Shown: piece by piece, positions 1 to 64,000 of the stretch | Layout: every line of letters begins with the position of its first letter | How positions within the stretch are numbered: position 1 is the first letter of the stretch | NCBI RefSeq assembly: GCF_000715075.1 | Contig: NC_134082.1 | Coordinates: 61,591,466-61,655,465 of the forward strand | DNA length: 64,000 nucleotides | Direction of reading: 5' to 3' | Source: Nicotiana tabacum | Taxonomy: Eukaryota; Streptophyta; Magnoliopsida; Solanales; Solanaceae | Notes under the pieces: model-generated | The model's input: the letters and a program-made list of their open reading frames with translations, nothing else | Told to the model about the DNA's origin: nothing | Database searches by the model: none | Program-made: the position numbers and the translations under genes

Positions 1-717
1 ATGGCCCTCATGAACTTAATTCAAACCTTTAAAAAATCGAGGTGTGCCATCAATTAAATCTTCCATGGCCCTTACAAATGTTGTTATTAATTTAAACTTT
101 TGTAGTTGCTTTAGGCGCGTTCCTTAATTAATTCCATCATAGCTACGAATACGGTTCCCGTGACATAGTTGTGATTTCTTTTAAAATTCTGGGTGTACAT
201 TTCATGTAACCCAAATTCAATTCCTCAACAATAATAAAATAAACATATCGCGAATCGCAGGTGCATTTCATGTAGCGTGGTTTGCGGTGTGTTCCAAAAT
301 GGCAAGTGAACGATAATCATAACTTGTTCAAGAAATAATTTCATAAATTCTAAAAGCGGTTAAAACAATTAAAAGCGGTTAAAAGTTAAAAATGTGCAAT
401 AGGTTTAAAATATGTAATAAATCAGATAATAGGCCAATCAATAATAGTTAAAGCGACCGTGCTAGAACTACGGAACTCGGAAATGCCTAACACCTTCTCC
501 TGGGTTAACAGAATTTCTGGTTCGCAGACTTTAAAAATAAAGTCGAAATTTCCTCGATTTGGGATTTTAAAATAAACCGGTGACTTGGGACACCAAATAA
601 ACTATTCCAAGTGACGACTCTGATAAATTAAATAAAATAATCTCATTTCGAATAATGTCACTTTAATTGAAAAAACTCCCTTATATACCCTCGGGGTTTA
701 AAAAAGGAGGTGTGACA
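1..717 (+). repeat. 3' part of an Ogre-type LTR (relic or solo LTR)
   Basis: The last 270 bases match the 3' ends of the LTRs at 6290-6584 and, in reverse, at 55667-55950. Shared blocks are GCGACCGTGCTAGAAC, GGTTCGCAGACT, CCGGTGACTTGGGACACC and the terminal GGAGGTGTGACA. The LTR ends at 717; no primer-binding site follows and LINE sequence starts at once, so this is a solo LTR or the 3' LTR of an element lying to the left. The wording (AACTCGG, CTCCTGGGTTAAC) is closer to the minus-strand element at the right end of the window than to the 22.9-kb element. Its 5' end is outside the window. Confidence 0.85.
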
Positions 718-2717
718 ACCTACATATCCAGTTCCTATCATTGGGGCACTCTGGAGACATCATCATTATGTGGAAAGAAAATATCCTCCAGGTAGATGAT
801 TTATCAGTCACACCACAAGGAATTCATGCAATAGTAAAGGTATTACCTTCCAATCCCCCTTGGTTTTTTCGGCTATTTATGCAAGTAACTATCTAGATAG
901 GAAAACACTTTGGGAAAATCTGATAGATATCTCTAACAGCATAAGTGGTAGTTGGTTTGTTGGTGGAGACTTTGATGAAGTATTGAAAGCAAGAGACAAA
1001 TTTGGTAGTAACTTCATTAACATGAACAGAAGTAATCTGTTATGGAATTGTATTAACTAGTGTAGAATAGTTGACATAGGCTATAAAGAAAGTAAATACA
1101 CTTGGTCTAACAAGAGATACAAAAACGGGAATAGCCTAATCCTAGAGAGAATTGATAGGTATTTTGCTAACAACTACTGGATAAATGAATTCCTTGAAGC
1201 TTCTGTAACTCATTTAGCTAGGACCCACTCTGATCACTTCCTTCTTCTTAAGCTTAATAATAGCACCCAAGCTGTTAATGTTAAGCCCTTTAGATTTGAG
1301 CCCATGTCGTGCAGTCACCCAACCTTCCCTGCCTAATCCAGGGTTCCTTCCCAACTCACTCTACCTTTATCCCTTCATCTCTAAGATTCAAGAATAATGT
1401 CATCAATGTGAATATGCATACGTTTGGTAACATATTTCACAAAAAGAAGAGACTGTTGGCCAGGATTGCTGGCATCTAGAAATCTCCTAACTATTAATTT
1501 AGTCAATTCCTCCTAAACTTGAAAAATACTCTAATTGAGGAATTAGACTCAATCCTCAAAAATGAAGAGGACTTTTGGAGATTGAAAGCTAAGATAAACT
1601 GGCTCTTTAGTGGGGATGCCAACACTAGGTTCTTCCATACCTTTACTCTAAAGAGAAGAAGGAGGAACGGGATCCTCTCCGTCTAAGATGAGGCTGGGAA
1701 CTGGCAGTATGAACCACATGAAATCAAAGACTCCATTTCTAGTTTTTCAAGGACCTCTACACTTCTTCATACACTCAATCCCCCTCTCCACTACGACTTC
1801 TGCCCTTCAGAGTCCATCATTATCCACTGTGCAAAAAGTCAATCTGGCTCTCCCTCTTAGAGATAGTGAAATCAAAAGAGCAATATTCTCATTCAAGCCC
1901 TTCAAAGCCCCAGGACTTGATGGATTACATCCCTTCTTTTACTAGAAGTATTGGGACATTGTGGGATGGATGTCATCCAATTCTGCAAAGAATGTTTCTC
2001 ATCTAAAATAATGCACCCATATATGAATTAGACCCTCCTATTCTTAATTCCAAAATGCCCCCAGGCCTCCGTACTTAAGAATGTCAGGTCCATAGGTCTA
2101 TGCAACATTGTCTACAAAACTGTGACTAAAATCCTGGTCAATAGAATCAGTCCATACCTGGCCTATATTATTGGCCCCAGTCAGGCAAGCTTCCTCTCCA
2201 GTAGGAGAGCCTTTGACAATGCTATCATTATCCAGGAATAAATCACCCACTTTGGGAAAATGAGAGGCAAAATACCTTACATGATCCTAAAGATTGACTT
2301 AGAGAAGGCGTTTGATAGAATTGAATGGTCCTTTATCAAGGACAATATCCATGCTTTTAACTTCCCTACTAACATCATTAACCTCATCATTTCATGTGTA
2401 AGCTCCTCTTCCATCTCTATTCTAGTGAATGGGGATCAAACCACACCTTTCAAACCTACTAGAGACATAAGGCAGGGGGATCTCCTTTCCCCTTATTATG
2501 TGCATGGGAAAGACTCTCCAGGTCAATTGATGATGTTGTCCAGAATAAGGAGTGGTGCTCAATTAGCATCAGCAGGTCTAGTCTTAAGATCTCTCACCTG
2601 TTCTTTGTTGATGATCTTAGTCTTTTTGCAAGAGCTAACCAGAAAAACTACTTCATAATCATCAGTACTTTAAACTCCTTCAATCATGCTTCAGGCCTAA
2701 AAATCAATCTCACAAAG
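718..2717 (+). mobile_element. LINE, 5' portion: endonuclease and first part of reverse transcriptase (degenerate)
   Basis: Broken frames encode a plant L1-type ORF2. Around 900-1260 there is an AP-endonuclease-like stretch (GGDFDEVLKARDKFGS, then SDHFLLLKL). Around 1900-2700 there is reverse transcriptase sequence: APGLDGLHPFF, KIDLEKAFDRIEWS, IRQGDLLSP, and FVDDLSLFA in a shifted frame near 2600. Stops and frameshifts are frequent, for example TAG at 1058, TAG at 1943, and a lost base near 868. In the endonuclease motif GDFD the usual Asn is Asp. The frame is interrupted exactly at 2717 by the Ogre-like element and resumes at 25665. Confidence 0.85.
2713..2717. repeat. Target-site duplication, left copy (CAAAG)
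   Basis: CAAAG lies directly before the 5' LTR and is repeated directly after the 3' LTR at 25660-25664. A 5-bp duplication is usual for Ty3/gypsy integrases. Removing the element and one copy restores a continuous LINE reading frame, which confirms both boundaries. Confidence 0.95.
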
Positions 2718-3186
2718 TGTGAGCATGTGATTTTTGTTTTCGCGACAATCACTCCAAAAGAAACAAAAATAATAGCAATTGGTCTTGCTGTACAGTTTTT
2801 TTTGGATTTTTACGTGGCATTTTTGTTAGTTATTTGTGATCTTGTCCATTTTTATTTTATCAAACACAAAAATGTGTGTCATGTGTAGTTGAACCATAAT
2901 CCGGTTATTAAAAGAAAAATCACAAAATATGCATCGTTTGCCCTTTTTTTGCCTTGGTTTGATTTTACCTATTTTTAATATTTTAATATGTGTGTAATAA
3001 TTGCTTTAAGTGTTAATTAATGAGGTTTAATTTTGTTTAATTAGGGTTTTGTGTTTTAAAATCAGAAATGAAAGAAAAGGGTGCAATTTAGTTTAAAATA
3101 GATTTGGGTTGGTTTCCTATTTAAAAATCTGAGGCCCAAAAAAGCAGCCCAAGCAACCGGTCCAGCAGACCCATCTCCAGGTCTCC

Positions 3187-3221
3187 AAACGACGTAGTTT
3201 GACACCAAAACTACGTCGTTT
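3187..3221. promoter_or_regulatory. 14-bp perfect inverted repeat upstream of the LTR TATA box
   Basis: AAACGACGTAGTTT (3187-3200) and its exact complement AAACTACGTCGTTT (3208-3221) are separated by 7 bases. Each arm has an ACGT core, the core of plant bZIP sites. It is repeated unchanged in the 3' LTR at 22244-22278. A shorter inverted repeat (CCAAACG/CGTTTGG) follows near 3328. It lies about 200 bp upstream of TATAAAAG, as an enhancer in U3 might. The regulatory role is inferred. Confidence 0.55.
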
Positions 3222-3412
3222 CAGGGGGCAACCCATCTCAGCCGTTCAAGCCACCCTGATCTAACCCCCGTACCCACATACAAACCCGACCCGTTCAACC
3301 CCGAACCAACCCGACCCCAATACTAAACCAAACGACACCGTTTGGATTAACCCTTGAATCCAGGCCGTTGATCTCGAGTGATCTAACGGCCAAGACCCAA
3401 CCATTCACCCCG

Positions 3413-3420
3413 TATAAAAG
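3413..3420 (+). promoter_or_regulatory. Candidate LTR promoter TATA box 1 (TATAAAAG)
   Basis: TATAAAAG sits in a C-rich context about 695 bp into the LTR and is preserved at 22485-22492. If it is used, U3 is about 0.7 kb and R plus U5 about 3.1 kb, giving a very long leader. Confidence 0.5.
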
Positions 3421-3851
3421 CCTCCATATCATACACTGCCCCCTATCCAAGACCCCCTGCCCTTAGGTCGTCTCCTTCACAGACCCAAACCCTCGGAACC
3501 CTAGAGCCGCCCCCCTTTCCCCTCACCAAGAACCCGGCGGCAAGGACGTCGGTGACCACCACCTTAACACCATAGGACCGCCTCACCACCCTGAACATAG
3601 ATCTGTTGTCCTTTTGCCTCGAATCAAACCCTAGGTTCTCGAATTTTATTTGAAGATTCGAGCAAAACTCGATCTACACCAAACCACCCCAGGTTCATAC
3701 CGGGCACTCCCCTGATCTCCCTCGTGACCAAACCATGCTTGGTTTGGTCCGAATCTAACCAGGGAAACACAAATCCCAAATCTGCCCCTTAGGAACCCTA
3801 GGAACCCTGAGCCGATCTATGTTCGTTTGAACTAAATGATTAGGGTCTAAT

Positions 3852-3899
3852 GGACCTTAATCGAAGTGTTCTCAGTAGAGAACACTTCAATTAAAGTCC
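3852..3899 (+). other. 48-nt hairpin in the LTR downstream of TATA box 1
   Basis: Two 22-nt arms flank the loop AGTA. The core GAAGTGTTCTC / GAGAACACTTC is perfect and the outer part continues with two mismatches. The 3' LTR copy (22925-22972) has only one mismatch. It would lie in the transcribed leader if TATA box 1 is used. Confidence 0.7.
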
Positions 3900-4699
3900 G
3901 TTCAACCCCAAGAAAGGTCGATTCAAATCCGAGCTAAGGCTTTCTGATTTTTCAAGGCTTTAAGGTAATTTTTGTTTTCTTTTTCTTTATGAGTTCATCT
4001 TGTCTATTGTAATTGAATGTCTGTTCATATGTCCAAATGTTTTGTTTAATTTATGTTTTGAATTTTTGTCGATTGTGTTGTCCACCTTGCCCGGACCTCT
4101 GTGTTTAGTCAAGTTTCTCTTCATTTATTGATCGTGTGTATGTGTGTAAGCTGTACAATCAATTGAATTTAAATTTGGTTGATTAATTAGCCCCAGTACA
4201 ACCTTGTTCAGTCAGTACAATTTGAATCACACGTTGATACTGTCAGATTTCTGATCATTGGCTTCGATTATATGTGTTACAACTAGTATAGTCGAGTCAA
4301 TATACGTCGCCAATTAGTTTAGCTTTGAATGATAATAATCTGATTCATGTTATGGTTTTTGTGTGAGGTTCTGTCTGAATCCAACTGGGAACTAAGTATA
4401 CTGTTTGTGAATTTGAATCAGAAACATTTATAGTTTAGTTTGTGGGTTTCAGTTCAGCTTGAGTTCTGAATTGATAGCATGTGCCTATAGTGCTTTAATA
4501 ATTAGAGCAAATGGGACAGCATGGGCTGTCAGGCCACCTTCAGGCTGCCCATACCTTGGTTTTAATTTAAATAAGATGATAAAGGGCTGTCAGGGAATCT
4601 CATGGGAATGGTTCTACTTTTAAAAGATGAGTGGAAAAATAGCAGAAAAGAGGGGGGTTCTGATGTGTTTAACAGGCTGTAAATGGCCTAATGCTAGGC

Positions 4700-4708
4700 T
4701 ATAAATAG
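4700..4708 (+). promoter_or_regulatory. Candidate LTR promoter TATA box 2 (TATAAATAG)
   Basis: A canonical plant TATA box, GGCTATAAATAGAGAG, precedes the CA/GA-rich tract and is conserved at 23775-23783. It is about 1.3 kb downstream of box 1; which one starts genomic RNA cannot be told from sequence. Confidence 0.4.
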
Positions 4709-6588
4709 AGAGACCACACGGACAAAGAGAGGACACAGACACATACACAGAGAGAGACCACAAAAAACAGGCATATACATACACACAGGGAGAGGCATAT
4801 ATACAGGAGACAGTTAGAGAAAACACACAAATAGATAGAGGGGGAGAGATAGAAATCACACAGACAAAATCAGAAACTGCTCTTCCCATTGTTTGTCTTG
4901 ATTTCACTTGTTTCAACCTGTTTTAATCAATACTGATCTTTCCAAGTCCCAACTGAGTTTACTGGTTGTGTGTTTCATTGGTTTATTTCTGGATTTGGTC
5001 TGTCTGGAGTTCTGATTCTACTCCACTACTTGCTGCTGTCATTTTGCTACTTTTTCCATCGGCTATAGTTGCATCTTGCACTGGAACTTGTTCTGCTGCT
5101 ACTTATCTGTTAATGCTGCTGTTCGTTTACACTACTGCTCTACTGACTCTCCTGCTTCTTCATTGTAAGCATTTCCCGGGTACACATTTCGAGTCCCACA
5201 TTGGTGTAACTGATGTAACAATGAAAAGAATGAATTGAAAGATCTGAAGGAATTATAATCATCTGCTGTTTTACTTACAGCTTTTTATAAATGTTGTTAA
5301 GTTGTGTAAATTTTAGTTTGTAGTTCAATAGAGAATACATTAGTAAGTTTGTACTTAATTGAAGCTTATGCTGATCTAAAACCGCGATATGTGATTCGTT
5401 TAGTGGTATACAGGATGTAACTATAATTCATGGAATATGCAACCATTTAGTATGATTGTTAATTCAAACTCGTTCTTCAGCATGCTTTGCATATGTAGGG
5501 TGGACGGTTTTTAAATCTCGCCAAATACAATACAGTTTTAGATTCTCGAGTTTCAACTTCATTAGGCAGTTTATAGGACGAGTTTTGAATACCATTAGTA
5601 GCATCCTTTAATAAGGAATTCTATTAATCCTGTTTAAATGAGTTAATTTAAATTTAGCTTAAGGAGTGTTTGGAGTAAGTGTAGCATTTCATCAATCTCG
5701 TATGTAATTCCTTTTATCAAATTAAAAGCATGTTCCATGAGGTACAACATTCTTCACCTTGTAAATAATTAATCAGATGACTAATAAGAGGCCGGGATTA
5801 GCTAAGCATGCAATTTAATTAGCATACATTTTCTTTCTTCTATTTTTAGAGACGAATATAATAGAAATGTAGTCACTGTAGGTTTATCCTTTCAAACAAT
5901 GAGACGAGCCTCGCTAAATAAAAAAATGCAAATTGCGGGGCCCTCAATAATTGATCACAATAAATACTCAGAATGTGGGAACGACTATTTAATGAATTTC
6001 ACTGTCTTCCCCAAAGATAATAACGCGTTTAGACTCTTTAAGGCGCGACTTAATTAAATTACATTCTTAAATTCGGGTGCGCATTAATGTGACCCAAATT
6101 CAAATCTCAACGGAGTCGAAATGTGTTAACAACTACGGGTGCATTGATTGTGACGTGGTTCGAGATGCATTTTCACTACGTTGCAATTCTATAAAAATAA
6201 ATGATAATAATAAAAGCGGTTTTAAATTCAATAAAAGCACATAAGTCACAACATGTATTTAAATCAGATATTTAGTCATTATAACAATTTAAGCGACCGT
6301 GCTAGAACCACGGGATTCGAGGGTGCCTAACACCTTCCCTCGGGTCAACAGAATTCCTTACTTAGAATTTCTGGTTCGCAGACTTCATTTGAAAAAGTCG
6401 AAAATTTCCTCGATTTGGGATTCAAGATAAACCGGTGACTTGGGACACCAAAAGCCAAACCTTTCCCAAGTGGCGACTCTGAATTAAATAAATAATCCCA
6501 TTTCGAATATTGTCACTTAAATTGGAAAAACTCCCTCGCGCATTTAACCCTTCGGGGCCGGGCGCGCAAAAAGGAGGTGTGACAGCTC

Positions 6589-6606
6589 TGGCGACTCTGC
6601 TGGGGA
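6589..6606 (+). other. Primer-binding site of the Ogre-like element
   Basis: TGGCGACTCTGCTGGGGA begins four bases after the LTR end (spacer GCTC). It starts TGG like sites complementary to the CCA end of a tRNA. The same 18 bases with the same spacer occur in the minus-strand element at 62662-62679. Ogre elements are described as using tRNA-Arg; I could not check the match to a tRNA. Confidence 0.8.
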
Positions 6607-7445
6607 TAAGTTCCCAGAACCTCCGGTTCAGGGTTCAAGAATTCGAGCTTAGAATAATTGTTATATTTGGCTTTATTATCTGATATTTATTACATGTTTT
6701 GACATAACGTGCTGAATGTTGTCTTTTACTGCTTTGATATTATCTGAACTGTATATAAACTGTGCCGAAACCCTTCTCTTCTTACCTCCGGGGAGAAGCT
6801 CGCTGGTCGAGACTCCCTATTTTGTTAGTGTCAATATCTGAAATAAGAAAGAGGCCAGACAAGTTACAAAGCCGGACGATCTCGCGGGTCCCCGGTACGT
6901 ATCCCCCTCCTCGACTCGAGTTGTCTGCTCGGGTACACAGTCTAGAACATATACCCAGGTTATAAACCTAGTATAACGAAACCTCATGCCGGATCCCTAG
7001 TAGGAACGCTTATTTGCATCATGTTGCATTTGACATAGGGGACTCAACACAGGGGTTGGGTCCATCTAGGACAGGCAACCTGAAATGAAAAGACCATCTT
7101 GTTGCATCCCGTTTATTTTGCGCATTCATTTGCTTCAGATCTGCGTGCTGACCGGTTTCTAAAAAAAACCCTTAAAAAAAATAACAGCGTAGGAAGATAA
7201 TTACTTGTGTTGGAAAAATAAAACCAATGTTCAAGTAGTGTCAAAACCTCGCCAAAAATGAAAACAAAATTTGTCTTTTAGTTTGATTTATTAAAAATCC
7301 AAAAATGCTATTTAGCAGTCCTTAAGAATATTTTCTATATCTCTTTTTAAAAGAAAAAATAAAAAAAATAATATTCTTGCTCTTCCTTTAAAAAATTTGT
7401 ATTCCAAAAAAGGGCTTAATTGATTTACTCTATTCACGACGTACC
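6607..7445 (+). other. Untranslated leader of the Ogre-like element, first part
   Basis: No gene is seen. A block around 6985-7150 (GGATCCCTAGTAGGAACG and the following lines) is also present in reverse orientation at about 62100-62275 in the minus-strand element, so the leader is shared by both subfamilies. 7160-7430 is A/T-rich with homopolymers. Confidence 0.7.
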
Positions 7446-7510
7446 GAACTACGCCGGTTTGATTCTCACCGGATATGAGATACGTAGGCAACCCCCATCG
7501 GGTTCAACCC
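7446..7510 (+). other. Structured motif, copy A (upstream of ORF1)
   Basis: It begins GAACTACG. Helix 1: CTACG (7449-7453) with CGTAG (7483-7487). Helix 2 inside it: TCTCA (7464-7468) with TGAGA (7476-7480), 7-nt loop. Helix 3: AACCC (7490-7494) with GGGTT (7500-7504), 5-nt loop. It lies 300 bases before the ORF1 start. Its closest relative is copy H in the other element. Confidence 0.8.
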
Positions 7511-7549
7511 CACCTTTTTGCTAAGATAGCCAAAACCAATAAACAAAAA

Positions 7550-7730
7550 AAAATATGTGTGTCAAAATAAGTCAGGTGATGCCGTTTTGTCATAAATAGC
7601 CGAATGTTCCCAAAAGGGACACCGGAAGGCTGACTTTGCATAAACAACCACCTTTGGGTCATGTTTAGGATTCTTGTCCGATTGACCCACACAGCCTTAA
7701 AATCTTCATCCCCGAAGTGCTGAAAGGCCG
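7550..7730 (+). other. Conserved noncoding leader block
   Basis: The region contains a TGGGTCA ... TGACCCA inverted repeat and a TTCCC-AAAA-GGGA small hairpin, and precedes ORF1. The same block occurs, duplicated, on the minus strand of the second element (about 60527-60687 and 60747-60901), where no ORF1 follows. Conservation without coding suggests a cis function such as packaging or dimerisation; that is inference. Confidence 0.6.
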
Positions 7731-7809
7731 TGTTCGAAAATCTGATCTTTTTTTTTTTGAAAAGTAGTCAAAATATTATTATTTTTTTTTTAAAAAAGGG
7801 TCACCATAA

Positions 7810-9867
7810 ATGTGCAGGATGAGCACGATGCAAAATGAACACTTTTCGATAATGACTAAAATCCCTGTCAAGTTACGGCTATGGTGGAATGATCTAGGTG
7901 CTAAAGGACAAGATGAGGTCAAGAAATATCTGAAAGGTCTCGTGGGTTTATTGGAAATCCAGCCTCGGGGAGATATCATAAGAGCTTTGGTTACCTACTG
8001 GGACCCGGCACACAATGTTTTCCACTTCTCCGATTTTGAACTCACCCCGACTCTGGAAGAAATGGCTGGGTACATCGGAAATGCTGAACTTCCGTTAAGG
8101 CAAAAATACCTGGTCACCCCAAGAGCTGTCACGGTACATCGATTCCTGGACTCACTAAAAATACCCAGGACGGTCCGCAACCCAGATTTGGCCGCCGGTT
8201 TTTGTAATCCATGCTTCATATACGACAGGTATGGTCATGTAGGAGGATTCAACAATCCGATTAACAAGCTATGCAGCAAAGGTAGTCGTCAGAAGTGGGA
8301 TAAGCACAGACGGGTGGCTTTCATGATAACATTTTTGGGCCTTTTAATATTTCCAAGGAAAGATGAGAATATTGATCTGAAAATATCTGGGATAGTCAGT
8401 ACTTTGCTCACTCAAAACGATAGCACTCTCGCGCCTATGGTGGTATCTGATATCTTTCGAGCTCTCACAGCTTGCAAAGCCGGAGGGAATTTCTTCGAAG
8501 GTTGTAACTTGCTGCTACAAATGTGGATGATTGAACATCTCTGCCATCGTTCCGAGCTATTGAGCCATGGTTCCTCGGAGAAAACCTGCATAGAAGAATT
8601 TTACATGAGAACCAAAGAGATCAGTCTGCCCAAAGGAGTTATGGCATGGACCTCATTCTTTCAAGCTCTTACAGTCAGCCAAATACAGTGGACACTGGGA
8701 TGGTTGACTGTTGATGAGGTCATATATATGCCAGCAACTAAAACTCATTTCCTACTGATGGGACTTAGGAGCATTCAACCTTACGCGCCCTACCGAGTCT
8801 TGAGACAGCTCGGAAGATACCAGATAGTACCACACGAGGAGGATCTTAGTGCTCAAACAATTGAGATAAGTCCTGACGGACAATTTCCTGAAGCAAAAAT
8901 CCGCCAGATCTGGAATGAATGTCAATATTTGAAAGCAGATACTTGTGTGCGGGATCGGGCCAAAAGTGAGATGGCACCAGGCTACCTTGCATGGTACAGA
9001 AGAGAACTCGGACATGAAAGGCCGGCTAAAAGACCCCACATCCTGAATTTCGCCGAGTCGTCGCAAAAGCAGTGGGATTGGTTGGCGAAAGAAAGAGGCT
9101 ATTGTGCCGAAATCAGCAGGTTAAAGCAACAAGTGGAAAGCCTGAAATATGAGCACAACGTGCAAGTTGCTACCGATCTGGGAGAGCGGAACGGGTTGAC
9201 TCAGGAAAACGAAATGCTCAGAGTCCAGATCAAACAGATGAGGATGGATGTTGATAAACAACCAAGGAGTCGATCAGACGAGCAGTTGATAAAAAGGCTG
9301 AAAAGTGAAGTCAGGGAATGGCGAGATGGTTTAGAGAAGTCTGAAAACATCACGGCGGAGCTCAGGGCACAGTGGGATACAAGAGCAGATAAGCATTGCC
9401 GATACTTGAATCAATTGAAAGGCGACCACGAGAAAACTGTTGCCAAAATGAAGAGAGAGATGGCTACACTTGAGTTTAAAGTAGTTAATCAGGCCGAGGA
9501 TTTCCAAATTGAGAGCAGATACTGTTACGACTTGTTAGCCCAGATGAATTTAGAAGTGCGGCAACTAAAGAATCAGCATATATAGGATTCTCAGGTATTC
9601 AAGATGTGTAGCGATCAGATAAAACGCCTGCTCATAGAGAAGAAGCAAACCGGAGATAAGATCAGGACCATTGCCCATGCCATCATCAGGCGGTGTCTAC
9701 GGTGTGAGAACATGACCAGCGTTACCGTTCTCTCGGCAGTGATGGGTTATGTCAAGCAAACCATGCACGAGTTGGAACAACTTGAAAGAGATCTCACACC
9801 TAGGACCGCGGCAAGGCCGAACGATGCCCCGCGGGCACCAATTTTCAAAACCATAATGTACTCATAA
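7810..9867 (+). pseudogene. Ogre ORF1 protein (upstream of gag), one in-frame stop
   Basis: The frame runs 685 codons from ATG 7810 and is broken once by TAG at 9583-9585, after which the same frame stays open to TAA at 9865-9867. Ogre elements carry an extra ORF of unknown function before gag, and this matches it in place and size. The N-terminal half (about residues 10-370) resembles the plant mobile-domain type of region, with FSDFELTPTLEEMAGYIG near residue 75 and tryptophan-rich stretches. Residues about 420-600 are rich in Glu, Lys, Gln and Leu and look like a coiled coil. A second ATG at 7819 is an alternative start. Identification rests on position and recognised phrases, with no alignment run. 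Confidence 0.8.
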
Positions 9868-10037
9868 GTCGAGTCTGTATCTTAACATTTTCTGTCTGTT
9901 TTTTCGCATCAGGGTGTTTTAGTCTGTTTGAGTCTAGGTTTATCTTTCAAGGTTTGCTTTTCCTTTTGCAAAATGTAGGTTGTAATAGACCATTTCAGCA
10001 ATAAAAGGTGTGCTTCTTCTTACACTCACCTGTTTTT

Positions 10038-10102
10038 GAACTACGTAATGATCTGATTCACGTGACATCGTGATACGTAGGTAATCCTCATCGGATCCGG
10101 TC
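10038..10102 (+). other. Structured motif, copy B (between ORF1 and gag)
   Basis: Helix 1: CTACG (10041-10045) with CGTAG (10076-10080). Helix 2: TCACG (10058-10062) with CGTGA (10069-10073), 6-nt loop. Helix 3: ATCC (10084-10087) with GGAT (10093-10096), loop TCATC. It starts 170 bases after the ORF1 stop. Stem bases differ from copy A but pair. Closest relative: copy G. Confidence 0.8.
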
Positions 10103-10229
10103 GCATTTTAACCACAAAAATTGAAAACAGTAACAAAAGGAGAAATAAAGAAAAATAAAAAAAACATAATAAAAAATAATAAAAAAAAGAGAAAAAAAGG
10201 GAATCCTAAAAAGGAAGCTGGAATGACGC

Positions 10230-13200
10230 ATGCTTTCGTCGCAAACATGTAGGAATCCACTTAACTGTATAGGTGCATCATGCCCCAACGTGAGATTGCC
10301 TATCTGTTATTTGTTTCGAATTAACCGTTCATTTGTCGTTGAGTTCCTCCAGGTTTTTGGAAAAGGCGGTTGGTTTGGTGAAAGTCTGGCCTCGCACTCA
10401 TACTTCACGAGGTCGAAAGGGAGTGTTCAATTACCTGTTATTAAGTCAGGAGGCGGTGCTCACACTTATTTCACAAGGTCAAAAAGAAGCATAGAAATGT
10501 CTGCAGAAATTCCTTTACCAACAGTTCCTGTTTCCGAGGAGAGTTCGATCTCGGCCGTCCTCACGCCCGAGTCCGCCACTGCAGAGGAAAATAGAATCAT
10601 GTGGCTCCGCATGTTAGAAATGTTGGATGACTGGAATAACGGAAAAGAGCCTCCAAGTGTCGTCCCTGGATTTCCTGAGTTATTCTCCAGAACAAGCGGG
10701 ACTTCTAATATCCCCATAAGCTATCCCGCTACCCCATTCGGATACCCAGCCATTTCGGCCTTCTCTGCTGGATCGCCCTCTGATTCTCATCCCCGGATAT
10801 CAACAACAGATGCAAACACAAACATCTTTACTGCACCACCCTGTCCGATCGCGGCACAACCTGCTACGTACAAGCCAAATTTTGACTCATCTTCGTTTAC
10901 ATTCCAAGCACCATCTTTCTCAATGGAACCAACTCGGTTCGTCACGAGCACTCACCCTCCACAACCTCAGTGCGAGTTTGCACCTATGCAGGATCAGAAC
11001 CCCAAAATGGCTGAACAAGAAGAGATGGCCAAAAGAATGAGAAGCCTTGAGCAGAGTTTGAAGAATATGCAAGGTTTGAGCGGATAGAAGAGCGTCTCCT
11101 ACACCGATCTATGCATGTTCCCTCACGTGCACCTACCAGTGGGTTTCAAGACCCCAAAGTTTGAGAAGTACGACGGGCACGGTGACCCCATTGCTCATCT
11201 CAAGAAATATTGCAACCAATTGCGGGGAGCCGGCGGAAAAGAGGAATTGCTAATGGCATATTTCGGGGAAAGTCTGGTAGGAATAGCCTCGGAATGGTAC
11301 ATGGACCAGGACATATCCCGGTGGCATATATGGGATGATCTCGCTAGAGATTTTGTGAGACAATTCCAGTATAACATCGACATTGCACCAGACCGAAATT
11401 CTCTGTCAAACTTGAAGAAGAAACCTTCAGAAAGCTTCAGAGAATATGCTATTAAGTGGCGCGAACAGGCGTCAAGGGTGAAGCCTCCCATGGACGAAAT
11501 AGAAATAGTCACCACTTTTCTCCAGGCTCAGGAGTCCGACTATTTCCAAAACATGATCTCAGTCACGGGAAAGCCTTTCGCAGAAGCGATTAAGATTGGA
11601 GAGATGGTGGAGAACGGTCTGAAAACGGGTAGAATATTTAGTCAGGCAGCCATAAGGGCAACCTCCCAAGCCGTCCAAAGCGGGTCCGGAGGAATGGCGA
11701 GAGGAAAGAAAAAGGAGGAAACGACCATGGCAGCATCTGAAGCAAGGGAATATCGTAATCCCAGGCCCCGTTTTCCATAAAGGACCCCACAACACTACTA
11801 CCCCCACCAAAACATGGCATATGCTCCTCAACCCTACATGGTCATGAACACCCAGCCTTATGTCCATCTGCCACAGCAAGCCAACCGAGGCCAAGCTCCA
11901 CCTCCCAAAAATCAGCCTCCCTACCGCAACCACTATAGCCCACAACCTCCGCAAAATAACTCCCGCCCTCAGGAGCCACCTAGAAGGCGGACTTTCATGC
12001 CCATCGGTGAGCCATACTCTACTTTGTTCCCGAAGCTAGTCCAGTTGGGTTTCCTGCAGCCGGTCTCTCAGACAAGGCACAATCCGGCATCACCTTCTTA
12101 CAAAGCCGGTGTTAGATGCGCCTATCATTCAGGAGCGGAAGGGCACGATACAAATGACTGCTGGGCTTTGAGAAGGGTAGTCGAGAATTTAATAGAGCAA
12201 GGAAAAATAGTGCTAAGGGACGAGAAGGTCCCAAATGTGACTAACAATCCATTACCTGCTCACAATAATGGGCCGCTGATCGGAATGATTTGCGAACACA
12301 AAGAATTTGACCCTGCTTTGAAAGCTATAATCGCCATTGTCGACGCAGGGAAAAAGCCTGAAATAGCCCAGAAACCAGAAAAAAGGGAAAAGGCCAGTAC
12401 TGTAAAGTGCGAGCCAGAAAAGAAGGTGGAGAAGAAGGCGGTGCCTGTGAATAATGGAGTTCTTTACATCCCACGAGGTCGAGCAGAGAAGCCGCAGAGC
12501 TTCGAGGTCAAAAGGGCAAAACCTATGTACGTACCAAAGGGGGCCTATGTGGTCCGGGGGACGATTCAACCACCTCGGCTGAATGAGCCAATGGTTATCG
12601 GACGCGTGCCACAAAAGCCGATGACAAACCCGTCCACAGTACCGTGGAACTATCAGAGGACGTTGGTAACGTACAAAGGTAAAGAAGTCACGGGAGAACT
12701 TCCAGAAAATACTTTCATTGGAAGGTATTCGAACACCCAAAATCTAAACAACGCCATACGGAGACGCTTCCCACCAAAGAAGCCTATAAGCATTGAAGAA
12801 GTGGAAGTTTTCTTCCAACAGATGAAAATGCCGGATTACAAAGTGGTAGATCAACTGCGCAAGTGCCCCGAGCAAGTGTCCATGCTATCATTGCTGATGA
12901 GGTCGGCCGAGCATCAAAAGATCTTACTCAAGACCCTGAACGAAGCATACGTGCCAGTTGAAACCTCAGTCGAACAACTGGAACGAATGACAGAAAGGTT
13001 CTTCGCCGTTAACCAGGTCTCTTTCAGCAAGAACGATTTACCCCCAGAGGGAGCGGCACACAACAAAGCCTTGCATCTAACAGTTAAATGCGAAGACTAC
13101 TACGTCAAGCGGGTAATGTTGGATGGGGGTTCAGGTGTTGACATTTGTCCGCTCTCCACGCTACAGAGAATGGAAATTGGGACCGGAAGAATCCGCCCCA

Positions 13201-13979
13201 ATAATGTCTGCGTAAGGGCTTTTGACGGCATCAAGAGAGACACCCTTGGGGAAATAGACTTGGCTTTGACCATAGGGCCAGTAGAGTTTGAAGTAACTTT
13301 CCAAGTGTTTGACATGGATACGTCCTACAATTTTCTCCTCGGCAGACCTTGGATTCATGCGGCAGGGGTTGTACCTTCCACTCTTCATCAAATGGTGAAG
13401 TTTGAGCACGAAGACCGGGAAATTGTGGTCCACAGAGAAGATGAGCAGTCTATTTATCGGGACCCATTCATCCCATATCTTGAACCAAGGGAAGGGAGCG
13501 AGCACACGGTCTACCAGGCTTTCGAAATTGTGTTAGCAAAGCAGCATGAAGAGGGAAGACCTTGCCCCCAACCTTTCGCCTCGGTTATAGTGGCTAAAGA
13601 GATGATCCGGCACGAATTCAAGCCAGGGAAAGGGCTCGGACGAACATTGCAAGGAATAACGGAACCCATCACCTTGCCTTCCGCCAAGAAACTTTTTGGG
13701 ATAGGTTTTCAACCCACTCCAGAAGATGAAGAATGGGCAAAGAAGAGGAAGAATGGGGGTTGGAAACTGCCTCGGCCACTACCGGATTTATATTAAACCT
13801 TCGTCAGACCAAGATACACTGAAGAAGAAGACGATGAGGTTTTCACGGCTGAGGAAATCGAGGAGATATGTGGGGCAATGAGAGAAATGCTCTATGAGGC
13901 TCACATGGTTCAACCAGGAGAAGGCACCAGCACCGCCGAGATGATATATATGGGGCCAAACGCCAAACTTCGAAACTAG
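10230..13979 (+). pseudogene. Ogre gag-protease polyprotein, three in-frame stops
   Basis: One frame of 1,250 codons is interrupted by TAG 11085, TAA 11778 and TAA 13794 and closes at TAG 13977. The gag core lies at about 11115-11650 (KFEKYDGHGDPIAHLKKY, SEWYMDQ, SFREYAIKWREQASRV). A zinc-knuckle-like C-x2-H-x5-H-x4-C follows near 12115 (CAYHSGAEGHDTNDC). The retroviral-type aspartic protease is at about 13090-13340 with active-site MLDGGSGVDICPLSTL and later FLLGRPWIH; the DGGSG form is usual in this lineage. Near 13610 a glycine-rich KPGKGLGRTLQG stretch resembles a shortened G-patch. The true gag start is uncertain; upstream sequence is poorly conserved up to SYFTRSKG near 10400. Confidence 0.9.
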
Positions 13980-14186
13980 GAGGCCACGCCATTCCCGACT
14001 AGGCAGAAGTCCGGGTAGACCTGTCCTGCCACCTTTCCTACATCACGAGTTATCTCCAGGATATAACTTGGATATTTTCTTCCCTTCAATTGTTGTTTTG
14101 AATTCCTGAGTTGTAAACATTGTTGTCTTCCAAATTCCAAGAAAAATAAAAAAAATCATCATTGTTTCTCATTTTTTCCTCCTTTG

Positions 14187-14225
14187 TTCTGATTTTTGTT
14201 ATTTTTCCTTTATCTTTTCTTTCAG
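14187..14225 (+). other. Candidate 3' splice site of the Ogre intron (before RT)
   Basis: A long pyrimidine tract (TTTTTCCTTTATC, TTTTCTTTCAG) ends in AG at 14224-14225. The RT frame is open right up to this AG, 22 bases before the first ATG (14248), so the upstream exon can feed into it. Ogre elements are known to splice an intron between protease and RT. I could not fix the donor: GT dinucleotides at 14015 (GTAGAC) and 14112 (GTAAAC) come after the stop at 13977, so an earlier donor would be needed to fuse the frames. Confidence 0.65.
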
Positions 14226-15883
14226 TTATAATAATGCGGCTTTAAATATGACATGCTTGCGGACTTCACGCCCAGATCACAACGAGCTATTTAATTGTGA
14301 AATAATGAACCCAGAACCAGAATATGATGAAGAAGAGGCTTTTAGGGAAATAAACCGAGAGTTGGAACATTTTGAGAATAAACCTAAGCCAAATATGAAT
14401 GACACCGAACCGGTTAATTTAGGAACTCCTGAAGAAATCCGGGAGACCAAAATAAGCATTCACACGAACAAGAAAACGCGAGACGCGATAATTCAACTTC
14501 CTTTTGAATTTAAAGATGTGTTTGCTTGGTCGTACGATGACATGCCAGGACTAGGTGTTGATCTAGTGGTTCATAAATTACCAATTCATCCTGATTGTCC
14601 TCCAGTTCAACAAAAGCAAAGAAAGTTCAAAACTGAGGTCAGTGATAAAATTAAAGAGGAGATCACCAAGCAGCTAAAAACGGGAGTGATTCGGGTAGTC
14701 CAGTATACAACATGGTTGGCGAACGTAGTTCCAGTACCGAAAAAAGATGGGAAGACTCAGGTATGTGTGGATTATCGAGATCTGAATAGGGCGAGTTCCA
14801 AAGACAATTTCCCATTGCCCAACATCCACATCCTTGTTGATAATTGCGCCAAACATGAGATCCAGTCTTTCGTAGATTGTTACGCTGGGTATCATCAGGT
14901 GTTGATGGATGAAGAAGACGCCGAGAAGACTGCCTTCACCACACCTTGGTGCAGTTACTGTTATCGGGTTATGCCATTTGGTCTGAAGAATGCTGGGGCA
15001 ACTTACATGAGAGCCATGACTGCCATTTTTCATGACATGATGCATCAAGAAATAGAGGTGTACGTGGACGATGTGATAATCAAATCCAGGACGCAGGATA
15101 ATCACATCCAAGACTTGAGGAAGTTCTTCGAGAGACTGAGGAAGTACGACTTGAAGCTGAACCCAGCTAAATGTGCTTTTGGAGTCCCATCGGGCAAGCT
15201 TTTGGGCTTCATAGTGAGCAGAAGAGGTATCGAATTAGATCCAACAAAGATAAAATCTATCAGGGATCTACCTCCCCCAAGAACGAAGAAAGACGTGATG
15301 AGTTTGTTGGGCATGTTGAACTATATCAGTCGATTCATTGCCCAGCTAACTAGCACGTGTGAGCCCATATTTAAGCTATTGAGGAAAGATGCGGCGATCA
15401 AATGGACGGCTGAGTGTCAAGAAGCTTTTGACAAAATTAAAGAATATCTTTCAAATCCCCCAGTTTTGGTCCCACCAGAGCCAGAAAGACCACTGTTCTT
15501 GTATCTGACAGTCTTGGAAAATTCTTTCGGTTGTGTCCTCGGGCAACATGACATAACCGGAAAGAAAGAACAAGCAATCTACTACTTGAGCAAGAAATTC
15601 ACCAGCTACGAGGCCAAGTACACTCTGCTGGAAAGAACATGTTAGCGCTCTGACGTGGGTTGCTCAAAAGCTAAGGCATTATCTCCAAGCTCACACTACT
15701 TTCCTCATAAGCAGGCTAGATCCTTTGAAGTATATATTTCAGAAACCAATGCCTACTGGAAGACTGGCCAAGTGGCAAATCTTGCTTACTGAATTTGACA
15801 TAATCTATGTCACCCGCACGGCAATGAAAGCCCAGGCGCTAGCAGATCATTTGGCCGAAAATCCAGTCGATGAGGAATACTAG
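14226..15883 (+). pseudogene. Ogre reverse transcriptase and first RNase H (frameshift and stop)
   Basis: The frame from 14248 to 15645 encodes a Ty3/gypsy reverse transcriptase: primer-grip region VPVPKKDGKTQVCVDYRDLN, the middle motif FVDCYAGYHQV, MPFGLKNAGATY and the catalytic YVDDVIIKS near 15058. It copies element RNA into DNA in virus-like particles. A connection and RNase H segment follows (LFLYLTVLENSFGCVLGQHD, IYYLSKKFTSYEAKYTLLE). At 15643-15645 an apparent extra base creates TAG; coding continues in the next frame to TAG at 15881-15883. Both breaks would separate RT from integrase. The catalytic aspartates of RT itself are present. Confidence 0.9.
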
Positions 15884-15886
15884 ACA

Positions 15887-16330
15887 TTGAGTACCTATTT
15901 TCCAGATGAAGAAATAAACACCGTAGAAGTGGTCTCGGAGAACGCTCATGTTTGGAAGATGTTCTTTGACGGAGCCGTAAACGCCAAAGGTGTAGGAATC
16001 GGGGCAATTTTGATTTTGCCTTCCGGTCAGCATTATCCCGCCACAGCTAGACTGCGTTTCTTTTGCACAAACAATACAGCTGAGTATGAAGCCTGCATCA
16101 TGGGCATGCATATGGCGATTGATCAGGATGTCGAAGACTTACTGATTATGGGAGATTCTGACCTGATTATCCGGCAAGCCTAAGGTGAATGGGAAACTCG
16201 GGCTTATCCCTTACCGACATCACGTGGAGGATCTCGGCAAGCGTTTTAAATCAATAGAGTTCAGGTATATCCCGCGGTGTCACAATGAACTAGCGGATGC
16301 ACTTGCCACCTTAGCTTCGATGCTACCCTA
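15887..16330 (+). pseudogene. Second (archaeal-type) RNase H of the Ogre-like element
   Basis: Motifs in order: MFFDGAVNAKGVGIGAIL (first Asp), NNTAEYEACIMG (Glu), MGDSDLIIRQ (Asp), and HNELADALA (last Asp) after a break. A second RNase H after the degenerating first one is typical of the Tat/Ogre lineage, where it is thought to take over RNA degradation. TAA at 16181-16183 and a small out-of-frame deletion near 16200 split it, the last motif being in the frame that continues into integrase. All four acidic positions can still be recognised. Confidence 0.85.
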
Positions 16331-16399
16331 CCCAGGCAACGCCTATGTCGATCCCTTAGAAATCCAAATTAGGGAGAGACACGGTTACTGTAACGTAAT

Positions 16400-17672
16400 C
16401 GAGGCAGGATCGTGCATACAGCCATGGTACCACGATATCAAGAGGTTCTTGAAGACACAAGAATACCCCGAGCATGCTACTGGAGATCAAAAGAGAACCA
16501 TTAGGCGGCATGCAAGTGGTTTCTTTTTTAGCGGTGAGTTGTTGTATAAGAGGACCCCGGACCTCAATCTACTAAGATGTGTTGACGCCGAGGAGGCAAG
16601 AAGGATCATGCACGAAGTACACGCAGGAGTGTGCGGACCTCACATGAACGGGTATGTTTTAGCAAAGAAAATCCTTTGAGCAGGTTATTACTGGATAACC
16701 ATGGAGAAGGACTGCTTTAGCTTCGTTCGGAAGTGTCATCAGTGTCAGGTGCACGGTGATTTGATTCATGCACCTCCCACGGAATTGCATCCCATGTCTG
16801 CGCCTTGGCTATTTGTTGCCTAGGGCATGGACGTCATTGGTCCGATCGAGCCGAAGGCCTCAAATGGACATAGATTTATACTGGTTGCCATCGACTACTT
16901 CACAAAATGGGTAGAGGCTGTCACTCTCAAGTCGATCACTAAAAAAACGGTAGTGGATTTTGTACATTCAAATCTTATCTGTCGTTTCGGTATTCCTGCA
17001 ACTATCATCACAGATAACGCAACAAACCTGAATAGTCACTTGATGGGAGATGTATGCGAGCAATTCAAAATAACGCATAGGAATTCTACTCCTTATTGGC
17101 CCAAGGCCAATGGCGATGTAGAAGCAGCAAACAAGAACATCAAGAAGATTTTGTGGAAGACGATCCAGAGTTCCCGACAATGGCATGAACAGCTACCGTT
17201 TGCATTGTTGGGATATCGCACTACGGTACGCACGTCAGTAGGGGCAACCCCTTATCTTTTGGTTTATGGGACCGAGGCTGTAATACCAGTAGAGGTAGAA
17301 ATTCCTTCACTTCGAACCATTGTCGAAGCAGAAATCGAAGACAGCGAGTGGGTTAAAACTCGATTGGAGTAGTTGACTCTGATTGACGAGAAACGAATGG
17401 CTGTGGTTTGTCACGGGCAGCTGTACCAACGAAGAATGGCCCGTGTTTATAACAAGAAAGTCCGACCCAGGAATTTCGAAGTGGGTCAACTGGTACTGAG
17501 GCGCATTCTGCCACATCACCAGGAAGCGAAAGGGAAGTTTGCTCCAAACTGGAAAGGCCCATTCATCATCAGGAAGATATTGCCGAAAGGAGCATTGTAC
17601 CTAGGTGATATTGAAGGAAATGATCCCGAAACAGCAGTGAATGCGGATGCAGTCAAAAGATACTATGTCTGA
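16400..17672 (+). pseudogene. Ogre integrase, three in-frame stops
   Basis: This is one frame (shared with the end of the second RNase H) with stops at TGA 16677, TAG 16821 and TAG 17370, ending at TGA 17670-17672. The HHCC zinc finger is HEVHAGVCGPHMNG, then KCHQCQ near 16731. The DDE core has GMDVIGPI (Asp), IITDNATNL (Asp) and NGDVEAANK (Glu). The C-terminal part (FEVGQLVLRRI, GKFAPNWKGPF) is the GPY/F-type module that binds DNA. Integrase joins the element DNA to the chromosome. Each stop falls where the family has Trp or Gln, so single transitions (TGG to TGA or TAG, CAG to TAG) explain them. Confidence 0.9.
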
Positions 17673-17865
17673 GTGACACCCCAGCGATCTTGACACATTT
17701 GAAATGATGGAGGTTTTATTCCCACTACCCCAAACACTATCAACTCTCTCTACAAGCCTTTGAGCCGGTTACAGTTCTTTGGTTACCAAAAAGAAAAAGA
17801 AAAAAAAAGAAAAAAAAAAAAAGAAAACAAACAAAACAAACAAAACCAAACATTGATCGAGGCCT
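17673..17865 (+). other. Start of the Ogre 3' untranslated region
   Basis: Noncoding. It ends in an A-rich tract (17790-17850) just before motif copy C; copies B and G are likewise preceded or followed by A/T homopolymers. Confidence 0.6.
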
Positions 17866-17928
17866 GAACTATGTCTGACTTGATTCCGAAAGGATACGTA
17901 GGCAGCCTCTCTCTGAGGTTCAGTCACA
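17866..17928 (+). other. Structured motif, copy C (after integrase)
   Basis: Helix 1: CTATG (17869-17873) with CGTAG (17897-17901), one G-U pair. Helix 2: TCC with GGA closing a GAAA tetraloop (17888-17891). Helix 3: GCCTC (17905-17909) with GAGGT (17915-17919), loop TCTCT. It starts about 190 bases after the integrase stop. Closest relative: copy F. Confidence 0.75.
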
Positions 17929-18110
17929 CCAACAATAAAATCCCATTTACCCTGAAATTGAAACCGGGGCACGTCAAACGGCTTAGAAGTCGTAGTATCA
18001 TCTACTTTTCTTTACCAAGCACAAACCCTTCGGATCAATTACCAAAGGTAGGGGGAAGCCAAGAAGTGCCACGGATGGAGGTCGGTACACTCTAAATTGA
18101 GAGAAATAAA

Positions 18111-18287
18111 ATGAGAGAGTCTCGTAGGTGAAAACCTTCGGGCACCGCGAGGCGACGGGAGTAGAAAAAACAAAATGAGAGAGATTGTCTAGTAAAAACT
18201 CGCAAAGAGTGCTATCGAGCGACAGCAAGGAGGGAAATGAGAGAGGCCAGCTAGCGAAAACCCGCAAAGGGCGTTGTTGGCCGAAAG
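18111..18287 (+). repeat. Tandem repeat, about 63 bp, 3 copies
   Basis: ATGAGAGAG starts units at 18111, 18175 and 18238, each followed by an AAAACYYKCRAAG-like stretch. Similar units occur in reverse at about 58230-58480 in the second element, so this part of the 3' region is shared. Confidence 0.65.
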
Positions 18288-18690
18288 AATGACTCCACCC
18301 GAGGAAGTCTCGGCAAAGTTCCACCGATTTGGAAACACAGATCCATTTTGGTTCAGGAGGAAATGCAAGTTCATTGAAGGTCAGGCGTCCAGTCCAAAGA
18401 GCATGTCATGTCCATTTAAAGTCAACATTGTTTTCCTCAGATAAGTCTTTCTTGTCCCAAAAGGGACACTTCTTTTCTGAAATTTGCTTTCTCCGTTCTT
18501 TGTTTTTCTTCAAATCCCTTTCATTTTTAACCCTAAGTTCCAGATATACCGGAAAGGACAGGTGGCAGGGTTGGTTTCACGGAATTCAGTTTCGCAAGGG
18601 AAATGCCTCGTTTCGTTGGTACGTTTGTCCGAACTTGATGATGGTTCATGATGTTGACTGCATTCTAAGTAAAGTCACGAGAAAAAAAAA

Positions 18691-18980
18691 TCCCCACAGA
18701 TTTTCCCTTTGTACAGATCCCCACAGGATTTCCCTTTGTAAAAAATCCCCACAAGGCCTCCCTTTGTAAAAATCCCCCAAAGAGTCTACATCAGCAAAAT
18801 CCCCACAGGTTTTTCACTTTGTACAAATCCCCAGCAAATCCCCTTTGTAAAATTCCCCAGCGAGCCTACCCCAACAAATCCCCAGCAAGTCCGCTTTGTA
18901 AAGAGTCACCACAGAGCCGCTATCAGACAAATCCCCACAGAGCTTCCCCTTGTACAAATCAATCTCCCCAATAAAATCCC
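18691..18980 (+). repeat. Degenerate tandem repeat built on TCCCCACAG / CCCTTTGTA
   Basis: About eight imperfect units of 30-40 bp alternate a TCCCCASMR word with a CCCTTTGTA-like word. Confidence 0.7.
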
Positions 18981-19336
18981 CATTGAAAATCTCCAAGTTG
19001 AATCTGGAAATGCAAGCTTGAGCAGTCTAAAAGGTTTTCGCCATTTGAATCCAATCAATGGCAGACTTTCTCAACAGAAATAAGGACGCAACAAAGCAAC
19101 TGGAACAATCAAGGTCACCGAACCAACCGCCATTTCCGAGCTAACAATTGTTCTTTGTTTGAAAAGTTAAAACAGGTATGATCCAAGACAACCATGCAAG
19201 AAGTAGGTGTCGCCCAAAGAAGAAAGTACGTGAGTGCAAGAAACAGTTGGGCAATAAGGAATCCACTCGAAAGGGAAGTTTCCACGAAATTCTCTTTTAT
19301 ATTTTTATTAAAAACAAGAAAAACTCAAAAAAAAAA

Positions 19337-20995
19337 GGGGTCAGTTAGTATCTCCAGAACTTTTTCTGTTAGTCAGCATTAGGGCTCCAACCCTGAACTG
19401 AGCATTGTCAGTTAGTCAGCATTAGGGCTCCAACCCTGAACTGAACTCTTTCCATTTAGCCAGCATTGGGGCTCCGACCCTGAACTGAGCATTGTCTGTT
19501 AGTCAGCATTGGGGTTCCAACCCTGAACTGAACTTTTCCCTTTAGTCAGCATTAGGGCTCCAACCCTAAACTGAACTTTTCCCTTTAGTCAGCATTAGGG
19601 CTCCAACCCTAAACTGAACTTTTTCCATTTAGTCAGCATTAGGGCTCCAACCCTGAACTGAACTTTTTCCAGTTAGTCAGCATTAAGGTTCCAACCCTAA
19701 ACTGAACTTTTTCCATTTGGTCAGCATTAGGGCTCCCACCCTAAACTGAACTTATCCCCAGTTAGTCAGCATTAGGGCTCCAACCCTAAACTGAACTTTT
19801 CCCTTTAGTCAGCATTAGGGTTCCAACCCTAAACTGAACTTTTCCATTTGGCCAGCATTAGGGCTCCAACCCTGAACTGAGCATTTGTCTGTTAGTCAGC
19901 ATTAGGGCTCCAACCCTGAACTGAACTTTTTCCATTTAGCCAGCATTAGGGCTCCAACCCTGAATTGAGCATTGTCAGTTAGTCAGCATTAGGGCTCCAA
20001 CCCTGAACTGAACTCTTTCCATTTAGCCAGCATTAGGGTTCTGACCCTGAACTGAGCATTGTCTGTTAGTCAGCATTGGGGTTCCAACCCTGAACTGAAC
20101 TTTTCCCTTTAGTCAGCATTAGGGCTCCAACCCTAAACTGAACTTTTTCCTTTAGTCAGCATTAGGGCTCCAACCCTAAACTGAACTTTTTCCATTTAGT
20201 CAGCATTAGGGCTCCAACCCTGAACTGAACTTTTTCCAGTTAGTCAGCATTAGGGCTCCAACCCTAAACTGAACTTTTTCCGTTTGGTCAGCATTAGGGC
20301 CCCAACCCTAAACTGAACTTATCCCCAGTTAGTCAGCATTAGGGCTCTAACTCTAAACTGAACTTTTCCCTTTAGTCAGCATTAGGGTTCCAACCCTAAA
20401 CTGAACTTTTCCATTTGGCCAACATTAGGGCTCCAACCCTGTACTGAGCATTTGTCTGTTAGTCAGCATTAGGGATCCAACCCTGAACTGAACTTTTTCC
20501 ATTTAGCCAGCATTAGGGCTCTAACCTTGAACTGAGCATTGTCAGTTAGTCAGCATTAGGGCTCCAACCCTGAACTGAACTCTTTCCATTTAGCTAGCAT
20601 TAGGGCTCCAACCCTGAACTGAGCATTGTCTGTTAGTCAGCATTAGGGCTCCAACCCTAAACTGAACTTTTTGCCATTTAGTCAGCATCCGAGCTCCAAC
20701 CCTAAACTGAACTCTTTCCATTTAGTCAGCATCAGGGCTCCAACCCTGAACTGAACTCTTTCCATTTAGCCAGCATTAGGGCTCCAACCCTGAACTGAGC
20801 ATTGTCTGTTAGTCAGCATTGGGGTTCCAACCTTGAAGTGAACTTTTCCATTTAGTCAGCATCAGGGCTCCAACCCTGAACTGAACTCTTTCCATTCAGC
20901 CAGCATTAGGGCTCCAACCCTAAACTGAGCATTTTTCTATTAGCCATCATTAGGGTTCCAGCCCTAAACTGAGAATTTTTACCTTGTGGCAATAT
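19337..20995 (+). repeat. Tandem array in the Ogre 3' region, about 44-bp monomers in a 567-bp higher-order unit
   Basis: About 37 monomers of roughly 44 bp share GTCAGCATTAGGGCTCCAA followed by CCCTRAACTGA. Two spacer types alternate (GAACTTTTTCCATTTAG and GAGCATTGTCTGTTAG). Diagnostic variants recur at exactly 567 bp: GCATTGTCAGTTAG at 19402, 19969 and 20536, and CTTATCCCCAGTTAG at 19751 and 20318. The array therefore has at least two complete higher-order units and a shorter third. Tandem arrays in the 3' region of Ogre/Tat elements are known and are thought to seed satellite DNA. The second element has no such array. Confidence 0.95.
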
Positions 20996-21590
20996 TAGGG
21001 ATCCAATCCCGGAGTTGGCATTTTGTAGACTGAAATTTTCCAATCCCTTCATCAATTCCATAAACTTCCCGGCAATTAACTCACGAAAATTTCCTAGTGA
21101 AACTGGGGCAGAAAATTTCGTTCGTTTGTTTCTCCCCGCAGGTCTGACCTCGAGGCGCATGGATCAAGATGAGCCACGAGATGAGTCTCGACCCAGAATA
21201 AAGAACAGAAGAAAAAGACAAAAAAAAAAGGAGATGTTCCGAGATACTTGGAAAAACGAAGGACGGATCGCCCCAAGATTCGATCAATGTCCCGAGTTCT
21301 ACCTATCCCCTCTCACTCAATATCGCAGAAATAAACAGGCGCCTATAACTTGCAAGCATCAGGATTCGGATCGAAGTCTATAAGCAGAATCAGCTAAGAC
21401 CCAAGATCAAGTTGCAAAAGAATCATAGATAGGAATCTTGTAACTAGTAGTTGACAAGCATAAGTAATTAGTTCAGTTTCAATTTTCCTTTGGTTGTAAT
21501 AAGGCGGTCAGTAAAGCAACTGTGGCAACAGCGACAACAGTAACAGCAAGCATTGCAATCCCATGGTAGTCCCAGCAACCAAAGTTTCCC
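20996..21590 (+). other. Ogre 3' untranslated region between array and motif D
   Basis: No convincing gene. A 122-codon frame at 21015-21383 has no recognisable domain and I do not call it. Confidence 0.5.
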
Positions 21591-21662
21591 GAACTACATT
21601 GACCTGATTCCTGTTTAGCCCAGGATATGTAGGAAATCTTTGAAGCGAAGATTCGGTCAAAT
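21591..21662 (+). other. Structured motif, copy D (before the polypurine tract)
   Basis: Helix 1: CTACA (21594-21598) with TGTAG (21628-21632), a compensatory change from CTACG/CGTAG. Helix 2: TCCTG (21609-21613) with CAGGA (21621-21625), loop TTTAGCC. Helix 3: AATCTT (21635-21640) with AAGATT (21648-21653), 7-nt loop. Closest relative: copy E. Confidence 0.8.
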
Positions 21663-21760
21663 CTTTCAAAAATGTGCTTCACGCGGAGTGTTCCAATAGG
21701 CAAAAATTGCTCATATACGCTCAGTTTATCTTTTCACAAAAACTCTTCGTGTTTCCGAAC

Positions 21761-21773
21761 AAAGAGGGGCAGC
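21761..21773 (+). other. Polypurine tract
   Basis: AAAGAGGGGCAGC lies directly before the 3' LTR and would prime plus-strand synthesis. The second element has AAAGAGGAGCAGC at the same place. Confidence 0.8.
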
Positions 21774-24700
21774 TGTGAGCACGTGATTTTTGTTTTCGCG
21801 ACAATCACTTCAAAAGAAACAAAAATAATAGCAATTGGTCTTGCTGTACAGTTTTTTTTGGATTTTTACGTGGCATTTTTGTTAGTTATTTTGTGATCTT
21901 GTCCATTTTTATTTTATCAAACACAAAAATGTGTGTCGTGTGTAGTTGAACCATAATCCAGTTATTAAAAGAAAAATCACAAAATATGCATCTTTTGCCC
22001 TTTTTTTGCCTTGGTTTGATTTTACCTATTTTTAATATTTTAATATGTGTGTAATAATTGCTTTAAGTGTTAATTAATGAGGTTTAATTTTGTTTAATTA
22101 GGGTTTTGTGTTTTAAAATCAGAAATGAAAGAAAAGGGTGAAATTTGGTTTAAAATAGATTTGGGCTGGTTTCCTATTTAAAAATCTGAGGCCCAAAAAA
22201 GCAGCCCAAGCAACCGGTCCAGCAGACCCATCTCCAGGTCTCCAAACGACGTAGTTTGACACCAAAACTACGTCGTTTCAGGGGGCAACCCATCTCAGCC
22301 GTTCAAGCCACCCTGATCTAACGGCCCTCATCATATCCCCCGTACCCACATACAAACCCGACCCGTTCAACCCCGAACCAACCCGACCCCAATACTAAAC
22401 CAAATGACACCGTTTGGATTAACCCTTGAATCCAGGCCGTTGATCTCGAGTGATCTAATGTCCAAGACCCAACCATTCACCCCGTATAAAAGCCTCCATA
22501 TCATACCCTGCCCCCTATCCAAGACCCCCTGCCCTTAGGTCGTCTCCTTCACAGGCCCAAACCCTCGGAACCCTAGAGCCGCCCCCCTTTCCCCTCACCA
22601 AGAACACGGCGGCAAGGACGCTAGTGACCACCACCTTAACACCATAGGACCGCCTCACCACCCTGAACATAGATTTGTTGTCCTTTTGCCTCGAATCAAA
22701 CCCTAGGTTCTCGAATCTTCATTTGAAGATTCGAGCAAAACTCGATCTACACCAAACCACCCCAGGTTCATACCGGGCACTCCCCTGATCTCCCTCGTGA
22801 CCACACCATGCTTGGTTTGGTCCGAATCTAACCAGGGAAACACAAATAACAAATCTGCCCCTTAGGAACCCTAGGAACCCTGAGCCAATCTGTGTCCGTT
22901 TGAACTAAATGATTAGGGTCTAATGGACCTTAATCGAAGTGTTCTCAGTAGAGAACACTTCGATTAAAGTCCGTTCAACCCCAAGAAAGGTCGATTCAAA
23001 TCCGAGCTAAGGCTTTCTGATTTTTCAAGGCTTTAAGGTAATTTTTGTTTTCTTTTTCTTTATGAGTTCATCTTGTCTGTTGTAATTGAATGTCTGTTCA
23101 TATGTCCAAATGTTTTGTTTAATTTATATTTTGAATTTTTGTCGATTGTGTTGTCCACCTTGCCCGGACCTCTGTGTTTAGTCAAGTTTCTCTTCATTTA
23201 TTGATCGTGTGTATGTGTGTAAGCTGTACAATCAATTGAATTTAAATTTGGTTGATTAATTAGCCCCAGAACAACCTTGTTCAGTCAGTACAATTTGAAT
23301 CACACGTTGATACTGTTAGATTTCTGATCATTGGCTTCGATTATATGTGTTACAACTAGTATAGTCGAGTCGATATACGTCGCCAATTAGTTTAGCTTGG
23401 AATGATAATAATCTGATTCATGTTATGGTTTTTGTGTGAGGTTCTGTCTGAATCCAACTGGGAACTAAGTATAGCTATTTGTGGATTTGAATCAGAAACA
23501 TTTATAGTTTAGTTTGTGGGTTTCAGTTCAGCTTGAGTTCTGAATTGATAGCATGTGCACTATAGTGCTTTAATAATTAGAGCAAATGGGACAGCATGGG
23601 CTGTCAGGCCACCTTCAGGCTGCCCATACCTTGGTTTTAATTTAAATAAGATGATAAAGGGCTGTCAGGGAATCTCATGGGAAGGGTTCTACTTTTAAAA
23701 GATGAGTGGAAAAACAGCAGAAAAGAGGGGGGTTCTGATGTGTTTAACAGGCTGTAAATGGCCTAATGCTAGGCTATAAATAGAGAGACCATACGGACAA
23801 AGAGAGGACACATACACATACACAGAGAGAGACCACAAAAAACAGGCATATACATACACACAGGGAGAGGCATATATACAGGAGACAGTTAGAGAAAACA
23901 CACAGATAGATAGAGGGGGAGAGATAGAAATCACACAGACAAAATCAGAAACTGTTCTTCCCATTGTTTGTCTTGATTTCACTTGTTTCGACCTGTTTTA
24001 ATCAATACTGATCTTTCCAAGTCCCAACTGAGTTTACTGGTTGTGTGTTTCATTGGTTTATTTCTGGATTTGGTCTGCCTGGAGTTCTGATTCTACTCTA
24101 CTGCTTGCTGCTGTCATTTTGCTACTTTTTCCATCGGCTATAGTTGCATCTTGCACTGGAACTTGTTCTGCTGCTACTTATCTGTTACTGCTGTTGTTCG
24201 TTTACACTACTGCTCTACTGACTCTCCTGCTTCTTCATTGTAAGCATTTCCCGGGTACACATTTCGAGTCCCACATTGGTGTAACTGATGTAACAATGAA
24301 AAACATGAATTGAAAGATCTGAAGGAATTATAATCATCTGCTGTTTTACTTACAGCTTTTTATAAATGTTGTTAAGTTATGTAAATTTTAGTTTGTAGTT
24401 CAATAGAGAATACATTAGTAAGTTTGTACTTAATTGAAGCTTATGCTGATCTAAAACCGCGATATGTGATTCGTTTAGTGGTATACAGGATGTAACTATA
24501 ATTCATGGAATATGCAACCATTTAGTATGATTGTTAATTCAAACTCGTTCTTCAGCATGCTTTGAATATGTAGGGTGGACGGCTTTTAAATCTCGCCAAA
24601 TACAATACAGTTTTAGATTCTCGAGTTTCAACTTCATTAGGCAGTTTATAGGACGAGTTTTGAATACCATTAGTAGCATCCTTTAATAAGGAATTCTATT

Positions 24701-25659
24701 AATCCTGTTTAAATGAGTTAATTTAAATTTAGCTTAAGGAGTGTTTGGAGTAAGTGTAGCGTTTCATCAATCACGTATGTAATTCTTTTTATCAAATTAA
24801 AAGCATGTTCCATGAGGTACAGCATTCTTCACCTTGTAAATAATTAATCATATAACTAATAAGAGGTCGGGATTAGCTAAGCATGCAATTTAATTAGCAT
24901 ACATTTTCTTTCTTCTATTTTTAGAGACGAACATAATAGAAATGTAGTCACTGTAGGTTTATCCTTTCAAACAATGAGACGAGCCTCGCTAAATAAAAAA
25001 ATGCAAATTGTGGGGCCCTCAATAATTGATCACAATAAATACTCAGAATTTTGGAACGACTGTTTAATGAATTTCACTGTCTTCCCCAAAGATAATAACG
25101 CGTTTAGACTCTTTAAGGCGCGACTTAATTAAATTACATTCTTAAATTCGGGTGCGCATTTATGTGACCCAAATTCAAATCTCAACGAAGTCGAAATGTG
25201 TTAACAACTACGGGTGCATTGATTGTGACGTGGTTCGAGATGCATTTTCACTACGTTGCAATTCTATAAAAATAAATGATAATAATAAAAGCGGTTTTAA
25301 ATTCAATAAAAGCACATAAGTCACAACATGTATTTAAATCAGATATTTAGTCATTATAACAATTTAAGCGACCGTGCTAGAACTACGGGATTCGAGGGTG
25401 CCTAACACCTTCCCTCGGGTCAACAGAATTCCTTACTTAGAATTTCTGGTTCGCAGACTTCATTTGGAAAAGTCGAAAATTTCCTCGATTTGGGATTCAA
25501 GATAAACCGGTGACTTGGGACACCAAAAGCCAAACCTTTCCCAAGTGGCGACTCTGAATTGAATAAATAATCTCATTTCGAATATTGTCACTTAAATTGG
25601 AAAAACTCCCTCGCGCATTTATCCCTTCGGGGCCGGACGCGCAAAAAGGTGGTGTGACA
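21774..25659 (+). repeat. 3' LTR of the Ogre-like element
   Basis: It begins TGTGAGCACGTG and ends GGTGTGACA, and keeps the inverted repeat (22244-22278), TATA boxes (22485 and 23775) and hairpin (22925-22972) of the 5' copy. The last bases read AAAAAGGTGGTGTGACA instead of AAAAAGGAGGTGTGACA. Confidence 0.95.
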
Positions 25660-25664
25660 CAAAG
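25660..25664. repeat. Target-site duplication, right copy (CAAAG)
   Basis: Identical to 2713-2717 and directly after the LTR end. Confidence 0.95.
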
Positions 25665-27530
25665 TCAAGGGTATTTTTCTCTGCCAATTGCCAACCCCAC
25701 CAAATGAATACCAACTCCAACAACCTATCCATTCAAGCCTCAACTACCTTTGACAAATACTTGGGATTCCCTATATTCTATAAAAGGCACGTCGACAATG
25801 ATTTCTAATTTATCATTGATAACATGCACTCCAAAATGGCTGGTTGAAAAACTAACCTTCTAAACATAACTGAGAGAACTACCTTAGTAAAAACCTCCCT
25901 AAACAACATTACTAGCCATGTCATGCAATTCATCAATCTTCCTTCAAAAAACAAAAGAAATTGATAAAATACAAAGGAATTTTATCTGGGGAACAACACC
26001 AAATAGGAAGAAAATGCACCTAGTAGACTAGGAAACTATCACCAAGCCTAAGATCCAGGGAGGCTGGGAATACAAAGGGCAGAGATGAAGAACAAAGCTA
26101 TCTATTCGGGTCTTGCCTGGAGGCTCTTTCATAACACCTCTTCCCTTAGGAAACAAACTTTGATTTCCAAGCACTGCAACTGGAGACACCCACTCCCTTC
26201 CCTCCCCCCCCCCCAAAAAAAAAAAAGAAGCAAAATCCTCCACTTGGCAGTGCATTCTCAAAGGTTGGGAAATATTTACACAAGCCAGGAGATTGGTGAT
26301 ACACAAAGGGAATAGAGTCAGCTTCATCAATGACTCCTGGATCCAAACCATCCATCAATTAGGTCCATGATAGAAGATCTCCTCACTCAAGTTGACCTGT
26401 CGACCACAATTTCTACCATCTACAACAATGGGGTTTGGGGTACCTCCCCCATCTCTCTGAACATCCCTCCAAACATCATAAACATCCTCTTAACCACCTT
26501 TATTCCACTCAATCCCATAAAGGAAGATAAAATGATATGGGGAAGCACAAGTAATGGCCTCTTCAGCAGCAAATCTACGTATATCCTCATTGCCAACATG
26601 GCCTTCTAGAAGGGGAAAGGGTATAGCAACAACTACTTGTGGATCAGGAAACTGAAGGGCCCCAATAAGATCAAAACATTCATATGGCTCTTTTACCATA
26701 AAAGGCTTCCCACAGGGGCATATCTCCACAATATTGGGGTTCATTGCAACCCAATGTACTGTTTTTGCAATGATGCTCTCAAAACCTCTGCCTACATCTT
26801 CTTTGATTGCCCTAATATGAAATCATTCTGGCAACAATTAACCTCAAAGAGTATCACTACAACACAAAACCAACACTCCACATTCACTCGCAGGGCCTGG
26901 GCTACCACATGGTCAACTCTCAAAAGAAAGCCATTAAACAACATCCTTAGTTGGGAAGATCTATTCCCCTTTAGCTTCTGGAAGATCTGGATTACCAGGA
27001 ATAATAACCTCTTCAACAATAAAAAAAAATGTGATCCCTACTTTTATTGTTTTGGCAAAGGCAACTAAGTATATCACTATCTCAGCAAACAAACCACCCA
27101 CAAAAGAAAAAGTCATCTGGATCAAATGGACTCCCCCCATCAAGAGGACATTATAAGTTCAACACTGATGGGGCAGCCATTGGGAATCCTGGTAAGGGAA
27201 GTGTGGGAGCAATTTTCAGGAACACTAGCGGAAACTGGGTTCTGGGTTTCATGGGAAGCCTACACCACACCACAAATACACAAGCCGAACTCCTTGCTGT
27301 TCTAAAGGGATTGAAGATTGCTGATCAAAGAAAACTCATACCACTTGAAATCAACACATACTCGACTGAGGTAATAAGAATGCTTAACTCGGGTAACTAT
27401 GTATTTGACTCAATCATTTTTGAATGCAGGTCAATCATTCTAAGACTAGGAGACGCACAACTACAGGGAGACGAACAAAGTAGCTAACCTGATGGCAAAG
27501 GAAGGTGCAAGCAAAGATTTTTTTAGGTAA
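25665..27530 (+). mobile_element. LINE, 3' portion: rest of RT, zinc-finger region and RNase H (degenerate)
   Basis: The frame broken at 2717 resumes here (SRVFFSAN, then FDKYLGFPIF). Further on, in broken frames, come the reverse-transcriptase C-terminus, a zf-RVT-like region around 26600-27000 (IKTFIWLFYHKRLPTGAYL, CFCNDALKTSAYIFFDCPN) and a plant LINE RNase H at about 27120-27487 (FNTDGAAIGNPGKGSVGAIF, NTQAELLAVLKGL). The third RNase H acidic site reads INTYSTEV, with Tyr where the family has Asp. Together with 718-2717 this is one L1-type element with no intact ORF. No clear poly(A) tail is visible. Confidence 0.85.
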
Positions 27531-28875
27531 CACGTAACGATATTCTAGGTAGTAAAAAATAATAGGTACTCACTAAAATAATAAACACTACATTATGATA
27601 AAAAGGCGGGACCCTTTTATGTAGACTTCTCGGAATGGTCAATTCAATGAAGGTGTGTATATCTAGTTAGAGTATCTTGTTTGGTATGCTCAACAATCAG
27701 TTCACCTTCTATTGAATCTTGATTTGATGGTCCACACCTCTTGGAAGATTATATGAAAATCCTCATCTCTGAGTCCTTTGTGGAAAACCATTCATATAAG
27801 TCTAATACTCCTAACAGATACATTTTAGATCTAAGAGCTCCTTTCTCTTTCATTTTATGTAGTTCATAGAGAAGTGTTGAACGTCCAACTAGAAAGAAGG
27901 AACTCGGTCTAAAGTCTGAAGTTAGGTTCTTGCAGTTTAAACTTGAAATTTGAAGAGGCGATTAAATGTAAAAGCTTTTTGTAAACTCAAGCTATTCTTT
28001 AAGTAGCGGGTGCTAAAACTGACTATTATGCAATTGCCCCGGACATTGCTTGTTTAATGATGTGCCCAACATGGAAGAAGATTTACTTCGAGACTGGAGA
28101 CACACATATCTGCTTACAATTTTCTTTGATAACGATAGTATCCGAATTTGAACCCTCCATAATTCACTTCCATTGGGCGTCACATATCTTCTACCTATAA
28201 ATACAAATTCTAAATCGACCTATAGAACGTTGCCCTATAATGGGCATTTCATAGCGTTTAGAGACCAAGCACTTTAGAGATCAACAAATACCCCTGAGAA
28301 CAGGAAAAGATGTTCACGAATCTTTGAAGAAATCCTCAAGGAATCCGGAAGAAGAGAAACAAAGCAAATACTACAAAAGAGCTAGCCAAAATCATTTCCT
28401 GAGTCCAAAAAGAGAGTTGTGGTATACTCATTACAGGACCATAAGAAAGTTGTGGTATACTAATTCCAGGACCATACTACGTTCCGTTCGTGCAAAACTA
28501 CAAGAATTCCCTCTTGGTCATTGCAAGCATCATAACACGGCCTACAAATCATTTATTCAAGCAAAATGATAATTTCATCTTGAAAAAAAAGGCAAACTAA
28601 GATATAAGATGACAAGAATCGAAAATTTCATCAGACCATAATTCCAGCATCAGCACTAGAACTAAATTTCCCACGGTTTGTGATTTCACATTGTTCAGTT
28701 TGCAAACAAAGGTAAAAGTTAAAAGTTAGCTCTACATCAGCACAATGAACAAACACACCAAACATTCATTCATTAATAGCATAATACTTCTTCCCACTCT
28801 AGACACACCAAAATACAAAGATCTTCGGTAGCAGTTTTCCCTTGCATCTAGGAATTCATAGGACTTGATAAACTC
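27531..28875. other. Intergenic DNA and 3' flank of the SR gene
   Basis: I see no supported gene. A short frame at 28324-28569 has no recognisable motif. An imperfect direct repeat (GTTGTGGTATACT) lies at 28420-28465. The part nearest 28875 probably holds the 3' UTR of the SR gene. Confidence 0.5.
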
Positions 28876-31542
28876 CTATCTTGGACCACGAGCATAGCCT
28901 CTTTCATAAGGAGAATACGACCTAGAACGCTCCCTTCTTGACCTTCCCCCATAAGGTGAGCGCCTAGGAGAATAATCTCGTCTGCTTCTATAAGGTGAAT
29001 GCCTTGGAGATCTTCGGTACCCATAGTCCTCACGGTCTCTATATCTACCACGGTCACCACGACCTTGGAACAAAGCAACCAGTAGTTAAGAACTTCCGCA
29101 ATTACTCTGAATATGCAATACAAACTTGTACAAAAATAGGAACACTCACCTTCACCCCTTGCGTTCTTAAGCCCGAGATAGTGACCAGGTGTAGGAGTCC
29201 TTGCACGTTTCCTTCGAGACTGGAAAATATATAATGTTTCAATATGGGAAATCTGAACAAAATGCACATTTACATCCAAAAGAAATAGGATATATCTAGA
29301 CCAAACAATGTAGTCCTTGTTGTAATAAAGAATGAACACAACATTCTCTCATCTGGGCAACGAAATCAGATTCATTTACTTTCCCTTCCATACTTGGTAA
29401 AGAGGTGGCACAAGCACATGACAATACTATCTTAGTTGTGAAATAGAGCAGGGTAGTTATTTAAACATGTTTTACCACAGGAAGAAAAGATGGAAGATAG
29501 AAACCAATGTCAGGTATGCGATACCATAAAAGCTTGATTAGATTGTTGATAATGACCGTTGATTAGTTGAGAGTTGAAAGTATTTCCCGAGGTAATGCCA
29601 AGTATGCGATAGCATAAAAGCCTGTTTAGATTGTTGATAATGACCGTTGATTAGTTGAGAGTTGAAAGTATTTGCTGAGGTTGTATAGTTGTTGGGCAAT
29701 ATAGTTGCTAAGTTTAGTTGATCAGATGCATGTGAAAAGCTGTTTTAGCAGGCCATTGATCAAGCTGAGTGAATATAATGTTGCAAGGGAAGAACTGGTC
29801 ATCTTTGATTGCTGCCAACAAAACTGACGCAATGTCTTCTGAATATAACCAGAAAGCCTCCAAGTTAAGAAAACAGATATGCAATCAAATAGGAAGCACA
29901 TAGTTCACCACTCAGTGTACAAGTAACTAACCTTTTCCACTGTTATGTAACGGCCTTCAAGAACTGACTGATTCAGGTGTTTAATGCAGCGATTAGCATC
30001 TTCAAGAGAATCCATCGTTATAAAAGCAAAACCACGAGAAATCCGAGAACGTGGTTCCACGACAAGAAAAACTGATTTCACCTAGAAAAAAAATTGTAAA
30101 AGCAATTGAAGAAATTGATAACGGTACAATGGTAAGCTATTCTGATCAAAATGCCACCGAAGATCAATCTGTTGGTGTACATATTGACGAGACCCTACTC
30201 ACGGATAACACAATACTCCTGGTTTTGGAGGGAAAAAATCTTTCCGTGTGCCAGGAAGCGCTGGAGGAGAGGGAACTGGATAAGGAATAAGAAAATAATT
30301 GGCGATACACATACTAATAATAACCAACCTTTCCCTCCTTTGAGAAATGTTCCTCCAGGTCCCTTTCCGTCACCCTTGTAGATAAACCAGTCACATAAAG
30401 TGTGTTTCCAGGATTAGAAACTTCTCCCCTGAATAAGTCATACAGGATAACATAAGTAGCTTCAAAACAAGCCATCAACACACACTAAGTTCCAGGTAAT
30501 ATGCACGTATCTCTACAATAAGAAATACTAAGTCAGAGTAGAGCTAAAGTTCCAACAGACCTTCCACGACTTCTTGACCTTGATCTGGACCTGGATCTTC
30601 CCCTTGGCCTCGAATATGATCCAGGTGGGGATCTAGACCTTGACTTTTCTTCCCAAGGAGAAGGAGAGCGCGAATACCTATTCCATAAACAGATAAATGG
30701 AAAAAAAGTTTAAACAACATATTAAAAGGATACTTCAAATAATGGAGTGTCTTTTTTTGCATGTAAGACTTTCATACAAATCATAAAGGAATCTTCAATG
30801 GAGCCATCTTTTGCATTAAAACATTAATGTTGCTTGCTTTATACTCCAAGAAATTGCAGGTCTTCCGACACAGTTCCTTTGTGTGATTTTAGGCTATCTT
30901 GTCCCCTTTTAAAACCTTCACTCATATGCTTTCGCACCTACAAACCGGTGCAACTTTAGGTCAACCATTCTCACAGTTTAAACTCTATGTGTCCTACTTG
31001 CACCTTCTGCTATACGTGATTATGTTTAATCTTGTATTACTGCACATTCATCTTAACATTCACATTTCTACGATATTCTATAATGTCAATTGGCACTAAT
31101 CTGAATGTCTATTTTCTTAGTCAAAATTGAAACCATAATCATCCAAAAGCTTATTCAAATGGTCTCAACTACATATATTCCTCCTATATATCACATAACC
31201 AAATAGATCTACCTCTCACTAGAGTCATAGACAAGTAAACATCAAACATCATATCAAAAACCCTAGCGTACAACAAATAAATGCAAGTACCAATTTGTAA
31301 GAGCAAGATGCTTCAACATAAAAATCAAAAGACATATGGGGAATTGGTAACAGAAACAAAGCCTAACCTTTTGCGAGGAGAATCAGCCTGCAAAGAATCA
31401 AACATATGTTCAATTAGTTGAATTGGCAACAATAATCAGAGAAAAATGGATTATTGCAATCTCTGTCTAAAACACACAAAAACACATGCTGATACATGCA
31501 GGAAGACGAATCGCAGGTAGGACGAGAGAGATCTCTTACCAT
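28876..31542 (-). CDS. SR45a: SR45a / transformer-2-like serine/arginine-rich splicing factor
   Basis: Seven coding exons on the minus strand: 31540-31542 (ATG only), 31368-31387, 30561-30677, 30329-30428, 29932-30081, 29150-29219, 28876-29063. They total 648 bases with consistent phase and GT-AG introns, giving 215 aa. Residues 2-47 form an RS-rich arm (SPRKRYSRSPSPWEEKSRSR). Residues 56-130 are an RRM with RNP2 LYVTGL (57-62) and RNP1-like SRGFAFITM (95-103). The linker KRARTPTPGHYLGLKNARG is characteristic of Tra2/SR45a proteins. Residues 154-215 are a second RS arm ending YERGYARGPR. The protein acts in the nucleus in splice-site choice. It is shorter than Arabidopsis SR45a because the C-terminal RS arm is short. 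Intron 5 carries a tandem duplication. Confidence 0.9.
29506..29680 (-). repeat. 88-bp tandem duplication in an SR45a intron
   Basis: Two copies (29506-29593 and 29594-29680) share GTATGCGATA and a long identical stretch around GTTGATAATGACCG, differing at a few positions. It lies in the 712-base intron 29220-29931. Confidence 0.85.
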
Positions 31543-31557
31543 TTCCCAGGAGACGAG

Positions 31558-31676
31558 AAAACCCTAAATCGCCAAAAGGGGGAGAAAGGGAAAGCGATGT
31601 AATGTGGCAATTATACTTCAGACTCGTGCCATATAAGTACAAGAAAATTAGGTGAACACCTTAAATTACATTTATA
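31558..31676 (-). promoter_or_regulatory. SR45a core promoter and 5' leader elements
   Basis: On the minus strand TATAAA at 31676-31671 lies about 130 bases before the ATG. A telo-box-like TTTAGGGTTT (31567-31558) sits in the leader, a motif common in plant genes of the RNA and translation machinery. Confidence 0.5.
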
Positions 31677-31679
31677 CCC

Positions 31680-33060
31680 CAAGGCTTTTGCAAAAATTAC
31701 ATTTATCGGGTAAGCCTTTGCCTACCCCTTTTATGTTTTGAGAGGAGCACAAGTAAAAACTTCGTCCACAAATTGCCATAGTTTTTTCCTAAGGGAATCT
31801 CACGAAAATGTCCCAATAAGTCAAGTTTATCAACCTTTAACTATTAATTATAAATTTATCAAAACTAGTTAAATATATATAAAAATTAAAAACCTACAAA
31901 AATAAGGTTTTTTCTCTCCAAGAATCACACACAAAAATCTCCTTTCATATTTTCAAATGTGATTAGCAACATTAGATACAAGACGAAAAGGAAATTTCAT
32001 GAATGAGGTAGCAAATAAAGTGATAAAATACAAAGAAATATATATACAAGATCTCAAAAATCTAAGCAAAAAGAGATTTTTTTTTCAATGGGTATGGTTG
32101 AGATTCATTGAAAATATATAGATGAGTCAATATACAAAATTTGAGGATGATTGGAAGTATTTTGGACTGATTTGATATCAAAATTCGTAGTTAAAATCGA
32201 GTTCAAAAAAGTTCTGCGACACATGTATCACGCATATACGTCACACCCTGGTGTATACATGGATATACATGAGATACACAATTGATACAAATATCGATAC
32301 ATATGTGATACACCTATCATTTTTTTCATGTTAATCTTTTACTACGAATTTTCATTGAGATTCATACTCCTTAAGATATATCTAATCTATTCTAATAACA
32401 CCCACTCAAAAGAAAGCAAAATTTCCGCTACAAATAATTAATTAGCTAATATTATTAATATTTTATGAATTTGTCAATTTTTGTAAAAAAACTACTTATA
32501 AATGGAGATAACTGGTATTTTTGCTTTTTCTAATCGGCAAGATTTGAAGTATAATTCGCTAAGTCATTCAAACCACAACTATATATCTATAGTCTAAAAT
32601 TTTCTTCTTGGAAGTTTCTTTCTTTTTTTTTTTTTTTTTTTGTTATTTATTTCAGGACGTGATACTTTTTTTTGTAAATAATATTCTTCCAGCTCATTTT
32701 TCGTGATTATTCTCAATATTGAAGTTGATACAGAAATCCAAATTTCTATGCATTATTTTCACAATCTTAGAAATCCTAATTGTCAAACTTATTTGAATCT
32801 AATCGTTCAATTAGAGAAGCTCTATCTATATTTTTTTTTAAAAGAGAGTTCTGGATTGAATAGCCTTTAATAAAGTTGAAACTAATAATTATAAAACCCC
32901 TATCAAACTCCGACTAGAATAAGAAAATCAGAATCACAACTCTCACTTTTTTTGCTTGCATCACTTGTAACTCACTTGATGATTCGTCCATGCTCAATTT
33001 TCTTAAACCAAATAATATATGATTTCATGTATCGAGAAAATTAAATAAACAATTAAAATA
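31680..33060. other. AT-rich intergenic DNA
   Basis: No gene seen. A cluster of GATAC/ATAC-type words (GATACACAATTGATAC and similar) occurs at 32215-32315, and there are poly-T runs near 32625 and 32830. Confidence 0.5.
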
Positions 33061-33063
33061 GTG

Positions 33064-33430
33064 CTATCTAACTTCTCTAAAAAAATGTTTCATTTGATCT
33101 TTTGTTGCCCTCTGACATGTAGCGGGAGTTCCATCCAAGTGTAATAAACAATTAAAGAAATGCAGTATGCTTGCTCGAGGCCTGCAATTATTAATCCGCC
33201 ATTCAACTTCATCTCCAATTTGGTGCCTCTCTCCCATCCTATATAACAGTGTAACCCAACCCAGATAGTTCTGGTACACTTAAGGTCAAAGAAGAGATGA
33301 GACATTGTTCCTTTGTATTCATTCGACATAGTACATATTCATTTGGTACACACACGTATTGTTTACCTTCCAAATTTGATAACAATTAAACTTATAATGA
33401 GGTTCTAAGGATACGTGATTTTACTTGAGC
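33064..33430 (-). mobile_element. Old LINE relic, 3' fragment
   Basis: On the minus strand a LINE zinc-finger-type tail is recognisable in broken frames (SHLFFDLKCTRTIWVGL, then ILHFFNCLLHLDGTPATCQ). The upstream part of this relic is at 37921-38480; the two pieces were separated by the younger LINE. Confidence 0.65.
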
Positions 33431-33446
33431 CCAGTACTAACATCTT
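33431..33446. repeat. Target-site duplication of the younger LINE, left copy
   Basis: CCAGTACTAACATCTT, identical to 37905-37920. Confidence 0.85.
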
Positions 33447-36400
33447 TTTTTTTTTTGTTAATTAGAATATTTCATTAATCACCAAGAGCAATCCTTACGA
33501 ATCAGCATAGTCATCCTCGACTTGCTACAATCCATACATAGTCATATCTCTATAACTATACTATAAGCAGTACATAAATCCACAAAGTACTATCTTTCCC
33601 GCTAGTCTTTGAGTTGTTGTTTTCCCTTAGAAATGACGTTGTTGCATCTTTGTCCTCACTCCCCCTTGTGCTCTAATGTTGCATATGCATGCCACTTCCC
33701 TAGCTAGCTGTTCTACATTCCTTGCTTGATCTTCAAACACTCTACTGTTCCTCTCTTTCCAAATCACATAAATGTATTCTGCATACATCATCTTGAGTAT
33801 CTTTGACTTCAGTGACTTACCTTTGGATTGGAAATGCAGCCATGTAAACACTTGTTGGCAAGAATTAGTTGGAGCATTCAATAGTTGCAACCATCTCAGT
33901 AATCTCATCCATACTACTTTGGAGAAGTTACACTCACCAAAGAGATGGAGATGAGATTCTTCTGCAGCCATACACAGAATGCACCTTGAGTTCACTAGGA
34001 TTCCCTATTTGGCTAATCGATCCACAGTTAACAACTTTTCCTGACACTGGAGCCACATTGTAAACATTGCTTTAGGTCTAGTCTCATTATGGAATATCAA
34101 GGTTCTCCATTCTACTTTGTTATAATTTTCAAAAGACCTAAGTATATCTGCTTAATGAAGCTCTTTTGCTTGTTTAGGGCTGGTATTTGTTGTGCATTTT
34201 TCATAGCATCCAAAATCTTCCTCACCATCCAACTTGCCTGTTATGGAATAGCCATGTCAAATATGTTTTGACTTTTGATGTAGTATGCATGAATCAATCT
34301 TATCCAAGCTTTATCCTCCTTATGAGCTAGGTCCCAGTATGTTTTAGTGATTGCTGGCTTGTTCCACACTTGGAGATTTGTCAGGCTACATCCCCCTACT
34401 GATTTAGGTAGGCACGTCTTGTCCCAAGCTATCAATGCTCTTTTTGTGATTGTATTGGTTCCAGACCATATGTAACTTCTACAATAGGCCTCTATCAGCT
34501 TCATAAACTTTGTTGGTACAAAGAACAATTGAGCCCAATAAGATTGGATGCCAAATAGTACAGTCTGCACAAGCTGCAGTCTACCAGCATAAGATATTTT
34601 CCGAGCAGTCTATAAAGATACTCTTGCTACAATTCTCTCTACCAACGGTTGCCTTTGAAGTATAGTTAACTTTTTTGTATCTAATAGAATCCCCAAGTAT
34701 TTGAAAGGCAGGTCCCCTAGTGAATAACCTGTACTATATAGTATTCTCATTTGTTCTGACTTTGCCACTCCTCCAAAGTAGAGAGCACTCTTTGTAAGAT
34801 TAGCTTGTAAATCAGAAGCAGCAAAGAATTGCCTAAACAGTGGTGCAGAGCTTGCACAGAACCAGTGTCACCCCTGGTAAACATGAGTAGATCATCTGTA
34901 AAATTGAGATGAGTTATGTACAACTTGCTACATCTTGGATGGTATTTGTACTCCTTTATTTGCTTAATCATCATGCTCAGATACTCCATGGTAATTGCAA
35001 ACAAGAATGGTGACATGGGATCACTTTGTCGAAGCCATTTAGTTGCATTAAAAGGCTTTGTCAATTCTTCATTGATCATGATAGAGTAGCTCACTGTTGA
35101 CATACATGTTTTCACCCATTGGAGGAATTTTGTAGGAAAGCCTAAGTATTCCATAAGCTTTTCCAAGTACACACATTCCACTGAGTCATAAGCTTTCATC
35201 ATGTCCACCTTTAGCATGTATCTGGGAGATATATGTTTCCTGTTGTATGCTTTGACAAGTTCATGGGCTAGTATGATGTTATCTACTATTTTCCTCCCTA
35301 GGATTAATCCTGCTTGAGCTTCAGAGATGATGTGTGGCATTATCTTTTTGCAATCTTCCAGCAATGACCTTAGATATCAGCTTGTATAACACAGTGCAAC
35401 AAGCAATGGGCCTGAAATCCTTGATTGTCACAGGATTGGGGATCTTAGGCAGCAAGGTTATAGTGGTGCAGTTGATGACCAGATACATTACACCTGTGTG
35501 AAAGAAGTCTTTCACTGCTACATACAATTCCTCTTTGATCACAAGTTAAGCTCTCTTGAAAAATTCTGCATTATAGCCATCTATTCCAGGTGCTTTGTCA
35601 CTTCCAATATCTTTTAGCCCATCATATATCTCCCGATCAGTCACTTCTATACTTAACTCTATTTGTTGTTGATGTATTAGAATTGGCCCGTTCTTCATAA
35701 CCATAATATTGACGGCCGGTAGCTTATTGGCCCTAGACCCCATCAGACTTTTATATAATTGTAATATCTCCTCCCTAATAGCTGTTGGTTCTGTAATAGT
35801 AAAATCTGATAGAGCTTGTATTTCAGCGATATGTTTTTGTTGCCTCTCTTTTATGATAGTTGAAAAGAATTTACTATTGAAATCTCTCAATTAGATCCAA
35901 GTTGCTCGAGTCTTCTATTGTAGAATCCCTTCTTCTACAAATGACCATGTCTCCAGTTTGTGTATGCATTCCCTTTCCAGGTCTAATAATGTATCAGAGT
36001 AGTATGTTTCCATTTGACTTTGGACTTGAGAGAGTGCTATCCGAGCTTGTTCTATCTTTTCTGTTACTCCTTTAAATTCTGTTGCATTTATGTGCCTAAA
36101 TTGACTTTTCAGCTCTTTAAGTTTGAAGCAGATGTTCTTCATTTTCCCTGATGCTTTGTTCTTTCTCCACCCTTCAGCTACCATCGACTGAAAAGATGCA
36201 TGATTTGCCCATACAATGAAGAAGCCGAATTGACATTTGGTTTGAGTCTTAGGCTTCCTTATAGTAATAATCATATGGTTATAGTCTGAAATATAGGGCT
36301 CTCCATACTCTGGCGATATGGCCATAATTCATCATCCAGACATTATTTCCCAATAATCTATATAGCGACTCCACACTCTGACATCTCCTTGTTGTTTATT

Positions 36401-37904
36401 AGTCCATGTGAAATAGTCCCCTCTCCAAGGAAGCTCTGTAAGACAGATGTTGTGGCATAGTTCTGAGAAATCTGTAATGTCAGCATTGGTCACAAGCACC
36501 TTAGACAATCTGTCTTGAGGAGTAAGTAGTGCATTGAAATCTTCCCCAATTATCCATGGTCATGTAGTTGTTTGTGCTATCCTTTGAAAATGTTGCCATA
36601 GATTCTTCCTTTTTTCAACTACATTTTGCCCATACACCACTGTGAGATAGAATTGCATTCCATTATATTTCCCTGTAACTTGGCAATGGATAAATTGATC
36701 CTGTTTATCAATTGCCAACACTTCATACATTTGGTCATCCCATATAATCCACACCCTACCATTCATTGCATGCTCATAATTAGTAATTATGTTTCATCCA
36801 GGGGTAATTCTAATCATCACTCTTTCTGTTTTAGCTTCTTTCACCTTTGTTTCTACTAGACCAGCTAGCTTTATATGTTTTTAGTGACATTTGCCTCCAG
36901 CAGAATTCTTGCATAGGATATGCGCATATGCTTTGTTGTGCATTCATCCGCAAAGAGTGGCTTTTCTATGGCACATGCCATTTTACTTAGAGCCTTATTT
37001 CCTCAGCAACTCATTGGCAACTTTGGTAGTGTGATCCACGATGGAATTTCAGTCAAGAATTCAGCCGTAAGGTCAAATTCAGGGGACCATTGTTTTAAGA
37101 TCATTGGTCTACCATTAATCATGTATGGACCTCCATATAGAATATCCTTCAAATCATCAAGTGTATAAAATCTAGCAATGTAATACCCTTCCTCATGAAG
37201 AACAGATCTGGAGCAGTCACTCAACTCTAATTTTGAGCTATGTATCTTTGCATGAATTTATGACCAGGTGCATCCCCAATTACATAGACAGTTAGGGCAC
37301 ACTGCCACTTCTTAGTTTGATTGTCAATTTCATCCTTATCCAGTTTCACCACAATATTACCATCAATAATCTCTGGGGGGATATAAGAGAGTGCTATACT
37401 ATTTTTTGAAGATCTATTACCTGCAAACAGATTGACCGACGGTTTTTCCGGTGGTGGTGGCTCTGCATGCACCGGTTGTGTTCTGGTAGCTTCATCCGCT
37501 TGTATTGTTCCATTAGTTTTTGGTTCTATCTCTGTAATTTTCCCATTGGCCTCTGTATTTTCCACTACGTTGTTCACTGGCGTGCCGTCACAGGATGACG
37601 ATGCCACATTCATCTGGATTGCACTTAGGTTTAGCCATTTCGCCGGTCCTATTGGTGTGCTTGAAGACCCCAATTTCTGCAAGTTAGGTTGAAATTGACT
37701 GCCAATCGGAGTAGTTATTTGTTGTGTATTACCTTTAGCTGGTGTATCTATTATTACTGTTGCGCTTACTGCTTCTCCGACCATCACGAGTCTCGTTTTG
37801 GCCGGACTCGCTTTCTATCCATGGCTAATTCTCAGACGGCGTACGTTAGCATAACATGCGCCGAGAGCCTAGAGAGAGAAAGTTAAAAGTCGGTAATTTT
37901 GCTT
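33447..37904 (-). mobile_element. Younger LINE (L1-type), nearly full length, degenerate
   Basis: The element is 4.46 kb on the minus strand, with a poly(A) tail seen as T's at 33445-33456 and a 16-bp duplication on both sides. ORF1 starts near 37787 and includes a DUF4283-like RNA-binding region (37003-37400: IALSYIPPEIIDGNIVVKL, ARFYTLDDLKDILYGGPYMI). The ORF2 endonuclease is around 36000-36770 (WIIGEDFNALL, SDYNHMIITI). The reverse transcriptase is at 34747-35700 (DKAPGIDGYNAEFF, LKVDMMKAYDSVE, FTDDLLMFTRGD). A zinc-finger tail lies at 33627-33995 (CILCMAAEESHLHLFGEC). Several stops and frameshifts make it inactive. Confidence 0.9.
34747..35890 (-). pseudogene. LINE reverse transcriptase (younger LINE)
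   Basis: Three overlapping broken frames on the minus strand. Catalytic motifs: VDMMKAYDS (first Asp) and FTDDLLMF (the FADD box with Ala changed to Thr). The conserved KGLRQGDPMSP region reads KWLRQSDPMSP, so a highly conserved Gly is Ser. Breaks lie near 35550 and 35330. Confidence 0.85.
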
Positions 37905-37920
37905 CCAGTACTAACATCTT
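37905..37920. repeat. Target-site duplication of the younger LINE, right copy
   Basis: CCAGTACTAACATCTT, identical to 33431-33446. Sixteen bases is in the range produced by LINE target-primed insertion. Confidence 0.85.
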
Positions 37921-38480
37921 CCATGGCATCTTTTGATATTATGGAAGTGCTGAGATGTATGTTTTCTTGATATCAAACTTTCTCCTCGTATAATATTTTT
38001 TTAATATTTGCAAAATAATTTATGTGTAGAAATCATTTTCTAGTGTCAAAAACCTTCCTTATAAGCCAACATGCTTGCCTCGGTGTGTGCATTGTAGTAA
38101 ATTCTTTCCCCTTTTATGTAGAAGCTATATATCCATTGTATCTATAAAGTATCTTTCTTTGTGTGTATTGCACATAGTAGTTTACATAGTGCTGCTTTAT
38201 CCCAATAGTGAAAGTCAATCATATTCAGGCTTCTAGCTGATCTTGGCATGCATGGCTTAAATCATCTATGCAAGCAATATCCACAAAAAGGTTCTGCAAG
38301 CATGCAGTGATAAACTTATGATCTTTTTTGGCAGCAATAACACTTGTCCCCAATAGGTCTGTATTTCAAAGATTTTAACACTTTCTATCAACTGTAGCCT
38401 ACCACTATATCAGACCAATATCTGATCCTTGCAATCATTCTCTATCTCTGGCATATGTTGCTGTATTGTCAGCTTCTTAG
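37921..38480 (-). mobile_element. Old LINE relic, 5' fragment
   Basis: Minus-strand translation gives LINE ORF2 C-terminal phrases in broken frames: YSGRLQLIESV, QTYWGQVLLLPKKII, then AHTPRQACWLIRKV. It continues into 33064-33430 once the younger LINE and one target copy are removed. Confidence 0.7.
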
Positions 38481-38947
38481 ATGATAATGTTGAAATGCAT
38501 CTCAGAAAGAATCAAATCGCGGAATTCATGTAACCCCTAAAATTTCTTGAGAAATATGTTGTTGCATTTAGATAGTAAAAGCGTGTGAGCATCATTTGAA
38601 AAAGTTGCTTTTGCATATAGTGTGGACAATGTATGTGAACACAAGAAGAGAAAGCAGGAGGACGGACATATAACTTCCTGACTACTATTAGATATGGATC
38701 ACATGGTTATTATACATAAGACCATAGGAATACTCTTTTATTCAAAACAATACCCTCTTGTAAGTTAAAAAACCAGTACCAATCAGATATCCATTCTTTT
38801 TAATAAGTAATAATCCCGGAACGGTTTACATGCATCAAATACTCCTAAATCTACATGTTGATGTACAACATAAAAGATATGAATGAGAATACAATATACC
38901 ACAGCTATACATGCACCATCTTTACGTTGCCAGAGACTCGAAGCATG
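38481..38947. other. Intergenic DNA downstream of the PLD gene
   Basis: No feature recognised apart from what may be distal 3' UTR of the PLD gene. Confidence 0.4.
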
Positions 38948-39042
38948 ACAATTCTTGAATTAATGCTCGTTATCCTTGCATTGGGGGCGTATGCTAATCT
39001 TCTTTATATCATTCCAATTTAATCGTACTTTCTCAAAGAGAC
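38948..39042 (-). pseudogene. U6 snRNA-like pseudogene
   Basis: Read on the minus strand it starts GTCTCTTTGAGAAAG and continues with AAATTGGAATGATA, AAGAAGATTAGCAT and GCAAGGATAAC. These line up in order with the 5' stem, the ACAGAGA region (here ATAAAGA) and the central domain of plant U6. The central block AGAAGATTAGCAT is identical; the ACAGAGA box and 5' stem are altered. No USE/TATA promoter pair was seen upstream. It lies just after the PLD stop codon on the same strand, so it is probably transcribed within the PLD 3' UTR. Confidence 0.75.
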
Positions 39043-39061
39043 TATGAACTTACCTAAAGAA

Positions 39062-42000
39062 TCAGGTGGTCAACACATCTGGGATAGTAGGGGAAGGATT
39101 TCCTAATATTTTACCACCAACATCTGGGAAACATTCATAATCAGGTAATGGACAAACTTTGCCATCAGCATCCACTTGTATGGGATACTTCAGAAGATGT
39201 CCTTGCAATTCAGTAAAAATTTCAGCTGTATATCTCTTCCAGTTATCTTCAGCAACCTCATTCACCCTTTTTACACATTCAAATGCTTCTGGTTCTTGGA
39301 AACTATCTTCTAACATTCCAAGGTGCTCTGCCCACAGAGACATTCTATATCCATAGACCTGGAGATTGAGACAAGATGAAAAAGAAATGATTCACTTAAA
39401 CATCACCGTTTTGCTCAACTTCTTCCAAAAACTGGATTAATAAATGAAAAATGATTCACTTGAACATCAAAGTTTTTCTCAACTTCTTCTCAAAACTGTG
39501 GATGTAGTAAATGAACTTTGAGTTTTCTCATTACTGTAGTATTGCTTTCTTTCTATTTTCAATATATTGACAGATCAATACAAATTGGGCTATTTGAACT
39601 AATAGTAATAGCATTTTTCCTTGAGCCGAGGGTCTATTTGAGACAACCTCTCTACCTGCTCAGGATAGGGGTAAGGTCTGCGTACACACGATCCTTCCGA
39701 GACCCCCCTACTTGTGGGATTACACTGGGTTTGTGGTTATTATTGTTGTTGAACTAAGAGTCATTTGGGGAAAAAATGAACACAAAAACAGAAGGATGAA
39801 AGATAGAAATTTACCATAGCGACTTTATGATAACTGAAAAATTCATTACCCAGGTTTTACTACTGAAGACATAGTATCTTCTTCTGAAATTGCACATGAT
39901 TTTCCAACTATTATATATCCACTTAAGCAACTTTATAAGCGGTGTTGATATTTAGATTGAATCATAAGTCTCATAATGTATATAGAAAAGGCATGATAAA
40001 GTTCGATAAAAGGCTTTTTGTGGAAGACTGTAGGATAATTGTTGAGTTAAGCAACGAAATAAAAGTTACAGCTCAGAGCCAAGAGAAATCACTATAATTC
40101 AACCTGTTAATAGAGATAAAGCAACTGAAATGGATTTGAAGATGGAATTTTTACGTAGCAACCGTGTCAATAAAGATCTTTTTTTCTTCGTCTAATCTTC
40201 TTCCTTTTCTTAAGAAAAACAGAGTAGTTATTAAATATAAATTGATAGAGGAGGTAGATTTAGCTTTGTGAACACAGACAAAGACACTAATTTCAGATAA
40301 CATATTAAGATAATTAAACTTAAACTCTTTGGGTCCCTTCCCATGTCAGTAATATCTCATCCAAAGACAACTTTTCTAAGTCTGTTACTTCAAATGATAA
40401 ATATTTAAAATAAAGATCTTGGCACAGGGAAAATAATCAAACATTCAAACCTGTCCTCGTGGATGCTGTTGTTTCTTTGCCCAAGAGTGATGTGGTTGAT
40501 AGGCACCCATAGCTATCTCGGTGTCTTTCGATCCGGCTAAAGATCGTTGATTTATGTTGGCAGAACCCAGTATAACATATTCATCATCCACTATCATTCC
40601 TTTGGCATGCACGTATATCATGAAACGTTGAAATTTATATGAATCCGAGACCTGGTTGCATGGAAAAGTTTAAAAAACACGCCTTAACAAAATTTTGCCA
40701 GCTTCATCAAATCGAGACGCGTCAAAATAATTCATGAAACACGATAACCAAATAGATGTTGCATTTCCCAGATGCTTATTATGTGAAATGGAGGCTGAAG
40801 ATTTGAAATTGTAAAATTACTAGGCAATTATGACACCGGATTTTGACCATCTTTGAGCTGAAGTGGACTGTGTGAAGGACAACTAAGGAACTACTTCAAC
40901 ACTTGAACAGAAGAGGAGCGAATGCTCTAACTTATAAAATAAGTCCTTCATGGATTCTGTGGGCTATGTAGAGCGAAAAGAACCAAAATTTCAAGGCAAA
41001 ATTATAACTGTACTAAGTGTCAAATTCAAATGTATCTTTTCGTTAGCTTCTTAGTTTAGGATTGCGCAACGATTCATGAAGTTCAGTTCCATACATGAAT
41101 AGCAAGGAAATTGAGGTTTTGCACGTCACGTTTTGTACAGCTCTCAGCTCCATTTTAGCATTTATTTACTTATTTTTAAGAAATAAAATTCCTCTAGAAG
41201 CCCCATGATAGTGAACTTATCTCAAGAAATAGGTCAGAGAGCACCGTTTGGGCCTAATATTCACTGCCCATAACAAAAAGACTAATATCAATGCATGTAC
41301 GGGAAATATCTAAGTGCAAAATGTTGAAACATACCAGTAACAAAAAGGGACAGAAAAAACAATACTCCTAAGGGTATGGCAAGGGTAGCTCTATCGGAGG
41401 AATAGCGGGAAGACTTAGAAGGAGAAGCAAAAGCATGGGAGTATGTACAAGGTACAGCACTTTTTCCAATTGTTCAAAGAGTAGGGAAATTCTTTATTCA
41501 TTTTAACGATTATGTGACACCTCCATTGAACAACCTTGAAGAGATTGAAACAAGTAAAGCATACTACGGACAGTAGCAGTGACGATAGTGTAGATGATGT
41601 ATTTTGATTTAAGTGCATGCATTTGGGGAAAACAGAGAGAGCAAGTGGATAGATACATCAGCTAGCAGACAAGGTATATTTATGAGCTATGTTGCTCGGA
41701 CTCTCCGAAAATGTGGCCGGATACGTATCGGATCCTCCAAAAGTAGTGCACTTTTGAAGGATCCGACACGGGCAAGGCTACATTTTGGAGAGTCCGCGCA
41801 ACATAGTTTATGAGTGGAGATCACAAACTTGTTAATCTCACAATGACCTTTCACTTAACTGTTAGTGCATGTAGTGTTTATGTGCCCACTTGGACATTAC
41901 CTTATCAGCATCATTAGCAAATTGACCATTTGCTTCACGATTTCCAAGGCAGTAAAAATTTAAATAATCTAATGGATGTGAGTCTACAAGCTGCATTGAC

Positions 42001-45000
42001 TTGAGCTCCCTTGCAATAACTTGATACATCATCTGCATTGTCTGGCTCTGTTGAAAGCATACACAAATTTCAGTAAAGTGCATCTGATTATTATTCTTAG
42101 ATTCTTGCATCAGATCACACTTTTATAGCATAAAATACTAAATAATCAAATCTAACATAGAGAAATAAGCACAAGCTTGAGACACCATGAAAATATTTTT
42201 GGGATAAGTTAGCGTTCATTATCAAAGTTCTCCTCTCGTTCATTCTGCCAGGTTCTCAAATACACAAACCATTTTTCCACCAACATCCTTTCTAAAAATC
42301 TTATTTCGTTGTGTTTTGTGTCCCTACATATTAAAGAAATAAAATACCAGTTTATGAGGAATGAGAATGTTTATAATAGGAAGTTACTTCCATTCTCGTT
42401 TATGTTAATCTACAGAATAACTAATGCAATTATGATAATTCAGATAAAAGTACCATAAGAGCTGGCATCTCTATTATTATTATAGAACTGCCCTTGATGT
42501 TTGCTGCTGAAGGTGCCCAGTGTCACATTATTAATGTTATATGAAACTACGTTTATGAAATCCAAAATACAAATCATGATGATTCAGGAAACAGATTACC
42601 TGCCAGTATAGAATTTCTTGCCCAGTAACTGATTTGGGATCCCCCTCGGGCCACATGGGCAAAACAACGTATACACAAAACCGTTCTCTGGCTCTAATTT
42701 TACTTGCAATTTTCAATGCCAACTCCATGGGTACCAGATGATCAGCTCCTGATCAAAATTGGTAAAGGAACATGAATTGGAATTGGGTAAGGAAGAATAA
42801 TGAATGCTTCCAGGTGGTTTAAGTAGAACAAAAGCAAGAATTTGTCTGAGCTCAAACTACGACTTGATTATCCTAGAAAATTGGCGAGTAAGTTCCATAA
42901 AATCTTGCTTTCAGGAAGAAATATAACACTTTCAAGAGTGTGTTTAAAGGAAACACATGAAGACAATAATTAGAGAAGAATTGGAATTTACAGATTTTTA
43001 CCTTATCAATCTTAAAACCTTTTGCATACTTTTTCTAGGAATTGGATGTGGTAAAATATTGAGCCCGGTAGAGTTTACCTATTAGTCAAATGCATTAAAA
43101 ATGCAGATGTAAATTTTGGATCATCAATTTCATGAGGAGTTGTGAATATAAAAGCACATTTCTATGTTGAATCATAACTTTTTTTTATTCTTTGGTGATA
43201 ACATAGTTTCATGTCTTGTATACTTCTATTCGATAATATAGCAAGAAAATATAAATTTACCTGCATCTTTGTAAGACGGCCAAGCATATGATGACCCAAG
43301 AAAATACTGATTCTCAATATATATGAAATGTTGAGCAGATCTTATTGCCTGGATGTATGCTGATTCAATGCTTTTGTCTACTACCAGATCTTTTGAGCTG
43401 ATAAGGTTCTGTCAAAAATATAATGAACAGAAATTGTGAATACTGATAAGTGTTCCATATACAGAACAGCTACTTTCGCGGAACTTTGAAAGGTTATGAC
43501 AAAAAAGCTATGGTTTCTGTACCTGTGCCTTAGCAACATCAATACTCTTGGGAAAACCTTGCACTGAGCCTGAATCAATGGAACGAAAGATCTGCAGTAT
43601 AAGATATGAGGAAGAGCGTTAAAAGGGATTCAACAAATTCTGTTGAATATCTCTGCATGACAAGAAAAATCTACCTGCACGTGCCAATTTTCGGGGTGAT
43701 CTTCCCCAGCTACATATAGTTTTGGATCATCTGCTGGAATCTCAGTCCCTACTTTGAAAACAGCAAAAGCGGGGCTGAGTATCCATGAGATACGCTCAAT
43801 CTTTAACATTGCATCGTCATTCCAGCGGGACATCGTTTTCTTAAAGAAAGCGAATTCCCTCCACTTTGTTGCTCTCCTCCATCGCTGAGCAAAGTTTATA
43901 AGCACATCATATGCAGCAGGTCCATCAATTCTGCAGTGCAAATCATGCCATGGCTCCCTTGGGGCCTTGGTCCCTGGCTAGTAAATGTGGTACAAATAAA
44001 TTAAAATTATAAAAACATAATCAACAAGAAAGCCATGATCAAAGGAAATAAAGAAATAGAAGGAAAAATTCACTGTATAAAAGACGTATAAAATCACGTA
44101 AACATGTGGTTGGAAATAACCATATGATACACTGCAGGGTTTCACCATCTTTGGTTTAAATCAAACATAACAACCCTATTCTAAGTAACTTAGGGGACTT
44201 TTTGATAACCTTATTCACGACTGACAATTGAATGCTCAATGTGCTAAATCATAGTCCTTGGACTGTAAATGAATATTACTCAAACATTAAACTTCCATAA
44301 AAGTACTTGAGAGATTTAAGTCTAACACACTAGAAAAAGTTCTTATCTCACCATTTATGCATTAAATTAATTTATTTTGCTTATAATTCTTGTTTATTAT
44401 ATTTTCATACCTATTTTAGGACTAAGATTTATTTTCAGTAAAAGTATCATCTGAGAGTAACAAATTTAACATAGTAATCATTGCATGTTTTATATTAGTG
44501 GCAGATGACAAATACTATACAACAAACAGTATAATGTACAAGTTCCAAATTAGTTTGCATCATCATCGAAGCGAATAAATCATAACGATATTAAAATAAC
44601 AAGATAGGAAAGTACAAGCTTTTACCGGAATATTCAAATTTGGATGGTTGTTACCGATTGTATCGTATCGTATTGTTACTTTAAATACAATGTTTATTTT
44701 GATTGTTACTTAAATTTTATTGTATCGTATCGTTAAATCCGTCGTTATGTAACGATGAAATGTGCCACTTTATGTAACGACCGATTTGTGTGATTGTGTC
44801 GTTTTCTTGTGTTTTCTCTCAATCTCACCCTTCATTATTATTAAATAGTTTTATTTTATCATTTACCCTACCTTTTTATATAGCGTATCATAATTTTTCT
44901 TTATAATATTGCAAGTTTATTCATCATATTACTGGTGCATGATACCATGAAACGACGGCAAAATGATACAATCCATCCAAACATTGTATTCATCAAACGA

Positions 45001-48000
45001 TACAGTACAGTACAGTACAATACGATACGATACATTATGAAACGATATGTAACAACCATCCAAACAAGCTGTGTGTAAGTTCAGATTTGAGTTTTTATCC
45101 TTTGTTGGCAAGCCACCTAGTCTCTATTAGCATTAGCATCTTTTTTCTTTCCCTTCGTCAAAGTGTGACCACTTTCCCATAAACAGATGGCAAAACAAAT
45201 GCAAGAGACTGACAGCTAAAAAGGTTGGGAAAACGGTATCTTGTAGGTAAAATCTTCATTTATCAGAAAAAGTTAAGGTCTCCAAATAGTTCAGACACTT
45301 CAAATAATAAGCAGAGAGAGACATTATTCTTGTGGTATTTCAGAATAAAATTAAATTAGAGATTTGTTTTCAAACTGACCCTGTTTCCTACATAAAGAAC
45401 CATGATCATACCAGAATGCTTAAATCTACATACATATATAGAAATTATATCTGAAATCTTCACCCAAACGAATGATAAGTAACTAAAAGGATGCCCAATA
45501 GAATAGTTGTTTCAGGCATAAAAAATAGCTCCTAATGCTTTACTAGAACTTAATTTTTCTAACTACATTTCCCCACTTGGCATCTGAAATAAACAAACAC
45601 TTTTAGATTGCTAGTCCTGTTGGTAAACAGAGTTAAAGCTAGTGAAATTCACAGGCAGGAACCTCTTCATGTGTCAACTCCAGCAAGGAAACAGACTCTA
45701 AACTTTGGGAACGGAAGCAAATTTAATTTAAGCAACATGCCGAGCTTAGCAAACTCTTGAGCAAAACTTTTACAGCAGTTACAGAAGTTAGGCTTCAGAA
45801 CTTGAATACTTTGAACTACAGGTTGCCCTTTGTTTGTTGACATTTTTAGTCATGTGGCAATAACAACTGCTAAAATATCCACAAGCAGATTTTCTAAAAG
45901 CATTAACAGATGGGTTAAACTTCATATGCTGGAAACAGACTTTTCGATATTTATAAGGTATATAGCTTCCCCAACTTGCTTGGTAGTGAGGCGTAGTAGT
46001 AGTTGTTGTTGTATAAGGTATATAAACTAACACAACCATCAAAATCATTCTTTTCACATGATTTGGTCTGTATTAGTTATCATACTCAATCTGCTGCAAT
46101 AGCCCGTGTAGTCCAACTAGCATAAAGTATACTAGACTTTTCCCCAACTAACCAATAAGAACCACACCAAATGATAGTTTACAGGTATTAAAATTATCAA
46201 AAAAATATTTGGAACAACAAACTACTCACAGGAAATTGAGGCTGATGAAAATCATCTTTGAAAACAGTATCAAGATCACGGAATAAGCGATGTTCAGGCG
46301 TATCATAGCGACCATCACAGAGATCAAGACCTCCTAAGAAGGCTGTAATTTTTCTATTATTGCCAGGAGCCTGTGTATCTACAAGAATGCACTTCTGGTG
46401 ATGCGTGAACATGGTTCCAACAACCTGGAAGCAACAATTAAATGTGCAAACCATCAACGAAGGGGAGATAAAGGCCAAAAAGTGAGGAAGTGGTTTTAAA
46501 TCAAAGCAAAAACAGATTTCTAATAGGGAATATTCATGCTATCAATTACATTTGATATGCACAGCAACTAAGATAATCTTTTCCTGCTAAACCTTTTGAC
46601 CTCTTCTTTCCTTTCTCCAGCAAACTGATGAGAACACTTATAAGAGAGTTACCTGTTGCTTCATAATGCTGAGCTTACTACTAGCATAACGTGGTGACAG
46701 AACACAAATCACAGAGGAATGCTTAAAGAACTTCTTGGTCTCCTCATCGTGAGTTCCCATTACTCCTGCCTGCAACCAATGCCATCTCAAATTATTGTAA
46801 GGGGGGGTTTAAAACAAGAAGTACAACTGATGGCATGCACCATCTTAGGAAAAAAAACAACTGCGCCTCAGTCCCAAGGGGTCAGCATGCACCATCTTAG
46901 AAAGTAAAGACAAAAACAATTGGTTAAACGAACGAAAGAGATTATAACAGATGTAGTTCAGTTCATATCTAAAATTGCGTAGAAAGATTTCTGTTCACAA
47001 ATTGGGAATAACTATGTCCTTATATTAGCTGGAACCTTTTTCCAAAAACTGAACATGCATGACTTGAGGCTAGACAAGGCTAAGTTGCATTCAAAATGCT
47101 TATGAGTGGTATGCAAAAAACATAGTCAAATTAAAGTTTTTAAGCAAAGATATACGAAGATTTCGAAATAAAATAACAGCAACTAGCAAAACTTAAATAA
47201 GACTACTAGCATGGTCAGTTGAGTTTAAGCAAGGAATGAAGAATATTAGTAGTAGCAAATAAAATAACAGCAACTAGCAAAAGTCAAGCTAGATTATAAT
47301 TGCCAAGAAAGACATGAAAAGAAAAGATAGTCACGTGCAACCACTATCTTAACACCTTCTTTAATAAACAAGAACATAATAAAGTACGCATTAATGCCAC
47401 ATTAGAATATACTTTATCAAAAGAAACCACATTATAATTTAACGAAGGAATCAGAATAGTATTCAACAGTACATACCGTGTTAATAAAGAACTTATCGTG
47501 CGAAGTTTTATCATCCCAAACTAACAGCAGAACTCTTACACCTTCTTGAGACTTGTATTTAAGCAATTCACCAAGCGTCAGATCACCGCCACGTGGCAAT
47601 GGCCTTGTGGGTTCTCTAATTAACTTAATCTTATGATAAACAGACCAACCAACAATGTAAATCAAGTGATGAGCCTCAGAAATTGCATAGCATATATCTT
47701 CCCAACATTTGTTGTGCTCAAAATTTGTTCCTTTTTCCAATTTAATATCTGGGAACTTCACATTATTGCTTACGTGTGCATCTTGGTATAGTTTTACTGA
47801 ACTTCCTTTTCTTAATGGAAAATAAGTATTTCTCACACCTAAATGCTGAGGATCAGAAGCAATGCCGCGTGTGTATAATGAGTTTGTATCATAAGGGAAA
47901 AATTTCATTTGGACCTTAAGGGCTGAATTGGGCTTTGGAGGTTTACCGGAAGGCCCAATAATGGGAAACCAACCGGAGATGACGTCACCGGTGGCGATAC

Positions 48001-48421
48001 TCTCCGCCGGAATTTTAACTTTACCCATAATTTCGGCCCCGAACAAGTCATCATCCTTGACCCGAAACTCCAAGAAGGCCATAGGATGGGCCAATGGGAT
48101 CCGAAAATGCTCGTCCCAAACCGGATACTGAGAGTTGGGTATGATCCGAGTACGGGCTAGAGCGGTTTGTGGAGCTGAAACGGTGACGTATGGGTCACTC
48201 GTGATGATTTTCCGGTGCTGATTTTTCTTATCCGGTTGTGACGTACGGTCGCCGTCGTCTCCGCCGTCGACGGTGGAATCAGGTGGTTTACGGCAGATGC
48301 CACCGAGAGTGAAGCAGCGGCGAAGACGGGCAGAAGTAATGTCCATGTTGGGTAAATGACGGGCTTGGATAATGTGGAGTTCCAAATCTCCATGTAATAT
48401 GAGCTTTTTAGGTTCGGACAT
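39062..48421 (-). CDS. PLDDELTA: Phospholipase D, delta type
   Basis: Ten coding exons on the minus strand: 47477-48421, 46653-46769, 46230-46424, 43675-43977, 43523-43591, 43261-43408, 42600-42748, 41901-42047, 40451-40651, 39062-39358. They total 2,571 bases, all GT-AG with matching phases, giving 856 aa (Arabidopsis PLD-delta is 868). Residues about 8-175 are a C2 domain that binds Ca2+ and membrane lipid ([20 protein letters not shown]). HKD motif 1 is H363-x-K365-x4-D370 (HHQKCILVD) and HKD motif 2 is H706-x-K708-x4-D713 ([10 protein letters not shown]). The conserved IYIENQYF lies in exon 6. The enzyme cleaves membrane phospholipids to phosphatidic acid; the delta form is linked to plasma membrane, microtubules and stress signalling. 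The gene looks functional although introns 3, 8 and 9 hold transposons. Confidence 0.93.
39605..39748 (+). mobile_element. TS-type SINE (partial) in PLD intron 9
   Basis: GAGCCGAGGGTCTAT, GGGGTAAGGTCTGCGTACAC and ACTTGTGGGATTACACTGGG followed by a TTG-rich tail match the body and 3' end of the tobacco TS SINE as I know it. Flanks TTGAACTAATAG (39593-39604) and TTGAACTAAGAG (39749-39760) match at 11 of 12 positions and look like the target duplication. The tRNA-like head is missing or eroded. Confidence 0.8.
41687..41806. mobile_element. Foldback MITE with 8-bp target duplication in PLD intron 8
   Basis: The 120-bp element folds almost end to end: terminal repeats CTATGTTGCTCGGACTCTCC and its near complement, and an inner GGATCCTCCAAAAG / CTTTTGAAGGATCC pair. 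TTTATGAG flanks both sides (41679-41686 and 41807-41814). An 8-bp duplication fits the hAT superfamily. Confidence 0.85.
44639..45064. mobile_element. MITE with GATACGATAC-rich termini in PLD intron 3
   Basis: Ends are TTTGGATGGTTGTTAC and GTAACAACCATCCAAA, exact complements over 15-16 bases. Subterminal regions are inverted copies rich in TATCGTATCGTA / GATACGATACG. I saw no convincing target duplication. Confidence 0.75.
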
Positions 48422-48500
48422 TATACTCTAGATTATATATGTGCAATAGAATTTGCTAATCCGTTGGGATAGCAGAATACAATTTATAGCATGAAGATCA
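48422..48500 (-). promoter_or_regulatory. PLD-delta proximal promoter
   Basis: On the minus strand TATAAATT at 48488-48481 is about 60 bases before the ATG at 48421; a second AT-rich box (ATATATAAT) is closer at about 48440. No transcription start evidence is available. Confidence 0.35.
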
Positions 48501-48742
48501 AGGTCATGTTAGTATAGTAGGAGTGAAAAGATGGGGAGAAGAAAGAGATATTCTTAGAATTTGGTTTTGTGGACAAGTATGGGATAATGGCACGTTTGGT
48601 AAAGTGATATATAGTGACTGTTTGCTGAGATTTTACGTCTCCGATCGAGCTGCCATGCACGGAGGGTTGGTCTTGCGTATTTGTACTCTAAACACTGTTT
48701 TAAACATGTATCCTAATGTGATGAACAAACTAACATGACGAC

Positions 48743-49394
48743 TAGGGGAGACAAACGGGCAGGTCGGGTCGGGTCGGTTGACACGGATAAAAAATGAGTT
48801 ATTCGACAGATAATATGGATATAATATGGATATCCATATTATCAATTACTTCTTGAATATGATCACGTTAGAATTCCTAGTCTCTCAAACTTGAGGAACC
48901 CCCAATTTGAAACTTTACAAAATACTCCCTGATTCACAATAAGTGACCAATTTGCTTTGGACACACACATTAATGAAATACTAAATTTTAGACGAAATAG
49001 TTCGTGTGACTAAACTACCCTTTATTAAATGTTGCACCATAGTTATAATAGCACTTACTTCTATTCTCAAATATGAGTTGTAAATGACTTTTTAGGGATA
49101 TGAATATAAGGATAATCTTGAAAAAAAATTTAAATTTTTTCTTGATTATATAAATTGACACTTATTTTGGACCAAAATAAAAAGACAAATTGGTCACTTA
49201 TTGTGGACTGGATGAAGTATACAAATTAAACACATTAGTTATTCATTGGTTATCCATTTGATTAGCCATTTTCTAAGTGGATAAGATGTTTCTATCCATA
49301 TCCAACCTATTTTTGAAAAGTTCATTATTCAACCTATTTTTAATGGATAATATGGACATATAATAGTTTTCTTTTAACCATTTTTCCACCTCTA
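48743..49394. mobile_element. hAT-like MITE, interrupted by a second MITE
   Basis: The left end TAGGGGAGACAAACGG and the complement of the right end, TAGAGGTGGAAAAATGG, are similar. Subterminal TGGATAT/ATATCCA blocks are inverted. Flanks ATGACGAC and ATGATGAG agree at 6 of 8 bases, compatible with an old 8-bp duplication. The G-rich GGTCGGGTCGGGTCGG lies near the left end. Confidence 0.6.
48923..49219. mobile_element. Stowaway-like MITE inside the hAT-like MITE
   Basis: The left end TACTCCCTGATTCACAATAA and the complement of the right end, TACTTCATCCAGTCCACAAT, are related, and both continue into AAGTGACCAATTTG. TA borders and a CTCCCT start fit the Tc1/mariner Stowaway group. Confidence 0.7.
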
Positions 49395-49985
49395 ATGATG
49401 AGTCTGATGGGAAAAAAACATGTACATATATTGATATATTATTATCGTGATGAAAACAAGTTTCCTCCTACATTATCCCACAATACATCATACTTAGCTG
49501 TTAATTATGTATAATTTGGATTGAGACATGTTTAGGAATACTTGGAAGTAAAAACCTGCACCAGTACGTAATAGAGTACATATTCATAATTTAAGTTATA
49601 ATTGAATACATAATTGATGATACCAAGACAGATTCATAATTTAAGTTAGTGAAATACTACATAATACCATCATCAATTATGAAGTTAATTACTTCAAGTT
49701 ATGGTAGGTGAACTTCATTTGACGACGAAAAATCTATAAAAGATTAAATTCAAACCAAGAAAGTGAATGTGTAGACATCCCTTCAATTCTAGCAAAGGTT
49801 CACGTGATTGGGTGACTAGGCGAGAAATTAAAGGTGTATGAAAGGTAAATAATTACCCACATTTACATCAAACTATATTAATTCACGATAGTTAATTAAT
49901 TTAATTAGATGAGAATGCATATAATTTACCATGGTTAAATGTTTGAAGTCCATATACAAGACACATATCATGTATTTATTGATTT
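49395..49985. other. AT-rich intergenic DNA
   Basis: No gene. The words ATTCATAATTTAAGTTA repeat at 49582 and 49631. Confidence 0.4.
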
Positions 49986-49993
49986 GGTGTAAA

Positions 49994-50701
49994 CAGGGGC
50001 GGATTTACACCGCTTCATCGTAAATTTTGTTAAATATATAATACAAATAAATCATTTAATAAAATAGTTAAAATGATATAGCTTTTCCCGAATTCAATCC
50101 TGGCTCGCTGGTTAAGCAACAGACGTTTTCAGCGGAGGTTGGCAGTTCGAAGTCTTGCATCGTTTTATCTGTGAGTAAATCTTTTTAGTACTAAATCCTT
50201 ACTGATGATTTGCCGATGAACTTCTTTCAAAGGAAAATTAAACCACATTCATTTTTGTATAGAAAAAGGACAATAAACAGTATAACGCTTACCGGGGTTC
50301 AGTTATTTCAAACCATAATTTTAAAAATATTATTTATTGCATTTTACTGAAAGACTTGGTTGTTGCTTGGTTTTATTTTGTAAGTTGTTCTGGTGCTTTT
50401 ATTTGTATGGGTTGAATGATGGGATTATTTGGAGGTTATCTTATTGACGTTTTTGTTGTTTAGCCTAATTTCAATGAACAAAGTTTCTCTAGTGCACTGA
50501 GCTTTCTAAACCAAGTTCAATGTCTCAAAGTTCATCTAACTTAAGGAAAGGGCCAATGAGTCGGAATAACATCCACAAATATGTCGAGGAGAGTCGTAAC
50601 GTACTTTTTTTTTTTAATAATATGATGCCGCTAATTTATTTGCTCTTTATTTCTTTTTTACATATCGACGCCGATTACGAAAAATTCTGTGTACGCCCCT
50701 G
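49994..50701. mobile_element. hAT-like non-autonomous element with 8-bp target duplication
   Basis: The left end CAGGGGCGGATTTAC and right end GTGTACGCCCCTG have complementary termini (CAGGGGCG). Flanks GGTGTAAA (49986-49993) and GATGTAAA (50702-50709) agree at 7 of 8 positions. No transposase frame is present. Inside, at about 50100-50160, TGGCTCGCTGG and CAGTTCGAAGTCT resemble pol III boxes A and B, so a tRNA-related SINE may be embedded; that part is uncertain. Confidence 0.7.
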
Positions 50702-50709
50702 GATGTAAA

Positions 50710-51045
50710 CACCCGGTGCGAGTAAATTTTTACCGTGTATGAAATGTAGCAACATGCCAGTGAATACAACGTTAGTAGTGAATAGTTGCTGGTCCTCTTT
50801 CAGTTACAATGAAACATTTCTTACGATTTCAACGTGGTAATTCTTTACCGAACCCATAACCTACACACTAGCTCCACCCATATTCATAGCCCTAAAAGGA
50901 GGGGGGAGGAACAACTTGCCTCATCTTATAGGTAGATGATGAAAACGATTTGGATCACTAAACTATTTCAGGAAAAAAAAATTGGATCGAGGTTGCAGCC
51001 ATCCTTCACTTACGTGCACAAAGTTTAAATCGTACTATAGATTAT
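50710..51045. other. Short intergenic stretch
   Basis: No feature recognised. Confidence 0.4.
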
Positions 51046-53553
51046 TGTGACGACCCTAGTTCTTCCTCCGTGAACCTATCGTGATGACACCTAGTCTCTA
51101 CGACTAGGGAAGTCTAACTTTACAGAAAAAGGAACAAAAAACATAAAAGCTATCAACTAAGAGTAAATTTTAAACAAGGAAATGTGATGTCGATTGGCAT
51201 ATACAATAATCATTTCCGAACAGTATACTTAACTCTCCCAAAACTCGGAATGTCATAAGTCACAATCTAAAGAAAAGACACAGTACTCTTATACTCAAGA
51301 GTCTAATACAAGAAGAAAATAACAAAAAGTCTTTAACTTGAGGAAGAGTAGAGAGGGACTCCTAGGTCTGCGGATACGGTAGATATACCTCAAAGTCTCT
51401 ACAGTCGTCTCGCCTCACTTGTAATGCAACTGATGTGAGGTATCTAGATCTGCACACGAAAAACATGTGCATGAAAGGGCATGAGTCAACGGTACCCAGT
51501 AAGTGTCAAGCTTAATCTCGGTCGAGTAGTGACGAGATCAGGTCAAGGCCCTACTGGTATATATATATAACAAAATAATTCAGAATGAAATATCGCAGTA
51601 AAGATAAATACTAAAATTTAACGAGAATGAAATCATAGAAAAATAACAGCTCAGTACACAGAGATAACAACAGGAGATCTCCCGGGATACCGTCCCGTAT
51701 TCCCAAACGTAAATGTTTAGGAGATCCCCGGGATACCGTCCCGTAGTCCCAAACGTAAATGTGTAGCGGGATCTCCCAGAATACCGTTCTGTAGTTCCAA
51801 AGTAAATATACAGTACAAGGGGATCTCCCAGGATACCGCCCCGTAGTCCAAAACATAAACGTGCAGGGGGATCTCCCGGAATACCGTTCCATAGTCCCAA
51901 AGTAAATATGCAACTCAATCAACATAAACAATAGTTTCAACAAGGAATTCTACGGTTTAGACTAAGTTCATATCAAAGAAGACAAGTAATTTTCACTAAA
52001 CATGCTACACAAAGTTTAGAGAGGTAGTTAAGGCACGTAAGCATGCTTTCCTGAGCTAAACAGGATAGTTACATATACTGGTGTTGCTCAATTAAAGGAA
52101 AAATAGATATTTGCTGAATAAAAACGGGTTTTTTCAACAAATAGCCCATGTATGCACTCGTCACCTCGCGTACACGGCGCTCATATATCAAACAGTACCA
52201 AATCCTAAGGGGAGTTTCCTCATAAAAGGTTAGGCAAGCCACTTACCTCGAACCAAGCTCAAATCAATCCGAAATCATGCACTTGCCACGAGTATCCAAC
52301 TCCGAGTGGCTCAAATCTAATCAAATCAATTACATAAAGTAAATATAGCTACAAGCAACTAACATAGCTAATGAAATCAAAGGTAAGGCAAGAAAATAGA
52401 GAAACCTCCAAAAATTCTACCCGGAACCACATCTTGAAATCGGGTAAAAGTCACAAATTATGAACATTCATTCACTCACGAGTTCACTCGTTCAAAAATC
52501 ATCCAAATCTGACGCATAAATCCCACTCAAATCTTAGATTTTTGGTTGGGGAACTTTTCCCCAATTTTCCAACTTTCTCACGCCAATTCCTTAATTTAAT
52601 GAAAAAAATAACTATGGATTAATGAAATATGATCAAAATAGGATTAGAAATTGTTACCCAATGATTTTCTCTGAAAAGCTCTCGAAAAATTGACTTCCAT
52701 CGAGCTCCAAATCGAATTTGTTATATGAATTTCAAACCCTCGAAAATTCTCTTTTCTGCCCTGCGATTTCCATTTCTGCGATCCTAGGACCGCATCTGCC
52801 GTCCCGCACCTACAGAATTGCCATCACAGGTGCGGCTTTTCACTTAATGCACCTCGGCCGCTTCTGTGATCATGAGGTTGCACCTACGTATGCGCACCTA
52901 CGGATCCCCATCCGCTTCTGCGATTCAAGACTGCTTCTGCGTTCCTTCACTCGCACTTGCGGGCTCCGCAGATGCGGAACTCCCCTCGCACTTGCGACCC
53001 TAGACCTTCTCACAAAATCCGCTTCTGTGCTTTGTCATCCGCATATACGGTCCCGCACCTGCGGTTCCCTACCACAGGTGCAAAAACACCAGAACCAGCA
53101 CACCAAAAAATCCTCTAAGTCCAAGTGTTCACCCATTGAGCATCCAAAACACACCCGAGGCCCCCGGGACCTCAACCAAATATATCAACCAATCCTAAAA
53201 TACCTTACAAACTTAGTCAAGCCCTCAAATCACATCAAACAATATTAAAACACAATTCATCCTCCAATCCAAACCTAACGAACTTGAAACTTTAAAATTC
53301 TACAACCGATGCCGAAACCAACAAAACAACATCCCATTGACCCCAAATTTTACACACAAGTCATATTTAACACTACAGACATACTCTAACTTTCGGAATC
53401 GGATTCTGACCCCAATATCAAAAATCCCACTAGCGGCCTGAAACTCCAAAAATTCAACTTTCGCTATTTCAAGTCTAAATGAGCTACAGACCTCCAAAAC
53501 ACAATCCGAACACGCCCCTAAGCCCAAAATCACCCAACAGAGCTAACAAGATC
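51046..53553 (-). repeat. LTR-like repeat copy in antisense orientation (relic)
   Basis: Read on the minus strand it shares blocks with 53554-55666: AAATATGACTTGTGTG, GTTTCAAGTTC, GGTTGAGGTCCCG, CCTCGGGTGTGTTT, GATGCTCAATGGGT. It ends GGGTCGTCACA, complementary in style to the TGTAACGA start of the other copy. Several hundred bases of the 5' region seen in the other copy are missing. An open frame at 52718-53248 on the plus strand comes from its GC-rich GCACCTGCGG repeats and is not a gene. Confidence 0.7.
51673..51911 (-). repeat. Tandem repeat, about 48 bp, 5 copies
   Basis: Units contain GGGATCTCCCRGRATACCG and CCGTAGTCCCAAA. It lies inside the antisense LTR-like repeat. The open frames across it are a by-product of the repeat. 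Confidence 0.85.
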
Positions 53554-55666
53554 TGTAACGATCTGACCAGTCATTTTGAGCTCTAGCACGTCGTTCGATA
53601 ATTTGAGGTCATGATCAGCTTCACTTCATTTATTATGACTTGTACACATGGTCAGAATTGAATTCCAGGAAGTTCAGAGTTGATTTGAAAAGAGAATTCT
53701 CATTTCGGAAGCTTTAAGTTGAAAGAATCGACTAAGATTGGATTTTTGAGTAAACGACCTCGGAATCGAGATTTGGAGGTTCCAGCAAGTTCGTATGGTA
53801 ATTTTTGACTTGGGTGTATGTCCGAATCGATTTTTGGATGGCCCGGGAGCGTTTCGGCGCCTATTGTGAAAGTTAGCATTTTTGGAAGAATTTCATAAGT
53901 TTGGGTTAAAGTGACTTTCAATGTTATCAATGTCCGTTTGGGATTCCGAGTCTGGGAATAGCTTCGTATGGTGATTCTGGTATTGGGAGCATGATCGGAA
54001 GTGAATTCGGAGGCCCGTATGTCATTTTGGAGTCATTTGGCTAAAGATAGAAATTTGAAGGTTTTGAGAAGTTTGACCGGAAATGGACTTTTTGATATCG
54101 GGTTTGAATCTGATTCCGGAAGTTGAAGTAGGTCCGTAATGTCAAATATGACTTGTGTGCAAAATGTGAGGTCAATCGGACGTAGTTTGGGATTATCGAA
54201 TTTTGTAGTTTCAAGTTCCTAAAGTTTGGATTGAAGGGTGATTCGTGATTTTAGCATGGTTTTGATGTGATTTGAAGGTTCTACTAAGTTCGTATAGTGT
54301 TTTAGGATTAGTTGGTATGTTTGGTTGAGGTCCCGAGGCCTCGGGTGTGTTTCAGATGCTCAATGGGTCATTTTTGGGCTGAGAGAAGTGGCAGATTTTG
54401 CTGGTTTTTCTGTTGCAGATATTTGTTCTTCGCGTCCGTGAAGTGGAGCTCGCGTTCGCGAAGAGGAGCTGGGTCAGGAAGAGGAATTTTTCTTCGCGTT
54501 CTCGAAGGGGGAGCTCGAGTTCACGAAGGTTAGCTAGTGGAAACATCGCGAACGCGAGGAACTGAGCGTGTTCGCGAAGAGGAAAATATAGAACAACTGG
54601 GACCTAGGAAATTACCCTTCGCGTTCGCGAATAGGGGGTCGTGTTTGTGAAGGTCCTAGCAGCTAAAACTATGCGTTCGCAAGACGGGTCTCGCGTTCGC
54701 AAAAGGGAATTGTTGGAAAATATTTTTGGCCTTCGTGAACACGAGGGCAGTGCCGCGCTCGCGAAGAAGGGCGGACCTGGGCTGGGCAGAATGTATTAAA
54801 AGCGGGGTTTGAGTTCATTTCACCCATTTTCACTTTGGTTAGGCGATTTTAGAGCCTTTGAAGAGGGGGATTTCATCATCAAACAACAGGTAAGTTAATT
54901 CCACCCCTTGTAAGTCAAATACATGGATTTTATAAGGTTTTAAATATGAAAATCAGTAGAATTTGTGGGTTTTTAGTAGAAGAACTAGAAAATGATATTT
55001 TTGGATTTTTACCACGAATTTGGGCATGAAATTGAGAGCAAATTATATATTTGAGTTCGTGAGGTTATGGGTGAAGTTTATCTTCGAAATTTTTTGGAAT
55101 CCGGGCCCGGGGGCAATTTTGTTAACTTTTCGAGCAGAGTTGAGAATTTATATAAATTGAATTGCTATGAGTATTAGGGTATATTTTCATTGGTTTGCCC
55201 ATTATTTGGCTAGTTTTGGAGCGTTGGGGCATCGATTTGACTCGTCGGAAGGGCTTGGAAGCCGGTTTTGGAACTTTAGAGCAAGGTGAGTCTCCTTTCT
55301 AACCTTGTAAGAGGGAATTGTCCGTATAGGATAATTAATTGGATATGTGCTTCTATTTGTGGGGGCTATGTACGCATGAGGTGACGAGAGTCCGTGCGTA
55401 GCTACTATTATGCTTAAGTCCGGTAATCTAGGACCCAAAAGCATTTTACTTGTAATATTTGCAATCTTGGTGACAATTTAAAATGCTTAAAACATATCGA
55501 ACGTATAAATGAATTTCTAAATGACTAGACATCGTTTCTTGATTTTTAAAAGGGAAATTGCCTTTTCTTGAATAATTGCTCCTTGATGAATTCTTAATGA
55601 CTGTTTGAATGTGTTTTATCTATTGTGGAACGGGCCGAACGCCTCGGTAGGTTAAATAGATGCATC
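53554..55666 (+). repeat. LTR-like repeat copy in sense orientation, cut by the second Ogre-type element
   Basis: It starts TGTAACGATCTGACC. At 54420-54780 it is rich in TTCGCGTTCGCGAAG-type palindromic words, followed by a region with splice-like and A/T-rich sequence. It runs without an end up to 55666, where the minus-strand Ogre-type LTR begins; its 3' remainder should lie beyond the window. GCATC at 55662-55666 is the expected target duplication of that insertion. Confidence 0.7.
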
Positions 55667-57710
55667 TGTCACACCTCCTTTTTCCGCCCCCGCAAGGGGT
55701 AAAGGAGTTTTTCCAATTAAAGGACAATCGAAACGGGATTTGTTTATTTGTTTCAGAGTCGCCACTTGGCAGATTTAGAGTGTCCCAAGTCACCAATTTA
55801 ATCCTGAATCGAGGAAAAGAATGACTCTGTATTACAGTCTGCGAACCAGAAATCCGGATAAGGAATTCTGTTAACCCAGGAGAAGGTGTTAGGCATTCCC
55901 GAGTTCCGTGGTTCTAGCACGGTCGCTCAACTATCATATTCGGCTTGTTTATCTGATTTTATACAATTATGCGCTCATGTGCAAGTTTTAACTCTTTACC
56001 GCTTTTATTATTATATTTTAAAAGATTGTGAACATCGTTTAAAAATATGTCTTTGGATTGCGTCACATGAAATGCACCCGCAATCTGGAACACATTTTTA
56101 TTCAATGTTTTGGGATTTGGATTTGGGTCGCATGAAATGCACACCCGAGTTTAAGAAGGTAAGATTATTAAAATGCGCGCCTAAAGCAGTTAGCATATTT
56201 ATTATTTTTGGGTAAGGTCGTGGAGTTCGCTAAACGGCCGATCCCGAGTTCTAAGTAATTAACACATACATTTTGTGAGGGCCCCGCAATCTGTGCATTT
56301 TATTTGGCGAGGCTCGTCTCATTTTTTATTTAAAAGGATAAACCTATAGTGACTACATTTTTTCTATTAAGTTCGACTCTAAAATAAAAGAAAATCCTTC
56401 AATTAATTACATGCTAAAAAATACGTAACTTATTAGTTATTAGTTTACGGCTAATGCAAATGGAAAATTGCAATCGAGTTTGTACAAAGAGAGATTGCTT
56501 TCGTTCTATATTCTATTATTTAATAACACTAGAACATGAGATTGACACACAATAATATCAAAACAAATTAACTATTCTTTGATTAATTTAAACTAACATT
56601 ATTAGATGAAGGAGTTATTATACATATGTGACCCCATTACTTATTAATCAATCAACTACATTTTTATACAAAGAAAGAAAAATTCTATTCAAACACAAAT
56701 ATAAACAGAAGGAATTCAACAGGAACAAAGCCTGGTTAATACTTCATTTCGCCTCAAGCCGAGAATGTACAAATGTGTACCTGGAAATGGCAGAAGAAAA
56801 GAAGCAGGAGTCAGCAGCAGTAATAACACAGCAACGCAACAGCAACCCACAACAGCAATTCGAACCAGATTCAAGGCCCAGAAAACTTTGAAGAAAACCC
56901 AAACAAACTCAATAGAACAAACCCAAAAGTTTGTAAAGAAAAACTAAACAGCAACAACCCATGCGTGTATTAAACCTGAAACTAAACTCGTTTCTCACTT
57001 TGTTTTTGTTTTCTCTTTTTAAACTCTACCACACTCTCTTCAGATTTTTAGAATGTATTCCTCTCTCAAAAATATTCTCCCCAAAAATCCTCTAAGTTCT
57101 TCCAAGTCTAAGTCCTTTTTTTTTTGTGAAATGTAGGAGAGGGAGATAGGGGTATTGGGTATTTGGGTTATGGACTGGGTCGACCCAGTTTGAAGTGGAT
57201 CGGGTCATGGGGAAGGTTGGGTATATTTTGGGCATGTGGCTTGAAATTGAAGAAGAGGCCCAATTCCGATTTTCTTTATATTTTTGCTCTCTTTTCTTCT
57301 TTTATTTTTCTAAAACTAAATTCTAAAAATCCTTAAATTATCATATAGAACTAAATTAATTTATAAAAGCGCAAATTAACTCCCAATAACAATTAACACA
57401 CAATTAAGTAATAATTAAGCATAAAATTGTACAATTGGACATTAAATGCTAAAAATGCAAAAGATGCCTATTTTTGTAATTTTTATTTTTGTAAAAAAAA
57501 CTTAATTACTAACAATTGTAAACTTAAATCCTAAACGCAAATGCGACGTATTTTTTATATTTTTTATTAATTTATAAAATAAACATGCGCAGGCAAATGC
57601 AAACAATACAAGTAACACAAAAATTCTCAAAATTGCACACCAAGGAAAATCGTTTTATTTTGAATTTTTTGGGAGTAATTCTTTCATAGGGCAAAAATCA
57701 CGTGCTTACA
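55667..57710 (-). repeat. 3' LTR of the second Ogre-type element
   Basis: The complement starts TGTAAGCACGTGATTTTTGC and ends GGAGGTGTGACA; 2,044 bp. It shares its 3' end with the large LTR (ACCGTGCTAGAACCACGG) but is about half the length. Confidence 0.92.
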
Positions 57711-57724
57711 GCTGCTCCTCTTTG
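57711..57724 (-). other. Polypurine tract of the second element
   Basis: The complement reads AAAGAGGAGCAGC immediately before the LTR start. Confidence 0.75.
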
Positions 57725-57811
57725 CCCGAAGACACGAAGGGTTTTCGTGCAAAGATAAAGTGAGCGATTTTGCCCATCCGAGTACTCCGTGTGAAGCATT
57801 TTTTGAAAAAG

Positions 57812-57883
57812 ATTTAACTGAACCTTTGCTTCAAAGGTTTCCTACATATCCCTGGCTAGAAGGGAATCAGGTTAATGTAGTTC
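57812..57883 (-). other. Structured motif, copy E (before the polypurine tract)
   Basis: Helix 1: CTACA with TGTAG. Helix 2: TCCCT with AGGGA, loop TCTAGCC. Helix 3: AACCTTT with AAAGGTT, 5-nt loop. Same place and same helix 1 variant as copy D. Confidence 0.8.
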
Positions 57884-57899
57884 GGGAAGTTTTTGGTAG

Positions 57900-58715
57900 C
57901 TGGGACTACCATGGGACTGCAATGTTACTGCTGTTGCATGCAATGTTACTGCAATGTTACTGCAATTGGAAAGCTGATGGCATATTTTGAAGTCATTTCT
58001 CACTTGTTCTGACCAAACAGACTCTACTGGGGAATTTTTCTATGAAAGAAGAAAGATAAACAAAACGAAAAGGGACCGAATAAAAAACAAAGGAAAAAGA
58101 TGACTCTTTAACAAGAGAAACTATAAATAAAAGCCTATCAAACGCAAATACCGACTCTAATAATCATGACATGCACATGTGGCATATCCTCTGCCGTCAA
58201 CCATCTTTCAAGATCTTCACTTGGCGATTCTCCATTTGATTCTCAATCTTATTCGACTTGTAGTGCCCGAAGGGTTTTTACTATCAAGCCTCTCTCATTT
58301 TGGTTTTTCTCTCAGCTTTCATCGCCTTATGGTGTCCGTAAAGATTTTCACCGATAAGACTTTCTCATTTGTATCACTTTCCAGCTGGGGATTTGGAGTG
58401 TTTCCGGTATGATTCTCTCTACTGTGGATTAGAGTCCTTTCTGCTGTGGAACAGAGTGTTATGTTCACCGGTAAGACTCTCATTTGTCTGACTTGGCATC
58501 TTTTGAAGACTGATCAGAAGGTCTTTCTTTGGACCGTAATGTGGGGTTTTGGATAGGCTAGAAAGAAAGGGTTTTAAAGGCTCAAAAACAAATCAATTTG
58601 GGGTTCAAAATTATAACTTTCGGAACCATATTTGTTTACAACAAGCGCAACCCTTGCCCCAGTTTCTTGCTTGGGATTATTATTATTATTTCTTTTTTTA
58701 AAATTTTTTGTTACA
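57900..58715 (-). other. 3' region of the second element between motifs E and F
   Basis: Noncoding. 58170-58500 carries degenerate units with ATGAGA and GGTGAAAAT-type words matching 18111-18287 of the large element. A short TGCAATGTTACTGC repeat occurs at 57920-57963. Confidence 0.6.
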
Positions 58716-58776
58716 CTATGACCGAGTCGTGAGGTGCTTACGTATCCTCTTTGAGGAATCAAGTCAAACGTAGTTC
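58716..58776 (-). other. Structured motif, copy F
   Basis: Helix 1: TACG with CGTA (the outermost pair is lost). Helix 2: TCCTC with GAGGA over an AAA loop. Helix 3 is weak (ACC with GGT). This is the least well preserved copy and corresponds to copy C. Confidence 0.65.
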
Positions 58777-58877
58777 CTAATTCCTCTTTTTTTTTCATTT
58801 ACCTATTATTTTCTTTTCTTTTCTTTCTTTTCATCATTTCTCCTTTCTCTTTTGTCGTTTTGTTGTTTTCTTTTCTT

Positions 58878-58909
<32 letters not shown>

Positions 58910-60039
58910 CTTTACCTATCATGCTTGTGTTTTCTAGTCGTTGCTACTGATTCCGAACGAGGGGTACGAAAGAAAGATAAATAAGGCTCAAAAGGGGTAA
59001 CGAAGGATAAAGTGTTTAGGTAGCAGAACAAAATGCCTTCGTCATTCCAGTCTTCAAAACATGCCAAGTGCAAACAACACAATTAAACAAAGATTTGTAG
59101 CCTCTTCTAATGGTGCTGGACTTGACAATTATATTCACACATTTGCTTTTTCATTTGTCATTTCTAAAGCACCGTTGTGCGACACTCTCACTCTCATTAT
59201 CATGAACGACCCTCATGCCAATTTGGCGAATCTTGCTTTTAATGGTTTTCTTTGTGTTTTACTTGCCCTAGTTCCACATGACTTGAGCTCCGAATAATCT
59301 CAAACCGTCCTTATTTTCTTTAAATGTTCTGATCACCTTTCCGGGGTTTTATGATTAACTTTTAAGATTAGGCCCAAACTGTGTGCGCATGTCATGTCAC
59401 TAGAATCGGCGCTGAATAAAAATGATAAAAGGACTAAACAAAAAGATGACTAGAAATAATAAAAGACCGGATTTGCTTTAGACTAATGGTGAAATGGTTT
59501 GAATAACAAAACAAACAAAACAAACCAGAATAAAATCCTAAAACAAACCTGGACAAAACTACACAAACCGCTATGACAAAAAATGGAAAGATAAGAGGAT
59601 TTGACACAATACAACATCTGTATTACAATCATAAGAATAATCCGGACAACAGAAATGACAACAAAATAAGCCACCAAAAGCTTCTCTCTTGCTAACCAAG
59701 GAACGGAGCGTCCTCTCACTTTATCAAAACTGACATTTTAGCCACTGATCCTCGCATTAGTATTGCCAAGACCATTACCAACTTCAATATCATCAACCTT
59801 AGTCAACAAGTTCCCAATAGGACTCGAGTGCTTCTGTCATCAGGCCTGATCCCCGCAAAGTGTGCTTCTGGATCTTGTATTTCCGGCTTACCACAAACCA
59901 ACCACCTTAACCTTCTTTGTGATTCAAAACAAAACATGTTAGAATGGACTCAGTCGGTCCTCAATATTAACAACATCTTTTTTCCCTTCTTTTTTTTTCT
60001 TTTTCTTTTTTTTTCGATTTTTTTTCTTTTTTTTTGTTG
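58777..60039 (-). other. Internal region of the second element where gag-pol would be expected
   Basis: Only 1.26 kb instead of about 7.8 kb in the large element. It is noncoding, with CT-rich tracts at 58800-58915 and 59980-60040. I find no gag, RT or integrase phrase in any frame. Confidence 0.65.
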
Positions 60040-60104
60040 TGGTCGAATCTTATGGAGATTGCCTACGTATCATGACCCAGCATGAATCAGACCTTGCGTA
60101 GTTC
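60040..60104 (-). other. Structured motif, copy G
   Basis: Helix 1: CTACG with CGTAG. Helix 2: TCATG with CATGA, 6-nt loop. Helix 3: AATCT with AGATT, loop CCATA. Corresponds to copy B. Confidence 0.8.
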
Positions 60105-60526
60105 GGACAAAATGAAAGGTAACAACAATGAAACATTTTTTTTCTTTATCAATTTTCATAATAAAACAAACTGGGTTTCAAAGGTTTAAAGATGACCTAC
60201 AAACTCGAAAATCAAACAACCCACATATTCTAATCAAAAGATTTACAAACTCAAAAACAAAAGGCCAGCTCCCTTTCTCCGTGTGACAAATGCAACCAAA
60301 TGGTTATTTTGCAAATGTGGCCCCTTCCAAATTTCACATGAATTTTGAGGCCGGGGAGGATTATTTTATGTCACTTTACAAACTTGTCCATTCTTTTACG
60401 AAAATAGCCTTTCGACAACTGAAAGATACTCTAAGGCTATTTCGGCAAGAACGGTTTAAGACGCGGCCGAAGCTGGCTCGGCTTATTTTTGACTAAAAAT
60501 CCAAACGGTATTCACCTGACCGCTGA

Positions 60527-60901
60527 CTCGGGGACGAAGATTTTTAAGGCTGTGTGGGTCAACTGTACCAAAATCCTAAAAAAATGACCCAAGGTGGCTG
60601 TTTATACAAAGTCAGCCCTCCGGCGTCCCTTTCGGGAACATTCGGCTATTTTTGACAAAAAATAGCATCACCCGACTTATTTATGACTCTTTTTATCGTT
60701 TTTCAAAATAGAAAACTCAATATTGCAAACACGGCCTTTCAACGCCTCGGGGACGAAGATTTTTAAGGTTGTGTGGGTCAACTGGACCAAATCTTAAACA
60801 TGACCCAAAAGGTGGCTGTTTATGCAAAGTCAGCCTTCCGGCGTCCCTTTCGGGAACATTCAGCTATGTCTTGACAAAACAGCGTCACCCACTTCTTTAT
60901 G
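60527..60901 (-). repeat. Duplicated leader block (about 160-bp copies, 220-bp period)
   Basis: CTCGGGGACGAAGATTTTTA begins copies at about 60527 and 60747, both continuing through GTGTGGGTCAACTG, AAAGTCAGCC and GGCGTCCCTTTCGGGAACAT. The large element has one copy at 7550-7730. Confidence 0.85.
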
Positions 60902-60915
60902 ATGAAATTAAAATT

Positions 60916-60918
<3 letters not shown>

Positions 60919-60997
<79 letters not shown>
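60919..60997. repeat. (TA)n microsatellite, about 79 bp
   Basis: Uninterrupted TA dinucleotides next to the second leader-block copy. Confidence 0.95.
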
Positions 60998-61000
<3 letters not shown>

Positions 61001-61102
61001 CTATTTTTTGCAAAAGGGGAGGTGAGACATCACCCGACTTATTTATGACATGTTTTTTTTGTTTATTTATTTGTTTTTGGCTATTTTAGCAAAAGGGGAG
61101 GT

Positions 61103-61163
61103 TGGACCCGATGAAGGTTGCCTACGTATCTCACATCCGGTGAGAATCAAACCCGCGTAGTTC
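61103..61163 (-). other. Structured motif, copy H
   Basis: Helix 1: CTACG with CGTAG. Helix 2: TCTCA with TGAGA, 7-nt loop CCGGATG. Helix 3: ACCT with GGGT (one G-U pair), loop TCATC. Nearly identical to copy A. Confidence 0.8.
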
Positions 61164-62661
61164 GGGAGATCATGAATAAAGTAAATAAACTAACTTTTAT
61201 TTATTTATTTTTATTTTTATTTTTATTTATTTTTTGAAGGAAAGACTTATAAAGAAGAAAGGGAGCATTTTTTAAAAGAAGGATTTCTAAAGAATTTTTT
61301 TTTTGAATTTTGAAAGAGAAACTTCTAAAGAGGAAAGAAAATATTTTTGGAATTTTACTTTCAATGAAAGAAATGTTTCTAAAAAATATTTTTGAATTTT
61401 GACTTTTCTTTTCAATTTTGAAAAAAGAATGAAAATACTTTCGGATTTTTGGAAGAAATTAAAAGAAAATATTTTTTTTTTTTTATTTTTTTTAAAAACA
61501 ATTAAAAAGACTTTCTAAAGACATCAATAATGAAAAATATTTTTGGATTTTTTCTTGAAAATTGGGGGTCTAAAAAAAACTTTTCTAGAAAGGAAATAAA
61601 AAAAATACTTTTTGGATTTATATATAATATATATATATTGCAACAAATAATAAAACCACGTTCAATGCAAGACTCTTTTTATTTTCATTTTTGGCATTTT
61701 TATAAACAAATAAATAAATAAAAAAATTTAAAAACAAGACTCTTTTTTCATTTTCATTTTTCATGGCAAGACAAACTATTTTTCTTTTTCTTCTTTTTTT
61801 TTCATTTTGAAAACAAGACAAAGTGAAGATTTTTTTTTCGTTTCAACAAAATGACTAACCTATTCTTCAACCTAAAAATAAGAGACTCTTTTCTATTTTT
61901 TTTCTTTTGCTTTTTTTTTTGAGTGAAACAAACTATATAAAAAAAATGTTTTTTTTTCATTTTTCCCAAAATTTCGGCAGAATTTCGCCAGTATTTGGAC
62001 ATTGTTATTTTTTCAAAACAGAAGAGTAACCCTATACACTGCTATTTTCCTTTCTTTCTCTTTTTTTTTTAAATTTTTTTTTCCAATATTCAAAAACCGG
62101 TCATCATGCAAGTCCAAAGCAAATAAATGCACAAGCAGTGAGTAGGATGCATCAAGATGGTCTTTTCTGTTTCGGGTTGCTATTCCTAGACGGACTCAAC
62201 CCCTGTGTTGAGTCCCCTAAGTAAAAAATGCACATGATGCAGATAAGCGTTCCTACTAGGGATCCGGTATGAAGTTGAGTTATTCTAGGTTCAGAACCTG
62301 GGTGTTTGTTCTAGACCTGGCTTACCCGAGCGGACAGCTCGAGCCGAGGGAGGGCAGCGTACCGGGAATACAGAAGCTTCACCGGCTTAGCAACTTGTCC
62401 GAACCTCGTTCTAAATTGGGATTTGACACTATACAGAAAAGAAATCGTACGAAGTACACCCTTCTTCATGATTCAGAAGACTCAGAGAGGATATGGGTTT
62501 CGGCACAGTTTATATACAGTTCACAAAATATCAAAGCGGTAAAAGCAGTTAGTTAACACATTAAGCAGGGATCATGTAACAAAATCAGATAAAACTAAAC
62601 ATAACAATTTATCTAAGCTCGAGTTTCTAACCTTGAACCAGTGGTTCTAGTCACCTATTTA
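61164..62661 (-). other. Leader of the second element
   Basis: 61190-62090 is dominated by A/T homopolymer runs, much longer than the matching stretch of the large element (7160-7430). 62100-62275 matches 6985-7150. No gene is seen. Confidence 0.6.
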
Positions 62662-62679
62662 TCCCCAGCAGAGTCGCCA
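62662..62679 (-). other. Primer-binding site of the second element
   Basis: Complement TGGCGACTCTGCTGGGGA, four bases (GCTC) from the LTR; identical to 6589-6606. Confidence 0.85.
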
Positions 62680-62683
62680 GAGC

Positions 62684-64000
62684 TGTCACACCTCCTTTTT
62701 CCGCCCCCGCGAGAGGTAAAGGAGTTTTTCCAATTAAAGGACAATCGAAATGAGATTTGTTTATTTGTTTCAGAGTCGCCACTTGGGAGATTTAGGGTGT
62801 CCCAAGTCACCAATTTAATCCCGAATCGAGGAAAAGAATGACTCTGTATTACAGTCTGCGAACCAGAAATCCGGATAAGGAATTCTGTTAACCCGGGAGA
62901 AGGTGTTAGGCATTTCCGAGTTCCGTGGTTCTAGCACGGTCGCTCAACTATCATATTCGGCTTGTTTATCTGATTTTATACAATTATGCGCTCATGTGCA
63001 AGTTTTAACTCTTTACCGCTTTTATTATTATATTTTAAAAGAATGTGAACATCGTTTAAAAATATGTCTTTGCATTGCGTCACATGAAATGCACCCGCAA
63101 TCCGGAACACATTTTTATTCAATGTTTTGGGATTTGGATTTGGGTCGCATGAAATGCACACCTGAGTTTAAGAAGGTAAGATTATTAAAATGCACGCCTA
63201 AAGCAGTTAGCGTATTTATTATTTTTGGGTAAGGCCATGGAGTTCGCTAAGCGGCCGATCCCGAGTTCTAAGTAATTAACACATACATTTTGTGAGGGCC
63301 CCGCAATCTGTGCGTTTTATTTGGTGAGGCTGGTCTCATTTTTTATTTAAAAGGATAAACCTATAGTGACTATATTTTTTCTATTAAGTTCGTCTCTAAA
63401 ATAAAAGAAAATCCCTCAATTAATTACATGCTAAAAAAGACGTAACTTATTAGTTATTAGTTTACGGCTAATGCAAATGGAAAATTGCAATCGAGTTTGT
63501 ACAAAGAGAGATTGCTTTCGTTCTATATTCTATTATTTAATAACACTAGAACATGAGATTGACACACAATAATATCAAAACAAATTAACTATTCTTTGAT
63601 TAATTTAAACTAACATTATTAGATGAAGGAGTTATTATACATATGTGACCCCTTTACTTATTAGTCAATCAACTACATTTTAATACAAAGAAAGAAAAAT
63701 TCTATTCAAACACAAATCTAAACTGGAGGAATTCAACAGGAACAAAGCCTGGTTAATACTTCATTTCGCCTCAAGCCGAGAATGTACAAATGTGTACCTG
63801 GAAATGGCAGAATAAAAGAAGCAGGAGTCAGCAGCAGTAATAACACAACAACGCAACAGCAACCCAACAGTAGCAATTCGAACCAGATTCAAGGCCCAAA
63901 AAACTTTGAAGAAAACCCAAACAAACTCAATAGAACAAACCCAAAAGTTTGTAAAGAAAAACTAAATAGCAACAACCCATGCGTGTATTAAACCCGAAAC
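62684..64000 (-). repeat. 5' LTR of the second element, cut by the window end
   Basis: Matches 55667-56983 almost base for base. About 730 bases should lie beyond the window. Confidence 0.92.

Follow-up and report, generated by a model that had tools for sequence, protein, structure and literature searches.

Results

Two Ogre-type elements in the window

The window, i.e. the whole 64,000-nt stretch analyzed here, is from Nicotiana tabacum (GCF_000715075.1, NC_134082.1:61,591,466-61,655,465, forward strand) and contains two LTR retrotransposons with the following features:

2718-25659, plus strand: element 1, LTRs 97.7% identical
2718..6584, plus strand: 5' LTR of element 1, 97.7% identical to 21774-25659
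7810..9585, plus strand: ORF1 of element 1 (DUF7745 / plant mobile domain)
10230..13796, plus strand: gag-pro region of element 1, several separate ORFs, with Retrotrans_gag at 11115-11780
14248..17372, plus strand: RT, RNase H and integrase region of element 1, several separate ORFs
21774..25659, plus strand: 3' LTR of element 1, from the LTR comparison
55666..64000, minus strand: element 2, cut at the window end; LTR pieces 62683-64000 and 55666-56982, 97.0% identical

Ogre/Tat elements are large and have long LTRs, an ORF1 that precedes gag and the domain order RT-RNase H-integrase. Element 1 has these hallmarks; element 2 is assigned by LTR and leader similarity only. Element 2 contains no ORF of at least 120 aa and no match at E<=1e-5 to seven ORFs of element 1 and nonetheless carries four copies of the motif described below. 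This lack of coding sequence refers to element 2 as tested and not to its relatives, because three short relatives elsewhere (L014, L019 and L033) carry weak PRO matches of 30-34% identity.

The motif folds into a four-helix pseudoknot

The initial annotation had described eight copies of a three-helix motif, and all eight were confirmed in position and strand. The pattern GATTC-N4-34-GATAYGTARG matches exactly these eight places in the window (0.01 expected in shuffles). A covariance model, the kind of check that had been proposed, re-finds 8/8 copies at 53.8-80.2 bits and nothing else in the window at E<=10; the copies match the model by construction because it was built from these eight together with a copy in a hAT transposon (see below). 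The eight copies are real and not independent, as they fall into four positional classes (A/H, B/G, C/F and D/E) in two elements.

Helices 1-3 (P1, P2 and P3) pair as described, in 97.8%, 100% and 88.6% of cells, respectively, in nine copies with the hAT copy included. Alignment also bears out the switch of P1 from CTACG/CGTAG to CTACA/TGTAG in copies D and E, and the loss of one P1 pair and most of P3 in copy F. The three-helix description is incomplete in that it missed a fourth, crossing helix, P4, in which the four bases 5' of UGAUUC pair with four bases 3' of helix 3. As P1 and P4 cross, the fold, read in the element sense, is that of an H-type pseudoknot in which two loops each contain a hairpin. 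The order of strands is 5' GAA, P1a (5 nt), 2-4 nt, P4a (4 nt), UGAU, hairpin P2, UA, P1b, 2 nt (usually GC), hairpin P3, one base (usually C) and P4b; the module can equally be drawn as a three-way junction of P4, P2 and P3, with the linker between P2 and P3 clamped by the adjacent upstream strand. It spans 57-68 nt in the window copies and 80 nt in the hAT copy. The window copies are:

7446..7509, plus strand: copy A, element 1, 5' of ORF1; GAA, P1 7449-7453/7483-7487, P4 7456-7459/7506-7509, P2 7464-7468/7476-7480, P3 7490-7494/7500-7504
10038..10102, plus strand: copy B, element 1, spacer between ORF1 and gag; P1 10041-10045/10076-10080, P4 10050-10053/10099-10102, P2 10058-10062/10069-10073, P3 10083-10087/10093-10097
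17866..17925, plus strand: copy C, element 1, 3' of pol; P1 17869-17873/17897-17901, P4 17877-17880/17922-17925, P2 UCC-GAAA-GGA, P3 17904-17908/17916-17920
21591..21658, plus strand: copy D, element 1, copy end 115 nt from the 3' LTR; P1 21594-21598/21628-21632 (CUACA/UGUAG), P4 21601-21604/21655-21658, P2 21609-21613/21621-21625, P3 21635-21639/21649-21653
57816..57883, minus strand: copy E, element 2, D position; P1 57880-57876/57846-57842, P4 57873-57870/57819-57816 (one C.A mismatch), P2 57865-57861/57853-57849, P3 57839-57835/57825-57821
58720..58776, minus strand: copy F, element 2, C position; P4 58765-58762/58723-58720 and P2 58757-58753/58749-58745 retained, P1 minus one pair, P3 mostly gone
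60041..60104, minus strand: copy G, element 2, B position; P1 60101-60097/60067-60063, P4 60093-60090/60044-60041, P2 60085-60081/60074-60070, P3 60060-60056/60050-60046
61100..61163, minus strand: copy H, element 2, A position; P1 61160-61156/61126-61122, P4 61153-61150/61103-61100, P2 61145-61141/61133-61129, P3 61119-61115/61109-61105

Several unpaired letters are conserved, i.e. GAA in 48/52 copies, the single C in 50/52, and UGAU and UA in 51/52 and 52/52, the latter two being partly fixed by the search pattern. Most of the additional copies in alignments A3 and A4 came from patterns in which TGATTC and GATA(C/T)GTAGG are set, and the invariance of these letters is therefore partly a selection effect; P1a, GAA, P3, the single C and P4 were left free in the patterns used to collect copies. 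In none of the nine copies did nested folding produce all four helices at once. Its z-scores were -0.23 to 0.98 for six copies, and D, E and the hAT copy had -1.58, -2.15 and -2.40; this is weak evidence either way because a fold limited to nested pairs is unable to show a pseudoknot.

Evidence for selection on the pairing

In 92 distinct copies, 93.5% of 1712 helix cells are paired, compared to 82.1% in column shuffles and at most 41.4% with the partner strand slid. P4, which was absent from the model used for search and alignment, is paired in 95.4% of its cells over the same 92 copies. In a covariation test with tree-aware null simulation (our own script, not R-scape), 8/10 of the best-covarying column pairs are helix pairs, whereas the null maximum was 2 in 800 runs; the two non-helix pairs among the ten best are columns 2-53 and 10-37. 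Seven of the 19 helix pairs reach E<0.05 over 19 tests, with at least one pair in every helix. P1 is represented by one pair, columns 10-45, with E=0.045 over 19 tests and 0.17 with 52 copies. When all 2628 column pairs are taken as the test set no single pair falls below 0.05 (best 0.059), and the strength of the test therefore lies in the joint pattern. Covariation is found in each helix over 19 tests and in no individual pair over all 2628. The proposal of the initial annotation that RNA structure is under selection gains support from the larger set of copies, by cell pairing and by the joint pattern. In total, these data support that the pairing is kept by selection, outside the transposon ORFs.

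The copies are related and their numbers are high, as would be the case for an ordinary repeat without RNA function that spread by duplication and hitch-hiking and in which pairing reflects descent or an effect at the DNA level; the result over all 2628 pairs would also fit. We consider such a repeat extremely unlikely given the excess of helix pairs among the ten best, the covariation of P4 even though this helix was unmodelled, and the uniform orientation of the motif described next.

Copies occupy fixed positions in the element sense

The motif is in the element sense in 51/51 rows (44 distinct places) and in 36/36 loci resembling the window elements, some of which overlap. The A position lies 145-370 nt upstream of the first ORF1 ATG (3/3 measurable loci), the B position 155-453 nt downstream of the ORF1 stop (5/5 loci) and the C position 30-509 nt past the first stop that follows the integrase match in frame (11/11 loci). 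The frame of the integrase match stops early in element 1 and in some other loci. In the N. tabacum genome, the pattern has 92,911 matches, compared to 8 in controls.

The location of A upstream of ORF1 and of B upstream of gag would suit a translation element for internal entry or reinitiation at these two genes. That explanation is very improbable, as the last ORF ends upstream of C, D and the hAT copy and element 2 retains the A and B positions with the ORFs of element 1 undetected.

A copy in a hAT transposon

The assignment of the motif to Ogre-type elements holds for both elements in the window; outside the window, one copy is in a hAT transposon. This copy lies 52 nt 3' of the stop codon of a plant hAT transposase on L003, a chimeric MAG contig. 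The transposase has its closest named relatives in Dipteronia; Xanthoceras and Acer rank lower among the matches. The other side of the contig has bacterial-looking ORFs, named by eye, the last of which is an ssb-like ORF that is seemingly truncated at its start. A bacterial origin of the copy was rejected since the motif side holds the plant transposase ORF. The link to hAT elements comes from this single contig, and the motif is absent from 30/30 hAT loci scanned in the N. tabacum genome (of 69 scored matches).

The 94 collected copies score 43.0-80.2 bits with the covariance model. Hits of the pattern to L001, L002, L004 and 27 virus contigs (L073-L099) score at most 20.5 bits with the model (L001, E=0.0018 in that search) and were dismissed as chance. 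The first strict pattern gave 0 matches over viral contigs, an RT search of these contigs found no relative, and a hairpin pattern modelled on L006 had 0 matches in the N. tabacum genome.

In line with the initial annotation, which named no described family for this pattern, no match to Rfam 15 in the window scores at or above the gathering threshold, and the 16 matches with E<=10 all lie outside the copies. The four Rfam 15 matches at E<=10 to L003 are all below gathering; one of these (14.6 bits, opposite strand) touches the 5' edge of the motif. Among the matches listed, the open-access literature has no described family; subscription papers may hold one. The core motif letters searched as text in this literature returned 11 papers, one of them on a plant virus and none with plant transposons as the subject of its title. 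For enod40 RNA, followed as a lead, the main text of PMC10578108 contains the word "pseudoknot" 0 times.

Discussion

Four copies per element, all in sense and retained in element 2, would fit a signal for packaging or dimerization of genomic RNA that Gag would bind. On the other hand, a hAT DNA transposon has no RNA genome and carries the motif (one contig), and we regard this function as improbable. More broadly, the observations argue (i) that the motif would work in cis on its own transcript, given the four copies in element 2, where coding sequence of element 1 went undetected, (ii) that its role may not be specific to reverse transcription, because the hAT copy lies just after the transposase stop, and (iii) that the role would be at the RNA level, because of the uniform sense orientation and the fixed positions around ORFs.

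We tentatively favor, at less than even confidence, that the motif is a candidate cis-acting RNA-protection element. The compact fold would form a mechanical roadblock to XRN-type 5'-3' exonucleases and shield the RNA downstream of every copy, and in that way broken or decapped giant transcripts would retain usable modules and 3' ends. Several observations speak against protection: Copy A precedes ORF1 and a decapped product starting there would be capless, a PK2 of the flaviviral type was not found above shuffles in 52 copies, nested folding does not bring the four helices together, short relatives of element 2 carry weak PRO matches, and the hAT link is one contig in the face of the motif-free N. 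tabacum hAT loci.

Flaviviral class 1 xrRNAs resist Xrn1, and their PK1 joins the 5' strand to the junction. As excerpts of PMC8571300 describe, flaviviral xrRNAs occur in tandem and form a three-way junction with two interwoven pseudoknots; the motif shares with class 1 the three-way junction, the hairpins, a strand-crossing pseudoknot and tandem copies, and differs in that its crossing helix has 5 bp compared to 1-2 bp for PK1. It also differs in PK2, the pairing of a loop with downstream sequence: between the P3 loop and downstream bases, at least 4 bp were found in 9/52 copies versus 12.8 in shuffles and at least 5 bp in 5/52 versus 5.3. Plant-virus xrRNAs have conserved L1 and L2B letters and a pseudoknot strand located in a hairpin loop, whereas this strand lies between P1 and P2 in the motif. 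Compared by description, the motif resembles the dianthovirus/polerovirus type in its short pseudoknot, its intergenic and 3' UTR placement and its occurrence in plant RNAs; these xrRNAs are pseudoknot-dependent and sit in intergenic regions and 3' UTRs (PMC6299227, in excerpt). Evade ENE, one of the triple-helix elements that act as structured cis RNAs of plant transposons, stabilizes RNA (PMC12501189, in excerpt), and the motif is likewise a structured cis RNA in plant transposons. An ENE clamps the poly(A) tail with its internal loop and the motif is a pseudoknot instead; alignments read by eye have no paired U-rich tracts of the ENE type in the motif copies.

Possible as well, if doubtful, is a protein-bound cis element, similar to a constitutive transport element, at which a putative host RNA-binding protein aids long transposon RNA in nuclear export, stability or silencing escape. 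Four copies per element, their retention in element 2 and the copy in a DNA transposon agree with this, and the unpaired GAA, UGAU, UA and C could be contacts, with the caveat for UGAU and UA given above. However, many protein sites need less than a fixed pseudoknot geometry, and the motif holds such a geometry.

HDV-like ribozymes have the strand order P1-P2-P3-P1'-P4-P2', a P1 of 7 bp with self-cleavage at its first base, a second pseudoknot (P1.1) in which the loop of the inner hairpin pairs with bases that follow P1, and a catalytic core to which the single-stranded J4/2 belongs. The motif has the identical strand order and a nested pseudoknot, and ribozyme self-cleavage of transposon RNA close to the 5' edge of every copy has to be considered. 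However, P1 of the motif has 5 bp, the one base from P3 to P4b in the alignment fitted to the model leaves no room for J4/2, the partner CC for P1.1 is present in only 15/52 P2 loops (any YY in 25/52; the loop of copy C is GAAA), the GAA bases 5' of P1 are conserved, and four cuts would destroy the genomic RNA. Even though HDV-like ribozymes form a nested double pseudoknot (PMC4908430) and are known in retrotransposons (PMC4908430; PMC4035085; both in excerpt), we find self-cleavage distinctly improbable.

Returning to the protection element, it is conceivable, albeit unlikely in this full form, that the motif represents a pseudoknotted RNA class not yet filed, which the pattern matches ~93,000 times in a single plant genome. 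Such a class would confer portable transcript protection, as a roadblock to exonucleases or by equivalent means, and its members would have passed between retrotransposons and DNA transposons throughout the flowering plants. A pseudoknot that covaries, sits at fixed places in the giant retrotransposons of one plant and also occurs in one or more DNA transposons of another would make a highly abundant, unnamed structured RNA module. If protective, it would help to explain the survival of 20-kb element transcripts and could serve as a compact stabilizer for plant mRNAs. The function of the motif is directly testable: it is small, and its pairs are defined, as are the mutations to disrupt and restore them.

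Sources of copies

Apart from the hAT copy, all non-window rows are from contig C1 of one genome (the window is from contig C3). Rows that overlap with other loci were omitted, i.e. L019, L026 and L028 from alignment A3 and additionally L013, L015 and L035 from A4. Of 40 short stretches (L100-L139), counted without element assignment, 40/40 have a covariance-model match.

Eight motif copies and a fourth helix

The eight copies of a roughly 65-nt RNA-like motif that the initial annotation placed in two Ogre-type elements, A-D in element 1 and E-H in element 2, were located correctly in position and strand. A core-pattern search of the 64-kb window returned these eight and no others (0.01 expected), and a covariance model built from them and the hAT copy described below found the same eight again with no further match at E≤10. 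As annotated, helices 1-3 (P1-P3) pair, P1 switches from CTACG/CGTAG to CTACA/TGTAG in copies D and E, and copy F has decayed; the annotated number of helices is too low, as a fourth helix, P4, had been missed. Its 5′ strand is the four bases immediately 5′ of TGATTC and its 3′ strand four bases beyond P3 and one intervening base. Since the former lies within P1 and the latter outside it, P1 and P4 make a pseudoknot.

Motif copies (5′ end, strand) and their P4 pairing
A, 7446, plus: GGTT/AACC
B, 10038, plus: GATC/GGTC
C, 17866, plus: GACT/AGTC
D, 21591, plus: GACC/GGTC
E, 57883, minus: AACC/AGTT, one mismatch
F, 58776, minus: GACT/GGTC
G, 60104, minus: GGTC/GACC
H, 61163, minus: GGTT/AACC
hAT copy, outside the window: CCTT/AAGG

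Because the covariance model leaves P4 out, newly found copies test its pairing independently: 96.6% of 208 P4 cells are paired in 52 distinct copies and 95.4% in 92, with two-sided changes in all four P4 pairs.

Covariation

Of the 1712 cells that make up all helices in the set of 92, 93.5% are paired vs 82.1% in shuffles, and a slid-partner control gives 17.3-41.4%. Neither pairs with two-sided change (12 vs 11.6 in shuffles) nor further pair types (35 vs 33.0; 44 of 500 shuffles reach 35) are in excess in this set. Because the copies are related, we added a tree-aware null in which a custom script approximating R-scape lets the columns evolve independently of one another on a FastTree tree (60 replicates in a first run, then 600 runs for 52 copies and 800 for 92). 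By this approximation, seven of the 19 helix pairs reach E<0.05 over 19 tests in each of the two sets. With all 2628 column pairs as the test set, no single pair passes 0.05 in the 92 copies (best 0.059). With 52 copies, three of the seven are in P4 and no P1 pair reaches E<0.05 (best 0.17).

Helix pairs with E<0.05 over 19 tests, 92 copies
P1: 10-45 (0.045)
P2: 25-40, 26-39, 27-38
P3: 54-82
P4: 18-86, 16-89

P4 pair 17-87 narrowly misses (0.075), and P1 is almost invariant, its covariation depending on one pair. The ten top-scoring column pairs in the 92 copies comprise eight helix pairs together with 2-53 and 10-37; the 800 null runs place at most two helix pairs there.

Abundance and placement in host elements

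In the genome (3,996,098,646 bases, 700 contigs, window included), TGATTC-N4-18-GATACGTAGG has 64,898 pattern matches vs 7 for the reversed control, and CTGATTC-N6-17-GATATGTAGG has 28,013 vs 1. All 70 fetched pattern matches given to the covariance model match it: 40 of 40 short stretches and 30 TGATTC-pattern loci, 27 directly and three by overlap with L018 or L027, where their copies are already represented. The 36 loci examined, some overlapping, all resemble the window elements in protein or DNA, and the motif follows the element's orientation in 51 of 51 rows (44 distinct places).

Element 1 and its repeats
2718-6584 and 21774-25659: LTRs, 97.7% identical
3842-3909 and 22915-22982: inverted repeats in the LTRs, with a weak MIR5565 match on both strands, far under the gathering score
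18685-18963: degenerate array of ~27-nt AATCCCCACAG-type units
19318-20984: tandem array with a repeat length of 43/44 nt, lying between motif copies C and D; its 31-nt core was counted 38 times

An ORF1 bearing a plant mobile domain is encoded by element 1, along with gag, RT-RNase H and integrase. In fetched relatives the motif recurs at corresponding sites: (i) class A lies 145-370 nt upstream of the first ORF1 ATG (3 loci), (ii) class B 155-453 nt downstream of the ORF1 stop (5 loci), and (iii) class C 30-509 nt past the next in-frame stop 3′ of integrase (11 loci). Copy D of element 1 stops 115 nt short of the 3′ LTR; at locus L071, D starts at 3239 and similarity to the window LTR start begins at 3419. 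Element 2, on the minus strand and running past the window end, keeps four copies, has no ORF of at least 120 aa, and is matched by none of seven element 1 ORFs compared with it at E≤1e-5; similar short elements elsewhere (L014, L019, L033) do have weak PRO matches.

A copy beside a hAT transposase

A pattern scan of genome contigs gave three hits, two of which were rejected as chance. The third, on the MAG contig JAFUBK010000065.1 (labelled Bacilli), is a full copy with P1, P2, a 7-bp P3 and P4. The contig looks like a plant-bacterium chimera: ORFs on one side read as bacterial, and the other side carries a plant hAT transposase ORF (Dimer_Tnp_hAT, 1.8e-21). Among named proteins, those of Dipteronia (Sapindaceae) are nearest to this transposase, and it is 97% identical to an ENA protein that carries no name. 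The motif starts 52 nt 3′ of the hAT stop codon. It is missing from 30 hAT loci of the tobacco genome (30 of 69 scored matches), which are only 28-32% identical to the contig's transposase, and the hAT link thus consists of a single example on one contig.

Putative function

That the motif lies outside ORFs and only in sense, persists in element 2 and also sits just past the ORF of a DNA transposon argues that it acts in cis in RNA, tied neither to one protein nor to reverse transcription. No Rfam 15 match in the window reaches its gathering score; the hAT locus has nothing above gathering, and no description of the motif appears among the open-access literature matches listed, as far as their accessible text goes. 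HDV-like ribozymes have the same strand order, but a defining feature of theirs was looked for in the motif and not found. Drawn as a three-way junction, the motif resembles flaviviral xrRNAs, but again a defining feature was not found on testing. We tentatively favor a role in which the motif would protect RNA through a roadblock-type fold. Alternatively, and almost as probably in our view, it might be a protein-bound export or stability element.

Other features of the window

370-717: LTR fragment, ~76% identical to the element 2 LTR; 510-681 within it ~85% identical to the element 1 LTR
2260-2658, 26637-27487 and 33627-35364: fragments of reverse transcriptase, RNase H and zf-RVT, which we take to be LINE-like
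38939-39041, minus strand: U6-like sequence and possible pseudogene, 43.4 bits (gathering score 44)
47432-48421, minus strand: ORF with a C2 domain
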